Shown here one piece after another: positions 1-64,000 of a stretch of DNA of 64,000 nt. The stretch lies in NCBI GenBank assembly GCA_032622095.1, contig CP136064.1, positions 5,387,512-5,451,511 on the forward strand, given 5' to 3'. Below the pieces are notes generated by a model. It was not told the origin of the DNA. It ran no database searches and worked only from the letters and a program-made list of their open reading frames with translations. How positions within the stretch are numbered: the stretch's first letter is position 1; every line of letters begins with the position of its first letter. The stretch is from Siphonodentalium dalli. Taxonomy: Eukaryota; Mollusca; Scaphopoda; Gadilida; Siphonodentaliidae. The position numbers and the translations under genes were made by a program.

Positions 1-813
1 TGTAATTACTACACCAGGGTGTACACAGTATAGAAGGTGGGGAATGTCATTACCACATACCTGAACCATTGACAGTACCACCCTTACTCCATGTGTTATA
101 CTGTTATTAATTAATGTAATTACTACACCAGGGTGTACACAGTATAGAAGGTGGGGAATGTCATTACCACATACCTGAACCATTGACAGTACCACCCTTA
201 CTCCACCTGTTATACTGTTATTAATTAATGTAATTACTACACCAGGGTGTACACAGTATAGAAGGTGGGGAATGTCATTACCACATACCTGAACCATTGA
301 CAGTACCACCCTTACTCCACCTGTTATACTGTTATTAATTAATGTAATTACTACACCAGGGTGTACACAGTATAGAAGGTGGGGAATGTCATTACCACAT
401 ACCTGAACTATTGACAGTACCACCCTTACTCCACGTGTTATACTGTTATTAATTAATGTAATTACTACACCAGGGTGTACACAGTATAGAAGGTGGGGAA
501 TGTCATTACCACATACCTGAACCATTGACAGTACCACCCTTACTCCACGTGTTATACTGTTATTAATTAATGTAATTACTACACCAGGGTGTACACAGTA
601 TAGAAGGTGGGGAATGTCATTACCACATACCTGAACTATTGACAGTACCACCCTTACTCCACCTGTTATACTGTTATTAATTAATGTAATTACTACACCA
701 GGGTGTACACAGTATAGAAGGTGGGGAATGTCATTACCACATACCTGAACTATTGACAGTACCACCCTTACTCCACGTGTTATACTGTTATTAATTAATG
801 TAATTACTACACC
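1..813. repeat. 114-bp satellite array, 7 copies plus a partial
   Basis: A 114-bp unit beginning TGTAATTACTACACCAGGG restarts at 1, 115, 229, 343, 457, 571, 685 and (partial) 799. Copies differ at only a few positions, e.g. ccatg/ccacc/ccacg before TGTTATACTG and accattg/actattg. The window begins inside the array, so its left edge is not seen. There is no spacer diversity, so it is not a CRISPR. Confidence 0.97.
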
Positions 814-1018
814 ATGTAAATGTAATTACTATGTAAATGCATTGGCCTAATAAATTATATATTATTTTCTATAATTGTTAAAGAATGTAAGAAATAATTA
901 TAAAAAAGATAAAAATTGTTAAAGAATGTAAGAAAAAATGATAAATTGATAAAGAATGTAAGAAAAAATTATCAAAAATTGTTGTAGAATGTAAGAAAAA
1001 ATTATAATAAATGATAAA
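814..1018. repeat. AT-rich tandem of GTTAAAGAATGTAAGAAA
   Basis: Four or five degenerate copies of a 35-45 bp AT-rich unit containing GTTAAAGAATGTAAGAAA. The same phrase is the spacer between hairpins in the TTAA-1 and TTAA-2 elements (e.g. 3180, 6345, 48668). This stretch therefore looks like a local amplification of that spacer between two blocks of the 114-bp satellite. Confidence 0.75.
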
Positions 1019-1151
1019 CTCCACGTGTCATATTGTTATTAATTAATGTAATTACTACACCAGGGTGTACACAGTATAGAAGGTGGGGAATGTCATTACA
1101 ACATACCTGAACCATTGACAGTACCACCCTTACTCCATGTGTTATACTGTT
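1019..1151. repeat. Outlying copy of the 114-bp satellite
   Basis: One further satellite copy with its junction, separated from the main array by the AT-rich tandem. It carries private changes (cattacaac for cattaccac) and ends at TTATACTGTTT, where unique sequence starts. Confidence 0.9.
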
Positions 1152-1389
1152 TACCACCATGTCTCACTCTCGGTGAGATGCGAGGTTCGTGTCGACCTTT
1201 AATCGGCATGTTCCGCCCCTCCGTTCTCTTCTCGGGAATCGTGTATCGTGGGATGCCTTTAAAGAACCAGGCACCTGAACGTTTCCAGAGCTGAAGGAAA
1301 ATTATAAATATTTAATTGTGCAAACATCTAAATGGTTGGTTGATTTTTAGCAACACTTCAGGTGTTAGTTCATATCATCACATAGTCAG
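1152..1389. other. Unassigned sequence
   Basis: Not recognised and no open frame of note. A GGTTCGTGTCGACC stretch near 1185 faintly recalls a tRNA T-arm but has no matching cloverleaf or box A. Confidence 0.5.
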
Positions 1390-1611
1390 CAAGCCTTGAA
1401 ATAGTGTGTCTGTCATTTGCAGAATGAGGTCCCCAGAGGGTGAATTTAGTGATGCTACCCTGCATAGCAGGCTAGCATCACCAAATTCACCCTCTGGGAA
1501 CCTCATTCTGCTGTGTAAGCAGAATGAGGTCCCCAGAGGGTGAATTTGCGGGTGAATTTGGTGATGCTAGCCCACTATGCGGAAATGACAGACACACTAT
1601 TTCAAGGCTTG
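1390..1611. mobile_element. hAT-A MITE with 8-bp TSD ATAGTCAG
   Basis: Starts CAAGCCTTGAAATAGTGTG and ends with its reverse complement CACACTATTTCAAGGCTTG. It is flanked by perfect 8-bp direct repeats ATAGTCAG (1382-1389, 1612-1619), which fit the hAT consensus nTnnnnAn. The inside holds smaller hairpins built from GCAGAATGAGGTCCCCAGAG and its complement. No transposase; non-autonomous. Confidence 0.9.
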
Positions 1612-1698
1612 ATAGTCAGCTTGTAACATGTTGACTGCCAACTCCCATTCAATTACATGCAAACAGTACGAGATAACTCATAGTCAGCAGTCAACGTG

Positions 1699-1912
1699 TT
1701 AACCCTTTCATGACGGGAGCTGCGCTGGTGCAGCATTAAAAATCTTGTGCCAGTGCATTCTCTTATATATAAGTGTGAGTCTCCCATAGGGAGCCTCACA
1801 TATATAAGAGAATACACTTGCTTATAAAGTCAAGATAAATATAGTTAGGCCAATGCATTTTCTTATATATGTGAGGCTCCCTATGGAAGACTCGCATATA
1901 CATAAATAGAAT
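1699..1912. mobile_element. TTAA-3 element, right end lost
   Basis: Begins TTAACCCTTTCATGACGGGA, then GCTGCGCTGGTGCAGC (itself a small hairpin) and two diverged copies of the GTGCATTCTCTTATATAT hairpin with loops reading GGGAGCCTC. No matching AAAGGGTTAA end is found before unique sequence, so it is truncated near 1912. Confidence 0.7.
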
Positions 1913-2473
1913 GAATTAATTGGTACAGTTTTCACAAAATCTCCGGATTGGAATTTGAATCAGTTTCGCCAATGTTTCATGTTGGCCTATGTGCCTTACA
2001 AACTTAGTCATGCCCCCCCCCCACCTGTTGGTGGAGGAAAGACCACACAGATGGTTAATTACCTTATGAAATGAGGCCATACCGGTCCGTAATATAAAAC
2101 AACAAACCATTGTTTATCTGGTATGTGTCTCATATATAATTACTTACATGGGTGCGTGTGAACTGGGATATATATATAGAATAGGTGATCAGTCTTCAAT
2201 TTTGTTATTTCTATGTCACAGTATGTCGTGAACGTGTTCTTCCTGTCTGTATAACGTGACACGTGTTTACTGTTATGCTGATTTGGCCGTGTCAATGGAG
2301 CTATGTACACATCTCACAGAACAACACATTTCGGGTTTCACGCGATGCGAGTTATTTTAGGAAATTGTAGTAGAAGGAAGATTATATGCTATTCCCACAA
2401 TATAACACAAAAGCTGTAGTCGGCAACTGGCAATATGATTAATAAAGATACTTTCCAGTGAAGATGAGGCCTA
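1913..2473. other. No recognised feature
   Basis: AT-rich sequence with a C9 run near 2011. Only short open frames without domain signatures. Confidence 0.5.
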
Positions 2474-2573
2474 AGCAGAATGAGGTCCCCAGAGGGTGAG
2501 ATTAGTGATGTTAGCACGCTGTGGTGGTAGTCTCAATAAATTCACTCTCAGAGGAACTCATTCTGCAAACTAT
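2474..2573. mobile_element. hAT-A internal fragment
   Basis: GCAGAATGAGGTCCCCAGAG and its diverged complement close a hairpin of about 100 bp. The outer CAAGCC/GGCTTG ends are absent, so this is a fragment of the hAT-A interior. Confidence 0.75.
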
Positions 2574-2641
2574 ATTCTCAGATCTGATGTTAGGTTCACT
2601 TCAATTCACACAGCCCATATAATGAAAGCCCGAGGGGGATA

Positions 2642-2847
2642 TTAACCCTTTCAGTGCCAAGTCCGATTTTTGTATCAACCCAAATTTCCTTGATCATTTT
2701 TCAAATTTATTGATTATAATAATGTGATACATTTATGGAAAGAGCTCTTAATCACTAAACATCACATTATTATAATCAATAAATTTGAAAAATGATCAAG
2801 GAAATATGGGTTGATACAAAAATCGGACTTGGCACTGAAAGGGTTGA
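2642..2847. mobile_element. TTAA-2 foldback without the hairpin module
   Basis: Near-perfect palindrome from TTAACCCTTTCAGTGCCAAG to CTTGGCACTGAAAGGGTTGA. The arms pass through CCGATTTTTGTATCAACCC and TTTGAAAAATGATCAAGG. The right TTAA has mutated to TTGA. This copy shows the TTAA-2 arm structure before acquisition of the GCCAATGCATTCTC module. Confidence 0.88.
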
Positions 2848-3057
2848 TAGACACCATCTTGTTTTTTCTATAAACTCGAGACGCCTCAGGCATATTTACG
2901 GCAAATTTTGACATAAGAAAAAGAATATCCATCGAATATAATGTTCTACGAAATTGAAAAACATAGTATCGTGCACTAAAACATGCATCATTAATGAGAT
3001 GAAAGGCACATAAATAACTATTTTCCATTTATTACAACTCTTGAATCTGTCGAGTCA

Positions 3058-3457
3058 TTAACCCTTTACCCAACAGAAGGGCCCTGTGCCAATGCATTCT
3101 CTTATATATGCGAGTCGACCATAGGTCGCCTCGCATATATAAGAGAATGCATTGGCTTAACACATTAAAAATTATAAAATTGTTAAAGAATGTAAGAAAA
3201 AATGGTAAAAAGTGTTAAAAAAAGATTTTTTTTAGGCCAATGCATTCTCTTATATATGCGAGGCGACCTATGGTCGACTCGCATATATAAGAGAATGCAT
3301 TGGCACAGGGCATAACTGTAACTATCACAATGTGGTCAAGGAGCCGGTTCCAATGATATCCATATTTGTATGGTTTTATTGAGACAGACCCAAGATATTT
3401 TAGGCTGTTGAAGCTTTATTTGGGCGGTTTTGGCCGGTTTGTTGGGTAAAGGGTTAA
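3058..3457. mobile_element. TTAA-1 element (two hairpins)
   Basis: Bounded by TTAACCCTTTACCCAACA and TGTTGGGTAAAGGGTTAA. Inside are two oppositely oriented copies of the GCCAATGCATTCTC...GAGAATGCATTGGC hairpin, separated by an AT-rich GTTAAAGAATGTAAG spacer, then a 130-bp non-palindromic arm ending CCGGTTTTGGCCGG-like sequence. No transposase. TTAA target use and CCCTTT ends point to a piggyBac-like MITE. Confidence 0.9.
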
Positions 3458-3767
3458 CTTAGTGCATAGACATTCTACATCCATCGTGTGTCACGGTGAC
3501 ATTACACGATTTATCATACTGAGTCCATGCCTCCATATCTCTACACCAGAACCAGCACTCTTGTGTGCCGTGCCAAATAAAAATGCAGGCTGGAATATAA
3601 GTGCAGGGTGGAAAATTCTGAAAATTTTAATAATAGTGCAGGACGGAACAAAAATGCAGTATGCAAGCACGTATCAATTCATACATAAGGGACAATAATT
3701 GTTAAATTACCTAAATTTTAGTAATTAAAATATGATGTTTATTGTACACCTGCTAAATTCAAACTTC

Positions 3768-4001
3768 TTAACCCTTTGAGTGTCAGGGGCCAATCTCATC
3801 GGCCCTAAACCTACAAAAATAAGTCTGTTAAAGAATATAAGAATAAATTATTAAAATTGTAAAAAAAAAAAAAAAATGTTAGGCCAATGCATTCTCTTAT
3901 ATATGCGAGGCGACCTATGGTTGACTCGCATATATAAGAGAATGCATTGGCACAGGGTATATGGGTTGATACAAAAATCGGACCTGGCACTCAAAGGGTT
4001 G
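3768..4001. mobile_element. TTAA-2 element with one hairpin module
   Basis: Left end TTAACCCTTTGAGTGTCAGG and right end CCTGGCACTCAAAGGGTTGC. The hairpin (3885-3954) is inserted into the TTAA-2 arm next to CACAGGGTATATGGGTTGAT. The right TTAA is mutated. Confidence 0.85.
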
Positions 4002-4255
4002 CCAGCATATCACACTCATCATGTGCATAACTTTTCAACAGTGAATATACTGGTTGTATTTTACATCTCCTATCCTCTTATAGTGCCATGTCCAGGGAAG
4101 ATACCATCCCGGACATACTGATGGATCGGGTGCAGTGTAGCATAATGGAGTATGGTTTCATACTTTGCTAAATTGCCAGGCAGCGGATTAGAATAGTATA
4201 ATGCTGATACACTATTCTGTTGTTGTGGATGATAAGAATGTTACATGACTCTTAG

Positions 4256-4340
4256 CTGTCGGTTACGGTGTCAAGTGAGGTTCCGCGAGATTAATATCAG
4301 GCTATGTGCACTTTGACTCACATGACACCGTATCCGACAG
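4256..4340. repeat. Imperfect inverted repeat
   Basis: CTGTCGGTTACGGTGTCAAG (4256) pairs with CATGACACCGTATCCGACAG (4321-4340) around a loop of about 40 bp. A second imperfect pair lies just downstream (TTATCTTCGGCA near 4398 and TGCCGGAGATAA near 4466). Probably decayed foldback elements. Confidence 0.6.
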
Positions 4341-4563
4341 TGAATTATCCCGTAACTTATAATCAGTTCCTTCTTAGGCCATGATGGTCTATTATTAGTT
4401 ATCTTCGGCAACATCGGGGGTATGGAGAATTAATACCTGCATGTCAATTGTGAACCCGCAGGCTGTGCCGGAGATAACGATTTTGTCCCCACAATAATAG
4501 CCAATGCAGCCTCAATTTAAGTGTGGTTTCGTATGTTATCACATTAATTCAAACCAATAATAT

Positions 4564-4708
4564 ACATTTATTGCATGGTTTCGAGGTTGACATGAAGATT
4601 TATCAACCCGAGGAAGTTAATATTCACAGAGGCTGCAGGCCGAGGTGAATATTAACTTCCAAGGGTTGGTAAATCCTCATGTCAACCTCGAAACAATGCA
4701 ATAAGTGT
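4564..4708. mobile_element. Foldback element, GTTTCGAGGTTGACATGA arms
   Basis: Arms of about 65 bp (ACATTTATTGCATGGTTTCG and complement), running through GGTTGACATGAAGATTTA and GAAGTTAATATTCAC, enclose a short GC-rich loop (GAGGCTGCAGGCC). No internal coding. No clear target duplication, so superfamily not assigned. Confidence 0.8.
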
Positions 4709-5730
4709 TTTATTATATGATCTGCCAATGTTATGAAGCCCATTAGGCCCGAAATACCTTAGTGACCCATGATATATGTACATGGATCCATCAAATGCAC
4801 AACAATGTGATTCAAGAAGTCAAAATAAACAGGATTACATTTCCTATTAATAACTCATGACGTCGCGTGATCTTGTTATTAACCCATCTGTCCTATTTAT
4901 AGGACAAACATGTAGATATAATGATTTATCAACTCATTTTCCATATCATTTAGTATGGGACTTTGAGTAGAAAGTTTGTGATCATATAATAAGAATAATT
5001 AAGTAGCCGACCTATGGATCCGGCAATAGGTAACGGTGTGCTAGAGCTAAAGCAATGTTACGATTGGTGGAAACTGCCAGTTGAAGCGGGGGGGGGTCGG
5101 TCGAAAGTAAAAACATATCACGCTGAAAATGGCCTTAGTTACCCTTGGACTACACAAAAAAAAAAAAGAATGGAGAAAAAAAAAATTGGAATTTATTTTT
5201 GCAAATGTTTTCCATTTTTAGGTGCCACGCCCACTAAAATGAAAACAGAAATAATGAGTTTCAAAGCAAATAAAACCAATAACTTATACCTATTATGTTC
5301 TTAAGTGGCCACTGAAGACATAGCAAAACTCAAATTTCTTGTATCGGTGAAAAAAATGACAAAAAGTGGCTTTTAAAAAAAAGGTCTGGCCGCAGGGGAC
5401 CCACCCCGCCCTAGGCCCTATATGTTGCAATTTTTTTCCGACCCCTGGTTGAAGGGTCATTCTATTACCCTCGATATTTATCATGCTCATATACCTCTGT
5501 TTCGAGCACGTCCTCTTAAACCCCCACTGTCAAGGGTGACGGGGGACATGGTGATTTGAACATGGCATCGCAGTCAATCAGATTGCTAGTTACATCCGGA
5601 TGTGCAGACAACCTGTTTTAACTCACCTCTCTATATTCACTGCATATTTTGCATAACCATAAAGGCTGTTTCTGGCTGTTAATCGTGTCGATGCCACATT
5701 TGGAGCACACAGCCTAAAAAACAAATCAGA
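4709..5730. other. No recognised gene; A-rich and G-run stretches
   Basis: Contains a G9 run at 5087, A-rich tracts at 5155-5200 and near 5375, and short open frames with low-complexity translations. No domain signatures recognised. Confidence 0.5.
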
Positions 5731-5881
5731 CAAGCCTTGAAATAGTGTGTCTGTCATTTGCAGAATGAGGTCCCCAGAGGGTGAATTTAGTGATGCTACC
5801 CCGCATAGCGGGCTAGCATCACCAAATTCACCCTCTGGGAACCTCATTCTGCAAATGACAGACACCCTATTTCAAGGCTTG
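5731..5881. mobile_element. hAT-A MITE, TSD AAATCAGA/GAATCAGA
   Basis: CAAGCCTTGAAATAGTGTGT...TATTTCAAGGCTTG ends with 7/8-matching flanks (5723-5730, 5882-5889). The interior is one hAT-A hairpin (GCAGAATGAGGTCCCCAGAG). Confidence 0.85.
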
Positions 5882-6076
5882 GAATCAGATAGTAGGTATA
5901 GAATCACATTCAAATACATATCTAAAGTGTTAAGCCCTTATCATTTAACCATACTGACATCAATCAAAAACTGAATATATTGAATATCCATATCTATCCA
6001 AAATGTGAAGATCATTTGGAAAATTTTAGAAGTTATCTTATCAACATAATCTAATCATCTGTGTAAATAAAAAAAC

Positions 6077-6475
6077 TTAACCCTTTACCCAACAAACCGG
6101 CCAAAACCGGCCAAATAAAGCTTCAACAGCCTAAAATATCTTCGGTCTGTCTCAATAACACCATACAAATATGGATATCATTGGAACCGGTTCATTGACC
6201 ACATTGTGATAGTTACAGTTAGCCCTGTGCCAATGCATTCTCTTATATATGCGAGTCGACCATAGGTCGCCTCGCATATATAAGAGAATGCATTGGCCTA
6301 AACAAAATCTTTTTTTAACACTTTTTACCATTTTTTCTTACATTCTTTAACAATTTTATAATTTTTAATGTGTTAAGCCAATGCATTCTGTTATATATGC
6401 GAGGCGACCTATGGTCGACTCGCATATATAAGAGAATGCATTGGCACAGGGCTGTTGTGTTGGGTAAAGGGTTAA
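6077..6475. mobile_element. TTAA-1 element
   Basis: Opposite orientation to the 3058 copy: TTAACCCTTTACCCAACAAA, long arm with CCGGCCAAAACCGGCC, hairpin, AT-rich spacer, inverted hairpin, then TGTTGGGTAAAGGGTTAA. TTAA at both ends. Confidence 0.9.
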
Positions 6476-6570
6476 TGTCAATCCAGATTTTGTGTTTCAT
6501 GATTTTCAGTGGTATGCTACAAGGGTCGTGTCAGAGTGATGTGTGCTTTATACATCGATTGAAGGTGATT

Positions 6571-6655
6571 CAGGGTTCGCGCTGCCACTTGCCAAATTTG
6601 TCAATGGAAAAATAATTCACATTTGGCAAAAATTATTTTGATTTGGCAGTCACTT
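6571..6655. mobile_element. Solo hAT-D terminus
   Basis: CAGGGTTCGCGCTGCC followed by repeated TTGCCAAATTTG-like motifs matches the ends of the 3.2-kb hAT-D element at 45080-48309. No partner end was found downstream, so it is a terminal fragment. Confidence 0.6.
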
Positions 6656-6930
6656 TTTTAATTCCTCAAGAAAGTTGAAAAAATAGTGGTCAATCAATAC
6701 CATTAATTTCATGAATCTTCAAGTTCAAGGTTGCATAAAATGATACTATCAGGTATAGAATTTGGAAAATTCTAAGGCAAATTCTTAATTTTATAGCATT
6801 CCATGGAGTATGATAAATGGATTTTGATTTTGTTGCACTCCATGGAGTATGGATGCAATTTGGTCTGCCATTTTGTGTGCGACACGAAAGCATTCCAAAG
6901 AGAACAAGAGGTGTGCACTCGAGTGCTAGC

Positions 6931-7515
6931 ATACCCCCACCGTGGCAAATTCAACCCGCATTATCTGTAAACTCAACCAAAAAGATTTTTAATTTTAAAG
7001 AAAAATTCGGACTAATAATATCGATATGGTGTCACAAGAAGCTTGTACAGAAAAAATTATTCAAATCGGTTCATATTTGTTAAAGTTATTAAGTCAGACA
7101 GAATTTTCTAAGTCAAAATAAGTCAAAAATGAGGTGTAATATTACGAAAAACAGTCTGAGCCAATCCCTAGCCGCATCATGTAGAGAGGGTATTGTGAGA
7201 AGCATGTATACCAAAAATTATTGAAATCGGTTCATATTTGTTAAAGAGTTATTAAGTCGGACAGAATTTTCTAAGTCAAAATAAGTCGAAAAAGAGGCGT
7301 AACTTGAAAAACAAAAGTCGGACCAAACCGTAATTAGCATCATGCGGAGAGACCGTCCTAAGGAGATTGCATACAAAAAATTATTGAAATCGGTTCATAG
7401 TTGTTCGAGTTATGAGGTCGGACGGACGGACGGACGGCTAAACGGACGGAGAAAGAGTGACGGACGGACGCAGTCAATCCAGTATACCCCCCATTTTCTT
7501 CGAAAGTGGGGGTAT
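6931..7515. mobile_element. Dispersed GACGGACGG-type element with CCCCC-rich ends
   Basis: A 585-bp unit bounded by ATACCCCCAC and GTGGGGGTAT, a perfect 10-bp inverted pair that may include a TA target. The inside has repeated blocks of AAATCGGTTCATATTTGTTA and TCTAAGTCAAAATAAGTCGA, ending in GACGGACGGACGGACGG. Related blocks occur at 20.2, 24.7, 25.1, 34.2, 35.3 and 44.2-45.1 kb. Confidence 0.7.
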
Positions 7516-8099
7516 AAAAATGTCAGAACAATTTGCAGCCATATTCCATGGAATTCAACAAAATTGGCATCCATCCCTTACATTTACACTCAAATGGTCC
7601 ATTAAACAAGCATTTAGAGCAAATTTTGAATGATAATCGAGTAGCGAGTTGCAAGATGCTTCCATACAATATAAAACAAGTTGGATCCAGTGTGCGATGT
7701 CACATGATGTGATTTCAACCAACTAACATTCTGCACGAATGCATGATTGTATGAGAGTAAATATTCAACATAACATTCTCAAACTAACAAGGAATAAATT
7801 TCACAATTCTAACCTTTCGGCAATCATCACAGAAAGTAGGAGAAGCACCAAGAAGTCCGAATTCATCGCCGCACAATATACACTGCGTTGTCCCATTCCC
7901 GATCGAATTCTTCTTCATATTCTCAACCTTTTCAACCAACCTCCTGAAAAAATATAACAAGAGATAGACTGTTATCCAGCGCATAACATTCAACCTCCTG
8001 AAAAATTATAACAAGAAATGGAATGTCATCCGGAGCAAACCCCTCAACCGACTGAAAACAAATCTAAGGACTATGAGTGTGTCTCTTGGAATAGCAGAG
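7516..8099. other. No recognised feature
   Basis: A short direct duplication (AACCTCCTGAAAAA...TATAACAAGA, near 7938 and 7992). No coding signature. Confidence 0.5.
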
Positions 8100-8370
8100 G
8101 ATAAAGTGTGTCTGACTATTTGAAGAATGTGGTCCCCAGAGGGTGAATTTAGTGATGCTACCCCACGCACGCAGAGGGAACCTCATTCTGATTTAGGCCT
8201 CAAATGATATGGCATATTTAGGATCATTGAAGCAATGATAATTTGAGATTATAGATATTTCCAAGATGAGGTCTAAGCAGAATGAGGTCCCCAGAGAGTG
8301 AACTTGGTGATGCTAGCCCACTGTGCGGGATAGCGTCACTAAATTCACCCTCTGGGGACCTCATATTTTG
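8100..8370. mobile_element. Decayed hAT-A element
   Basis: Two hAT-A hairpin modules (around 8125-8190 and 8276-8365) with a GATGAGGTCTAAGCAGAATG linker. The outer termini are too diverged to define. Confidence 0.65.
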
Positions 8371-8629
8371 AGGCATGATGTCTACAAAAACAACTATTTC
8401 CACTAATACAGTCAGTCTATAGTCCAATGACATGAATCTATCCAGGTAATTTTGCCATTTACCTGTGGTAAAGTTCTTCAGCATCTGCACATTGTTGCTC
8501 AAATGACAGCCATTTATTAGCATTGAAACCCGATGCGGAAGTACGCCCGGAATGGTATCATCCCTGGACTCGCTGGACAGAGTACTATGAGGAGCAGAGT
8601 TGTGAAATTCAACCAGTACGCTGTCTTAA

Positions 8630-9003
8630 AGATATGCTATGTACTTGTTCGGGTGCGTAAAACTGATAAGTTAGTATTCAGGCACTATGCCAACTGGAGG
8701 AATGTAACATTCTACTAACATCGCCGAAAATCTGAAGCTGAACGACCCTACCACTCTATAGAAAATATCGTCTGAACTACGCTCAATTGTAAATATTTAC
8801 TACTCGATTCAGGATGCAACTATCTGCGATAAGCTAATGAAAACTATTTCCCCATCGAGAGTCACTGCAATTAATTAATATATAAGAATGACAGTGTGTG
8901 TTGTCAATTGGATATCAATTAGTAAAAATTACTACTTTGAACAAGATTATTCTCTATTTCTATTCGATCACCCTGCTGGAGTGTTTCACATCACTTTAAG
9001 ATT
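8630..9003 (+). repeat. Dispersed repeat F
   Basis: A 370-bp segment from TTAAAGATATGCTATGTACT to CACATCACTTTAA. Other copies lie at 49737 (-), 55331 (+), 58582 (+) and 59400 (-). All begin or end at TTAA-like hexamers (TTAAAG/CTTTAA). No coding frame is conserved between copies. Probably a mobile element of unknown class. Confidence 0.75.
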
Positions 9004-9347
9004 CTCAGAGCACTGATTGTTGCATCGATGGCCAAGTCATGACGCTCTCAGTACAGAGAGTGGGGATGGGAATTCTTGACTGTTCATTTGATACTCTACA
9101 TTCCTGGTCAGATCTAAATAATCGGCCTTCTTGATTACTTACCCGATCCGTTCCTGTTCGACCAGATCTATATAATCGGCTTTCTCGATTACGTGCATGA
9201 TCCGTTCCTGTTCTTCCATACTCAGACCATCATTCTTATTGTACGATTTAACTCGATGAGTGTGTACGGACCAGCCTGTACCCAACCTGAAAAGACAGAG
9301 AAAAAAAAATTAAAAATTCAACAGCACAGTAGTTCATCACATGAGTG

Positions 9348-9425
9348 TCTCGCATATATAAGAGAATGCATTGGCATAGGATCGTTAATGACGCACCAGC
9401 ACTGCTCCCGTCACGAAAGGGTTAA
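9348..9425. mobile_element. TTAA-3 right-end fragment
   Basis: Half of the hairpin (CTCGCATATATAAGAGAATG), then GCACCAGCACTGCTCCCGTC and ACGAAAGGGTTAA, the reverse complement of the TTAA-3 left end at 1699. Confidence 0.75.
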
Positions 9426-9760
9426 ATACTAATTGATGAGTAGTATCCTTATTGGACCTTTTATATAAATACTCATTGATGACACCTCTATGGAGCCCCA
9501 GACTGAAAGAATGTTGCACTGATGACTGTCGTCTGCTTTGATCTTTGTGAGGCTCCATACGGGAGTGTTATATAAAGGAATACTTTCTATACTAAATACT
9601 CATTGACGAGTAGTTCCTTTTGGAAATGTTCAGATAACAATTAAGTTCAACAAACGAGGCCATTTTTATTACCGGAACACCCCTCTAAATGAATAATAGA
9701 CCATTAATGTTTACTTTTATAACTTGGTGGGAGAATCCATTTAGCATATAAAGGGTTAAA
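9426..9760. mobile_element. TTAA-4 related segment with a 128-bp-unit relative
   Basis: Contains TTTCTATACTAAATACTCAT, a GAGCCCCAGACTG...GAGGCTCCATAC hairpin like the units at 61364, GGAAATGTTCAGATAA as in the 68-bp satellite, and an end AGCATATAAAGGGTTAA. It links the satellite, the 128-bp tandem and the TTAA-ended transposon. Confidence 0.65.
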
Positions 9761-10060
9761 CCTTGTCTGGGTACAGACTCCATCACTGAACATGTAATCA
9801 ATTTATTGATTTTTAATAAATCTGCATGTTGTCATACGGAATCAACCCGGGCTCCTTTGGGATAAACAGCCGGCCTTTCTTTGAATTACTCCCATTTATG
9901 GAGATTGAACCAGAGCCATAGTTAAAGTTCTATTTAAGTGGGATGTGATACTGTATTCTTTATTGATCATAGGCTTGGTATAATAATCTTGGTTTCCAAT
10001 GAATGATCTATTCTGTGATGTAACAAAATGTGTGGTATCTATTAAATTTTAACCCTTTAA
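9761..10060 (+). repeat. Segment G, inverted duplicate of 49030-49330
   Basis: AATCAATTTATTGATTTTTA, CTGCATGTTGTCATACGGAA and CAAAATGTGTGGTATCTA recur in reverse complement at 49.03-49.33 kb. Together with the adjacent F copies this marks an inverted duplication. Confidence 0.8.
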
Positions 10061-10252
10061 ATTTACCCATCCAGGGTGGAATGCCAACCATTGAACTTAT
10101 TATCTGAACATTTCCCACCAATGAATATGAATCATTCTGATCTTGTATTATATGCTTTTTTCATCTGAACACTCCTCCAAATGAATAATAGACTATTCCA
10201 AAGTATACTTTTATAACTGAATGGGAGAAAGCATTTAGTTCAGAAAAGGTTA
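10061..10252. mobile_element. TTAA-4 fragment
   Basis: Contains TGAACATTTCCCACCAATGA, CTCCAAATGAATAATAGACT and an AAAGGTTAA end, matching parts of 9640-9760 and 37000-37080. Confidence 0.55.
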
Positions 10253-10989
10253 ATTTAATATTATCAAATACTTCCTGGCGTGGATCATGACTTTAAGCTT
10301 CAATTGATCAATTTAGTTAACTGTACTTAAGTGCAGTCTGTATGGTCTTCATAACACGTGCAGTCTGAATGGTGTTCCAAACACCAATGAGTTGACAGCA
10401 TCAAATGATAAGTGGGTTATAGAGGTCATGTTTTATGCACATACAAGGACATCGTTAACTCTGATTTTGTTATCAGGGTGTATACAAGGCCAAACTTTTT
10501 TATTTTCTGCTTTACGGATCTGCCAACTGGATTCTCCATGGAACTAACGAAAAATATTAAAATCGTTTATATCCGATGACTTTGATCCTGAGAAATTATA
10601 GTGCTCTTCATGATCGAAGATCAACATAATAACGGGTATCATATCATAGACTTCAAGGTTACATCTTAGATAACAATGGCAAACTAATGAGCATTTTAGT
10701 GACTTTTGTGAGCCGATATCAGAACAAACATTGAATTAATTACCTGGGAGAAATTCCATAAATGTAAGCGACGCAAATCAAAATTGCTCACAAAGTCACT
10801 TTAATCCTGGAATTTTAAGTTGGGACCTTCACCCACAGTGAAGTACATTATTAAGGAACAGGTAATAACTAAGTAAGATATTACCTGCTCTGTTTTTTCA
10901 ATGTTCAACCACAGCATGAATACTGCTGTCCCATATGGCACCCATTGCAAATAGGCATTACAACAAAAATTGAAATTGGTTCAACACTG
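10253..10989. other. No recognised gene
   Basis: An imperfect inverted repeat: TTTTAGTGACTTTTGTGAGC near 10694 and GCTCACAAAGTCACTTTA near 10786. Otherwise unassigned AT-rich sequence. Confidence 0.5.
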
Positions 10990-11041
10990 AGCTGTCAGAT
11001 ACATCTTTAATATCTACAAACACCCAGTCAGCCCCACAAAC

Positions 11042-11352
11042 ATGCTAAGCATTCTCAAATGGCCTACTCTCATCAGAAGAAGAGATTTCTCCTCATTCAT
11101 TCCCTCCACAAAATCTGAGACCACCAACTTTTCCGCCCTGTCGACCAACCAAAATACCTCAGCACTTCCTTCTATCCTCGATCAATTTCACTTTGGAATA
11201 GTATCCCAACCGACACTGCCCATATCCAGGACGCATCATTGTTTAAGGAAGCCCTCCACAATTATTTCTATGAACCTGGTACAGGCAAGCAGGACTCCTC
11301 CACAAAACCAACACCAGCCCAATCACCATTGTGCCAAACGAATGGTACCTAA
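11042..11352 (+). pseudogene. LINE reverse-transcriptase C-terminus, frameshifted
   Basis: The tail of a non-LTR retrotransposon ORF2. The first frame reads MLSILKWPTLIRRR, the usual L-x-L-x-W-x-x-L-x-x-RR motif after the LINE thumb region. Near 11090 the homology moves to the frame starting at 11041, which continues as HKI, an in-frame TGA, DHQLFRPVD, then FYPRSISLWNSIP and SLFKEALHNYFY before a stop at 11350-11352. The PRSI..WNSIP and F-K-x-x-L patterns are typical of the last 60 residues of jockey/CR1-like ORF2 proteins. One frameshift and one nonsense codon make it non-functional, and the catalytic domain is absent (5' truncation). Its sequence differs from the LINE remnants at 38.2 and 45.4 kb. 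The clade cannot be fixed from this fragment. Confidence 0.75.
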
Positions 11353-11472
11353 TTTTAATGCTCTTATTTTAATAATAAAAAAATTAAAACAAATTCTATT
11401 ACCAGTATAAACATCTTTTATTCATGTGCCCCCTGATAGTCCTCAGTTCATTGTGGGTATGGGTAAACTGTA

Positions 11473-11929
11473 GCTGATGGGGTCATTGTCACAAGGCATC
11501 AATCACATTCGTAGCCAGCTTATTAAATCGATCACCAATGTAGTCAGCTTTTCGATGGCGATCACATTTGTAGCCAGCTTTTCATGCGAGCCTCAATGAA
11601 CAAGATTAGGTTAATGAGTTGATGGCATGAAAACCAACTTGAATTTTTATTTGAAATTAATTCATCTAATAATCTGAGGTTTCCGACCAATTTCTTTATC
11701 TAGATTGCTCGAATTATATTCCAATATAAGTTGATAAACGAAGTCAGTTTTTGAGCATGACGTCGAAGTCATAGTCACGAACTCGATGACGTCATATTTT
11801 GCACCATATAGAGTATGGAATTAGAAAAGCTGGCTACGAATGTGACCGCCGGAGAAAATCTGGCTACATTTGTGATTAAAAAGCTGGCTACGAATGTGAC
11901 CGGAGCCTTGTGACAATGACCCCATCAGC
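11473..11929. mobile_element. MULE-like foldback with 9-bp TSD TAAACTGTA
   Basis: 457 bp with perfect inverted ends starting GCTGATGGGGTCATTGTCAC (25 bp, then diverging). Perfect 9-bp direct repeats TAAACTGTA flank it (11464-11472, 11930-11938). The subterminal part repeats CACATTCGTAGCCAGCTT and variants several times at both ends. A 9-bp TSD with subterminal repeats suits Mutator-like elements. No transposase. An end fragment recurs at 24151. Confidence 0.85.
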
Positions 11930-11966
11930 TAAACTGTATATGTAGATGGCTCAGTCGGCTGATGAG

Positions 11967-12732
11967 CAAGCCTGAGTATAGTGTGCCTGTCATTTGCAGA
12001 ATGAGGTCCACAGAGGGTGAATTTAGTGATGCTATAACGTAATGTGGGCTAGCGTCACCAAATTTACCCACTGGGGACCTCATTCTGCATGGCCTCATCT
12101 GCTATGGGAGACATAGACTTTAATTGAAGTTCCCAAATGGTGAATATTGTGATGTACACCCATTGGGAACCTCAATTATGCAATGTGTCGTCTGCCAATT
12201 TGGGGATATAGAGAAACTAAACTAAACTAAAAAGGAAATAGAATCTATGTGAAGAAGTTTCTATATAAATTTGACAATAAAGAAACTTTCCAGAGAAGGT
12301 GAGGCCTCAGCAGAATGAGGTCCCCAGAGTGTGAATTTATTGATGCTAGCCCGCTATGCGGGATAGCGTCACTAATTTCACCCTCTGGGGACCTCATTCT
12401 GCAAATGACATGCACACTAAACTCAGACTTGCTCCACAAAATCCGAACGAACCATGTAAACATCACTGACTCTGCTCCTCTAACAAGTTCCCAAATGGTG
12501 AATATTGTGATGTACACCCATTGGGAACCTCAATTATGCAATGTGTCGTCTGCCAATTTGGGGATATGGCAAAACTAAACTATAAAGGAAACAGAATCTA
12601 TGTGAAGAAATTTCTGTATAATTTGATAATAAAGAAACTTTCCGGAGAAGATGAGGCCCAAGCAGAATGAGGTCCCCAATACCCTCTGGGGACCTCATTC
12701 TGCAAATGACAGGCACACTGAACTCAGGCTTG
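11967..12732. mobile_element. Long hAT-A element with 8-bp TSD CTGATGAG
   Basis: 766 bp from CAAGCCTGAGTATAGTGTGC to its complement ending CTCAGGCTTG. Perfect TSD CTGATGAG (11959-11966, 12733-12740) fits nTnnnnAn. Inside are three hAT-A hairpin modules and two direct copies of a block with CCCAAATGGTGAATATTGTG and GTGTCGTCTGCCAATTTGGG. The longest copy here, still without transposase. Confidence 0.92.
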
Positions 12733-12740
12733 CTGATGAG

Positions 12741-13158
12741 CTACAGGCTGATAAAGTTTCGATCATTTCATCAGGAGACATCGCGGGATTTACATGTCAT
12801 GGGAGCCCTTCAGCTTCGGTTTTCATTTCCTGATTCGAGTTAACTCAGGAAATTGTCCCTGTTAGCTGGAAATAGTAATTGGTTTTCTGTTGACAGCTCA
12901 TCATACTAACAACCTGCTCTCAACCACCAGGCACCATCAGGGAAGTCAATAACATTACTCAACGACCTTCACCCCACTCTATCGACCATGAATAACTCTT
13001 ATCGGGGGACCTGCTATATGGTAACGGCTTCATTCAGGTTATTAACATGACAGTCTGAGAGTGTAAAGTGATAAGTGATCCTTCACGCATTATATCATGT
13101 TAGATTAATGTGGATAGGCTCACATTCCCCTATCATCAAAAGGTTGTGTGCTTGTATT
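12741..13158. other. No recognised feature
   Basis: Apparently unique sequence; no long frame, hairpin or repeat seen. Confidence 0.5.
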
Positions 13159-13251
13159 GGGGGGGGGGAGGGGTTGGTGTGTATTTGTGGGGGGGGGGGG
13201 GTATTTGTGTGCATGTGGGGGAGTGATTATGATCTGGGGGGGGGGGGGGGT
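13159..13251 (+). repeat. G-run cluster
   Basis: Several runs of 8 to 16 G, interrupted by short T/A-containing linkers, lie on the plus strand. Four or more G-tracts within 100 bp could form a G-quadruplex. Run lengths are prone to sequencing error. Confidence 0.8.
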
Positions 13252-14006
13252 TAGTAAAACAATGTTCAAGACCTTATACTAGCGCGTGGGGTTTTAAAGA
13301 GATGGAAAATCAGTTGTTTTTTTATTTTCAAGCCGTTTTTTTTACTGAAGACGCCTGAATGACATGTATGACAATTTAAAAGGTATTTTAAATACAAATG
13401 AACTTTGTCTATGACCCATGAAAAACTAAGAGGAGCCATTATTCCTCATTTGCCCACAGGCGAACAGTGTAATGTCCAAAATATAAATAGTAACATTTCT
13501 TGTCCCACATTTGGAATGAGAATCACCACATGGAAGACATTATTGTGTCGGATTCTGTCTTTACTGTCCAATTATTTCATATGCTGATAGCCTCGCTAGT
13601 TTAGAGGGAGAACAATAATTATTTTTAGTATATACTAGCTGATGTGTCCGACTTTGACCCGGCTATTTAGGGATATCTTTGTGATCGCCTCCATCTGGGC
13701 AGAATATACAGCTATTGAGAAAACTATGGACAATGAGGGATTGATCAAATAATTCAAAGTGACAACATTGATTTTTTTTTTAATACTGAGCAAACAATGT
13801 TGAAAAGTATTAGGAGAAAGAAAAAAACTATTGTTTGATTGGTCCAGAAACATGCCTATATGAGCATATATGAGGTTAAGGTCAAGGACATGGTCGCACA
13901 TGAAATTGGACCCGCCCATATTGTTCCCAGGATCAAAGTAGAACTACATACCAAATTTGAGTCGGATTGGTCGAGCAGTTTTTCGAGTCTATAACACACA
14001 TACATA
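13252..14006. other. Diverged dispersed repeat (approx. 13640-13995), no gene
   Basis: From 13640 the phrases GATGTGTCCGACTTTGACCC, AAATTTGAGTCGGATTGGTC and GAGCAGTTTTTCGAGTCTAT have the style of a dispersed animal repeat. No second copy in the window. The remainder is unassigned. Confidence 0.4.
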
Positions 14007-14160
14007 CAGTAATGCCCTAAATAATCGACTCCTTAACAACAGCAGAATTATGGGTAATTTTTCAGGATTTAGTCGGAAATATGGCTTGTTGCTCACTGAG
14101 AGCTTTCCGATGAATGGCAACTGAGAGCTTTCAGATAAATGGCAACAAGCCATATTTCCG
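14007..14160. mobile_element. Family C MITE, right half lost
   Basis: Starts CAGTAATGCCCTAAATAATC after TA, runs through the TTTCAGGATTTAGTCGGAAA arm and the loop, then stops inside the right arm (CCATATTTCCG) without the terminal repeat. Confidence 0.8.
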
Positions 14161-14222
14161 GGCGTACAAAAATGCTTGATTTTATAATACATCCCCTCCC
14201 AACCCTATTTTTAGTCCCCTCC

Positions 14223-14611
14223 TTAACCCTTTACCCAACAAACCGGCCAAAACAAGCTTCAACAGCCTAAAATATCTTGGGAATGTCTCAATAGAACCAT
14301 ACAAATATGGATATCATTGGAACCGGCTCCTTGACCACATTGTGATAGTTACAGTTATACCCTGTGCCAATGCATTCTCTTATATATGCGAGTCGACCAT
14401 AGGTCACCTCGCATATATAAGAGAATGCATTGGCCTAAAAAAAATATTTTTTAACACTTTTTACCATTTTTTCTTACATTCTTTAACAATTTTATAATTT
14501 TTAATGTGTTAAGCCAATGCATTCTCTTATATATGCGAGGCGACCTATGGTCGACTCGCATATATAAGAGAATGCATTGGCACAGGGCCAATCTGTTGGG
14601 TAAAGGGTTAA
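14223..14611. mobile_element. TTAA-1 element
   Basis: TTAACCCTTTACCCAACAAA to GTTGGGTAAAGGGTTAA with both hairpins and the AT-rich spacer. Same orientation as the 6077 copy; internal CCGGCC palindrome shortened. Confidence 0.9.
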
Positions 14612-15374
14612 TTCTTTTTTTATTTGGATATTTTTTTCATGCCTTAACCATCAAATTACATTTGAATGACCCATTAACCAGTCTTTTTGATCAAATTCGA
14701 CATCTAAATCACCTTGTATTATATAAGATAGGATACTGCTTTAATATCTAGAACTGTCCATTTTCTTAGGAAGAATAAAATAAAAAAAAAAAAAATCTAG
14801 CAATTTATTTATATTGGTCTAAAGTAGGTTTTGTATGTTGTTGTTGTAACTTGAGTGTCTGGAATGTCTGGAACACTCAATACATCTTTAAGTCATAACC
14901 GAAGAAAACAAACAAATCGCGGGCCAAGAGGCGAAAATATTGTTCATCATATTATGAGTTGTCAATGAAAACAAATGGGTCGCGTCTGACAAGCGAGAAT
15001 ATTGTTCATCATATCGTGAGACGGCACGTGCGATACCAGACGGATTCTCCTGGCTGGTATTATATGAGAATGATAATAGTGTCGGCATCGATTAACGCAC
15101 GCCGGAAATGGCAGTCATTCAAGCACAAATTATGTAATCTATCCCCTCCATTAAGTCGCTCCGTAATTGAAAAGACATTATTGACCTGTGGATCATCTGT
15201 TCATTCGATTGGATATTAACGGACACAAATTTAATTTGTTGGTTTATGAACTGGCAACAACTTTTTTTACAGTTATTCACCAAAATAAAACCATTTTTTT
15301 GCCCATGATATCCAGTTTGTATAAAACTTCTCACCAACACATTCTATCAGTCATAAAAACATGGAGAAATGAGA
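14612..15374. other. No recognised gene
   Basis: Includes a diverged direct duplication with AATATTGTTCATCATAT near 14936 and 14999, and AATTGAAAAGACATTATTGAC near 15165, which recurs near 18438. No coding signature. Confidence 0.5.
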
Positions 15375-15771
15375 TTAACCCTTTACCCAACAAACCGGCC
15401 AAAACCAGCCAAATAAAGCTTCAACAGCCTAAAATATCTTCGGTCTGTCTCAATAGAACCATACAAATATGGATATCATTGGAATCGGCTCTTTGACCAC
15501 ATTGTGATAGTTACAGTTATGCCCTGTGCCAATGCATTCTCTTATATATGCGAGTCGACCATAGGTCGCCTCGCATATATAAGAGAATGCATTGGCCTAA
15601 AAAACACTTTTTAACACTTTTTACCATTTTTTCTTACATTCTTTATCAATTTTATAATTTTTAATGTGTTAAGCCAATGCATTCTCTTATATATGCGAGG
15701 CGACCTATGGTCGACTCGCATATATAAGAGAATCCATTGGCACAGGGCCCTTCTGTTGGGTAAAGGGTTAA
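15375..15771. mobile_element. TTAA-1 element
   Basis: Complete copy with TTAACCCTTTACCCAACAAA and GTTGGGTAAAGGGTTAA ends, two hairpins and spacer. One hairpin base differs (AGAATCCATTGG). Confidence 0.9.
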
Positions 15772-15835
15772 TTTAGATATTAATGTGTTGGTTTGATTTA
15801 TTATGTTATGATATTAGTGTCGGCACCGTTTAACA

Positions 15836-16479
15836 CAGGGACCAGCCATGAGGGAGACTTGGGAGACAGGGACCAGCCATGAGGGAGACTTGGGAGACAG
15901 GGACCAGCCATGAGGGCGACTTGGGAGACAGGGACCAGCCATGAGGGAGACTTGGGAGACAGGGACCAGCCATGAGGGAGACTTGGGAGACAGGGACCAG
16001 CCATGAGGGAGACTTGGGAGACAGGGACCAGCCATGAGGGAGACTTGGGAGACAGGGACCAGCCATGAGGGAGACTTGGGAGACAGGGACCAGCCATGAG
16101 GGAGACTTGGGAGACAGGGACCAGCCATGAGGGAGACAGGGACCAGCCATGAGGGAGACTTGGGAGACAGGGACCAGCCATGAGGGAGACTTGGGAGATA
16201 GGGACCAGCCATGAGGGAGACTTGGGAGACAGGGACCAGCCATGAGGGAGACTTGGGAGACAGGGACCAGCCATGAGGGCGACTTGGGAGACAGGGACCA
16301 GCCATGAGGGAGACTTGGGAGACAGGGACCAGCCATGAGGGCGACTTGGGAGACAGGGACCAGCCATGAGGGCGACTTGGGAGACAGGAACCAGCCATGA
16401 GGGAGACTTGGGAGACAGGGACCAGCCATGAGGGAGACTTGGGAGACAGGGACCAGCCATGAGGGAGACTTGGGAGACA
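15836..16479. repeat. 31-bp minisatellite, about 21 copies
   Basis: Unit CAGGGACCAGCCATGAGGGA + GACTTGGGAGA (31 bp); one unit is shortened to 22 bp. Because 31 is not a multiple of three and the unit lacks minus-strand stops, all three minus frames stay open and give a repeated GWSLSPKSPSWLVPV-like peptide. I treat these as non-coding. Relatives lie at 35719, 50281 and, by shared core, 17385. Confidence 0.95.
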
Positions 16480-16554
16480 TCTTCTTCTTAAAATGTGTCA
16501 CTTCTCCGTATTTTTGTCACGGGTGAAGTGACATCTATCTCATATACCAGTATG

Positions 16555-16860
16555 ATTGATTGATTGATTGATTGGGGTTTATTGTCACTTTAGCCACTAA
16601 GGCCATATCACGACATTGCCAGTTTTAGTGGTGGAGGAAATCCGCACACTTGCGACTAATCTAACAGTGATTTCAATGGCTGATAAACTCGTCAACCATG
16701 TGCGGCAAACCACCGACCATCGGCGAGTAACTGGCAATTCCACCAGATAACGATTTCGAGTTACAAAGTCCACAATGGATTTGAACCCTTATCGCCAGCG
16801 CTGGAGGGCGAAACGGCTTGGAGTGGTACCCCTAACCGATTGAGCCACCGAGGCCCCCTG
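16555..16860 (-). mobile_element. tRNA-derived SINE with 14-bp TSD
   Basis: On the minus strand it starts CAGGGGGCCTCGGTGGCTCA. An RNA polymerase III box A TGGCTCAATCGG lies at 16836-16847 and a box B GGTTCAAATCC at 16777-16787. The body contains GATATGGCCTTAGTGGCTAA and the 3' tail is (AATC)n. Perfect 14-bp target duplications CATATACCAGTATG (16541-16554, 16861-16874) show LINE-mediated insertion. Box spacing matches a tRNA head. The SINE family name is not assigned. Confidence 0.93.
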
Positions 16861-16987
16861 CATATACCAGTATGCATGTGTCCCAACATCATATTTAAAG
16901 TATATTTACTGATTATAATGGTGTTCTTACTCGCTATAATGGTTCTAAATATGGGCTCTTGTGTTGCATGATACTTATTGAATCATA

Positions 16988-17239
16988 CAGTAATGCCCTA
17001 AATAATCGACTCCTTAACCACAGCAGAATTATGGGCAATTTTTCAGGATTTAGTTGGAAATATGGCCTGTTGCCATTCATCGGAAAGCTCTCACTCAGTG
17101 GCTTGTTGCCATTCATCGGAAATCTCTCACTTAGTGAGAGCTTTCCGATGAATGGCAACAAGCCATATTTCCGACTAAATTCTAAAAAATTACCAATAAT
17201 TATTCTGTGGTTAAGAAGTCGATAATTAGGGCATTACTG
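16988..17239. mobile_element. Family C MITE (Tc1/mariner-like), TA TSD
   Basis: CAGTAATGCCCTAAATAATC to its complement ending GGGCATTACTG, flanked by TA (16986-16987, 17240-17241). The arms include TTTCAGGATTTAG and CCATTCATCGGAAAGCTCTC, the latter duplicated around the loop. The related empty site at 36.56 kb supports TA duplication. CAGT ends plus TA suit Tc1/mariner. Confidence 0.9.
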
Positions 17240-17384
17240 TAGAATGGTGATGTTGGGGTGTATATGGAGCTTCAGACATTGTTATGGTACTTCTCCTTGA
17301 CAACAGTCCACTTCTCTGGGTTCTCCCTAATAACCAAACAAGGACAAGTGACTTCTCCCAATTTGAAACCTCTAGGCTAGTCCA

Positions 17385-17907
17385 TGTGTACCGGTCTAGA
17401 CAGAAATGACTTCCAGTCTAGTTAGAAGCGACTTCTCCCAATTTGAAACCTCCAGGCTGGTCCCTGTGTACCAGTCTAGATAGAAGTGACTTCTCCCAAT
17501 TTAAAACATCTGGGCTGGTCCCTGTGTACCGGTCTAGATAGATGTGACTTCTCTCTATTTGAAACCTCTAGGCTGGTCCCTGTGTACTGGTCTAGACAGA
17601 AATTATTTCTCCCTATTGGAAACCTCTGGGCTGGTCCCTGTGTACCAGTCTAGATAGAAATGATTTCTCCTAATTTGAAACCTGTAGGCTGGTCCCTGTG
17701 CACCAGTCTAGATAGAAATGACTTCTCCCTATTTGAAACCTCTGGGCTGGTCCCTGTGTACCAGTCTAGATAGAAATGATTTCTCCCTATTTGAAACATG
17801 TAGGCTGGTCCCTGTGTACCAGTCTAGATAGAAATGATTTCTCCCTATTTGAAACCTATTTGAAACATGTAGGCTGGTCCCTGTGTACCGGTCTGGGCTG
17901 GTCCCTG
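17385..17907. repeat. 58-bp minisatellite, about 9 copies
   Basis: Unit with GTCTAGATAGAAATGACTTC, TCCCTATTTGAAACCTCT and GGCTGGTCCCTGTGTACC. The GGCTGGTCCCTGT core is the complement of the 31-bp unit core ACAGGGACCAGCC. Forms the right flank of the M core. A single ancestral-looking copy sits at 36656-36700. Confidence 0.9.
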
Positions 17908-17919
17908 GATCAACACAAG

Positions 17920-18367
17920 CAAGCCTGCAAATAGCGTGTCTGTCATTTGCAGAATGAGGTCCCCAGAGGGTGAATTTAGTGACGCTATCCCGCATAGCGG
18001 GCTAGCATCACTAAATTCACCCTCTGGGGACCTCATTCTGCTTAGGCCCTCAACTGCTGCGGTAGATCAAGGATCAGAATGAAGTTCCCCAGTTGAAGTT
18101 GGTGCGCGCTGATGATCACCCATTGGGCACCTCAATTATGGATTTTACCTTCTGCAAATTAGGGGATATAGAAACTGCCAGACAGGAAAAGATAACTAAA
18201 ACAATGTTAATTTGATACTATATACTTCCCAGAAGATGAGGCCTAAGCAGAATGAGGTCCCAGGAGGTGAATTTGGTGATGCTAGCCCGCTCTGCGGGAT
18301 AGCATCACTAAATTCACCTTCTGGGGACCTCATTCAGCAAATGACAGGCACGCTATTTGCAGACTTG
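17920..18367. mobile_element. hAT-A element with 8-bp TSD AACACAAG
   Basis: CAAGCCTGCAAATAGCGTGT to TATTTGCAGACTTG with perfect TSD AACACAAG (17912-17919, 18368-18375). Two hairpin modules flank a GGGCACCTCAATTATGGATT block. Same subtype as 59817. Confidence 0.9.
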
Positions 18368-18539
18368 AACACAAGCCGGAGATGGTCGTCATTCAAGCAG
18401 AATTTACGTAATCCATCCTCTCCATTAAGTCGCTTCGTAATTGAAAAGACATTATTGACCCGTGGAGCTTTTGTTGATTCAATTGGATGTTACAGAGAAA
18501 TAGTTTTAAACTCCGGAAATAAGACTATTTCATTCGTGG

Positions 18540-18670
18540 TATAACGCAGACATGATCTGTCGATATATAATTACAGGATTAACCTTCATATAGTGATATC
18601 TTAAAATAGCTTGGGCTAAAAATATAGAAGATATTACCAGGCAAATGAATTAATGCTAATTAAGAAATAA
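18540..18670 (+). repeat. Dispersed repeat H, partial
   Basis: TATAACGCAGACATGATCTG, CATATAGTGATATCTTAAAA and AGAAGATATTACCAGGCA match 20335-20590. Truncated and diverged. Confidence 0.6.
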
Positions 18671-18779
18671 CTCTCGTTTCGTTTAAGGTTATGCAGTAAT
18701 GACCGAACAGATTGAAAAAAATTCTTTAACGTGCTTACGCATGCTATAGTAAATTTTTCTCACAATCTTTAATCCGACA

Positions 18780-19150
18780 TACAGGCTCATAACCATAACC
18801 CAATAAGACATCCAGGCTCATATCCATAACCTAATCTGTTAACCAGATTCATCGACAACCAGGCTCATAACCATATCCTAATGAGATATCCAGATTCATA
18901 ACCATATCCTAATGAGATATCCAGATTCATAACCATATCCTAATGAGATATCCAGATTCATAACCATATCCTAATGAGATATCCAGATTCATAACCATAT
19001 CCTAATGATATCCAGATTCATAACCATATCCTAATGAGATATCCAGATTCATAACCATATCCTAATGAGATATCAAGATTCATAACCATATCCTAATGAG
19101 ATATCCAGATTCATAACCATATCCCAATCAGACAACAAGACTCATAACCC
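18780..19150. repeat. 31-bp minisatellite of ATAACCATATCCTAATGAGA
   Basis: About 11 copies of ATAACCATATCCTAATGAGA + TATCCAGATTC, more degenerate at both ends; one copy lacks a GA. Unrelated in sequence to the GACAGGGACCAGCC minisatellite despite the same period. Confidence 0.92.
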
Positions 19151-20334
19151 ATTCCAAAATGTATATATATGTGTGCGTAGAGCCCGAAGCCACCGTCGCA
19201 CGCTGCCGCCGCCAGCCATATTGGCCACAAGTCGTCGCCAGCCATATTATCTCTAACGCCAGCCACATGAAAAAACTCCGCTGCCGGCATTGTAAAATGG
19301 CTGACTCGTGTGCATGGGCTTATATGTCAAGCACAACTGTACTGTTAATCAACTTAATCGCAAAGAACTAAACCGCATTGCATAATATTGCCATACTCCC
19401 ATGGACACGGCATAGTTATATATATATGTTATCAGAACACCCGGGCCTCTCAATGTGGAATAGACTATTCCAATGCATGGGTAAAACTCAGTCTCAGACA
19501 TCACTGGCATTTGTCAATATATGCACATAACGTGCAGGAGAGAATAGAAAATAGTTTGAAATATTATATCATTACTATCGGATTCATCATTCAATGATGC
19601 ATACATATATCTCAAGATGCCAGTGAATGGCAGTGATGATAGCAGTCTGAAGTCGACAGAAGTCCCAAATGTAACTTATATACCAATTAGATGGGAAACT
19701 ACATAGTACATTCCTGCCAACTGGGGATTAGGAAAATTTCGGAAACGAAAATACGCTGAATTATATAAATCTCAGGCGGCTGAGCCGCCATATTTCATCA
19801 GCCACAAATGTCGCGACTGAGCCGACTTAGCTAGCTAACCAGCCATGAAATTGGTTGAGCCAGCCGCGAAAACTATTTGTCGTGGCTTCCGGGTCTATGT
19901 GTGAGGCTCAAAATTGAGAAAAAGAGTGCAAAAGTAGTAAATTACACACTAGAACCATAAATTTCAATGATTGAAATATATATACGCATTTCATTATGTG
20001 TTTCTCGGATATTTAGCAGCGAACCAGTTAAGTTTCGATTTAATTTTTATCTTTGCACATGTTAGCATGTGTCTTGTTGATTTATCTAGGTTCTTATGCA
20101 CTGAGGGTTAGCAGTACGGTTATTGGCAAGGCAGTCCAACCCGAAGGAATTATGATGCAACATCGAAATTACATTTTAAATCGTAAGAAGTATCGAAAAT
20201 CAATGGCTCCCATCTAGAGATCACCCTGAAGAACCATATGAAATTTGGTGATGATCGGATGAGAGATGTGACCTGTAGGGAATTTTTTTGCCGACGGGTG
20301 GATGGACGCACAGATGGATGCCAACCCATGCCAA
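19151..20334. other. No recognised gene; GACGG-type fragment at 20215-20330
   Basis: Inexact short repeats (CCGTCGC/GCCAGCCATATT near 19190-19265; GAGCC/CAGCC near 19780-19870). At 20215 GATCACCCTGAAGAACCATA and CGACGGGTGGATGGACGCAC are a diverged end of the dispersed GACGGACGG-type repeat. Confidence 0.5.
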
Positions 20335-20590
20335 TATCCCCAACACTTCATAAGACATTAAAAGCCCTTGTGATGATGATCATCCACACCAAATTTAGAT
20401 CAACAAACAAGGAAAATGCAATAAGACAAGACTATCCATTTCATGTTATAACGCTGACACGATCTCTCGTTACCCAAGTCAATCCTCATATAGTGATACC
20501 TAAAAATAACCATGGCTATATACGGAAGATATCATTACGAGGCAGACAATCTCTCCTAGCAAGAAGTAAATGTCATGTATGTCACATGTA
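20335..20590 (+). repeat. Dispersed repeat H
   Basis: Best copy of H: CATTAAAAGCCCTTGTGATG, TCCATTTCATGTTATAACGC, CTAAAAATAACCATGGCTAT and CAATCTCTCCTAGCAAGAAG. Other copies at 18540, 21400 and 23885. The 149-codon open frame crossing it is not conserved in the other copies. Confidence 0.75.
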
Positions 20591-20925
20591 CTATATCAAA
20601 CTCCATGCAGGGTTTACCTCCCTTGAGTTAAGTGCCGACTTTGGGAGTCATAAATCAAGTGTTAGCAAATATGGGAACCTTTTTTAACTGTTCAAAATGA
20701 CCTTTTTTTGGCTATTCAACTTTACTTTGGTATGTACATTTCAAGTCTCTTTTCAAATTTCTGTAAACTGCTCCTGGATCATGCATCACAACTTTTACCA
20801 TGATGGACGAGGAAACCAGAACCTATACAAATTGGGCACCAAAACCATAAAACATCCAATTCCTTTAATATGTCTTACAGCTACTCTCCTCTTCCATCAC
20901 GATACACATATGCACCTATTTTATA

Positions 20926-21144
20926 CAGTAATGCCCTAATTAATCGACTCCCTTACCACAGCAGAATTATGGGTAACTTTAATTTTCAGGATTTAGTCGG
21001 AAATATGGCTTGTTGCCATTCATCGGAAAGCTCTCCCCGAGAGCTTTCCGATGAATGGCAACAACCCATATTTCCGACTAAATCCTGAAATGTTACCCAT
21101 AATTCTGCTGTGGTTAAAGGAGTCAATTAATTAGAGCATTACTG
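20926..21144. mobile_element. Family C MITE between 45-bp direct repeats
   Basis: CAGTAATGCCCTAATTAATC ... GAGCATTACTG with TA on both sides. The 45 bp before it (CTCTCCTCTTCCATCACGAT...TTTTATA) recur directly after it with two changes, so the element sits between longer duplicates than a TA target would give. Confidence 0.88.
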
Positions 21145-21399
21145 TACTTTCCTCTTCCATCATGATACACATATGCACCTATTTTATACATATCACGTGA
21201 AATATTTTATGTATGATGACAGAATAATCAGCCATTTTACTGTCCTGTATTCATTTGTTGACTTTTAGATAGCCGAGAGTTCCCTCTCGGTTACCAGTCG
21301 ACCCTTCATTCTAGTATTTTCCTGCTATTCCAGGGGGTGGGCCTTTGTGGTTTTTGCACACATCCAGCTTGGAGTTATTAGATCTGACATATCCTTTGC

Positions 21400-21650
21400 C
21401 TTGTCTGGCATAAACTTTAAAACAAAGAAGGAAAATACAATAAGACTATCCATTACCCTGCATGGAGCCCCACACATATATAATAAGACTATCCATTTCA
21501 TGTAATAACCCGGACATGATCTCTCGTTATGAGAATTAATCCTCATGTGATACCTAAAAATAGCCATGGCTATATATGGAAGATATAATTAGGAGGCAGA
21601 CAATCTCTCCTGCATAGGAAGTAAATGCCATCTATCTCATGTAATAGTAT
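21400..21650 (+). repeat. Dispersed repeat H, rearranged
   Basis: AAGACTATCCATTTCATGTA and CCATGGCTATATATGGAAGA match H. An internal partial duplication repeats AATAAGACTATCCATT around a GGAGCCCCACACATATATAA insert. Confidence 0.65.
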
Positions 21651-21679
21651 ATAGATAATGCATGACTGTGCGTGGTATA

Positions 21680-21714
21680 GTCACTAAATTCACCCTCTGG
21701 GGACCTCATTCTGA
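21680..21714. mobile_element. hAT-A fragment
   Basis: TCACTAAATTCACCCTCTGG + GGACCTCATTCTG is one arm of the hAT-A hairpin, isolated. Confidence 0.7.
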
Positions 21715-22414
21715 ATATGTATAACACACAATCTATAGGCCTGGAGTCAACCATCATAGTGCCATAGTATGCAGTCAAATTGTTCATATTTGATGCTCAA
21801 AATTGAATATTATGAAAAGAGGGCATTTGTTTGGTTAAAGGATTGCTATCCTGATGAAACAACAAAACACTATCGGAAAGCCACCCCTATTGTGATCACA
21901 ATGATCCAAGTCCCATAACAATCGCGTAATAAATAAGCCTAGAAATAAATAAATAATACCACCACCGGTTGTCGGCTATCTCCGTCGCAAATCCTCATAT
22001 GACGTCAAATGAGTAAACTAATTAAAAACACGGAGTCGGAGTCGGAGTTAATTGTGTCTACCTATATGACGTCATATGAGTGGCGATGGAAAATGCGGAA
22101 TCGAGCGCGTGAGTGTAATGGAATTACTGTGGGGCATGGCATGTCAATAACATTGTGTACACGTGGTGAATTTTCAACGCCTGGTGAGTTATCTTCACTT
22201 GTGATTTGTCATAAGTGCTGCTTGGAAAATTATTGTTTTGACAAGAAACATAGAAGGCCGATTGAGCGGGGTAGATAACACTTTCGTGTAAAAAATAAAG
22301 CTTATAAAAACACGAGCCGACATGTGAACTCTATTCGGGTGCGTGATCACGGTGTTGTTTTAATTTTCCATATATATGCCCCGATTGTCCCGTATTTACA
22401 ATTCATTCGTGACA
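21715..22414. other. Upstream region of the THAP relic; no recognised gene
   Basis: Has several TATGACGTCAAATGAG-like palindromic CRE-type motifs (TGACGTCA near 22000 and 22067). An 89-codon open frame at 22009-22278 has cysteine pairs (CHKCC) but no domain I recognise. Confidence 0.45.
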
Positions 22415-22783
22415 ATGCCAAATAAATGCAGTGTTTTCGGCTGTGGCCGGTATAGTGACTCTCAATTAGGTATAATTCTGCATTCATTTCCAAACGACGT
22501 TCGTTTATGTGACATTTGGTGGGATTTCTGTGGGAAACCCGTTACTCAAAATCAGAAACTATTGAAGTAGTTGCCAACGAAATAGTCCTGAATTTGTTCC
22601 GTCCACTTCGAAAAAATGTGTTTTGAGCACAACGCGAATACACTTGGCCCGAACAGTGGCTACCGACGACAACTCAGAGGAAATGCAACCCCCACGTTAA
22701 ACAAATGGACCACCGACGAGAATGCCATCCCAAGAAAAACGTCAACTCCCGTAAAGAATATAAATTTTCCGGAGCTTCCAGTC
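22415..22783 (+). pseudogene. THAP-domain zinc finger, three nonsense codons
   Basis: Translation from ATG 22415 begins MPNKCSVFGCG, continues with LHSFPND and DIWWDFCGK, and in the same frame reaches ICSVHFE and, further on, GYRRQL and ATPTLN. This is a C2CH THAP finger: C5-x4-C10-x50-C61-x2-H64, within the family spacing, with the HxFP, W and A-x-P-T motifs present. THAP fingers bind DNA and occur in P-element transposases and in host THAP proteins. Three in-frame stops (22568 TAG, 22583 TAG, 22589 TGA) lie in the short stretch before ICSVHF, where live members usually have coding residues, so the copy is broken unless a very small intron removes about 40 bases. A GTGAGT at 22784-22789 resembles a splice donor. 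No catalytic transposase domain follows in the window. Whether it derives from a host gene or a transposon is open. Confidence 0.78.
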
Positions 22784-22789
22784 GTGAGT

Positions 22790-23884
22790 ATATCCAATCG
22801 AACCTATCGCTAAAAAGCCAATACATATACCAAATAAAGAGCGTTTCATTTGACGACTCAGTCATGGTTACGAATACATACCATTGCAGTTAAAGTGGGG
22901 AGTATATTGATGAATAATTTAGTAAAGTATTCACGATGACAACTCGAGTCCCCATTTTCCTTCACTATGACTCAATAAAGAGCGTTCCATGTTAATTATC
23001 GTATATTATTTCGGTTTTACGGTCAGTTGTCTATATAAACATGTGCTCGTGTTTCTCTTTTTTTCGTTACCGAATACACTCGTTACCGGAATAGTCAAAT
23101 TATATTATATATTCATATAAAGATTGCATATATGCGAAGACTTGCACAGTTAATACTAATAGACAATTATCATATCGTAAACATTCCAATGTCCAGATCC
23201 TACGTAAAATGCGGCATGGCTTTATAATAACAACACATCGCGATACATATAATAATAACACGCTAAAGAGTGAGAACACGATGTATTTGCAGTGTTCTCC
23301 CATTATGCGACAAACGTCAAAAGCCGCGATGGAATTCATGATCGCTTTGCGCGTGCAAATTTATGATATCGTTGAATATCTATGCGTTGTCAATGAGTTA
23401 CCACGTGGTCGATCATGTGACTATGCTTCTGTTTACACGTGACAATCATGTGATGTGGCCGATGATCACGTGACTCGTCTACAACACAAAATCTTCGGCT
23501 ATCTTCGGAATTTTTTTTAATCGTTATAAAAATAACGATTAGCGGCCGAATATTAGATTACATGCGCATAATGGACATTTGATGTATATATTATCGGTAT
23601 ATTGAAAGAAAATACTCAATTTTTTTCAGGATCATATTCCTTTAATAGCTCAACTTTACATGTAGAACGAGTCATTTAGGGGTCATTCAGCTGCCATGTT
23701 GGATTTCCAAATTCAATTCATCATTCTATTTATAGCTAATCACAAAAATTTAACTTTCGCAAAGTTGAGCTACAGTGGACACATTCATTTTTTAACCATG
23801 GGTGTTGGCATACCCTTGCAGTGTCAATTAGACTGAAATTAAATTTTAAATAAACACATCTAAGAACTCTTAAAGGTGAAAATG
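22790..23884. other. No recognised gene
   Basis: Two CAATAAAGAGCGTT(C/T)CAT copies (near 22834 and 22973) and several CACGTGG/ATCATGTGA motifs between 23400 and 23480. Short open frames lack signatures. Confidence 0.5.
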
Positions 23885-24150
23885 CTAATATCCCAAACAC
23901 TTCATGAGACATTAAAAGACCTTGTGATGGTATCATCCACACAAAATTTACATCAACAAAAAAGCAAAATGCAATGAATAAGACAAGAGTATCCATTTCA
24001 TGTTATAACACTAGCTTACATGATCACTCATTACGAGAGTTAATCCTCATATAGCGATACCTAAAAATAACCATGGCTAAATACGGAAGGTACAATTATG
24101 AGACGGCACACAATCTCTCCTAAGCAAGAAGTAAATGTCATGTACTATAG
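23885..24150 (+). repeat. Dispersed repeat H
   Basis: CATTAAAAGACCTTGTGATG, TCCATTTCATGTTATAACAC, CTAAAAATAACCATGGCTAA and CAATCTCTCCTAAGCAAGAA align with 20335-20590. Confidence 0.75.
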
Positions 24151-24182
24151 CTATGGGGGCCATTGTCACAAGGCATCGATCA
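24151..24182. mobile_element. End fragment of the MULE-like foldback
   Basis: GCTATGGGGGCCATTGTCAC + AAGGCATCGATCAC matches the terminal repeat at 11473 with a few changes. The rest of the element is missing. Confidence 0.65.
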
Positions 24183-24301
24183 CGTAGATGAATGAAAAAC
24201 AACTTATACATTTATAAGGGAGGAAATAAATTAAATATTAGTTAAACATTTCTATACCTACTAGTAATGTCATGAAATTGCTTGAGTTATATTCCTATAA
24301 C

Positions 24302-24544
24302 TTAACTCTTTGAGTGCCAGGGGCCGATATTATCGGCCCTAAACCTACACAATAAGTCTGTTAAAGAATATAATAAAATATATTAAAATTGTAAAACAAA
24401 AACAAAAAACAAAAAAATTCTTAAGCCAATGCATTCTCTTATATATGCGAGGCGACCTATGGTCGACTCGCATATATAAGAGAATGCATTGGCACAGGGT
24501 ATATGGGTTTATACAAAAATCGGACCTGGCACTCAAAGGGTTAA
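24302..24544. mobile_element. TTAA-2 element with one hairpin module
   Basis: TTAACTCTTTGAGTGCCAGG to CCTGGCACTCAAAGGGTTAA, TTAA intact at both ends. Hairpin at 24426-24494, preceded by the AT-rich GTTAAAGAATATAA spacer. Confidence 0.9.
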
Positions 24545-24679
24545 TAAAAGAACCCAGTTTTGGAGCATGGCATCACCATTTTAGTCGTGTGTTCAAGCGA
24601 TGACCTCAAAACAATATTGTTTCTTAAAAAGAGAGAATTTGATACTTGTTTTTAATCACTTTAAGATATATAAAAGGTT

Positions 24680-24960
24680 GTCGACCACATAGTTCCCTGA
24701 AATGGTGGCTAACTCCAAAAGGCTAACTCCAAGGTGGCTAACTCCGAGATTGGCAGTGTTATTGAAATCGGTTAATATTTGTTTGAGTTATTGCACTTAC
24801 GACAAAAAAATGGCAAAAGTTCGTTAAACTAAGGGGCATAACTCAAGTAAGAAAAATAGGATGAAACTGTGACAACCAACTCATAAACAAACAATTATTG
24901 AAATCGGTTAATATTTGTTCGAGTTATTGCGCTCATGACAAAGAAACTGGTTTAATAAGT
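24680..24960. repeat. GACGG-type dispersed repeat, internal blocks
   Basis: Two direct copies of ATTGAAATCGGTTAATATTT + GTT(T/C)GAGTTATTGC (near 24762 and 24896). Matches the interior of 6931-7515 and lies directly against the first satellite units. Confidence 0.65.
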
Positions 24961-25082
24961 TTAACCCTTTCTATACTAAAGCATTATTGATGAGTAGTTA
25001 TCCCATAGGAAATGTTCAGGTAATAAGTTTAACCCTTTCTATACTAAAGCATTATTGATGAGTAGTTATCCCATAGGAAATG

Positions 25083-25330
25083 TCAAAATAAGTCGAAAAT
25101 GAAGTGTAATGTTAGGAAAAACAGTCCGAGCCAACCCTGAGCCGCATCATGTGGAGAGGGTGTTGTGAGAAGCATGTATACCGAAAATTATTTAAATCGG
25201 TTCATATTTGTTAAAGTTATTAAGTCGGACAGAATTTTCTAAGTCAAAATAAGTCGAAAAGTAAGACGTAACTTAAAAAAAGAAAGTCGGACCGCACCGC
25301 AATTAGCATCATGCAGAGAGGCGGTCAGGA
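25083..25330. repeat. GACGG-type block inside the satellite
   Basis: CAAAATAAGTCGAAAATGAA, AAATCGGTTCATATTTGTTA and TAAGTCGGACAGAATTTTCT match 7100-7350. It replaces satellite after the first two units, so the array edge is interleaved with the same dispersed repeat that borders it elsewhere. Confidence 0.8.
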
Positions 25331-28300
25331 AAATGTTCAGATAATAAGTTTAACCCTTTCTATACTAAAGCATCATTGATGAGTAGTTATCCTTTAGGAA
25401 TGTTCAGATAATAAGTTTAACCCTTTCTATACTAAAGCATCATTGATGAGTAGTTATCCCATAGGAAATGTTCAGATAATAAGTTTAACCCTTTCTATAC
25501 TAAAGTATCATTGATGAGTCGTTATCCTTAAGGAAATGTTCAGGTAATAAGTTTAACCCTTTCTATACTAAAGTATCATTGATGAGTCGTTATCCCATAT
25601 GAAATGTTCAGATAATAAGTTTAACACTTTCTATACTAAAGCATCATTGATGAGTAGTTATCCCATATGAAATGTTCAGATAATAAGTTTAACCTTTTCA
25701 ATACTAAAGCATCATTGATGGGTAGTTAACCCATAGGAAATGTTCAGGTAATAAGTTTAACCCTTTCTATACTAAAGTATCATTGATGAGTAGTTATCCT
25801 TAAGGAAATGTTCAGATAATTAGTTAACCCTTTCTACATTAAAGCACCATTGATGAGTAGTTATCCCATAGGAAATGTTCAGGTAATAAGTTTAACCCTT
25901 TCTATACTAAAGTATCATTGATGAGTAGTTATCCTTAAGGAAATGTTCAGATAATTAGTTAACCCTTTCTACATTAAAGCACCATTGATGAGTAGTTATC
26001 CCATAGGAAATGTTCAGATAATAAGTTTAACCCTTTCTATACTAAAGCATCATTGATGAGTAGTTATCCCATAGGAAATGTTCAGATAATAAGTTTAACC
26101 CTTTCTATACTAAAGCATCATTGATGAGTAGTTATCCCATAGGAAATGTTCAGATAATAAGTTTAACCCTTTCTATACTAAAGTATCATTGATGAGTCGT
26201 TATCCTTAAGGAAATGTTCAGGTAATAAGTTAAACCCTTTCTATACTAAAGTATCATTGATGAGTCGTTATCCTTAAGGAAATGTTCAGATAATAAGTTT
26301 AACCCTTTCTATACTGAAGCACCATTGATGAGTAGTTATCCCATAGGAAATGTTCAGGTAATAAGTTTAACCCTTTCTATACTAAAGTATCATTGATGAG
26401 TAGTTATCCTTAATGAAATGTTCAGATAATTAGTTAACCCTTTCTACATTAAAGCACCATTGATGAGTAGTTATCCCATAGGAAATGTTCAGATAATAAG
26501 TTTAACCCTTTCTATACTAAAGCATCATTGATGAGTAGTTAACCCATAGGAAATGTTCAGATAATAAGTTTAACACTTTCTATACTAAAGCATCATTGAT
26601 GAGTAGTTATCCCATATGAAATGTTCAGATAATAAGTTTAACCCTTTCTATACTAAAGCATCATTGATGAGTCGTTATCCCATAGGAAATGTTCAGGTAA
26701 TAAGTTTAACCCTTTCTATACTAAAGTATCATTGATGAGTAGTTATCCTTAAGGAAATGTTCAGATAATTAGTTAACCCTTTCTACATTAAAGCACCATT
26801 GATGAGTAGTTATCCCATAGGAAATGTTCAGATAATAAGTTTAACCCTTTCCATACTAAAGCATCATTGATGAGTAGTTAACCCATAGGAAATGTTCACA
26901 TAATAAGTTTAACCCTTTCCATACTAAAGCATCATTGATGAGTAGTTATCCTTAAGGAAAAGTTCAGATAATAAGTTTAACCCTTTCTATACTAAAGCAT
27001 CATTGATGAGTAGTTATCCCATAGGAAATGTTCAGATAATAAGTTTAACCCTTTCTATACTAAAGAAATATTGATGAGTAGTTATCCTTAAGGAAATGTT
27101 CAGATAATACGTTTAACCCTTTTTATACTAAAGCATCATTGATGAGTAGTTATCCCATAGGAAATGTTCAGATAATAAGTTTAACCCTTTCTATACTAAA
27201 GCATCATTGATGAGTAGTTATCCCATAGGAAATGTTCAGATAATAAGTTTAACCCTTTCTATACTGAAGCATCATTGATGAGTAGTTATCCCATAGGAAA
27301 TGTTCAGATAATAAGTTTAACCCTTTCTATACTAAAGCATCATTGATGAGTAGTTATCCCATAGGAAATGTTCAGATAATAAGTTTAACCCTTTCTATAC
27401 TAAAGCATCATTGATGAGTAGTTATCCCATAGGAAATGTTCAGATAATAAGTTTAACCCATTCTATACTAAAGCATCATTGATGAGTAGTTAACCCATAG
27501 GAAATGTTCACATAATAAGTTTAACCCTTTCCATACTAAAGCATCATTGATGAGTAGTTATCCTTAAGGAAATGTTCAGATAATAAGTTTAACCCTTTCT
27601 ATACTAAAGCATCATTGATGAGTAGTTATCCCATAGGAAATGTTCAGGTAATAAGTTTAACCCTTTCTATACTAAAGTATCATTGATGAGTAGTTATCCT
27701 TAAGGAAATGTTCAGATAATTAGTTAACCCTTTCTACATTAAAGCACCATTGATGAGTAGTTATCCCATAGGAAATGTTCAGATAATAAGTTTAACCCTT
27801 TCCATACTAAAGCATCATTGATGAGTAGTTAACCCATAGGAAATGTTCACATAATAAGTTTAACCCTTTCCATACTAAAGCATCATTGATGAGTAGTTAT
27901 CCTTAAGGAAATGTTCAGATAATAAGTTTAACCCTTTCTATACTAAAGCATCATTGATGAGTAGTTATCCCATAGGAAATGTTCAGATAATAAGTTTAAC
28001 CCTTTCTATACTAAAGTATCATTGATGAGTCGTTATCCTTAAGGAAATGTTCAGGTAATAAGTTTAACCCTTTCTATACTAAAGTATCATTGATGAGTCG
28101 TTATCCCATATGAAATGTTCAGATAATAAGTTTAACACTTTCTATACTAAAGCATCATTGATGAGTAGTTATCCCATATGAAATGTTCAGATAATAAGTT
28201 TAACCTTTTCAATACTAAAGCATCATTGATGGGTAGTTAACCCATAGGAAATGTTCAGGTAATAAGTTTAACCCTTTCTATACTAAAGTATCATTGATGA

Positions 28301-31300
28301 GTAGTTATCCTTAAGGAAATGTTCAGATAATTAGTTAACCCTTTCTACATTAAAGCACCATTGATGAGTAGTTATCCCATAGGAAATGTTCAGGTAATAA
28401 GTTTAACCCTTTCTATACTAAAGTATCATTGATGAGTAGTTATCCTTAAGGAAATGTTCAGATAATTAGTTAACCCTTTCTACATTAAAGCACCATTGAT
28501 GAGTAGTTATCCCATAGGAAATGTTCAGATAATAAGTTTAACCCTTTCTATACTAAAGCATCATTGATGAGTAGTTATCCCATAGGAAATGTTCAGATAA
28601 TAAGTTTAACCCTTTCTATACTAAAGCATCATTGATGAGTAGTTATCCCATAGGAAATGTTCAGATAATAAGTTTAACCCTTTCTATACTAAAGTATCAT
28701 TGATGAGTCGTTATCCTTAAGGAAATGTTCAGGTAATAAGTTAAACCCTTTCTATACTAAAGTATCATTGATGAGTCGTTATCCTTAAGGAAATGTTCAG
28801 ATAATAAGTTTAACCCTTTCTATACTGAAGCACCATTGATGAGTAGTTATCCCATAGGAAATGTTCAGGTAATAAGTTTAACCCTTTCTATACTAAAGTA
28901 TCATTGATGAGTAGTTATCCTTAATGAAATGTTCAGATAATTAGTTAACCCTTTCTACATTAAAGCACCATTGATGAGTAGTTATCCCATAGGAAATGTT
29001 CAGATAATAAGTTTAACCCTTTCTATACTAAAGCATCATTGATGAGTAGTTAACCCATAGGAAATGTTCAGATAATAAGTTTAACACTTTCTATACTAAA
29101 GCATCATTGATGAGTAGTTATCCCATATGAAATGTTCAGATAATAAGTTTAACCCTTTCTATACTAAAGCATCATTGATGAGTCGTTATCCCATAGGAAA
29201 TGTTCAGGTAATAAGTTTAACCCTTTCTATACTAAAGTATCATTGATGAGTAGTTATCCTTAAGGAAATGTTCAGATAATTAGTTAACCCTTTCTACATT
29301 AAAGCACCATTGATGAGTAGTTATCCCATAGGAAATGTTCAGATAATAAGTTTAACCCTTTCCATACTAAAGCATCATTGATGAGTAGTTAACCCATAGG
29401 AAATGTTCACATAATAAGTTTAACCCTTTCCATACTAAAGCATCATTGATGAGTAGTTATCCTTAAGGAAAAGTTCAGATAATAAGTTTAACCCTTTCTA
29501 TACTAAAGCATCATTGATGAGTAGTTATCCCATAGGAAATGTTCAGATAATAAGTTTAACCCTTTCTATACTAAAGAAATATTGATGAGTAGTTATCCTT
29601 AAGGAAATGTTCAGATAATACGTTTAACCCTTTTTATACTAAAGCATCATTGATGAGTAGTTATCCCATAGGAAATGTTCAGATAATAAGTTTAACCCTT
29701 TCTATACTAAAGCATCATTGATGAGTAGTTATCCCATAGGAAATGTTCAGATAATAAGTTTAACCCTTTCTATACTAAAGCATCATTGATGAGTAGTTAA
29801 CCCATAGGAAATGTTCACATAATAAGTTTAACCCTTTCCATACTAAAGCATCATTGATGAGTAGTTATCCTTAAGGAAATGTTCAGATAATAAGTTTAAC
29901 CCTTTCTATACTAAAGCATCATTGATGAGTAGTTATCCCATAGGAAATGTTCAGATAATAAGTTTAACCCTTTCTATACTAAAGTATCATTGATGAGTCG
30001 TTATCCTTAAGGAAATGTTCAGGTAATAAGTTTAACCCTTTCTATACTAAAGTATCATTGATGAGTCGTTATCCCATATGAAATGTTCAGATAATAAGTT
30101 TAACACTTTCTATACTAAAGCATCATTGATGAGTAGTTATCCCATATGAAATGTTCAGATAATAAGTTTAACCTTTTCAATACTAAAGCATCATTGATGG
30201 GTAGTTAACCCATAGGAAATGTTCAGGTAATAAGTTTAACCCTTTCTATACTAAAGTATCATTGATGAGTAGTTATCCTTAAGGAAATGTTCAGATAATT
30301 AGTTAACCCTTTCTACATTAAAGCACCATTGATGAGTAGTTATCCCATAGGAAATGTTCAGGTAATAAGTTTAACCCTTTCTATACTAAAGTATCATTGA
30401 TGAGTAGTTATCCTTAAGGAAATGTTCAGATAATTAGTTAACCCTTTCTACATTAAAGCACCATTGATGAGTAGTTATCCCATAGGAAATGTTCAGATAA
30501 TAAGTTTAACCCTTTCTATACTAAAGCATCATTGATGAGTAGTTATCCCATAGGAAATGTTCAGATAATAAGTTTAACCCTTTCTATACTAAAGCATCAT
30601 TGATGAGTAGTTATCCCATAGGAAATGTTCAGATAATAAGTTTAACCCTTTCTATACTAAAGTATCATTGATGAGTCGTTATCCTTAAGGAAATGTTCAG
30701 GTAATAAGTTAAACCCTTTCTATACTAAAGTATCATTGATGAGTCGTTATCCTTAAGGAAATGTTCAGATAATAAGTTTAACCCTTTCTATACTGAAGCA
30801 CCATTGATGAGTAGTTATCCCATAGGAAATGTTCAGGTAATAAGTTTAACCCTTTCTATACTAAAGTATCATTGATGAGTAGTTATCCTTAATGAAATGT
30901 TCAGATAATTAGTTAACCCTTTCTACATTAAAGCACCATTGATGAGTAGTTATCCCATAGGAAATGTTCAGATAATAAGTTTAACCCTTTCTATACTAAA
31001 GCATCATTGATGAGTAGTTAACCCATAGGAAATGTTCAGATAATAAGTTTAACACTTTCTATACTAAAGCATCATTGATGAGTAGTTATCCCATATGAAA
31101 TGTTCAGATAATAAGTTTAACCCTTTCTATACTAAAGCATCATTGATGAGTCGTTATCCCATAGGAAATGTTCAGGTAATAAGTTTAACCCTTTCTATAC
31201 TAAAGTATCATTGATGAGTAGTTATCCTTAAGGAAATGTTCAGATAATTAGTTAACCCTTTCTACATTAAAGCACCATTGATGAGTAGTTATCCCATAGG

Positions 31301-34234
31301 AAATGTTCAGATAATAAGTTTAACCCTTTCCATACTAAAGCATCATTGATGAGTAGTTAACCCATAGGAAATGTTCACATAATAAGTTTAACCCTTTCCA
31401 TACTAAAGCATCATTGATGAGTAGTTATCCTTAAGGAAAAGTTCAGATAATAAGTTTAACCCTTTCTATACTAAAGCATCATTGATGAGTAGTTATCCCA
31501 TAGGAAATGTTCAGATAATAAGTTTAACCCTTTCTATACTAAAGAAATATTGATGAGTAGTTATCCTTAAGGAAATGTTCAGATAATACGGTTAACCCTT
31601 TTTATACTAAAGCATCATTGATGAGTAGTTATCCCATAGGAAATGTTCAGATAATAAGTTTAACCCTTTCTATACTAAAGCATCATTGATGAGTAGTTAT
31701 CCCATAGGAAATGTTCAGATAATAAGTTTAACCCTTTCTATACTGAAGCATCATTGATGAGTAGTTATCCCATAGGAAATGTTCAGATAATAAGTTTAAC
31801 CCTTTCTATACTAAAGCATCATTGATGAGTAGTTATCCCATAGGAAATGTTCAGATAATAAGTTTAACCCTTTCTATACTAAAGCATCATTGATGAGTAG
31901 TTATCCCATAGGAAATGTTCAGATAATAAGTTTAACCCATTCTATACTAAACATCATTGATGAGTAGTTATCCCATAGGAAATGTTCAGATAATAAGTTT
32001 AACCCTTTCTATACTAAAGCATCATTGATGAGTAGTTATCCCATAGGAAATGTTCAGGTAATAAGTTTAACCCTTTCTATACTAAAGTATCATTGATGAG
32101 TAGTTATCCTTAAGGAAATGTTCAGATAATTAGTTAACCCTTTCTACATTAAAGCACCATTGATGAGTAGTTATCCCATAGGAAATGTTCAGATAATAAG
32201 TTTAACCCTTTCCATACTAAAGCATCATTGATGAGTAGTTAACCCATAGGAAATGTTCACATAATAAGTTTAACCCTTTCCATACTAAAGCATCATTGAT
32301 GAGTAGTTATCCTTAAGGAAATGTTCAGATAATAAGTTTAACCCTTTCTATACTAAAGCATCATTGATGAGTAGTTATCCCATAGGAAATGTTCAGGTAA
32401 TAAGTTTAACCCTTTCTATACTAAAGTATCATTGATGAGTAGTTATCCTTAAGGAAATGTTCAGATAATTAGTTAACCCTTTCTACATTAAAGCACCATT
32501 GATGAGTAGTTATCCCATAGGAAATGTTCAGATAATAAGTTTAACCCTTTCCATACTAAAGCATCATTGATGAGTAGTTAACCCATAGGAAATGTTCACA
32601 TAATAAGTTTAACCCTTTCCATACTAAAGCATCATTGATGAGTAGTTATCCTTAAGGAAATGTTCAGATAATAAGTTTAACCCTTTCTATACTAAAGCAT
32701 CATTGATGAGTAGTTATCCCATAGGAAATGTTCAGATAATAAGTTTAACCCTTTCTATACTAAAGAAATATTGATGAGTAGTTATCCTTAAGGAAATGTT
32801 CAGATAATACGTTTAACCCTTTCTATACTAAAGCATCATTGATGAGTAGTTATCCCATAGGAAATGTTCAGATAATAAGTTTAACCCTTTCTATACTAAA
32901 GCATCATTGATGAGTAGTTATCCCATAGGAAATGTTCAGATAATAAGTTTAACCCTTTCTATACTGAAGCATCATTGATGAGTAGTTATCCCATAGGAAA
33001 TGTTCAGATAATAAGTTTAACCCTTTCTATACTAAAGCATCATTGATGAGTAGTTATCCCATAGGAAATGTTCAGATAATAAGTTTAACCCTTTCTATAC
33101 TAAAGCATCATTGATGAGTAGTTATCCTATAGGAAATGTTCAGATAATAAGTTTAACCCTTTCTATACTGAAGCATCATTGATGAGTAGTTATCCTTAAG
33201 GAAATATTGAGATAAAATGTTTAAACCTTTCTATACTAAAGCATCATTGATGAGTAGTTATCCCATAGTACATGTTCAGATAATAAGTTTAGCCCACTCA
33301 ATACTAAAGCATGATTCATAAGTAGTTATCCAATAGGAAATGTTCAGATAATAAGTTTAACCCTTTCTATACTAAAGCATTATTGATGGGTAGTTATCCC
33401 ATAGGAAATGTTCATATAATAATTTGAACCTTTTCAATACTAAAGCATCATTGATGAGTAGTTATCCTTTAGGAAATGTTCAGATAATAAGTTTAACCCT
33501 TTCTATACTAAAGCATCATTGATGAGTAGTTCCTTTAGGAAATGTTCAGATAATAAGTTTAACCCTTTCTATACTAAAGTATCATTGATGAGTAGTTATC
33601 CTTAAGGAAATGTTCAGATAATTAGTTAACCCTTTCTACATTAAAGCACCATTGATGAGTAGTTATCCCATAGGAAATGTTCAGATAATAAGTTTAACCC
33701 TTTCCATACTAAAGCATCATTGATGAGTAGTTAACCCATAGGAAATGTTCACATAATAAGTTTAACCCTTTCCATACTAAAGCATCATTGATGAGTAGTT
33801 ATCCTATAGGAAATGTTCAGATAATAAGTTTAACCCTTTCTATACTGAAGCATCATTGATGAGTAGTTATCCTTAAGGAAATATTGAGATAAAATGTTTA
33901 AACCTTTCTATACTAAAGCATCATTGATGAGTAGTTATCCCATAGTACATGTTCAGATAATAAGTTTAGCCCACTCAATACTAAAGCATGATTCATAAGT
34001 AGTTATCCAATAGGAAATGTTCACATAATAAGTTTAACCCTTTCTATACTAAAGCATTATTGATGGGTAGTTATCCCATAGGAAATGTTCATATAATAAT
34101 TTGAACCTTTTCAATACTAAAGCATCATTGATGAGTAGTTATCCTTTAGGAAATGTTCAGATAATAAGTTTAACCCTTTCTATACTAAAGCATCATTGAT
34201 GAGTAGTTCCTTTAGGAAATGTTCAGATAATAAG

Positions 34235-34545
34235 TTCAATAAAAGGTCAGCCGACCACAGTGTCCCCCGAAAATGTGGCAAGTCGATGCCGCTTTGTTAA
34301 AGAAATTTAAAAAAATGTTGAAGTCGAAAAGGGTTAATAACTCCGTCAAAAAATATTTTTCCCCTCATCTATATACATGTTGCACATATCTTCAATATAT
34401 GGGCAACAATATTCTGAAGTTTCAAATCTCTGGGATGAAATCTGTAGGAGGAGATGATTACACCATGAAGGTACTCAAAAGTGTGACGGACGGACGGACG
34501 AACGGACAGTGCGACAGACGGATGAACGGACGGACGGAGCCCATT
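34235..34545. repeat. GACGG-type segment interrupting the array, copy 1
   Basis: TTCAATAAAAGGTCAGCCGA, GTTGAAGTCGAAAAGGGTTA, CAATATATGGGCAACAATAT, then GACGGACGGACGAACGG. It begins directly after a satellite unit and returns to satellite at TTTCTATATTAAAGCACC. The open frame across it is not conserved in copy 2. Confidence 0.88.
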
Positions 34546-35281
34546 TCTATATTAAAGCACCATTGATGAGTAGTTATCCCATAGGAAATGTTCAGATAAT
34601 AAGTTTAACCCTTTCCATACTAAAGCATCATTGATGAGTAGTTAACCCATAGGAAATGTTCAGATAATAAGTTTAACCCTTTCCATACTAAAGCATCATT
34701 GATGAGTAGTTATCCTTAAGGAAATGTTCAGATAATAAGTTTAACCCTTTCTATACTAAAGCATGATTCATGAGTAGTTATCCCATAGGAAATGTTCATA
34801 TAATAATTTGAACCCTTTCCATACTAAAGCATCATTGATGAGTAGTTATTCCATAGGAAATGTTCAGATAATAAGTTTAACCTTTTCAATACTAAAGCAT
34901 CATTGATGAGTAGTTATCCTTTAGGAAATGTTCAGATAATAAGTTTAACCCTTTCTATACTAAAGCATCATTGATGAGTAGTTATTCCATAGGAAATGTT
35001 CAGATAATAAGTTTAACCTTTTCAATACTAAAGCATCATTGATGAGTAGTTATCCTTTAGGAAATGTTCAGATAATAAGTTTAACCCTTTCTATACTAAA
35101 GCATCATTGATGAGTAGTTATTCCATAGGAAATGTTCATATAATAAGTTTAACCTTTTCAATACTAAAGCATCATTGATGAGTAGTTATCCTTTAGGAAA
35201 TGTTCAGATAATAAGTTTAACCCTTTCTATACTAAAGCATCATTGATGAGTAGTTCCTTTAGGAAATGTTCAGATAATAAG

Positions 35282-35595
35282 TTCAATAAAAGGTCAGCTG
35301 ACCACAGTGTCCCCCAAAAATGTGGCAAGCCGATGCCGCTTTGTTAAAGAAATTAAAAAAAATGTTGAAGTCGAAAAGGGTTAATAACTCCGTCAAAAAA
35401 TATTTTTCCCCTCATCTATATACATGATGCACATCTTCAATATATGGGCAACAATATTCTGAAGTTTCAAATCTCTGGGATGAAATCTGTAGGAGGAGAT
35501 GATTACACCATGAAGGTACTCAAAAGTGTGACGGACGGACGAACGGACAGTGCGACAGACGGATGAACGGACGGACGGAGCCCATTTCTATAGTC
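35282..35595. repeat. GACGG-type segment ending the array, copy 2
   Basis: Nearly identical to 34235-34545 at an offset of 1047 bp and preceded by the same satellite units. Here it continues into TATAGTCCCCCAAAAATAAA (twice), a likely true element end. The array plus segment was therefore duplicated as one block. Confidence 0.88.
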
Positions 35596-35718
35596 CCCCA
35601 AAAATAAATATTATAGTCCCCCAAAAATAAATTTTTCGGGGACAATAAATATCCATTTAGTATAAACATGGTTAAGATGAACAATAGGTTGCTGGCAAAG
35701 AAGCCCTGTGGTGCCAAA

Positions 35719-36028
35719 CAGGGACCAGCCTTGAGGGCGACTTGGAAGACAGGGACCAGCCTTGAGGGCGACTTGGAAGACAGGGACCAGCCTTGAGGGC
35801 GACTTGGAAGACAGGGACCAGCCTTGAGGGCGACTTGGAAGACAGGGACCAGCCTTGAGGGCGACTTGGAAGACAGGGACCAGCCTTGAGGGCGACTTGA
35901 GAGACAGGGACCAGCCTTGAGGGCGACTTGGAAGACAGGGACCAGCCTTGAGGGTGACTTGGAAGACAGGGACCAGCCTTGAGGGCGACTTGGAAGACAG
36001 GGACCAGCCTTGAGGGCGACTTGGAAGA
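35719..36028. repeat. 31-bp minisatellite, 10 copies
   Basis: Unit CAGGGACCAGCCTTGAGGGC + GACTTGGAAGA, a subfamily of the 15836 array (CCTTG for CCATG). Left flank of the second M copy. Confidence 0.95.
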
Positions 36029-36032
36029 AGAC

Positions 36033-36383
36033 TTAACCCTTTACCCAACAAACCGGCCAAAACAAGCTTCAACAGCCTAAAATATCTTCGGTCTGTCTCA
36101 ATAGAACCATACAAATATGGATATCATTGGAACCGGCTCCTTGACCACATTGTGATAGTTAAAGTTATGCCCTGTGCCAATGCATTCTCTTATATATGCA
36201 AGTCGACAATAGGTCGCCTCGCATATATAAGAGAATGCATTGGCCTTACATTCTTTAACAATTTTATAATTTTTAATGTGTTAAGCCAATGCATTCTCTT
36301 ATATATGCGAGGCGACCTATGGTCGACTCGCATATATAAGAGAATGCATTGGCACAGGGCCGTTCTGTTGGGTAAAGGGTTAA
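36033..36383. mobile_element. TTAA-1 element at the minisatellite/M-core junction
   Basis: TTAACCCTTTACCCAACAAA to GTTGGGTAAAGGGTTAA, two hairpins, shortened spacer. The paralogous site at 16488-16491 is a single TTAA (CTTCTTAAAATGTG), a related empty site showing TTAA target duplication. Confidence 0.93.
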
Positions 36384-36700
36384 AAGGTGCCACTTCTCCC
36401 TATTTTTGACCCAGGGAGAAGTGACTTCTCTCTCATTTACCAGTGTGTATATGACAAACAGCATATTTAAAGTATATTTACTTATTATAACGGTGTAACT
36501 ACTCATTATAAATAGTTTTATAAATTGGCTTTTGCATTGTATAATTCTTATTGCATTATAGAGGGAGATGTTGGGGTGCAAATTTAATTTCAGACATTAT
36601 GAATTCTCCTTGATAAAAGTCCACTTCTCCCCGATAAGCAAATAGGGAGAAGTGACTTCTCTTGACACTTCTAGGCTGGTCCCTAGTTCCAAATTTAAAC
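36384..36700. mobile_element. M core, copy 2 (uninterrupted)
   Basis: GCCACTTCTCCCTATTTTTG, CATATTTAAAGTATATTTAC and GAGATGTTGGGGTGC align with 16492-17384 minus its two insertions. Ends with a single copy of the 58-bp minisatellite theme (CTTCTAGGCTGGTCCCTAG). Confidence 0.85.
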
Positions 36701-36827
36701 ATGCACAGTTGGGAATCCAAATTTAAAGTAAACAAATGAGAAAAACTCTAAAAGGGAAAATCCATATATTTTATTTTGTGTTTGTTTTTTAAATATTTTC
36801 CTTAGCACACTGAACATCTTCAACCGA

Positions 36828-36972
36828 GGAAAACCAGCGGGACAACCCACCTAAAACCAGCGGGACAACCCACCCAAAACCAGCGGGACAACCCACCTAA
36901 AACCAGCGGGACAACCCACCTAAAACCAGCGGGACAACCCACCTAAAACCAGCGGGACAACCCACCTAAAAG
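36828..36972. repeat. 23-bp minisatellite, about 6 copies
   Basis: AAAACCAGCGGGACAACCCA + CCT tandemly repeated with one variant (CACCC). Confidence 0.93.
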
Positions 36973-36999
36973 GTTATGCAAACACTCACTGGTAACCCT

Positions 37000-37080
37000 A
37001 TCTATACTAAATGGATTCTCCTACCCAGTTATAAAAGTATGGTCTATTATTCATTTGGAGGGGTGTTCGGTTAATAAATA
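37000..37080. mobile_element. TTAA-4 fragment
   Basis: TCTATACTAAATGGATTCTC and GGTCTATTATTCATTTGGAG + GGGTGTTCGGTTAATAA match the reverse complement of 9690-9760. Confidence 0.55.
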
Positions 37081-37084
37081 GAGG

Positions 37085-37216
37085 ATATCTAGTGTTTTTG
37101 AGTGGATACCGAAAAATATGTCATGAGTGAGCGAGACAAATGTTTATTTTCGCGAGCGGCTTGTCTCGGTCACGAATGACATATTTTTCAGTATGCACTC
37201 AAAAAACACTAGATAT
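37085..37216. mobile_element. Foldback, ATATCTAGTGTTTTTGAGTG arms
   Basis: ATATCTAGTGTTTTTGAGTG pairs with CACTCAAAAAACACTAGATAT; arms continue through GAAAAATATGTCAT and GAGCGAGACAA. Short non-palindromic loop. Single copy here, superfamily unknown. Confidence 0.8.
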
Positions 37217-37726
37217 TCTTTTTATTATACGCATTTCCAAAGAAATTCACCATTTACGACGTTAAATGATCTCACAATCGTCTTCAATCGATGCATCATT
37301 TTTGAAGCCATCAGCTGATCGCTGCCTGTTCACGCAATGCTACTTCACCATCCGCAGAATATAAAAATATAGTTCCCGTATTCTTCCCTTAACCCCCCCC
37401 CCCCATAAATATGTCGAATTTCAACATAAAATAGATTTTTTATTATAAATGTATTATCAGGGAATATAATATAAATTAGAATATCACAATGGGTTCTTTC
37501 ACTTTGTCCTTCTTCAACAGTACAAACCGGAAACAGTATTGGTACACGCAAGTGAATCGGTCGCACGCGCGAGCTAGTGTGAAAGTATATTATTCTATAT
37601 CCCCTTCTGGGTGATATCGATGTTTATCTAAACGCGTTTTTTTCTATAATTCACTGTTGAGCGTATAATAAAAGCAGACGACAGACAGAAAAAAGATAAT
37701 ACAAGAGCAGAATGATTTATATTCAT
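37217..37726. other. No recognised feature
   Basis: A C12 run near 37390. No coding signature seen on either strand. Confidence 0.5.
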
Positions 37727-37830
37727 TGGTGGGAAATGTTCACATAATAAGTTTAACAAATAACATATTATCTGAACATTTCGTAAGGGAACAACACATC
37801 AATGACTATTTAGTATAGACAAGGTTAAAT
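37727..37830. mobile_element. TTAA-4 foldback fragment
   Basis: GGGAAATGTTCACATAATAA + GTTTAAC faces TTATCTGAACATTTCGTAAG and ATTTAGTATAGACAAGGTTAA: two satellite-like ends in opposite orientation, i.e. a small palindromic TTAA-4 derivative. Confidence 0.6.
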
Positions 37831-38156
37831 CGGTGTGATAATATCTGATTTTTCCATGTTACATTATTTAGATAGTAAATCAATATCTATAATTAACATA
37901 GCATTTTATCAATGATAAAACAAAATTATATTGCGAAACAATTCACACAAAAGGTAACTTGAATCGTTGATCTGGGAAAGTCTGTCAGTTACATTCAGAG
38001 GTCAGTGGTTTTTACATGTAATGCATCTACATCTACTTGGTACTCCATCGCCCTCAATGTGCTGAGGATTATGTGGAGGCGCATGAGATTTAAAAACATA
38101 AAAGCATATTTTTTTGGTTATTTTGATAATTTATTAAGATATACTGGAGCTTCATA

Positions 38157-38559
38157 CTATTTAGAAGCTGTTTGTTTGTTTACAGGTGGGAACATGTGTT
38201 TTGTGAGTTCGGATTTGAAACTGTCCGTGTTGTGGCAGTTTAAGAATATGTCACGGGGGAGTTTGTTCCAATTTATGATTGTGCGTGGAAAAAAAAAGAG
38301 CTTCGAGATAGTTTCTGTCAGCTTTAGCAGTACGGAGGAACTTGTGGCCCCTAGTAGGCACAAATGGTAGGGAGATGTCTACATCTTGATGGCGGATTTT
38401 GTATAGCATGACTAGAGAGGAGAATATTCTTCTTTGTTGGAGGGTTTGCCAATTCAGTGTGTGGAGCAGATCAGTTATGCTGTCTCTGTCGTCGCTACCA
38501 TAGTTGTATCTATTTAGAGTGTAGCGTGCAGCCCGTCTCTGTACAATTTCTAATGGAGT
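38157..38559 (-). pseudogene. LINE reverse-transcriptase C-terminus, one frameshift
   Basis: Reading the minus strand from 38559, the frame gives LEIVQRRAARYTLNRYNYG, then LLHTLNWQTLQQRRI and SLVMLYKI, a typical post-RT segment of RTE/jockey-like LINE ORF2 (Q-RRAAR, L-x-W-x-x-L-x-x-RR). A 9-base A run at 38289-38297 carries a frameshift, after which the homology continues as PRTIINWNKLP and FKSELTKH to a stop at 38157. Only the last 130 or so residues are present; the catalytic YxDD region is lost by 5' truncation. Downstream (lower coordinates to about 38000) is a putative 3' UTR. The frameshift in a homopolymer could also be a sequencing error, but the truncation alone makes the copy dead. 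Confidence 0.85.
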
Positions 38560-38702
38560 GATTTAGAGATGAAACTAGAGGTGTGACTATCCCAATGGGA
38601 CTAAAAATAATAAGCGCATAATCTGAACAAGATCATTGCTAGGACAAGAAATACAACCGTGGTAATTCCAACCAAGGGCCATAACTCTGGTAAAAATTGG
38701 CA

Positions 38703-38838
38703 GGGACGATACTTACTTTGCTCTGAGAGCCAGCTGCCGGTCGTTCGGACACACCCATTTATCCATGTTACCGGGACGATACTTACTTTGCTCTGAGAGC
38801 CAGCTGCCGGTCGTTCGGACACACCCATTTATCCATAT
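38703..38838. repeat. 70-bp tandem duplication
   Basis: GGGACGATACTTACTTTGCT through CACCCATTTATCCAT occurs at 38703 and again at 38773 with almost no change, implying a recent duplication. Confidence 0.93.
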
Positions 38839-39077
38839 TGCTCGCCGTTCCAAATTCTCCCATTTGAGAGTTTTATTTACATCTTGTCATCACTCAGACA
38901 ATCATTATCATTCTACAGTGAGAATTACTAGCGCTCATCTGAAAGAAGAAATACAATAAATTAATCATCAACTTTCAATTTAAGGAATACTGTAAGTTTA
39001 TTGTTTATCGGTGGGCCTACCTCCCACAAAAATCACCCGAATTACCATTTTCAAAACTTAACAGGTCTGGTTGTCAC

Positions 39078-39404
39078 TTAATCCTTTCAGGACGGGAGCT
39101 GCACTGGTGCAGCATTAAAGATCCTGTGCCAGTGCATTCTCTTATATATGCGAGTCCCCCAGGGAACCTCAGATATATAAGAGAATGCACTGGGTTACAA
39201 TTTCAAGATAGATATTGTTCGGCCAATGAATTCTCTTATATATGCGAGGCTCCCTATGGAAGCGATGATACGAGAACGATATGATTCATATTCATTGGAG
39301 GGAAATGATGAGATAATAAGTTTATCCTTGTTAAACTTATTATTAACTGAACATTTCCTATGGGAACTACTCATCAATGAGTATTTAGTATAGAAAGGGG
39401 TCAA
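39078..39404. mobile_element. TTAA-3/TTAA-4 composite
   Basis: TTAATCCTTTCAGGACGGGA opens a TTAA-3 end with GTGCATTCTCTTATATATGC hairpin halves. It then changes at about 39260 into TTAA-4 sequence: GGAAATGATGAGATAATAAG, its inverted partner and TTTAGTATAGAAAGGGGTCAA. Either a chimaera or one element nested in another. Confidence 0.65.
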
Positions 39405-39890
39405 TTGCTTATTACACTTTTAGTACACACTTATTGCTATCTTTCGGTTTATTACATGACTTCAGTCTGTGTGGTAATTTCACCCAAATGCACTTGAGCT
39501 ATACCGATAGCATTTGTGACATGCAAACTCGTATTATGTTGAATAGATGTCTAATTAACATGGAAACCGAACAGAAACAATTATTTGATAAAGAATATCG
39601 AATGCTGGTGTGTTATAAGCATTCATGTGAAGGAGGTGAGATTGATCGCACTCTTTTGTTATAACGCATAATGTTACATCTCGATCCTGACGGTTATTAT
39701 CGTAACAATGTACCGCAACAAACTTCTGAAATAACGTTTACCAAATTCACACTCTGTACAGTTCTGTCTCATTCAGATGTACGTTCTCTGAGAATCTTAC
39801 ATTAAAATAATGACCAGTTTTATATAGCGATTGACCAATTATTTGCTATAACATGCTTTTAAACATTATACAGTTATCGCCCGCGATTGA
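39405..39890. other. No recognised feature
   Basis: A 76-codon open frame at 39434-39664 (+) has no motif I recognise. Confidence 0.45.
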
Positions 39891-40001
39891 GTGAGACACG
39901 GGGATTTGTCGCCTGCTCGAGACCTGGAATGTCACCCGAGGGCCGCCAGGCCCGAGGGTGACATTCCAGGTCGAGAGCGGCGACAAATCCCCGTGTCTCA
40001 C
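39891..40001. mobile_element. GC-richer foldback, GTGAGACACGGGGATTTGTC arms
   Basis: Arms of about 47 bp (GTGAGACACGGGGATTTGTC...GGTGACATTCCAGG and complement) around GAGGGCCGCCAGGCCCGAG. Near-perfect, with a few unpaired bases. Higher GC than its surroundings. No target duplication identified. Confidence 0.85.
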
Positions 40002-41177
40002 GAAAACAAGGGTGATATCTGTTTTGTTATCTGACAAAGGAGTACACACGAACCTCCTTAATAGCAGCCATAAATGCGCGCATATATTCTTTAATCCAGT
40101 TCGAAAAGTTAATTTTATGTTGGAATCATCGCTATTTAGAAAATAAAACATTCATAATCTGGATCAATTAACAGACCCGTCATTTGCGCAGATATTCTCC
40201 GGTCAGTTTGCTGGTTGCATTGTGGAAATCGGTTCACGGAAAGAGGAGTAATGCAATTTCGAAGTTGAGTAGCCATGCAGCGAAATTTATACGGTTTCGT
40301 TTCAAATGAGCGTGAAGACGCTGGCAGACGTGTTAATTTCCAGAATGCTAAAATGTGGAACTAACACGTTGTAGTAGTGCAAAAAGAAATTGACATCTGT
40401 CACAGATCGTTACGCAACATACGGGTATTCTCTGAAGTCTGAGGAATGTATTGAAGAAAAAAAATAATCAATTGATAAACAGCAAAGAGTGGCTATTTGA
40501 TCTAGTACATAAACGTAGTTGTAACGTATGTTCATAGTATGTGCAATTGTCTGAAGCATACCAATTGCATAATAAGGTTTATCTATTTGTCCCACGGTCT
40601 TTATTATTGATATAAAAAGGTTCAATATGAATATTACACTTTATAACAGATATGTGTCTGTGATAACACCATTTATACATAGCGTGCTTTAATTGCAAAT
40701 AAAACACACAATTATGCAAATTAGCAAACACCACAGTTCGCGATTGTTATGAAACAGTGGGGTTTATAAAAACAGTGTTTTTCGAAATTATCAGAGAATC
40801 TCTGCGCGGTGAGTTCTTCGTAGTTCTATGTTTACTGGTAACAGCTGAGCGGTCAATAACTGAGGCAATGTTACCCTCGAGAGTAATATGGTGATTTACG
40901 GCCCGCCATGTGACACACTCTCAGCCAATCAGAAGAGAGGAAAATGGGATGAAATGGGATGAAGGATAACAATATAAAATATTACCCCAATCATTTGTAC
41001 AAGCCAACCAATGAACCGGCTGCAGCCATTGCAGGCGCTGCTCTAGTTTGATCAGAACATGCTCCGAAACTCATCAGTATGACAAGCTGACTGGTGCTCA
41101 TTTAACGCAAGAGTGATGCGAAGCCGACACAGTACGAGTGACCTTGCTCAAGGGTCATAACTTGGCACGGGATTTGA
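40002..41177. other. No recognised gene
   Basis: Single-copy-looking sequence, no conserved frame. GGGATGAAAT is tandemly doubled near 40946. Confidence 0.5.
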
Positions 41178-41254
41178 AACAGTGAGCAATCCGATAATTG
41201 CACGTCGCTCAAAGCGGGCCAAGCCACTGCTGTGTGACGACTCACAATAGACCA

Positions 41255-41330
41255 GTGATGCACTGCGAACCCATATCGTTGTGTTTACAGCGAATACAAG
41301 TCCGACACGCTAACCTCTGGACCATGGAGC
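41255..41330 (-). mobile_element. tRNA-like SINE head, possible
   Basis: On the minus strand: TGGTCCAGAGGTTAGCG (box A-like, ending near 41308) and GGGTTCGCAGTGC (box B-like, 41260-41272), about 50 bp apart. This resembles a tRNA-derived SINE 5' end. No tail or target duplication identified, so it may be a truncated or decayed copy. Confidence 0.5.
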
Positions 41331-41404
41331 TGCACTTTACAATTATAAGTGTTCATGTCCTGATCGTGGTGCATAAAACAATCATTATGCCGAGTACAAT
41401 TCAT

Positions 41405-41650
41405 GTTTACTATCAGGTGAGTTAGCAAAAATGACAAATATTTTGTGAGAAGAGACACTATTTGCCCACCAAGAAGTTTACAAGTTAACAAATTACATAA
41501 CAACTTTGTCTAGACGTACTGATTTTATCCATCAATGTTAATGATCTCAGAGCGTGTATTCTGAAAACATAACAAGAAATCAATACGCCAGTGTAAGGTT
41601 TTCGAACCTTGTTAGGAACTACATCACTTCAGCAGTGTGGGATTGATCAA
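41405..41650 (+). repeat. Local direct duplicate, copy 1
   Basis: TTTTGTCTAGACGTACTGAT-like sequence, GTTAATGATCTCAGAGCGTG and TTCTGAAAACATAACAAGAA recur at 42268-42490 at about 90% visual identity, offset about 865 bp. Confidence 0.85.
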
Positions 41651-42267
41651 CATTATTGGTTGCTTAACAAAGGACTAACAAAGTACATGTACTCTCTCTC
41701 TTAAATTGTTAATAACTCAGTTAAACAGTCTGGCAGACACAAGAGATTTGATCCTGAGAAAAACAAAAGCCATGTATTTTAATTGTTCCCCGAAAATTGG
41801 ACTATTATAATCAGCATATCCATCCATGCATGCATCCATCCGCTTGATAACTTCAGCAAGATTCAACGAAATTTCTTGATATTAGGTACGCGGTTCACAA
41901 TTAAGAAGATGCAGGCCAAGTTCGATTTTGGTCACAGTATCAACTGAGTTATGCCCCTTTTTCAACTAAAATATTGCTGTCTTCAGGTTGTCCACAATTG
42001 GTAACTTGAGCAAAATGATGTTGATGTTGTTGACCCATTAGTCAACTCGATTATGCATTTTATCTTTTGCAAATATTATGGGATATGGAAACTTAAGAGG
42101 ACTGCCTCAGAGCACAGTATACAGTATAATCAACACAGCCCAATGCTTATTATACGGTCCTTAAGAGCACCTTAGAGCACCGTATATTATAATTTTCAGA
42201 CGTCCTCTTGAGAATCTTACATAATAGGTGCGGATCATAGACCATAAATCATGAGTTCAATCTGAGC
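41651..42267. other. No recognised gene
   Basis: Contains CATCCATGCATGCATCCATC low complexity near 41820 and a degenerate inverted pair (GAGCACAGTATA...ATACGGTCC / TATATTATAATT) near 42110-42190. Confidence 0.45.
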
Positions 42268-42490
42268 TTACTATCAAGTGAATTAATAAAAATGCTAAAT
42301 ATTTCGTGAGATGAGACATTATTTGTCCACTAGGAACTTTACAATTTACAAATTACATAACAATTTTGTCTAGACGTACTGATTTTATGCGTCAATGTTA
42401 ATGATCTCAGAGCGTGTATTCTGAAAACATAACAAGAAATCAATATGCCAGTGTAAGGTTTACAAACTTCGTTAGGACGACATCACTTCC
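42268..42490 (+). repeat. Local direct duplicate, copy 2
   Basis: Partner of 41405-41650; same order of motifs, with scattered substitutions. Confidence 0.85.
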
Positions 42491-42537
42491 GTAAAGGCCT
42501 AACAAAAATATCCCTGTTCATATTAACAGGAGAAATT

Positions 42538-42976
42538 CAAGTCTGAGTTTAGTGTACCTGTCATTTGCAGAACGAGGTCCCCAGAGGGTGCATTTAGTGA
42601 CGATATCCTGCATAGTGGGCTAGCATCACCAAATTCACCCTCTAGGGACCTCGTTCTGCATGGCCTAATCTAGACTCAGACTGAGGTTCCCAAACCAATT
42701 GGGAACCTCGATTATCCAATGTACCATCTGCCAATTTGGTGATATAGAGAAACTAAACTAAAAAAGAAATAGAATTTATGTGAAGAAGTTTCTATAGAAA
42801 TTTGATAATAAAGAAACTTTCCAGAGAAGATGAGGCCTAAGCAGAATGAGGTCCTCAGAGGGTGAATTTAGTGATGCTGGCCCGCTATGCGGGATAGCAT
42901 CAATAAATTCACCATCTGGGGACCTCAAGCATTCTGCAAATGACAGGCACACTAAACTCAGGCTTGACTGGGCTTG
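42538..42976. mobile_element. hAT-A element, TSD GAGAAATT/GAGCAATT
   Basis: CAAGTCTGAGTTTAGTGTAC to CTCAGGCTTG, followed by an extra ACTGGGCTTG before the 7/8-matching flank (42530-42537, 42977-42984). Two hairpin modules surround a CCAATTGGGAACCTCGATTA block. Confidence 0.8.
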
Positions 42977-43023
42977 GAGCAATTTACCACAATATGTAGG
43001 ATTATTACCTTTTCATTAGTCCC

Positions 43024-43471
43024 TTAACCCTTTCAGTGCCAGGGCCCGATCTCATCGGCCCTAATTTACAGTATGTTGAGTTAAATTAAAAAAAAAAAAA
43101 TTTTGTTTTTGGGTTGAATTTGTTTTGGGTATGCTTAAGCATGCTATAGCGAATTTAAAAACAAACTGGATAAAACCTTAGGGGCATGTTATAACTCAAA
43201 ACTATCACCAAGTATTCATAGTAATAATTTTGATGCCCATGAAAAACGTAAGATTCCCTGGCACTAAACCTACAAAATAAGTCTGTTAAAGAATTTAAGA
43301 AAAAATTATTAAAATTGTAAAAAATAATAACAAATGAAGAAAAATTGTTAGGCCAATGCATTCTCTTATATATGCGAGGCGACCTATGGTCGACTCGCAT
43401 ATATAAGAGAATGCATTGGCACAAGGTATATGGGTTGATACAAAAATCGGACCTGGCACTAAAAGGGTTAA
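43024..43471. mobile_element. TTAA-2 element with one hairpin module
   Basis: TTAACCCTTTCAGTGCCAGG to CCTGGCACTAAAAGGGTTAA, TTAA at both ends. Longest TTAA-2 form, with an extra arm containing GCATGCTATAGCGAATTTAA shared with 49336-49740. Confidence 0.9.
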
Positions 43472-44164
43472 AATCTCTTTGAAAAGCCAACGACAATCCT
43501 AACAGATGTACATTATATTTTATTTCTGCAATGATGCGGCATTCCCAACTAACGTAATAAACTGTTTCCATATATGGAGTGCATTCCTGGCGTAGTAAAT
43601 GTTTGTGAGAATCGTAGTATTTAGAAATAGTTATAAATACAACAAGATGCGAAAGAATAATCAGTCACGAATATCGTTGACTGATAGAAACTTGAAGATG
43701 ATGCCTCCTTTTTGCGATGAGTAAAATGAATTATTGATATACCAACAATAGTTGAGTTTGACAATGCGTGAGAAAATTGTCAACACGTCATTGACCTCTG
43801 ATCAGTGAAGTGAGCCCAGTGCCTCACAAATTAAATATAAGTTAGAGATCATCTTTCTGAATGTGTGACTGTCCCATAGGACTTAGGATGTGCACATGGG
43901 CTACAAAGAAATGTAGCCATATTAAAATGAGATGACTCTTTCGACAAATTATGTACATTGCTCATCATTTCTAAGTCGAAAAAGGGATAGAGTTCATAAC
44001 TGCAGATGTACAGGTTCAGATGATGGTCAATAATTGTGCCACGTTTAACAAGAGCATCACTAGGGCGTGGCAAAATACGCCCTTTAGCCATTTTGAATTG
44101 TACTACCGCAAAATAAAATAATAATTTTAGCTTACAAAGAATATCTGATATACCCATAATTTCA
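43472..44164. other. No recognised gene
   Basis: No repeat or coding signal seen apart from short frames; the right end grades into the GACGG-type repeat. Confidence 0.5.
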
Positions 44165-45079
44165 ATGCCAAAATGCGGTCATATTCTAAGATTGAAAAAT
44201 GTGTGTATAATTCATGTGAAAATAATTGGACAGAACCTATATTCGAACTTGGTCTGTAGTTTTAGCTGGGAAACAGACATACCAGCTTCGGTTCAGATAA
44301 AATAATCAAATCTGGTGTTATCAGTCGGAAACCAAAAATGTTTAAAGGACGGTCAAATTCTAAGTCGAAAAAAGGGCAGTAACTCATTTAAAAATAATTG
44401 GACAGAACCCATATTCGAAATTGGCCTGTATTTTTAGCTGGGAAATTGACATACCAACTTTGGTTCAGATCAAATAATCCAAACTGGAGTTATTGGTCGG
44501 AAACCAAAAATGTTAACGGATGGACGACTAGACAGACAGATGGATGGACGGACAGACTGATTACATAATACAACCTTTTTTCAAAAGGGCGTATAAAAAC
44601 ATTGACCAATAAATGAAGTACCACAAGTTCAGACAAAATTACAAGGTTGAACAGGTTGAAAAAAAATTCTAAGTTGAAAAGGAGATTATCTACACTAAAA
44701 AAAAAAGACAGACTTCATAAATGCAGGTGCCCATGGTACTAAATATCTGTGCCAAGTTTTAAAAAATTGACTGAAAAATTAAGGAATACAAACTAAGACA
44801 ATGCTGCATCCATGGACAGAGACGGATAAACTTACACAGCTAGGTTCCCATATTACTAAATATCTGTGCAAAGTTTTTTTTAAATTGACCAATAAATGTA
44901 GGAATAAAAGCTCGGACAAAATTATACTGTCGAAAAAGGGGGATAACTCCACAAAAATAGGTCCCCATGCTGGTTGATGTCTGTGCCACGAAAAATGATT
45001 TAAAAAAAGACTGAGAAAAACTCCGGACAAATTGGCGCCCACGGACGGACAGACCATGGACGGACAGACCACGGATGGG
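44165..45079. repeat. GACGG-type dispersed repeat, left part
   Basis: Two direct blocks of about 180 bp (AATAATTGGACAGAACC(T/C)A and ATCAAATCTGG-like phrases near 44220 and 44392). GACGGACAGACTGATTACAT closes a first unit near 44570. A second unit ends GACGGACAGACCACGGATGGG at 45079, where the hAT-D element inserts. Its continuation resumes at 48310. Confidence 0.75.
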
Positions 45080-45419
45080 CAGGGTTGGCACTGCACGAAA
45101 TTTTCTCTAGCCAAAATTTTGCCAAATGAAATGATTTTTAGGCAAATTAAAAAAATATTTGCCAAATATAATTGCACGTATAATTGGGGAAATTATCATG
45201 CTTTTATTTGTGTTATATACTGTAAAAAATAACCACAGACACTGGTAAAGTGAGCTATTAAAAAGCAAGTTAGTACTGTATTATTAATAAATATCAAAGT
45301 AGCAATAAATATCTAACTGACACCTGCCTGGTAATTACGTTTAATGTTGCTACACAGTCATCAAGCATACATATTATTTTGCCTTGTATTACTGCTGAAA
45401 TCAACGAGCCATAAATTAA

Positions 45420-46553
45420 TCCGTCGTCATTCACATTCGTGCTAGATCGTGGCCATTTGGATCATCTTTTCTCAGCGAAGTTGACTCATATACTCACCTT
45501 GGAATTCTTCTGTCCAAATCCCATTTCAATAATAATTTTGTCGATGCCATATGTACAAAATTAAGGGGTACATATTTCGGCCTCTCCGATGTTGGCCTAT
45601 ACCCTGGTGGTATCTCGCCTCAAAGCTCATACAAACTTTACAGAACAATAGTTATTCCTTCAGGGCTATATGGCAGCGAACTTCTCTGGAACCTTAACGC
45701 AACTCAAAAAGAGAAGCTTGAGAAGGCCCATAGAGTTTGCATCAAGCATATGCAAGGCTTTCCGACGAGGACCCGTACAGTTATCGCACAAGGCTGTCTG
45801 GGCTGTTCCTCGCTAGAATCGTGGATTGATCGTCGGAAACTCTCAATATTTGGCGCTTTCTGTAGGCCAAATTACGAGAAAACATCAAAACAATTATTCT
45901 TAAGACGCCTATATGATTTTATTTCAGGTCTTTCAACTGATGAAACATCTTTTATTTGTGACATATGGTGCATTCTATGTAAATATAATATCGAACATCA
46001 CCTTATTGAATATGCTATTTCCAATAAATTTCCATCGGTCGTGGCGTGGAAACGTTTGGTGCGATCAGCTGTACAGGAGTTAGATGAACTCGACTGGAAT
46101 AATCATATCGCCAGCGACTCCTATTTAGCAGCTTTCCGTACCATTCATCCCACGCTGCGAACGATCGGTATATGGAAACTGTGCTCACAATTTCCAAAGG
46201 AAAAATTTGTATTCCTCCTGATTGGTCGCATAATCGCACATACAGCTTTCGGAGAAACTGACACATGCAAACACTGTTTAGCGACCTACCCATGTGTAGT
46301 ACAACATATCTTGTTAGATTGCCCATCATTGCTACATATTCGGAATGACATGTGGTATCACGTCATTGACCAACATGGCATTGAATGTTTCCTTTACCTA
46401 GACCAATTACCCCGTTTGCAGCTACTGTCTGCCCTTCTGGGATCGCCACATAGAGATCTCGCTCTGCTCTCAGATAACCACCTTAATTTATCTCGGTTGC
46501 TCGTTAGGACAACAGCATTTATGTGGAAACAGTTTCATTTTGATGATGGTTAA
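45420..46553 (+). pseudogene. LINE reverse-transcriptase C-terminal half, open frame
   Basis: An uninterrupted frame of about 378 codons, with an internal ATG at 45750 and stop TAA at 46551. Homology-like sequence starts near 45480 with DSYTHLGILL, then YKLYRTIVIPSGLYGSELLW and LEKAHRVCIKHMQGFPTRTR, the order seen after the catalytic motif in non-LTR reverse transcriptases. Near the end CKHC...QHILLDC forms a C-x2-C-x9-H-x4-C zinc-knuckle-like motif (first Cys at 46266). The YxDD catalytic site, endonuclease and ORF1 are missing, so it is a 5'-truncated copy that cannot move alone. It lies wholly inside hAT-D. The open frame over 1.1 kb suggests a fairly recent insertion, or capture; there is no reason to call it a host gene. 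Clade uncertain. Confidence 0.85.
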
Positions 46554-46870
46554 CTAAAGTGATCAGCGCTCTTTCGGAATATAATGGCGTTATCTTTTTC
46601 TTTTTTTTCTTCTATTAATACATTTACAGTTAGTTGGTAAATTATCTCAGTCACAGCTTTGGTCAATTCAGTACCATGCACCGTTCCGCCAAACATGTAT
46701 AGTTATATATACTTCAAATTACCCATATCTTCCTGCATGTGTAGGCTGTTTAACAGTTTACGTACGATACATTTTACATAACCTGACTTCAACGGACATC
46801 CATGTATCTTAGTATTCTTCCGGATACATGATGGCACAAGCCATACCCATATCTACACGTATGTGTGTGT

Positions 46871-46872
46871 GC

Positions 46873-46914
<42 letters not shown>

Positions 46915-47101
46915 ATGTGTATGTATATGTATGTATATGTATGTATATGTATGTATATGTATATATGTATGTATGTGTATGTATATATACATGTGTATGT
47001 GTATGTATATGTATATGTATGTGTGTATGTATGCGTATAGTCCGTATATGTATATGTATGCATGCATGCGTATGTGTGTATGCATATGTATGTGTATATA
47101 A
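46871..47101. repeat. TATG/TA microsatellite
   Basis: Mixed TATA and GTATGTATAT tracts. The open frames through it on both strands are low-complexity artefacts. Confidence 0.95.
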
Positions 47102-47339
47102 ATACCATACAACTTTTGCAATTATTCAAACCTTGGAGATATCTCGCTTGCACTTAAGATAACCCTTTTAATTAACATATTGTATAACCGTTTTAAACAC
47201 AATTTAAAGTCCCGCTTCAGCTCGACGTGAATTATTTCATACTCCTTATTTCCTCATAATGTCCCACATAATATGCTTTGGTGTAGTTAATTCCATGTAC
47301 ATGCACATATACACTGCATATAAAGGTGCATGACGTTAC

Positions 47340-47580
47340 ATAATGTATTCATATATATGCGTGGATGTGTGTGTGAGGGTGGGTGTGTGTGTGTGAGGGT
47401 GTGCACGTGCGTGTGAGAGGGTGGAGAGGGTGCGTTCGTGTGTGTTTGTGTGTGTGTGAGGGTGTGTGAGGGTGTGTATGTGTTTGTGTGTGTGTGAAAG
47501 TGTCTATATATGTATAAGTCGATGTATGTGTATATGCATGAAGTGCATATGCAAGTGCGTGATCGAGCGTGTACTCGTGT
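47340..47580. repeat. GTGTGTGAGGGT-type microsatellite
   Basis: GT-rich tract with repeated GTGTGTGAGGGTG and degenerate edges, within hAT-D. Open minus frame (THTHTH-rich) not credible as protein. Confidence 0.93.
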
Positions 47581-48309
47581 ACTCGTATGTTCGTATCTGT
47601 CTCTTTTGGCAGTCAAATTATATAACCATGTATATTGTATAGCCAAATTTTGATGTATTTTTGTTCTCAACTTATTTGTAATGATTTTTTTTTTTTCTTC
47701 TTTGTTTTGTTTATATATATGCTCTTCATTGTATGGAGGAATAAAGATATATATAAATATGTGATATATAATCTCGCCATTAAAATGCATAATTACAGTG
47801 ATTAAATGTGTCCATAATCCAAATGAACAAAGGGAGGATTAACTGTCAGAACAACTTAAAAATTACCTTTTGCGGTATCTATATTGAGATCATGTTACAA
47901 AGTACTTACAACAGCCTCAATGAAAAATTTACACAACATCGTTTTTTTCCCAACTCACATTTTAACCACGGTCGATTAGCGGTTTGATGAAAGTTTGATT
48001 TATATGGCAGAAAGATGGGATTACCGGTTTGTGAAAATTAATAGCAGGTTATATATAACTGTTGACATAACACTGCTGACTGCGCTACATGTAAATTAGT
48101 AGATTTCTTGTTTTGGTTTCCGATTGTATTGTCTGTAATTCGGCACACGTAACGAATAACCCACATTCGATGATGTTTTATGACTAGATAGTTCATATCC
48201 CATAAGTAAAAACTCACTAGCCAAAATTTTTGACAAATGAAAATAGTTTTTGCAAAATTAAAATAGTTTTTGCCATTGGCAAATTTGGCAAGCAGCAGTG
48301 CGACCCCTG

Positions 48310-48365
48310 TGGATGGGCAGACAGCTAAGCTGATTCCAGTATACCCCAATAATCTATAAAAGATG
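48310..48365. repeat. GACGG-type repeat, right part after hAT-D
   Basis: TGGATGGGCAGACAGCTAAG + CTGATTCCAGTATACCCCAA resembles the end of 6931-7515 (CAGTCAATCCAGTATACCCC), so it completes the unit broken at 45079. Confidence 0.75.
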
Positions 48366-48577
48366 GCGGCTGTCTTCGAAAAGGATTTTTACTAGTCTGG
48401 CAGCCGAGGCAGACCTGCGTGTTTTGGCGTATAATTTTTGTTCTCTGTGGTTTCTGTTAGTCGAGACACCCCACAACAGTAATCAATCAGCTGGACTTCT
48501 GTCAGCCTTGAGGAAAAACATTTATTAGCCCCGAAAAAAATGACCTAAAAATAAATATCGAAAAACATGTTTTTCTC
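48366..48577. other. No recognised feature
   Basis: Nothing assignable seen on either strand. Confidence 0.5.
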
Positions 48578-48944
48578 TTAACCCTTTACCCAACAGAAGG
48601 GCCCTGTGCCAATGCATTCTCTTATATAAGAGAATGCATTGGCTTAACACATTAAAAATTATAAAATTGTTAAAGAATGTAAGAAAAAATGGTAAAAAGT
48701 GTTAAAAAAAGATTTTGTTTAGGCCAATGCATTCTCTTATATATGCGAGGCGACCTATGGTCGACTCGCATATATAAGAGAATGCATTGGCACAGGGCAT
48801 AACTGTAACCATCACAATGTGGTCAAGGAGCCGGTTCCAATGATATCCATATTTGTATGGTTCTATTGAGACAGACCGAAGATATTTTAAGCTGTTGAAG
48901 CTCTATTTGGCCGGTTTTGGCCGGTTTGTTGGGTAAAGGGTTAA
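48578..48944. mobile_element. TTAA-1 element with one collapsed hairpin
   Basis: Same orientation as 3058. The left hairpin is reduced to GCCAATGCATTCTCTTATAT + AAGAGAATGCATTGGC, lacking the whole GCGAG...CTCGC centre, while the second hairpin is complete. TTAA at both ends. Confidence 0.92.
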
Positions 48945-49029
48945 ATCACTAGTTTGCTGTTGAAAACATACTACAAAATTACAGGGTTTATAATTCAGCC
49001 TGATGATGACATTCCATTTCAAAGGGTTA

Positions 49030-49330
49030 ATATTTAGATACCACACATTTTGCTGCATAATAGAATAGATAATTCATTGGAAACCGAGATTGTTTTACCA
49101 ATCCTCTGATCTATAAAAGAATACAGTAGACATCCCACTTAAACAGAAATACGGCTATTAAACTCCGGATTAATCTCCATAAACCTCGAGTAATTCAAAG
49201 AAAGGCGGGCTGGGCTGTTTATCCCAGAGGAGCCGGGGTTGATTCCGTATGACAACATGCAGATTTATTAAAAATCAATAAATTGATTACATGTTCGGTT
49301 ATAGAGTACTACTGCACCCAGACCAGGTTT
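49030..49330 (-). repeat. Segment G, inverted relative to 9761-10060
   Basis: CACACATTTTGCTGCATAAT, CCGTATGACAACATGCAGAT and TAAAAATCAATAAATTGATT are the reverse complement of the 9.8-10.06 kb segment with scattered differences. Confidence 0.8.
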
Positions 49331-49335
49331 AACCC

Positions 49336-49740
49336 TTAACCCTTTCAGTGCCAAGTCCAATTTTTGTATCAACCCATATACCCTGTGCCAATGCATTCTC
49401 TTATATATGCGAGTCGACCATAGGTTTCCCCGCATATATAAGAGAATGCATTGGCCTAACAATTTTTCATCATTTGTTATTATTTTTTACAATTTTTTAC
49501 AATTTTAATAATTTTTTCTTATATTCTTTAACAGACTTATTTTGTAGGTTGAGTGCCAGGGAATCTTACGTTTTTCATGGGCATCAAAATTATTACTATG
49601 AATACTTATAACATGCCCCTAAGGTTTTATCCAGTTTGTTTTTAAATTCGCTATAGCATGCTTAACCATACCCAAACAAAATTTATACCCTAAAATTTTT
49701 TAGGGCCGATTTTACAGACCCCTGGCACTGAAAGGGTTAA
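49336..49740. mobile_element. TTAA-2 element with one hairpin module
   Basis: TTAACCCTTTCAGTGCCAAG to CCTGGCACTGAAAGGGTTAA. The hairpin has a changed loop (GGTTTCCCCGC). It sits exactly between segment G and repeat F, at the TTAA that ends F. Confidence 0.9.
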
Positions 49741-50085
49741 AGTGATGTGAAACACTCCGGTAGGGTGATAAAATACAAATGGAGAATAATCTTGCACAAA
49801 GTAGTATTTTTTACAAATATTATATCCAAATTGACAACACACCGTCATTCTTATAGATTAATTAAATGCAGTGACTCTCGATGGCAAAATCGTTTTCGTT
49901 AGTTTATCGCCGATAGATTCGTCCCGAATCGAGCAGTAAATATTTACATTTGAGCATAGGTCAGATTTGCTTCAGAATTTTGGTGATGTTAGTAGAATGG
50001 TACATTTTTCCAGTTGGCATAGCGCCTGAATACTAACTTATCAGTTTCACGCACCCAAACAAGTACATTTATGTCTTTAATATGC
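49737..50085 (-). repeat. Dispersed repeat F, minus orientation
   Basis: TTAAAGTGATGTGAAACACT to AAGTACATTTATGTCTTTAA, reverse complement of the 8630 copy. Confidence 0.8.
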
Positions 50086-50156
50086 TGAATGAATTCTCCC
50101 ACCAAGTGATATCTTTATTTTCAGCATATCAGGAAAGGTCTATCACAGAATGCTCT

Positions 50157-50260
50157 TTAACCATTTTGTGACGGGAACTGCGCTGGTGCAGCATTAAAGA
50201 TCAAGTGTACCAGTGCATTCTCTTATATATGCGATTCTCCCTATATAAGAGAAGTTGCAC
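50157..50260. mobile_element. TTAA-3 left-end fragment
   Basis: TTAACCATTTTGTGACGGGA, GCTGGTGCAGC and half a hairpin (GTGCATTCTCTTATATATGC), then truncated beside the minisatellite. Confidence 0.7.
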
Positions 50261-50280
50261 ATTTTAGGGAGAAGATGTAT

Positions 50281-50899
50281 CCCATGTCGCCCTCTAGACT
50301 GGTCCCTGTCTCCCAAGTCCCCCTCTAGACTAGTCCCTGTCTCCCAAGTCACCGTCTAGGCTGGTCCCTGTCTCCCAAGTCGCCCTCTAGACTGGTCCCT
50401 GTCTCCCAAGTCGCCCTCTAGGCTGGTCCCTGTCTCCCAAGTCACAGTCTAGGCTGGTCCCTGTCTCCCAAGTCGCCCTCTAGACTGGTCCCTGTCTCCC
50501 AAGTCACTGTCTAGACTGGTCCCCGTCTCCCAAGTCACTGTCTAGGCTGGTCCCTGTCTCCCAAGTCACCGTCTAGGCTGGTCCCTGTCTCCCAAGTCAC
50601 TGTCTAGACTGGTCCCTGTCTCCCAAGTCACTGTCTAGGCTGGTCCCTTTTTCCGAAGTCACCCTCTAGGCTGGTCCCTGTCTCCCAAGTCACTGTCTAG
50701 ACTGGTCCCTATCTCCCAAGTCACTGTCTAGGCTGGTCCCTGTCTCCCAAGTCACCCTCTAGGCTGGTCCCTGTCTCCCAAGTCACTGTCTAGACTGGTC
50801 CCTGTCTCCCAAGTCACTGTCTAGGCTGGTCCCTGTCTCCCAAGTCACCGTCTAGGCTGGTCCCTGTCTCCCAAGTCACCGTCTAGGATGGTCCCTGAT
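50281..50899. repeat. 31-bp minisatellite, about 20 copies (reverse of 15836)
   Basis: Unit GGCTGGTCCCTGTCTCCCAA + GTCACCGTCTA, reverse complement of the 15836 and 35719 units, with internal subtypes (CACTGT, CACCGT, CGCCCT). Preceded by GGGAGAAGATGTATCCC, which recalls the M core. Confidence 0.95.
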
Positions 50900-51118
50900 A
50901 GCTTTCTTACTGTTAAATTTTTAGGCTGGATAATGGATTCCATGTCTTTTTTAAAGCCGGATTCCGGATTGTAAGGGGTAGGTGGAATGATGACGGCCTT
51001 AGTTCAGAGCTCAATTCAGTTCCAGTATAATCAACTTCCTGCACTTGAAGTAATTCCGAGTCTTGACGAAAGCTTTACTGTCCCGCCTGTTATTGTCAGC
51101 TTTACTGTACCGTCTGTT
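50900..51118. other. No recognised feature
   Basis: Short near-duplicate TTATTGTCAGCTTTACTGT / TTTACTGTACCGTCTGTTATTG just before the C element. Otherwise unassigned. Confidence 0.45.
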
Positions 51119-51331
51119 ATTGTAATGCTCTAAATAATCGACTTCTTAACCACAGCAGAATTATGGGTAACTTTTCGGGATTTAGTCGGAAATATGTCTT
51201 GTTGCCATTCATTGGAAAGCACTTGCCGAGAGCTTTCCGATGAATGGCAACAAGCCATATTTCCGACTAAATCCTAAAAAGTTACCCATAAATCAGCTGT
51301 AGTTAAGGGGTCGATTACTTAGGTCATTACT
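51119..51331. mobile_element. Family C MITE, left terminus mutated
   Basis: Left TGTAATGCTCTAAATAATCG has lost the CAG start; the right end TAGGTCATTACTG followed by TA is intact. Arms ACAGCAGAATTATGGGTAAC and ACTTTTCGGGATTTAGTCGG. Confidence 0.85.
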
Positions 51332-51334
51332 GTA

Positions 51335-51859
51335 ATAACCTGAATTATCGTGAGACTTTCTAATTCATTATATAATGCCATTATTCCCATCTAATGTCAT
51401 TTAAAATACTCCGTACTTGCTGAATTGGAAGCACTGGCGACAGAGATATAACAATAGTTATCCATTCGCGAGAGGTCGTGTTTCTCGGTACCATTCTACC
51501 AGAGATATGAACACTGGGGTAATGATTAATTCATGACTGTCATGTTTTCATAGAAAATTAATATGCTGTGGGAATTTTTACTGAATATCAGAGTGGTGTC
51601 GGGTCATTTTCAATACATGTCTTGGGTATAGGCAGAGGAATTAATGGTTGAATCGAGTGCTCTTGACTTAAATGTACTCAATCCGATCAGACGCTCCTAA
51701 ATTACTAATTCTTTGGTTTCGGGGGTAAAAAATATTTGATTCTAGTCGAGGAACCCACCCATTTAAGCTCAGAGTGATCAGGTATCGATTTTTGAAGTTT
51801 GTTATTTCTCGACATGTCAATAATATGTGGCCCAGAAACACGTGGTCAAGCGGATGGTC
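51335..51859. other. No recognised feature
   Basis: Apparently unique sequence without coding signature. Confidence 0.5.
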
Positions 51860-51938
51860 TTGCGGATGAAGATGGATAACTCTAAACTCAAGTTGTTATT
51901 ATTACCACTTGATTTTAGAGTTATCCCATCTTCATCTG
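51860..51938. repeat. Palindrome GATGAAGATGGATAACTCTA
   Basis: GATGAAGATGGATAACTCTAAA and its complement GTTATCCCATCTTCATC surround TTGTTATTATTACCA. It abuts the half C element. Confidence 0.8.
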
Positions 51939-52047
51939 CAGTGAGAGCTTTCCGATGAATGGCAACAAGCCATATTTCCGACTAAATCCTGAAAAATTAC
52001 CCATAATTCTGCTGTGGTTAAAGAGTCGATTATTTAGGGCATTACTG
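51939..52047. mobile_element. Half of a family C MITE
   Basis: Only the loop-to-right-end half is present (GAGAGCTTTCCGATGAATGG to GGGCATTACTG, then TA). The left half has been replaced by the palindrome. Confidence 0.85.
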
Positions 52048-52084
52048 TAATTATTTTAATTGTTTATGACTCGAGTCATATGAA

Positions 52085-52192
52085 CAAGCCTTGAAATAGT
52101 GTGTCTGTCATTTGCAGAATGAGGTACCCAGAGGGTGAATTTAGTGATGCTACCCCGCATAGCAAATGACAGACACACTATTTCAAGGCTTG
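52085..52192. mobile_element. 108-bp hAT-A MITE, TSD CATATGAA
   Basis: Shortest complete hAT-A: CAAGCCTTGAAATAGTGTGT ... TTTCAAGGCTTG with perfect TSD CATATGAA (52077-52084, 52193-52200). Retains one hairpin arm only; an internal-deletion derivative. Confidence 0.93.
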
Positions 52193-52200
52193 CATATGAA

Positions 52201-52720
52201 TGGGAGGATAACAGTAATGCTCACGACAATGTCACCAAGTCAAAAAATAGTATCAAGCACTGTTTGACTTTAGATGCAAAATCATGGCGTATCCTTGGAT
52301 ACCTCCACTTGCGACGTAATCGCAGTTGTCTGTACGTAAAAATCGTGGCTGGAAAGTTCACAGGGTAGTCAATCACATGCTTTACAAACAACCTACGATA
52401 TCATCATGTACAACGACATCACAATCATGTGAACAAACTATCCATGATCTCGTTGGGCCCGATTCCTCCACTTACGATTGTATCGTGGTCATCTGAATGT
52501 TCACTTAAAGGGAGACTGCACGCCAATTTGACTAAATTCCCGGTAATATAACAACGATATAATATCGATAATATATTGAGAAATAATTAATTTGAGTCAA
52601 AGATGTCTGCTGTAAAAATTAACAGATTATCTTAAAATCAAATTTAATAATTAAAACAATTATACATTTTATAGGGGTACTGTACTCTAAATCCGACCAT
52701 TTATAGGACAATCATGGATC
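52201..52720. other. No recognised gene
   Basis: No repeat or domain recognised. Confidence 0.5.
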
Positions 52721-52931
52721 CAAGCCTTGAAATAGTGTGCCTGTCATTTGCAGAATGAGGTCCCCAGAGGGTGAATTTAGTGATGCTACCCAGCATAGCT
52801 TACACCTCAGCAGAATGAGGTTCCCAGAGGGTGAATTTGGTGATGCAAGCCCACTATGCGGGGTAGCATCACTAAATTCACCCTCTGGGGACCCCATTCT
52901 GCAAATGACAGGCACACTATTTCAAGGCTTG
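52721..52931. mobile_element. hAT-A MITE, TSD CATGGATC
   Basis: CAAGCCTTGAAATAGTGTGC ... TATTTCAAGGCTTG, perfect TSD (52713-52720, 52932-52939). Two partial hairpin modules. Confidence 0.93.
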
Positions 52932-52976
52932 CATGGATCAGTGCAAAATACATTACAGTTTGCTCTATGATTTTAT

Positions 52977-53077
52977 GCAAAAAAGATGGTAATTATAATG
53001 AAAATAAATTTATGACTGGAGTAATGTTATATACGACTGGAGTTATAAATTCATTTTCATTATAATCACCATGTTTT
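52977..53077. repeat. Foldback GCAAAAAAGATGGTAATTAT
   Basis: GCAAAAAAGATGGTAATTAT pairs with ATAATCACCATGTTTTTGC; the arms continue through AATGAAAATAAATTTAT. The loop repeats CGACTGGAGT-like sequence. Confidence 0.75.
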
Positions 53078-53166
53078 TGCAAGTTACGAATTTCCATGTA
53101 CAAGATGAAATCAACTTAATTGACGGATAGAGGATTGGTCAATGTGTGGTATATATCGTGGGCATA

Positions 53167-53541
53167 AACTCAAGCCACTCTCTGACTATACAATAAAATT
53201 AATGAGTATCTGGGACTATTATGCATATAATACGTGGTATACAGTAATGCTCTAAGTAATCGACTTCTTAACCACAGCAGAATTATGGGTAGTCCTAGAA
53301 GGAAATATGGCTTGTTGCCTCCGAGAGCTTTCCAATGAATGGCAACAAGCCATATTTCCGACTAAATCCTGAAAAGTTACCCATAATTCTGATGTGGTTA
53401 AGAAGTCGATTACTTAGAGCATTACTGTACATCATGTAAAAAAAAATATTTTATGTTGACTCAATATTTTATGTAAACTCAAGCCACTCACTGACTATAT
53501 AATAAAATTAATGAGTATCTGGGACTATTATTCATATAATA
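53167..53541. repeat. 65-bp direct repeats flanking a C element
   Basis: AAACTCAAGCCACTC...CTGGGACTATTATGCATATAA at 53167-53231 and again at 53475-53539 with few changes. A family C element lies between them. Confidence 0.85.
53242..53427. mobile_element. Family C MITE, TA TSD
   Basis: CAGTAATGCTCTAAGTAATC ... GAGCATTACTG, TA at 53240-53241 and 53428-53429. The left arm has an internal deletion (AGTCCTAGAAGG). Confidence 0.9.
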
Positions 53542-53741
53542 TAACATTTATTTGATACATTTGCCTGAAAACTGAACAAAATAGCTCTATGATAAATCAT
53601 TCTATTTATGCATTCTGCCTTATCTGCCATCTGTAACATTACTTCGTACTCAGCACAGTCAAATAATGGAAATCTGGTTACTTTAATCGAACGAGGCAGA
53701 GAATATAGAAACCAACAACAACATTTGAGTAGTGTACCACT

Positions 53742-54141
53742 TTAACCCTTTACCCAACAAACCGGCCAAAACCGGCCAAATAAAGCTTCAACAGCCTAAA
53801 ATATCTTCGGTCTGTCTCAATAAAACCATACAAATATGGATATCATTGGAACCGGCTCCTTGACCACATTGTGATAGTTACAGTTATGCCCTGTGCCAAT
53901 GCATTCTCTTATATATGCGAGTCGACCATAGGTCGCCTCACATATATAAGAGAATGCATTGGCCTAAAAAAAATCTTTTTTTAACACTTTTTACCATTTT
54001 TTCTTACATTCTTTAACAATTTTATCATTTTTAATGTGTTAAGCCAATGCATTCTTTTATATATGCGAGGCGACCTATGGTCGACTCGCATATATAAGAG
54101 AATGCATTCGCACAGGGCCCTTCTGTTGGGTAAAGGGTTAA
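53742..54141. mobile_element. TTAA-1 element
   Basis: Complete copy, orientation as 6077, TTAA at both ends, CCGGCCAAAACCGGCC present, both hairpins and spacer. Confidence 0.93.
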
Positions 54142-54252
54142 TCAAGACCAGTTAGACATAACAGTAATTTAGTGGTCTTATGTTAGCCATATAACAGTGT
54201 ATACTGGTTCTGCCAACCGAAATCATATGGATATTAGTTTTTCAACAGTATA

Positions 54253-54427
54253 CAGTAATGCTCTAAATAATCGACTCCTTAACCACAGCAGAATTATGGG
54301 TGATGTTTCAGGATTTCGTCAGAAATATGGATTGTTGCCATTCATCGGAAAGCTCTCAGGACTAAATCCTGAAAAATTACCCATAATTCTGCTGTGGTTA
54401 AGGAGTCGATTATTTGGAGCATTACTG
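54253..54427. mobile_element. Family C MITE, TA TSD
   Basis: CAGTAATGCTCTAAATAATC ... GAGCATTACTG flanked by TA. Loop region shortened, leaving one GCCATTCATCGGAAAGCTCT arm. Confidence 0.9.
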
Positions 54428-54429
54428 TA

Positions 54430-54819
54430 ATCAGTTAATAAAGCTATACTGCCAAACACCTTCCAATTTACCCCAATCACATGACCTTCAATTTATCATG
54501 TGACACGCAATGCCAGATGAAGATTACAGACCGCGGCTCGTGATAAAGCAATCTTTTGTCACCAAGAAAAGAAGACATTTATCATGAGTCGGGAGTTAAG
54601 AGTAAGTATTCCCACGCATTGTAATCTGAAATCTTGAGTTATCTGATCATCAAACGGTGGCCCTCGCTGAATCAATAGTCCAGACGCTAATTACAAAGGG
54701 AGAGAACGAGGAATAAATAACTGTGCATGAAGTATTAAAGGATACCGAAGAACAACATGTTGCTAAAGATATTAGAAGTTTTGTGTGGTAACATAAGGTA
54801 ACGTTGTCTGACATTCACG
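54430..54819. other. No recognised feature
   Basis: Unassigned sequence. Confidence 0.5.
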
Positions 54820-54827
54820 GCTTGGAG

Positions 54828-55236
54828 CAAGCCTGAGTTTAGTGTGCCTATCATTTGCAGAAGCGGTCTAGCATCACTAAATTCACCCTCTGGGGACCTC
54901 ATTCTGCATGGCCTCATCTGTTATGGGAGACAGAGACTCAGATTGAAATGGTGAACATTGTGATGTACACCCATTGGGAACCTCGATTATACAATGTGTC
55001 GTCTGCCAATTTGTGGAATAGAGAAATTAAACTAAAAAAGAAATAGAATCTATTCGAAGAAGTTTCTATAGAAATTTGATAATAAAGTAACTTTCCAGTG
55101 AAGATGAGGCCCAAGCAGAATGAGGTCCCCAGAGGGTGAATTTAGTGATGCAAGCCTGCTATGCGGGATAGCGTCACTACATTCACCCTCTGGGGACCTC
55201 ATTCTGCAAATGACAAGCCCACTAAACTCAGACTTG
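54828..55236. mobile_element. hAT-A element, TSD GCTTGGAG
   Basis: CAAGCCTGAGTTTAGTGTGC to CTCAGACTTG, perfect TSD (54820-54827, 55237-55244). First hairpin module partly deleted, second complete. Confidence 0.92.
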
Positions 55237-55330
55237 GCTTGGAGTAAATGTTGTTTAAAACAAATATATTTAAATATATCGCAAAAAAAGTATAAAAGTC
55301 TGAAAAAACATCCCCAATTTATTAGACATA

Positions 55331-55753
55331 TTATGGACTTGTTCAGGTGCGTTAAACTGTTAAGTTAGTATTCAGGCAGTATGCCAACTGGAGGAATCTA
55401 CTACATCGCCGAAAATCTCAAGCAAATCGACCGTACCACCCAATAGAAAACATCACCTGAACTACAATGTATGCTCAATTGTAAATATTTACTTCTTGAA
55501 TTGGGACGCAACTATCAGCGATAAAATAACGAAAACGATTTCGCCATAAAGAGTCACTGAATTTAATTTATATATAATAATGGCAGTGTATATGTTGTCA
55601 GTTTGTATTTAAGATTTGAAAAAGTAACTACTTTGAGCAAGATTATTCTCCATTTCTATTGGATCAGCCTACCGGAGTGTTTAACATCACTTTAAGATTA
55701 TTCTCCATTTCTATTGGATCAGCCTACCGGAGTGTTTAACATCACTTTAATTG
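55331..55753 (+). repeat. Dispersed repeat F with internal 55-bp duplication
   Basis: ACATATTATGGACTTGTTCA to CATCACTTTAA. The end block AGATTATTCTCCATTTCTAT...AACATCACTTTA is present twice in tandem. Confidence 0.8.
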
Positions 55754-55920
55754 TTCCATAGTTTTACTTAGTCACCAACAATAAACCCAGTATATAAAGT
55801 GTACAACGCAGAAGATAAACTCACCTTGTTTTTCTCACTTAAAGTTCTATTACAATGTATCAAAGGCCACCCCGACATGAAAGTAGTCGATATAATAAAG
55901 CATGCTTAACTGCATGACCT
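55754..55920. other. Flank with AACTGCATGACCTTTAA direct repeat
   Basis: AACTGCATGACCTTTAA precedes the TTAA-1 element and is repeated at 56397-56413 after it, longer than a TTAA duplication. Confidence 0.6.
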
Positions 55921-56375
55921 TTAACCCTTTACCCAACAAAACGGCCAAAAACGCCCAAATAAAGCTTCAACAGCCTAAAATACCTTCGGTCTAGCTGTCT
56001 CAATAACACCATACAAATATGGATATCATTGGAACCGGTTCATTGACCAAATTGTGATGGTTACAGTTATGCCCTGTGCCAATGCATTATCTTATATATG
56101 CGAGTCGACCATAGGTCGCCTCGCATATATAAGAGAATGCATTGGCCTAAAAACACTTTTTACCATTTTTTCTTACATTCTTTAACAATTTTATAATTTT
56201 TTCTTACATTTTTTAACAATTTTTATAATATTTTTCTACATTCTTTGACAATTTTATCATTTTTAATATGTGTTAAGCCAATGCATTCTCTTATATATGC
56301 GAGGTGACCTATGGTCGACTCGCATATATAAGAGAATGCATTGGCACAGGGCCGTTCTGTTGGGTAAAGGGTTAA
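55921..56375. mobile_element. TTAA-1 element with expanded spacer
   Basis: TTAA at both ends. The AT-rich TTCTTACATTCTTTAACAAT spacer is present three times in tandem, showing how it can expand. Confidence 0.92.
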
Positions 56376-56387
56376 GTGGGATATGAT

Positions 56388-56600
56388 GTGTCGATAAACT
56401 GCATGACCTTTAAAGTATAAAAGATTCAAGGTTAGACAAGGATTCCGACACTTTTTCACAAGGCGAAACTAAAATCCTCCCACGAGAAGATCACGCCGAT
56501 TCAATCCACTATCGATGTGTAGTCGCAATGTGGAATCATTTTCCAATATGACATTTAGCTAATTGATTCCAGTAAGACTGAGGTACTTTGGTGCAAATTC
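56388..56600 (+). repeat. Local duplicate E, copy 1
   Basis: TAAAGTATAAAAGATTCAAG, GGCGAAACTAAAATCCTCCC and GATTCCAGTAAGACTGAGGT; further copies at 58213, 60405 and 61050. Confidence 0.8.
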
Positions 56601-56635
56601 AGTGAAAGGGAAAAGCTACATTAACAAATGGAAGC

Positions 56636-57086
56636 TCACAAATATTACCCGCTATAAAATCCAGTCGTAAGTCGGGATTTTTTTACCCTGTGCCAATGCA
56701 TTCTCTTAGGTCGCCTCGCATATATAAGAGATTGCATTGGCCTAACAATTTTTTACAATTTTAATAATGTTTTCTTGTATTCTTTAACAATTTTATAATT
56801 TCACCCATACAGAGCCCCAGACAAACATGAGCAGACGACACTCTTCTATATGCTTCTATATATATGTGGGGCTCCCTGCAGGGTAATGGATGTTTTTTAT
56901 TTTATGTCCTAAAAATTGTAAGAAACATTTATTTAAAAAACATGATAAAAAATTGTTAGGCCAATGCATTCTCTTATATATGCGAGGGGACCTATGGTCG
57001 ACTCGCATATATAAGAGAATGCATTGGCACAGGGTAAAAAAATCCCGACTTACGACTGGATTTTATATGGCAGGTCACAAATATTA
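56636..57086. mobile_element. Element with hairpin module but non-TTAA ends
   Basis: Arms TATAAAATCCAGTCGTAAGT + CGGGATTTTTTTACCCTGTG (56653 on) and perfect complement ending 57067 carry two hairpin modules (left one shortened). A GAGCCCCAGAC...GTGGGGCTCC stem lies in the centre. The 12-bp TCACAAATATTA stands on both sides (56636-56647, 57075-57086). Confidence 0.75.
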
Positions 57087-57448
57087 AACAGATATAATCA
57101 GAGAGGTGGGACTAAAGTGCATTAAGCTCAGACAAAATTATGCATGTTGCGAACAAATTTCAACGTCAAAAAAGGGAGATAACTTCACTAAAAAAAATTA
57201 AACAGATCTCATAATTCCAGGTTTACATGATACTAGATATCATTAGGGTGTTCCCATAGCTACGCTCTGAACGTCAAAGCGATAGTGAGTCTAATTAACG
57301 TTTATTTGTGTTAAAATTACGCAATAAAATTTCTGGTCTCTGTTAACAGTAACCACTATTATTCGTTAGCTAAATAATCATATGTTTTTAGATCAGAAAA
57401 TATTCGAAATATAATCAATAATCAATAATAAACGACAGAAGCATTACC
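57087..57448. other. No recognised gene; GACGG-type trace
   Basis: CAACGTCAAAAAAGGGAGAT + AACTTCAC near 57160 resembles the GACGG-type repeat interior. Otherwise unassigned. Confidence 0.45.
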
Positions 57449-57530
57449 GGACAGGGGTCTTCGTTTCCGGACAGGGGTCTTCGTTTCCGGACAGGGGTCT
57501 TCGTTTCCGAACAGGGGTCTTCGATTCATA
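57449..57530. repeat. 20-bp minisatellite, 4 copies
   Basis: CCGGACAGGGGTCTTCGTTT tandemly repeated, the last copies slightly changed (CCGAACAGG, TTCGATT). Confidence 0.93.
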
Positions 57531-57589
57531 TCTAATATTTTATACCCCGGTTACTATATAACAGATGTTTACAAAGAGATAGACCATCT

Positions 57590-57723
57590 TTAACCCTTTC
57601 AGTGCCAAGTCCGATTTTTGTATCAACCCATATTTCCTTGATCATTTTTCAAATTTATTGATTATAATAATGTGATACATTGATGGAAAGAGGCTCTAAG
57701 AGACTTGGCACTGAAAGGGTTAA
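57590..57723. mobile_element. TTAA-2 element, deletion derivative without hairpin
   Basis: TTAACCCTTTCAGTGCCAAG to ACTTGGCACTGAAAGGGTTAA with TTAA at both ends. Left arm as in 2642; the right arm is mostly deleted. Confidence 0.9.
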
Positions 57724-57917
57724 TATTCAATGCCGAAGAAAAGAAGAGACCTTATATTCCTCTAATACGATAAATTCTATGATTAAATATTGTTTATATA
57801 TCAAGCTATTTTGATCACATGATGTGACAAAAGCCATTAATTATTAGGTTGGATCTGTAATACTGAAGATTACATGTACATGTCACTTTAAGGCCTCCAA
57901 TAAACAAGTTAAACTTA

Positions 57918-58130
57918 CAGTAATGCCCTAAATAACCGACCCCTTAACCACAGCAGAATTATGGGTAACTTTTCAGGATTTAGTCGGAAATATGGCTTGT
58001 TGCCATTCATCGGAAAGCTCTTGGTGAGAACTTTCCGATGAATGGCAGCAAGCCATATTTCCGACTAAATCCTGAAAAGTTACCCATAATTATGCTATGG
58101 TTAAAGAGTCGATTACTTAGGGAATTACTG
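57918..58130. mobile_element. Family C MITE, TA TSD
   Basis: CAGTAATGCCCTAAATAACC ... GGGAATTACTG flanked by TA. Nearly full foldback with CGGAAAGCTC / GAACTTTCCG arms. Confidence 0.9.
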
Positions 58131-58212
58131 TACCTTGATATTTTCAATTAATACACGAATACAATGCAGAGTGCAAAGGCTAAGAGTCAAACATAAAGGA
58201 AGTGAGCATAAT

Positions 58213-58580
58213 AATCAAACCTTTAAAGTATAAAAGATTCAAGATCAGAGAAAGATTCCAACACTTTTTCATAAGGCGAAACTAAAATCCTCCCACGAGA
58301 AGCATGGCATATCATATCAACTCAATCCACTATCGATGTGTAGTCGCGGTGTGGCGTCAGTTCCCATATGACATTTAGTTTATTGATTCCAGTAAGACTG
58401 AGGTACTTTAGTAAGTAAGGTGACAAACTATAAACTATAACTTTTTGCAATGTTATACTTGGTTGGTCCAAGAATATCAACCAAATTTATATTCAGTAAT
58501 AATACCTTAAAACTTAAACCACATTTCACAGTTAATAATTTGAAAAATTTAATACTTTATACTGATGAGCAATTACTTAA
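58213..58580 (+). repeat. Local duplicate E, copy 2
   Basis: TTTAAAGTATAAAAGATTCA through AGTAAGGTGACAAACTATAA to TACTGATGAGCAATTACTTAA. The final 60 bp recurs at 59344-59403 on the other side of F and TTAA-1. Confidence 0.8.
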
Positions 58581-58581
58581 A

Positions 58582-58959
58582 GACATATTATGTACTTGTT
58601 CAGGTGCGTGAAACTGATAAGTTAGTATTCACTATTCAGGCGCTATGCAAACTGGAAGAATATAACATTCTACAAACATCGCCGAAAATATGAAACAAAT
58701 CGACCGTACCACTCCATGGAAAACATCGTCTGAACTATGCTCAATTGTAAATATTTACTACTCGATTCGGGACGCATATATCGGCGATAAACGAACGAAA
58801 ACAATTTCGCCATCGAGAGTCACTGCATTGAATTAATATATAAGAATGACGGTGTGTGTTGTCAATTTGGTTATAATAGTTTTAAAAATAACTACCTTGA
58901 ACAAGATTATTCTCCATTTCTATTTGATCACCCGACTGGAGTGTTTCACATCACTTTAA
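58582..58959 (+). repeat. Dispersed repeat F
   Basis: TTAAAGACATATTATGTACT to TTTCACATCACTTTAA. Its terminal TTAA is the insertion site of the TTAA-1 element that follows. Confidence 0.85.
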
Positions 58960-59344
58960 CCCTTTACCCAACAAACCGGCCAAAAACGCCCAAATAAAGC
59001 TTCAACAGCCTAAAATATCTTCGGTCTGACTCAATAAAACCATACAAATATGGATATCATTGGAACCGGCTCAATGACCACATTGTGATGGTTATAGTTA
59101 TGCCCTGTGCCAATGCATTCTCTTATATATGCGAGTCGACCATAGGTCGCCTCGCATATATAAGAGAATGCATTGGTCTAAAAAATTCTTTTTTTATCAT
59201 TTTTTCTTACATTCTTTAACAATTTTATCATTTTTAATGTGTTAAGCCAATGCATTCTCTTATATATGCGAGGCGACCTATGGTCGACTCGCATATATAA
59301 GAGAATGCATTGGCACAGGGCCCTTCTGTTGGGTAAAGGGTTAA
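58956..59344. mobile_element. TTAA-1 element inserted at the end of F
   Basis: TTAACCCTTTACCCAACAAA to GTTGGGTAAAGGGTTAA, both hairpins present. The left TTAA is shared with the F terminus. Confidence 0.92.
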
Positions 59345-59399
59345 ACCACATTTCTCAGTTAATAATTTGAAAAATTTAATACTTACTGATGAGCAATTA

Positions 59400-59740
59400 C
59401 TTAAAGTGATGTGAAACACTCCAGTCGGGTGATCAAATAGAAATGGAGAAAATCTTGTTCAAAGTAGTAATTTTTATACTAAATATTATATCCAAATAGA
59501 CAGCACACATGGTCATTATTAAATCATATATTAACTAAATGCAGTGACTCTCGATGGCGGAATCCTATTCAAGTAGTAAATATTTACAATTGAGTGTTGT
59601 TCAGATGATGTTTTCTATGGAGTGGTACGGTCGATTTTCTTCAGATTTTCTGCGATGTTAGTAGAATCTTACATCCCTCCAGTTGACATAGCGCCCTCAT
59701 GCAACCGAACAAGTACTTAATATGTCTTTAAATCCCATTT
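59400..59740 (-). repeat. Dispersed repeat F, minus orientation
   Basis: TTAAAGTGATGTGAAACACT to TACTTAATATGTCTTTAA. With 58582-58959 it forms an inverted pair about 440 bp apart, each preceded by GATGAGCAATTACTTAAAG. Confidence 0.85.
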
Positions 59741-59816
59741 ATTCATTAACCTTTAGGACGTTGAATTTTTAGCTGAAGATAAGTACAAATATATGGATAA
59801 TTTTCTCTGACTGGAG

Positions 59817-60192
59817 CAAGTCTGCAAATAGCGTGACTGTCATTTGCAGAATGAGGTCCCCAGAAGGTGAATTTAGTGACGCTATCCCGCAAAGTGGGCT
59901 AGCATCACTAAATTCACCCTCTGGGGAGGGACCTCATTCTGCTTAGGCCACCAACTGCTATGGTAAACCTAGGATCAGAATGAAGTTCCCAGTTGAAGTT
60001 GGTGATCTTCACCCATTGGGCACCTCGATTATGAATTTTATCTTTTGCAAATTAGGGGATATAGAAACTTCCCAGAAGGGAAAAAGTAACTAAAACCAAT
60101 GTTAATTTGATACGATAGATACTTCCCAGAAGATGAGGCCTAAGCAGAATGAGGTCTCCAGAGGGTGAATTTGGTGATGCTAGCCCACTGTG
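59817..60192. mobile_element. hAT-A element lacking its right terminus, TSD GACTGGAG intact
   Basis: Starts CAAGTCTGCAAATAGCGTGA, includes one full hairpin and part of a second, and stops at GCTAGCCCACTGTG. The perfect TSD GACTGGAG is nevertheless kept (59809-59816, 60193-60200). The paralogous site near 60830 (CTGCCTGGAGTTGTCTTA) is empty. Confidence 0.9.
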
Positions 60193-60200
60193 GACTGGAG

Positions 60201-60735
60201 TAGTCTTATTGTAGCTGAACGTACATTCCAACAAATAAAGGATTGACCATAATTCCAATGAATACTTTTAGAATTGAATCAATAATAACAGGGCTAAGCA
60301 CTATTTGATCAACTTGAAATATTTAACACATAATTTAATGAGTTGAACAATAGCTGTTAAAGAACCAAATATAAAAGAATTCAATATAATGAAGCACGAG
60401 AACTGACCTTTAGGATACAAAAGATTCAAGGTTTAATAGAGAAAGATTCCGTTACTTTTTCACAAAGCAAAACATCAATGTGCGCACCTAATCAATCCAC
60501 TATCAAGTATCGATTACGCGGTGTGGCATCATTTCCAATATGACATTTTGTTTATTGATTCCAGTTAGACTGAGGTACTTTAGTAAGTAAGGTGACAAAC
60601 TATAAACATTTTGCAATGTTATACTTGGTCGGTCAATGAATATCAAACCAAATTCATATTCAGTGATAAAAACTCAAAACTGAAACCACTTTTCTTAGTT
60701 AACTCATTAAAAATTTATTACTTATTGATGAGCAA
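60201..60735 (+). repeat. Local duplicate E, copy 3
   Basis: TAGTCTTATTGTAGCTGAAC through AACAAATAAAGGATTGACCA, AAAGATTCAAGG and GACTGAGGTACTTTAGTAAG to GATGAGCAATTATCC. Aligned along its length with 60840-61330, and in part with copies 1 and 2. Confidence 0.85.
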
Positions 60736-61330
60736 TTATCCTGTTTATTCACTTGTAGGGATGTTCTGCCTTTAAGCCATTAAACTTATTAGCTGAAGAT
60801 ATGTGCAAATATAGAGATAAATTCTCTGCCTGGAGTTGTCTTATAGTAGCTAAACATCCCAACAAATAAAGGATGGACCATCATTCCGATGAATACTTTA
60901 GGAACTGAATCATAGAATCCATACAATAATAACAAGGCTAAGCACTATTTGATCAACTTGAAATAGTTAACACATAATTGAATGAGTTGAACAATAGCTG
61001 TTAAATATAAAGAACCAAATATAAAAGAATTCAATATAATGAAGCACGATAACTGACCTTTAGGATATAAAAGATTCAAGGTTTAATCAAGAAATATTCC
61101 GTTACTTTTTCACAAAGCGAAACTAAAATCCTCCCTTGAGAAGCATCGTGTATTGAACCAACTCAATCTATCGATGTGTAGTCGCGGTGTGGCGTCATTT
61201 TCCCATATGACATTTAGTTTATTGATTCCAGTAAGACTGAGGTACCTCAATAAGTAAGGTTATCAACTATAAACTTTGTACACGGCTTATATAATACTTG
61301 GTGGATCTGGGAATATTAACCAAATTTATA
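60736..61330 (+). repeat. Local duplicate E, copy 4 (empty hAT-A site)
   Basis: AGCTGAAGATATGTGCAAAT, CTGCCTGGAGTTGTCTTATA, AACAAATAAAGGATGGACCA and GACTGAGGTACCTCAATAAG parallel 59760-59816 joined to 60201 onward. Confidence 0.85.
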
Positions 61331-61363
61331 TCCAAAAATAAAGACTCTGACATAACAGAACAA

Positions 61364-61795
61364 GGAAACCCTTTCTATACTAAATACTCATTGATGACAC
61401 CTCTATGGAGCCCCAGACTGAGAGAAAGATGCACTGATGATTGTCTTCTGCTTGAGTAATTGTGAGGCTCCATACAGGAGTGTTATATAAAGGAAACCCT
61501 TTCTATACTAAATACTCATTGATGACACCTCTATGGCGCCCCAGACTGAGAGAACGATGCACTGATGATTGTCTTCTGCTTGAGTAATTGTGAGGCTCCA
61601 TACAGGAGTGTTATATAAAGGAAACCCTTTCTATACTAAATACTCATTGATGACACCTCTATGGCACCCCAGACAGAGAGAACGATGCACTGATGATTGT
61701 CTTCTGCTTGAGTAATTGTGAGGCTCCATACAGGAGTGTTATATAAAGGAAACCCTTTCTCAGATACTAAATACTCATTGATGACACCTCTATGA
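61364..61795. repeat. 128-bp tandem, 3 copies plus a partial
   Basis: Unit starts GGAAACCCTTTCTATACTAA + ATACTCATTGATGACACCTC and contains the GAGCCCCAGACTG / GAGGCTCCATACAGGAG stem; restarts at 61364, 61492, 61620, 61748. It shares its first 30 bp with the 68-bp satellite and its stem with 9492-9570. Confidence 0.95.
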
Positions 61796-63221
61796 TTTCG
61801 GAACGGACTTAGTAAACATTTTCCAAACAATTGATTCCTTCTGTGTTATCAAGCTAGTACGATAAGTCAAAAAATAAACACTCAAAAAATAAACACTCAA
61901 TAACAGTAAATATGACATGTTTACATAGCTCCACATGTCAAAACCACTTTAGAAACAGGACCCGTTAACCAACAAACCATTTAACTTATGGATGGTTGAT
62001 TGTATACCTGTATATATGTGGGATGGCCCATGTTTTTGTCGGCTATCACGATAACAATTTGTATGCCTGGGAACTTTGAACACAATTCCAACCGATGTAC
62101 CATATCAATACACAACTGTTATATACTCTACATAATATTAAAGAGCGTCCACCATGTCATATGTATAGGTTTGTAATTTAATTACTTACTAACAACAGCC
62201 CTATATATCAATTATCATGACAAGTGTAGGATGGACATGTTGTCGTGTGATGTGTGGATGCTTGCTGCATGTTTGTCCTTTGGACTGGGCTGCTTTTTGC
62301 ATGAGGATTTGTTTATCTATTATTTAATTTTAATACGGAATTATGGTTGCCGATGATCAAACAACGGGACCTCCCTTGATCAAGTAAACAAAATAACCTG
62401 TCACGATAGTGTGTGGATAATTCGATAATAAAAAAATTTCAGTGTTGGTATTTTTTAATAAGTATATAAATATTATGGTTTACATATGCATATACATGTT
62501 AAGCGCAATTATCTTACAAAGACGGGGGATCCGGACTGGGAAACTCGTGGTTAATAAATGTACAGTAACGACATGGAGACCTCACGGGTACTAAATTTAC
62601 AGAAATGACCAGGGGGCCTCGCTTTTTTGATTATTTCTTTTTCACATAACTTTGATCATACAATGATTAAATTAAATATTATTATGAAATATAAATCATA
62701 ACACGAAATTTGTATGTGTTCTCTGGGTTTCTGCTATCTTTTATTTTCCTACTCTTTATGACTATATCAGAAACTGCCTATACAGCAGAGTGCTCTACCT
62801 ATCATTAGCTTATGTCAGCTTCCGGTGGGTAAGACATGGTACCTCTAATTGTGGACTCTTCTGCTATAGGGCATCCCCCCTTTACTCACATAATGTGGGT
62901 CACACAAAGCTACGATATATGGAACCCATAGCGAGATGTTCTGCGATAGAGGGTTCTTTTGGCCCTGTAGACTGTTTGACGTATTTATTTTACATCCTAA
63001 TTTTGATATTTTCACCATTATCACCTTATTTGACAAGCTCTTAAACTTTTGTTTAACGTTTTATTTCACAAAAATACCCAGCACAGAACTCGTATACATT
63101 ATGTGATAACCCAACCTAAAAATTGTTAACTTATAATTCAGTGGGAGTGTCGTGCGCCTTACTGGATGGGTCATCAAGGCGGGAACTTAAATATTGCCAA
63201 ATGAATGAATATATATTTGTG
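61796..63221. other. Mostly unique sequence, no recognised gene
   Basis: CAAAAAATAAACACT is doubled near 61870. The 84-codon frame at 62790-63044 (+) has a hydrophobic end but no recognisable domain. Nothing else supported. Confidence 0.5.
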
Positions 63222-64000
63222 ATGCATAACATTTACACAAAATTGAGTATTCACGATATTATTTATAAACAAACCCCCCCCCTTATGATCGCCCTACCAC
63301 CACGTGAACGCGCCTCGTTGTTATAATCATTAATTATACGGTCGACACAGCCATTTTGGTACCCATTTACGATATATTATACAAATGTATAACAATCCTT
63401 AATGGTGTTATTTATATACACAACTCCCCCTTATGATTTCCATACCACCACGTGAACGCGCCCTGTTGTTGTAATCATTAATTTCGCAGTGGACACAGAC
63501 AACCTGGTACCCATTTACGATAATCATACAATTTTTTTTAAACACTCCTTAATTGTGTGGTGCCAATCACGCACTTCTCAAGGAACAACGCTCTTTAAAT
63601 GAGCTACATCAACCTAAGGGAATGGCCAAAAGTCGGAATCATTTCACTAAAATTAATCTTGGAATTATTATATAATATACACATCCCAACAGTACTAGTA
63701 CAGTAGATCGCGACCTTAATCACGACAGTTCAGTCGTGATGCATAACATTTACACAAAATATGTTTTAAAGATATTATTTATAAATGGAACTTCCCGCTT
63801 ATGATTTCCATACCATCACGTGAACGCGCCTCGTTGTTGTAATAATTAATTTCGCGATGTACATAGCCATGTGGTACCCATTTACGATATATTTTTTACA
63901 AATTTATGGACACTCGTTAATGGGTTGGTTCAATCATGCACATGCTCAAATAACACGCTCTTTAAAAAGAGCTTAAACTAACTTAAGGGAATGGCCGCAA
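63222..64000. repeat. Three diverged copies of a segment with CACGTGAACGCGCC
   Basis: GTGATGCATAACATTTACAC opens copies at 63220 and 63737. CACGTGAACGCGCC plus TGTTGTAAT-like sequence occurs near 63301, 63450 and 63819. GGTACCCATTTACGATA follows each, and GCTCTTTAAA...GAGCT plus AAGGGAATGGCC ends two of them. The window ends inside the third copy. No open frame is conserved. Confidence 0.8.

Follow-up and report, generated by a model that had tools for sequence, protein, structure and literature searches.

A 69-bp hairpin cassette common to non-autonomous DNA transposons with four types of ends in Siphonodentalium dalli

Results

Elements in the window

The window, i.e., the whole stretch of 64,000 nucleotides that was analysed, is part of the Siphonodentalium dalli genome of 2.23 Gb in nine contigs and holds non-autonomous DNA transposons (MITEs) with four end types, F1 to F4, and one common hairpin cassette (Table 1). 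Nine F1 elements are present with both ends, each with two inverted hairpins, the F2 elements carry one hairpin copy and the hairpin of the F3 elements is diverged, all of which agrees with the preliminary description, where these three kinds were called TTAA-1, TTAA-2 and TTAA-3. The two TTAA-2-ended elements without the hairpin that it placed at 2642 and 57590 also exist, but they are not clean empty versions of the hairpin-bearing elements, because their interior differs wholly after CCCATAT; the proposed gain or loss of the module as a unit is thus unsupported there.

Table 1. Positions and strands of the elements in the window
Feature	Position	Strand
F1 (TTAA-1) element, two inverted hairpins	3058..3457	-
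F1 element	6077..6475	+
F1 element	14223..14611	+
F1 element	15375..15771	+
F1 element, spacer shortened	36033..36383	+
F1 element, one hairpin symmetrically shortened to 36-bp palindrome	48578..48944	-
F1 element	53742..54141	+
F1 element, spacer longer	55921..56375	+
F1 element	58956..59344	+
F2 (TTAA-2) element, one hairpin, one end with degenerate TTAA	3768..4002	-
F2 element, one hairpin	24302..24544	-
Long F2 element, one hairpin	43024..43471	-
Long F2 element, one hairpin	49336..49740	+
TTAA-2-ended fold-back MITE without hairpin, one end with degenerate TTAA	2642..2847	.
TTAA-2-ended MITE without hairpin	57590..57723	.
F3 (TTAA-3) element, two diverged hairpins, end coordinate approximate	1699..1940	+
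F3 element, far end lost, end coordinate approximate	39078..39270	+
F3 end, broken hairpin, runs into 31-bp minisatellite, approximate	50157..50270	+
F3 end, partial hairpin, approximate	9340..9425	-
F4 element (non-TTAA ends), two hairpins flanking longer core, left end approximate	56642..57078	.
203-bp filler without transposon ends in satellite	815..1017	.

A protein-coding origin was dropped, since none of five ORFs, of which three lie in the window and two in L004, reached the Pfam cut-off. A weak zinc-finger match of one window ORF (E 0.024) is below that cut-off. No tRNA or known RNA gene was found in the window, and the Rfam 15 scan of the window gave 0 matches at the gathering score.

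Structure and copy number of the hairpin

The hairpin is real, with a measured length of 69 bp rather than the 70 bp given before: two 27-bp arms with one T/C mismatch, five further pairs and a 3-nt loop. Its RNA, taken together with 12 bases of flank, folds at -55.5 kcal/mol (z -14.3). Across the genome, the arm GCCAATGCATTCTC occurs 168,925 + 168,661 times, and CCCTGT followed by this arm gives 76,182 + 75,820 = 152,002 exact borders, with the reversed patterns that served as controls giving 0. A chance palindrome is ruled out by these controls together with the fold z-scores. Each exact arm sequence has 21 copies in the window, where 4.9 are expected from the forward genome count, i.e., about 4.3 times the average. 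The cassette has the layout CCCTGT-[69-bp hairpin]-C/TTAA-spacer. The hairpin is directional, its CCCTGT side pointing to whichever end of the element is closer, and the two hairpins within F1 and within F4 are inverted repeats of one another.

Alignment A1, which consists of 21 hairpins chosen by hand (17 of them distinct), exceeds all 500 shuffles in its covariation score and in its cells with a double change (14), but its count of double-changed pairs (4) is matched or exceeded in 301 of the 500. As two of these four pairs split F3 from the rest, the covariation may reflect few events.

Four kinds of borders

Of 131 outer borders that were classified, 121 fit four kinds. In this total some borders are counted more than once, owing to tandem duplication on C1 or to overlap of the fetched loci (L023/L025, L030/L031, L056-L058 and L060/L064 among others), and 76 borders come from C1 loci picked for the exact arm, so that the unselected sample is L001-L020 only (28 borders). 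Between kinds the similarity ends at CCCTGT, outside which nothing common is seen by eye, and the hairpin consensus is identical in F1, F2 and F4. One hairpin module thus resides inside several element types, as had been claimed. By inspection, not by a script count, no mixed element pairing an F1 end with an end of F2 or F4 was seen.

F1, F2 and F3 have TTAA ends, starting TTAA-CCCTTT, with terminal inverted repeats of about 14-18 bp, and their CCCTTT ends contain the CC[C/T]T motif of the piggyBac/TTAA type. At L023, and likewise at L025, which is its duplicate, the F1 insertion has the sequence CGACCTC-TTAA-[F1]-TTAA-CCAAAGCAGAATTATGG, and the uninterrupted relative, CGACCCCTTAACCACAGCAGAATTATGG, is located in the window near 57952. 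The TTAA target is duplicated upon F1 insertion, as in piggyBac/TTAA-type MITEs, and this is observed for F1 only; in F2 and F3 TTAA is present at the ends. The element that was described near 56636 belongs to F4 and does have non-TTAA ends. F4 has terminal inverted repeats of about 44 bp and lacks the TTAA target site of piggyBac/TTAA-type MITEs: among six complete copies, five show a 4-bp AT[AT]T duplication (ATAT or ATTT on both sides) and the sixth has the flanks ATAT and AAAT. All six come from other loci and do not include the window's own F4, whose left end is damaged.

Under common descent alone, the hairpin would have been retained in a single ancient MITE lineage whose ends changed stepwise after new transposases. 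The same start of all F1-F3 ends and the homologous spacers of F1, F2 and F4 (see below) are in line with this, and in the part of the coral report drawn on here the terminal CC[C/T]T motif is likewise common to the CMITE families (PMC2872659). However, the F1, F2 and F3 ends look unrelated by eye inside the first 6-8 bases, even the two arms of F1 cease to match about 14 bp in from TTAA, and F4 has a different target site and yet the same hairpin as F1 and F2. We consider common descent alone to be improbable.

Another explanation is that the module itself, CCCTGT...ACAGGG, whose inverted repeats bear the hairpins, is mobile and inserts at TA, and that having landed in F2- and F4-type MITEs it travels along with them. 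TA is indeed found directly outside CCCTGT in 21/21 F2 borders, 17/20 F4 borders and 6/10 unassigned borders, F4 is symmetrical about the module (TTTTTTTA-module-TAAAAAAA), and at L036/L074 and L052/L073 the recognisable sequence ends at one module border, with unrelated flanks. By contrast, TA is missing in 28/30 F1 long, 32/32 F1 short, 10/10 F3b and 7/8 F3a borders, and where present it may be just part of the sequence common to F2 and F4. Moreover, the other module end is lost in L036/L074 and L052/L073, and among the copies none was seen to have both module ends intact together with an empty site. A mobile module seems unlikely to us. Around the module there is no duplication that all kinds have in common.

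Cassette interiors

The spacers of F1, F2, F4 and L028+L075 resemble one another in all six pairs, each above all 300 composition shuffles (in the closest case 58 against a maximum of 54). It is noted that L028+L075 has F3 ends. The F3 ends thus enclose two cores, the first with a 27-bp spacer and a TCTCC loop, and the second, with this one example, having a long AT-rich spacer and a TCGACC-type loop as in the other families. The 27-bp spacer scores 18-19 against each other spacer, where the shuffle maxima are 21-24, so that no score exceeds the shuffles.

The filler in the satellite takes the place of 69 bp in a 114-bp unit and is made up of about 22 bp of satellite-like sequence and 10 bp of the hairpin arm, followed by AT-rich spacer. 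The reading of the solo hairpin L036 as independent movement was withdrawn, because its left side, L074, carries a diverged F4 core; this core is 72% identical to F4 (76/105 alignment columns) and the adjoining hairpin equals the consensus.

Constancy and breakage of the hairpin

In a set of 21 F1 copies that counts one insertion twice (L023 and L025), a variant present in at least two copies occurs at 1 of 138 hairpin sites and at 18 of 171 arm sites (p 1.9e-4). The singletons amount to 20/2,649 cells (0.76%) in the hairpin and 32/3,527 (0.91%) in the arms. As the private substitutions are arm-like while there are almost no subfamily differences in the F1 hairpin, the source copies appear to hold the hairpin constant.

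This constancy could stem from gene conversion and not from function. Palindromes are prone to conversion, and a functionless hairpin might be kept the same by homogenisation among very abundant palindromes, as the diverged F4 core beside a consensus hairpin at L036/L074 would suggest. Conversion acting on all copies predicts, however, a depletion of hairpin singletons. In a second comparison for F1 their number is reduced without reaching significance (20/2,649 versus 57/5,278 cells, p 0.18), with p 0.08 for F2 and 0.055 for F4, whose variant counts, with poly-T spacer and truncated F4 ends among them, carry less weight than that of F1. We hold this explanation, too, to be improbable.

Broken hairpins seem to break preferentially at the loop, with 9 of 18 breakpoints at positions 31-39 of 69 in 13 interrupted hairpins (p 1.7e-4), a set picked by hand after looking. 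The 13 events remain from 62 interrupted rows once 13 own-alignment rows were set aside, along with L024 and L025 as duplicates, L034 as a run of N, the chance matches in L010 and at window 4500, small indels and hairpins of the F3 type. The gap fraction is 0.068 and 0.104 in the hairpins, and 0.020 and 0.006 in the F1 arms.

Discussion

The 69-base hairpin lies a short way in from the ends in at least four kinds of element, which suggests a passenger cassette passed between transposons. We propose, with a probability of about one half, that the cassette has been copied among MITEs by template switching or gap repair and then spread by each family's transposase. During replication or gap repair in one element, the template would be switched to a hairpin copy elsewhere, which may be promoted by the palindrome with its apparent tendency to break at the loop, and the cassette would thereby gain a new pair of transposon ends. 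The composite could then be amplified by any transposase recognising the outer ends, with the amplifying source copies retaining the hairpin unchanged, most likely as an aid to amplification, for instance because it draws the ends together or stalls replication. The template switching, the benefit to transposition and a transposase of the piggyBac type are what we infer from the sequences. As F2 has a single hairpin, a need for a hairpin pair is excluded.

The preliminary description left two options, a small parasite inserting into MITEs or exchange by recombination. The latter fits better, given that no duplication is common to all kinds, that two cores occur with F3 ends (the second in one example) and that a module piece without ends lies in the satellite. 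It is also conceivable, though on the whole rather unlikely, that the hairpin cassette is a selfish passenger that moves among families with TTAA and AT[AT]T targets and raises their amplification, the successful MITE families being those that captured it.

Palindromic or fold-back DNA that multiplies is known from mitochondrial double-hairpin elements and foldback transposons, which differ in genome compartment or structure. The highly conserved domains of SINEs, such as the V domain in MER6, are reportedly also one conserved module in elements with different ends; these are mostly retroposons and are not known to contain a hairpin cassette.

A published model has template switching take place within inverted-repeat transposons, and in the part of that work used here, the Pack-TIR/FoSTeST case resembles the copying by template switching proposed above in that foreign sequence enters in this way and is multiplied by the transposase (PMC8277862). 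What is captured there is gene sequence, whereas here it is a repeated hairpin cassette in several end types.

The view of the preliminary description that no described family has this arrangement does not hold, because the CMITEs of the coral Acropora are similar in kind: as far as the sections of the report drawn on here go, they are MITEs of the TTAA type whose ends differ and whose interior is common, with CCCTTT-type terminal repeats and the TTAA target as in F1-F3, with the interior more conserved between families than the ends, and with tandem arrays and composite elements, as here (PMC2872659). The present elements likewise have differing terminal repeats around one interior. In the same sections, the differences are that the CMITE core is about 75 bp without being described as a hairpin, that all CMITE families are TTAA while F4 is not, that two inverted hairpin copies or an array are usual here, and that about 1,600 copies are estimated in A. 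millepora, compared with the 152,002 exact borders counted here (PMC2872659). Moreover, local alignment of the published 60-bp CMITE core (PMC2872659) with the module gives scores of 13-14, equal to the shuffle mean, i.e., no similarity.

The coral authors, in the part of their report considered, could not explain the common interior (PMC2872659), and it has been open since then how new MITE families originate and why certain interiors become much more widespread than the rest. Here, the common interior is a discrete, directional, very-high-copy hairpin in elements with two types of target site. As this interior is constant across F1 subfamilies, with normal private substitutions after insertion, it offers a testable case of a transposition-helping interior that would be passed between transposon families.

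Results

In the Siphonodentalium dalli genome (2,226,750,531 bases in nine contigs; the window is C4:5387512-5451511), the hairpin arm GCCAATGCATTCTC has 168,925 forward and 168,661 reverse matches and CCCTGTGCCAATGCATTCTC has 76,182 and 75,820, with the reversed-pattern controls for both giving 0 genome-wide, and the exact arm is matched 21 times in the window, about 4 times the genome average. The 69-bp hairpin, GCCAATGCATTCTCTTATATATGCGAGTCGACC-ATA-GGTCGCCTCGCATATATAAGAGAATGCATTGGC, is fully paired apart from a single T/C mismatch that makes it directional. It is flanked by CCCTGT on the side toward the nearer element end and, on the other side, by CTAA or TTAA and then the spacer, which in F1 (TTAA-1 elements), F2 (TTAA-2) and F4 (the type with non-TTAA ends) is AT-rich with GTTAAAGAATGTAAG-like units. 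Each F1 and F4 element has two hairpin copies arranged as facing inverted repeats, and the self-folding of a whole F1 element as DNA (-134.5 kcal/mol, z -27) is far beyond expectation.

The module borders, defined as CCCTGT with at most 2 changes adjoining an arm with at most 3 changes, number 131 in the window and the loci fetched from elsewhere in the genome (L001-L076), and under class patterns drawn up after inspecting the flanks they fall into F1 short (32), F1 long (30), F2 (21), F4 (20), F3b (10) and F3a (8; F3 being the TTAA-3 elements), with 10 unassigned, among which, by eye, L026 resembles F3a and L019 9670 a decayed F4 end. In the window 27/27 borders were assigned; L001-L020, 20 loci sampled at round coordinates whatever their content, contribute 28 borders, of which 23 were assigned and 5 were not; the loci on contig C1 were picked for having the arm and include duplicates. 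F1, F2 and F3 all begin TTAA-CCCTTT and appear different beyond that point, and the F4 end is GTGACCCGCCATATCAAATCCAGTCGTAAGTCGGGAT, with ATAT or ATTT on either side in 5 of the 6 complete copies. L023 and its duplicate L025, set against an uninterrupted relative near window 57952, record an F1 insertion at TTAA. Since four kinds of ends are present in the classification, the "at least four" of the preliminary description holds, with no fifth kind established among these borders.

The outer border of the module is sharp, with the similarity between kinds ending at CCCTGT. Two cores are found among the F3-ended elements. The usual one has a 27-bp spacer and the loop TCTCCCATAGGGAGCC, and the second, in one element (L028+L075, which appears interrupted by another insertion and whose right end is covered to only 23 bp of the F3b flank), has a long AT-rich spacer and a TCGACC-type loop as in F1, F2 and F4. 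The AT-rich spacers of L028+L075, F1, F2 and F4 score above all 300 shuffles in 6/6 pairings; the 27-bp spacer, which likewise starts CTAACAAT, gives no score above shuffles against those four. TA adjoins the module in F2 and F4, and no duplication around the module is common to all kinds. The hairpin-less TTAA-2 form does not amount to a clean empty version of TTAA-2, and in the F4-ended sequence at L004 8160 (minus), which likewise has no hairpin, the interior also differs, from GGGA onward. This F4 end, which is followed by unrelated sequence, might lead to an autonomous F4 parent, but no ORF of at least 120 aa was found in L004.

Among 21 F1 copies, singleton changes amount to 20 in 2,649 cells in the hairpins and 32 in 3,527 in the arms, and variants common to at least 2 copies occupy 1/138 hairpin sites versus 18/171 arm sites (p 1.9e-4), with 10/79 in the spacer. 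From the similar singleton rates and the few shared hairpin variants it follows that inserted copies gain substitutions alike in hairpin and arms and that the copies founding subfamilies kept the hairpin. Deletions differ, gaps being commoner in hairpins than in arms. The shared-variant cells go in the same direction in F2 (17 copies, first 200 bp; 2/1,173 in the hairpin vs 60/2,048) and F4 (23 ends; 14/1,535 vs 249/2,375), counts in which truncated F4 ends and the poly-T spacer introduce alignment noise. The constancy of the hairpin would follow from selection for amplification or, alternatively, from conversion between source copies; the similar singleton rate in hairpin and arms tells against conversion of all hairpin copies. 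At L036/L074 (C1 ~969.9-970.2 kb), without F4 ends, an F4-like core 72% identical (76/105 columns) lies beside a consensus-identical hairpin, which may reflect conversion or an unrecognised fifth family.

An F3b end runs into an array of the hairpin with a 28-bp spacer, with two units in L076 and then five full ones in L032. The filler interrupting the 114-bp-unit satellite consists of ~22 bp of satellite-like sequence, 10 bp from the hairpin arm and then AT-rich spacer, after which the array picks up 69 bp further in the unit, with neither TTAA nor an inverted repeat at the filler's junctions. Such an arrangement is expected of a patch made by template switching or gap repair; an old insertion that lost both ends by deletion is a less likely origin. 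In 13 interrupted main-type hairpins, the loop (positions 31-39 of 69) holds 9 of the 18 breakpoints, which were hand-curated after looking (p 1.7e-4).

Repeats in the window
Positions	Feature	Context
1-814 and 1018-1151	114-bp-unit satellite	array interrupted by hairpin-spacer filler at 815-1017
15835-16479	31-bp minisatellite, one of three related (ACAGGGACCAGCC... and complement)	at most 70 bp from F1 element
25331-35283	10-kb satellite, 68-bp units	unit includes TTAACCCTTTCTATACTAAA, like TTAA-transposon end
35718-36028	31-bp minisatellite, related	at most 70 bp from F1 element
50276-50897	31-bp minisatellite, related	comes after broken F3 end

Satellite sequence containing TTAACCCTTTCTATACTAAA is tandem in L013 too, with a variant in L012. 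In L030, L031 and L076 (C1 near 542-544 kb) the F3b end forms a ~33-bp tandem repeat (AACCCTTCCATGACTGGAGTTACCTCCCTTAAT) beside hairpin arrays. The spacing of hairpin copies every ~11,175 bp at C1 ~842-921 kb and every ~14,500 bp at C1 ~742-786 kb reflects large tandem duplications carrying elements.

Discussion

The coral CMITEs, as presented in the accessible text of PMC2872659, are TTAA MITEs of six families whose ends differ and whose 75-bp interior is more conserved than the ends; they form tandem arrays, and that text leaves the shared interior without explanation. Like them, the elements here have one interior within different ends; unlike in them, the interior is a different one and forms a hairpin, the copy number is far higher and one family is non-TTAA. 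Among the matches listed, titles and abstract openings contain no description of this repeat, and the letters of a hairpin 14-mer do not occur in the literature searched.

Counting against recombination between elements, no mixed-end chimera (e.g. F1 on one side and F4 on the other) was seen by eye. In L036/L074, L050/L072 and L052/L073 a core with a hairpin is present and, on the sides that were looked at, no outer end could be recognised; at L004 2614-2977 and L020 6638-7003 the F4 end survives only as its inner portion. These end-less cores and partial ends fit a mobile module as well as truncation, and a parasite module that inserts itself is a possible if less favoured reading. The preliminary description had reported a hairpin module shared by different elements, which is confirmed, and had offered for it either such a parasite or recombination, an interpretation that is supported in part. 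PMC8277862 proposes that sequence enters inverted-repeat transposons through template switching and is then spread by transposition. Between the two readings, recombination between elements, with the cassette copied from one MITE to another by template switching or gap repair, is favoured.
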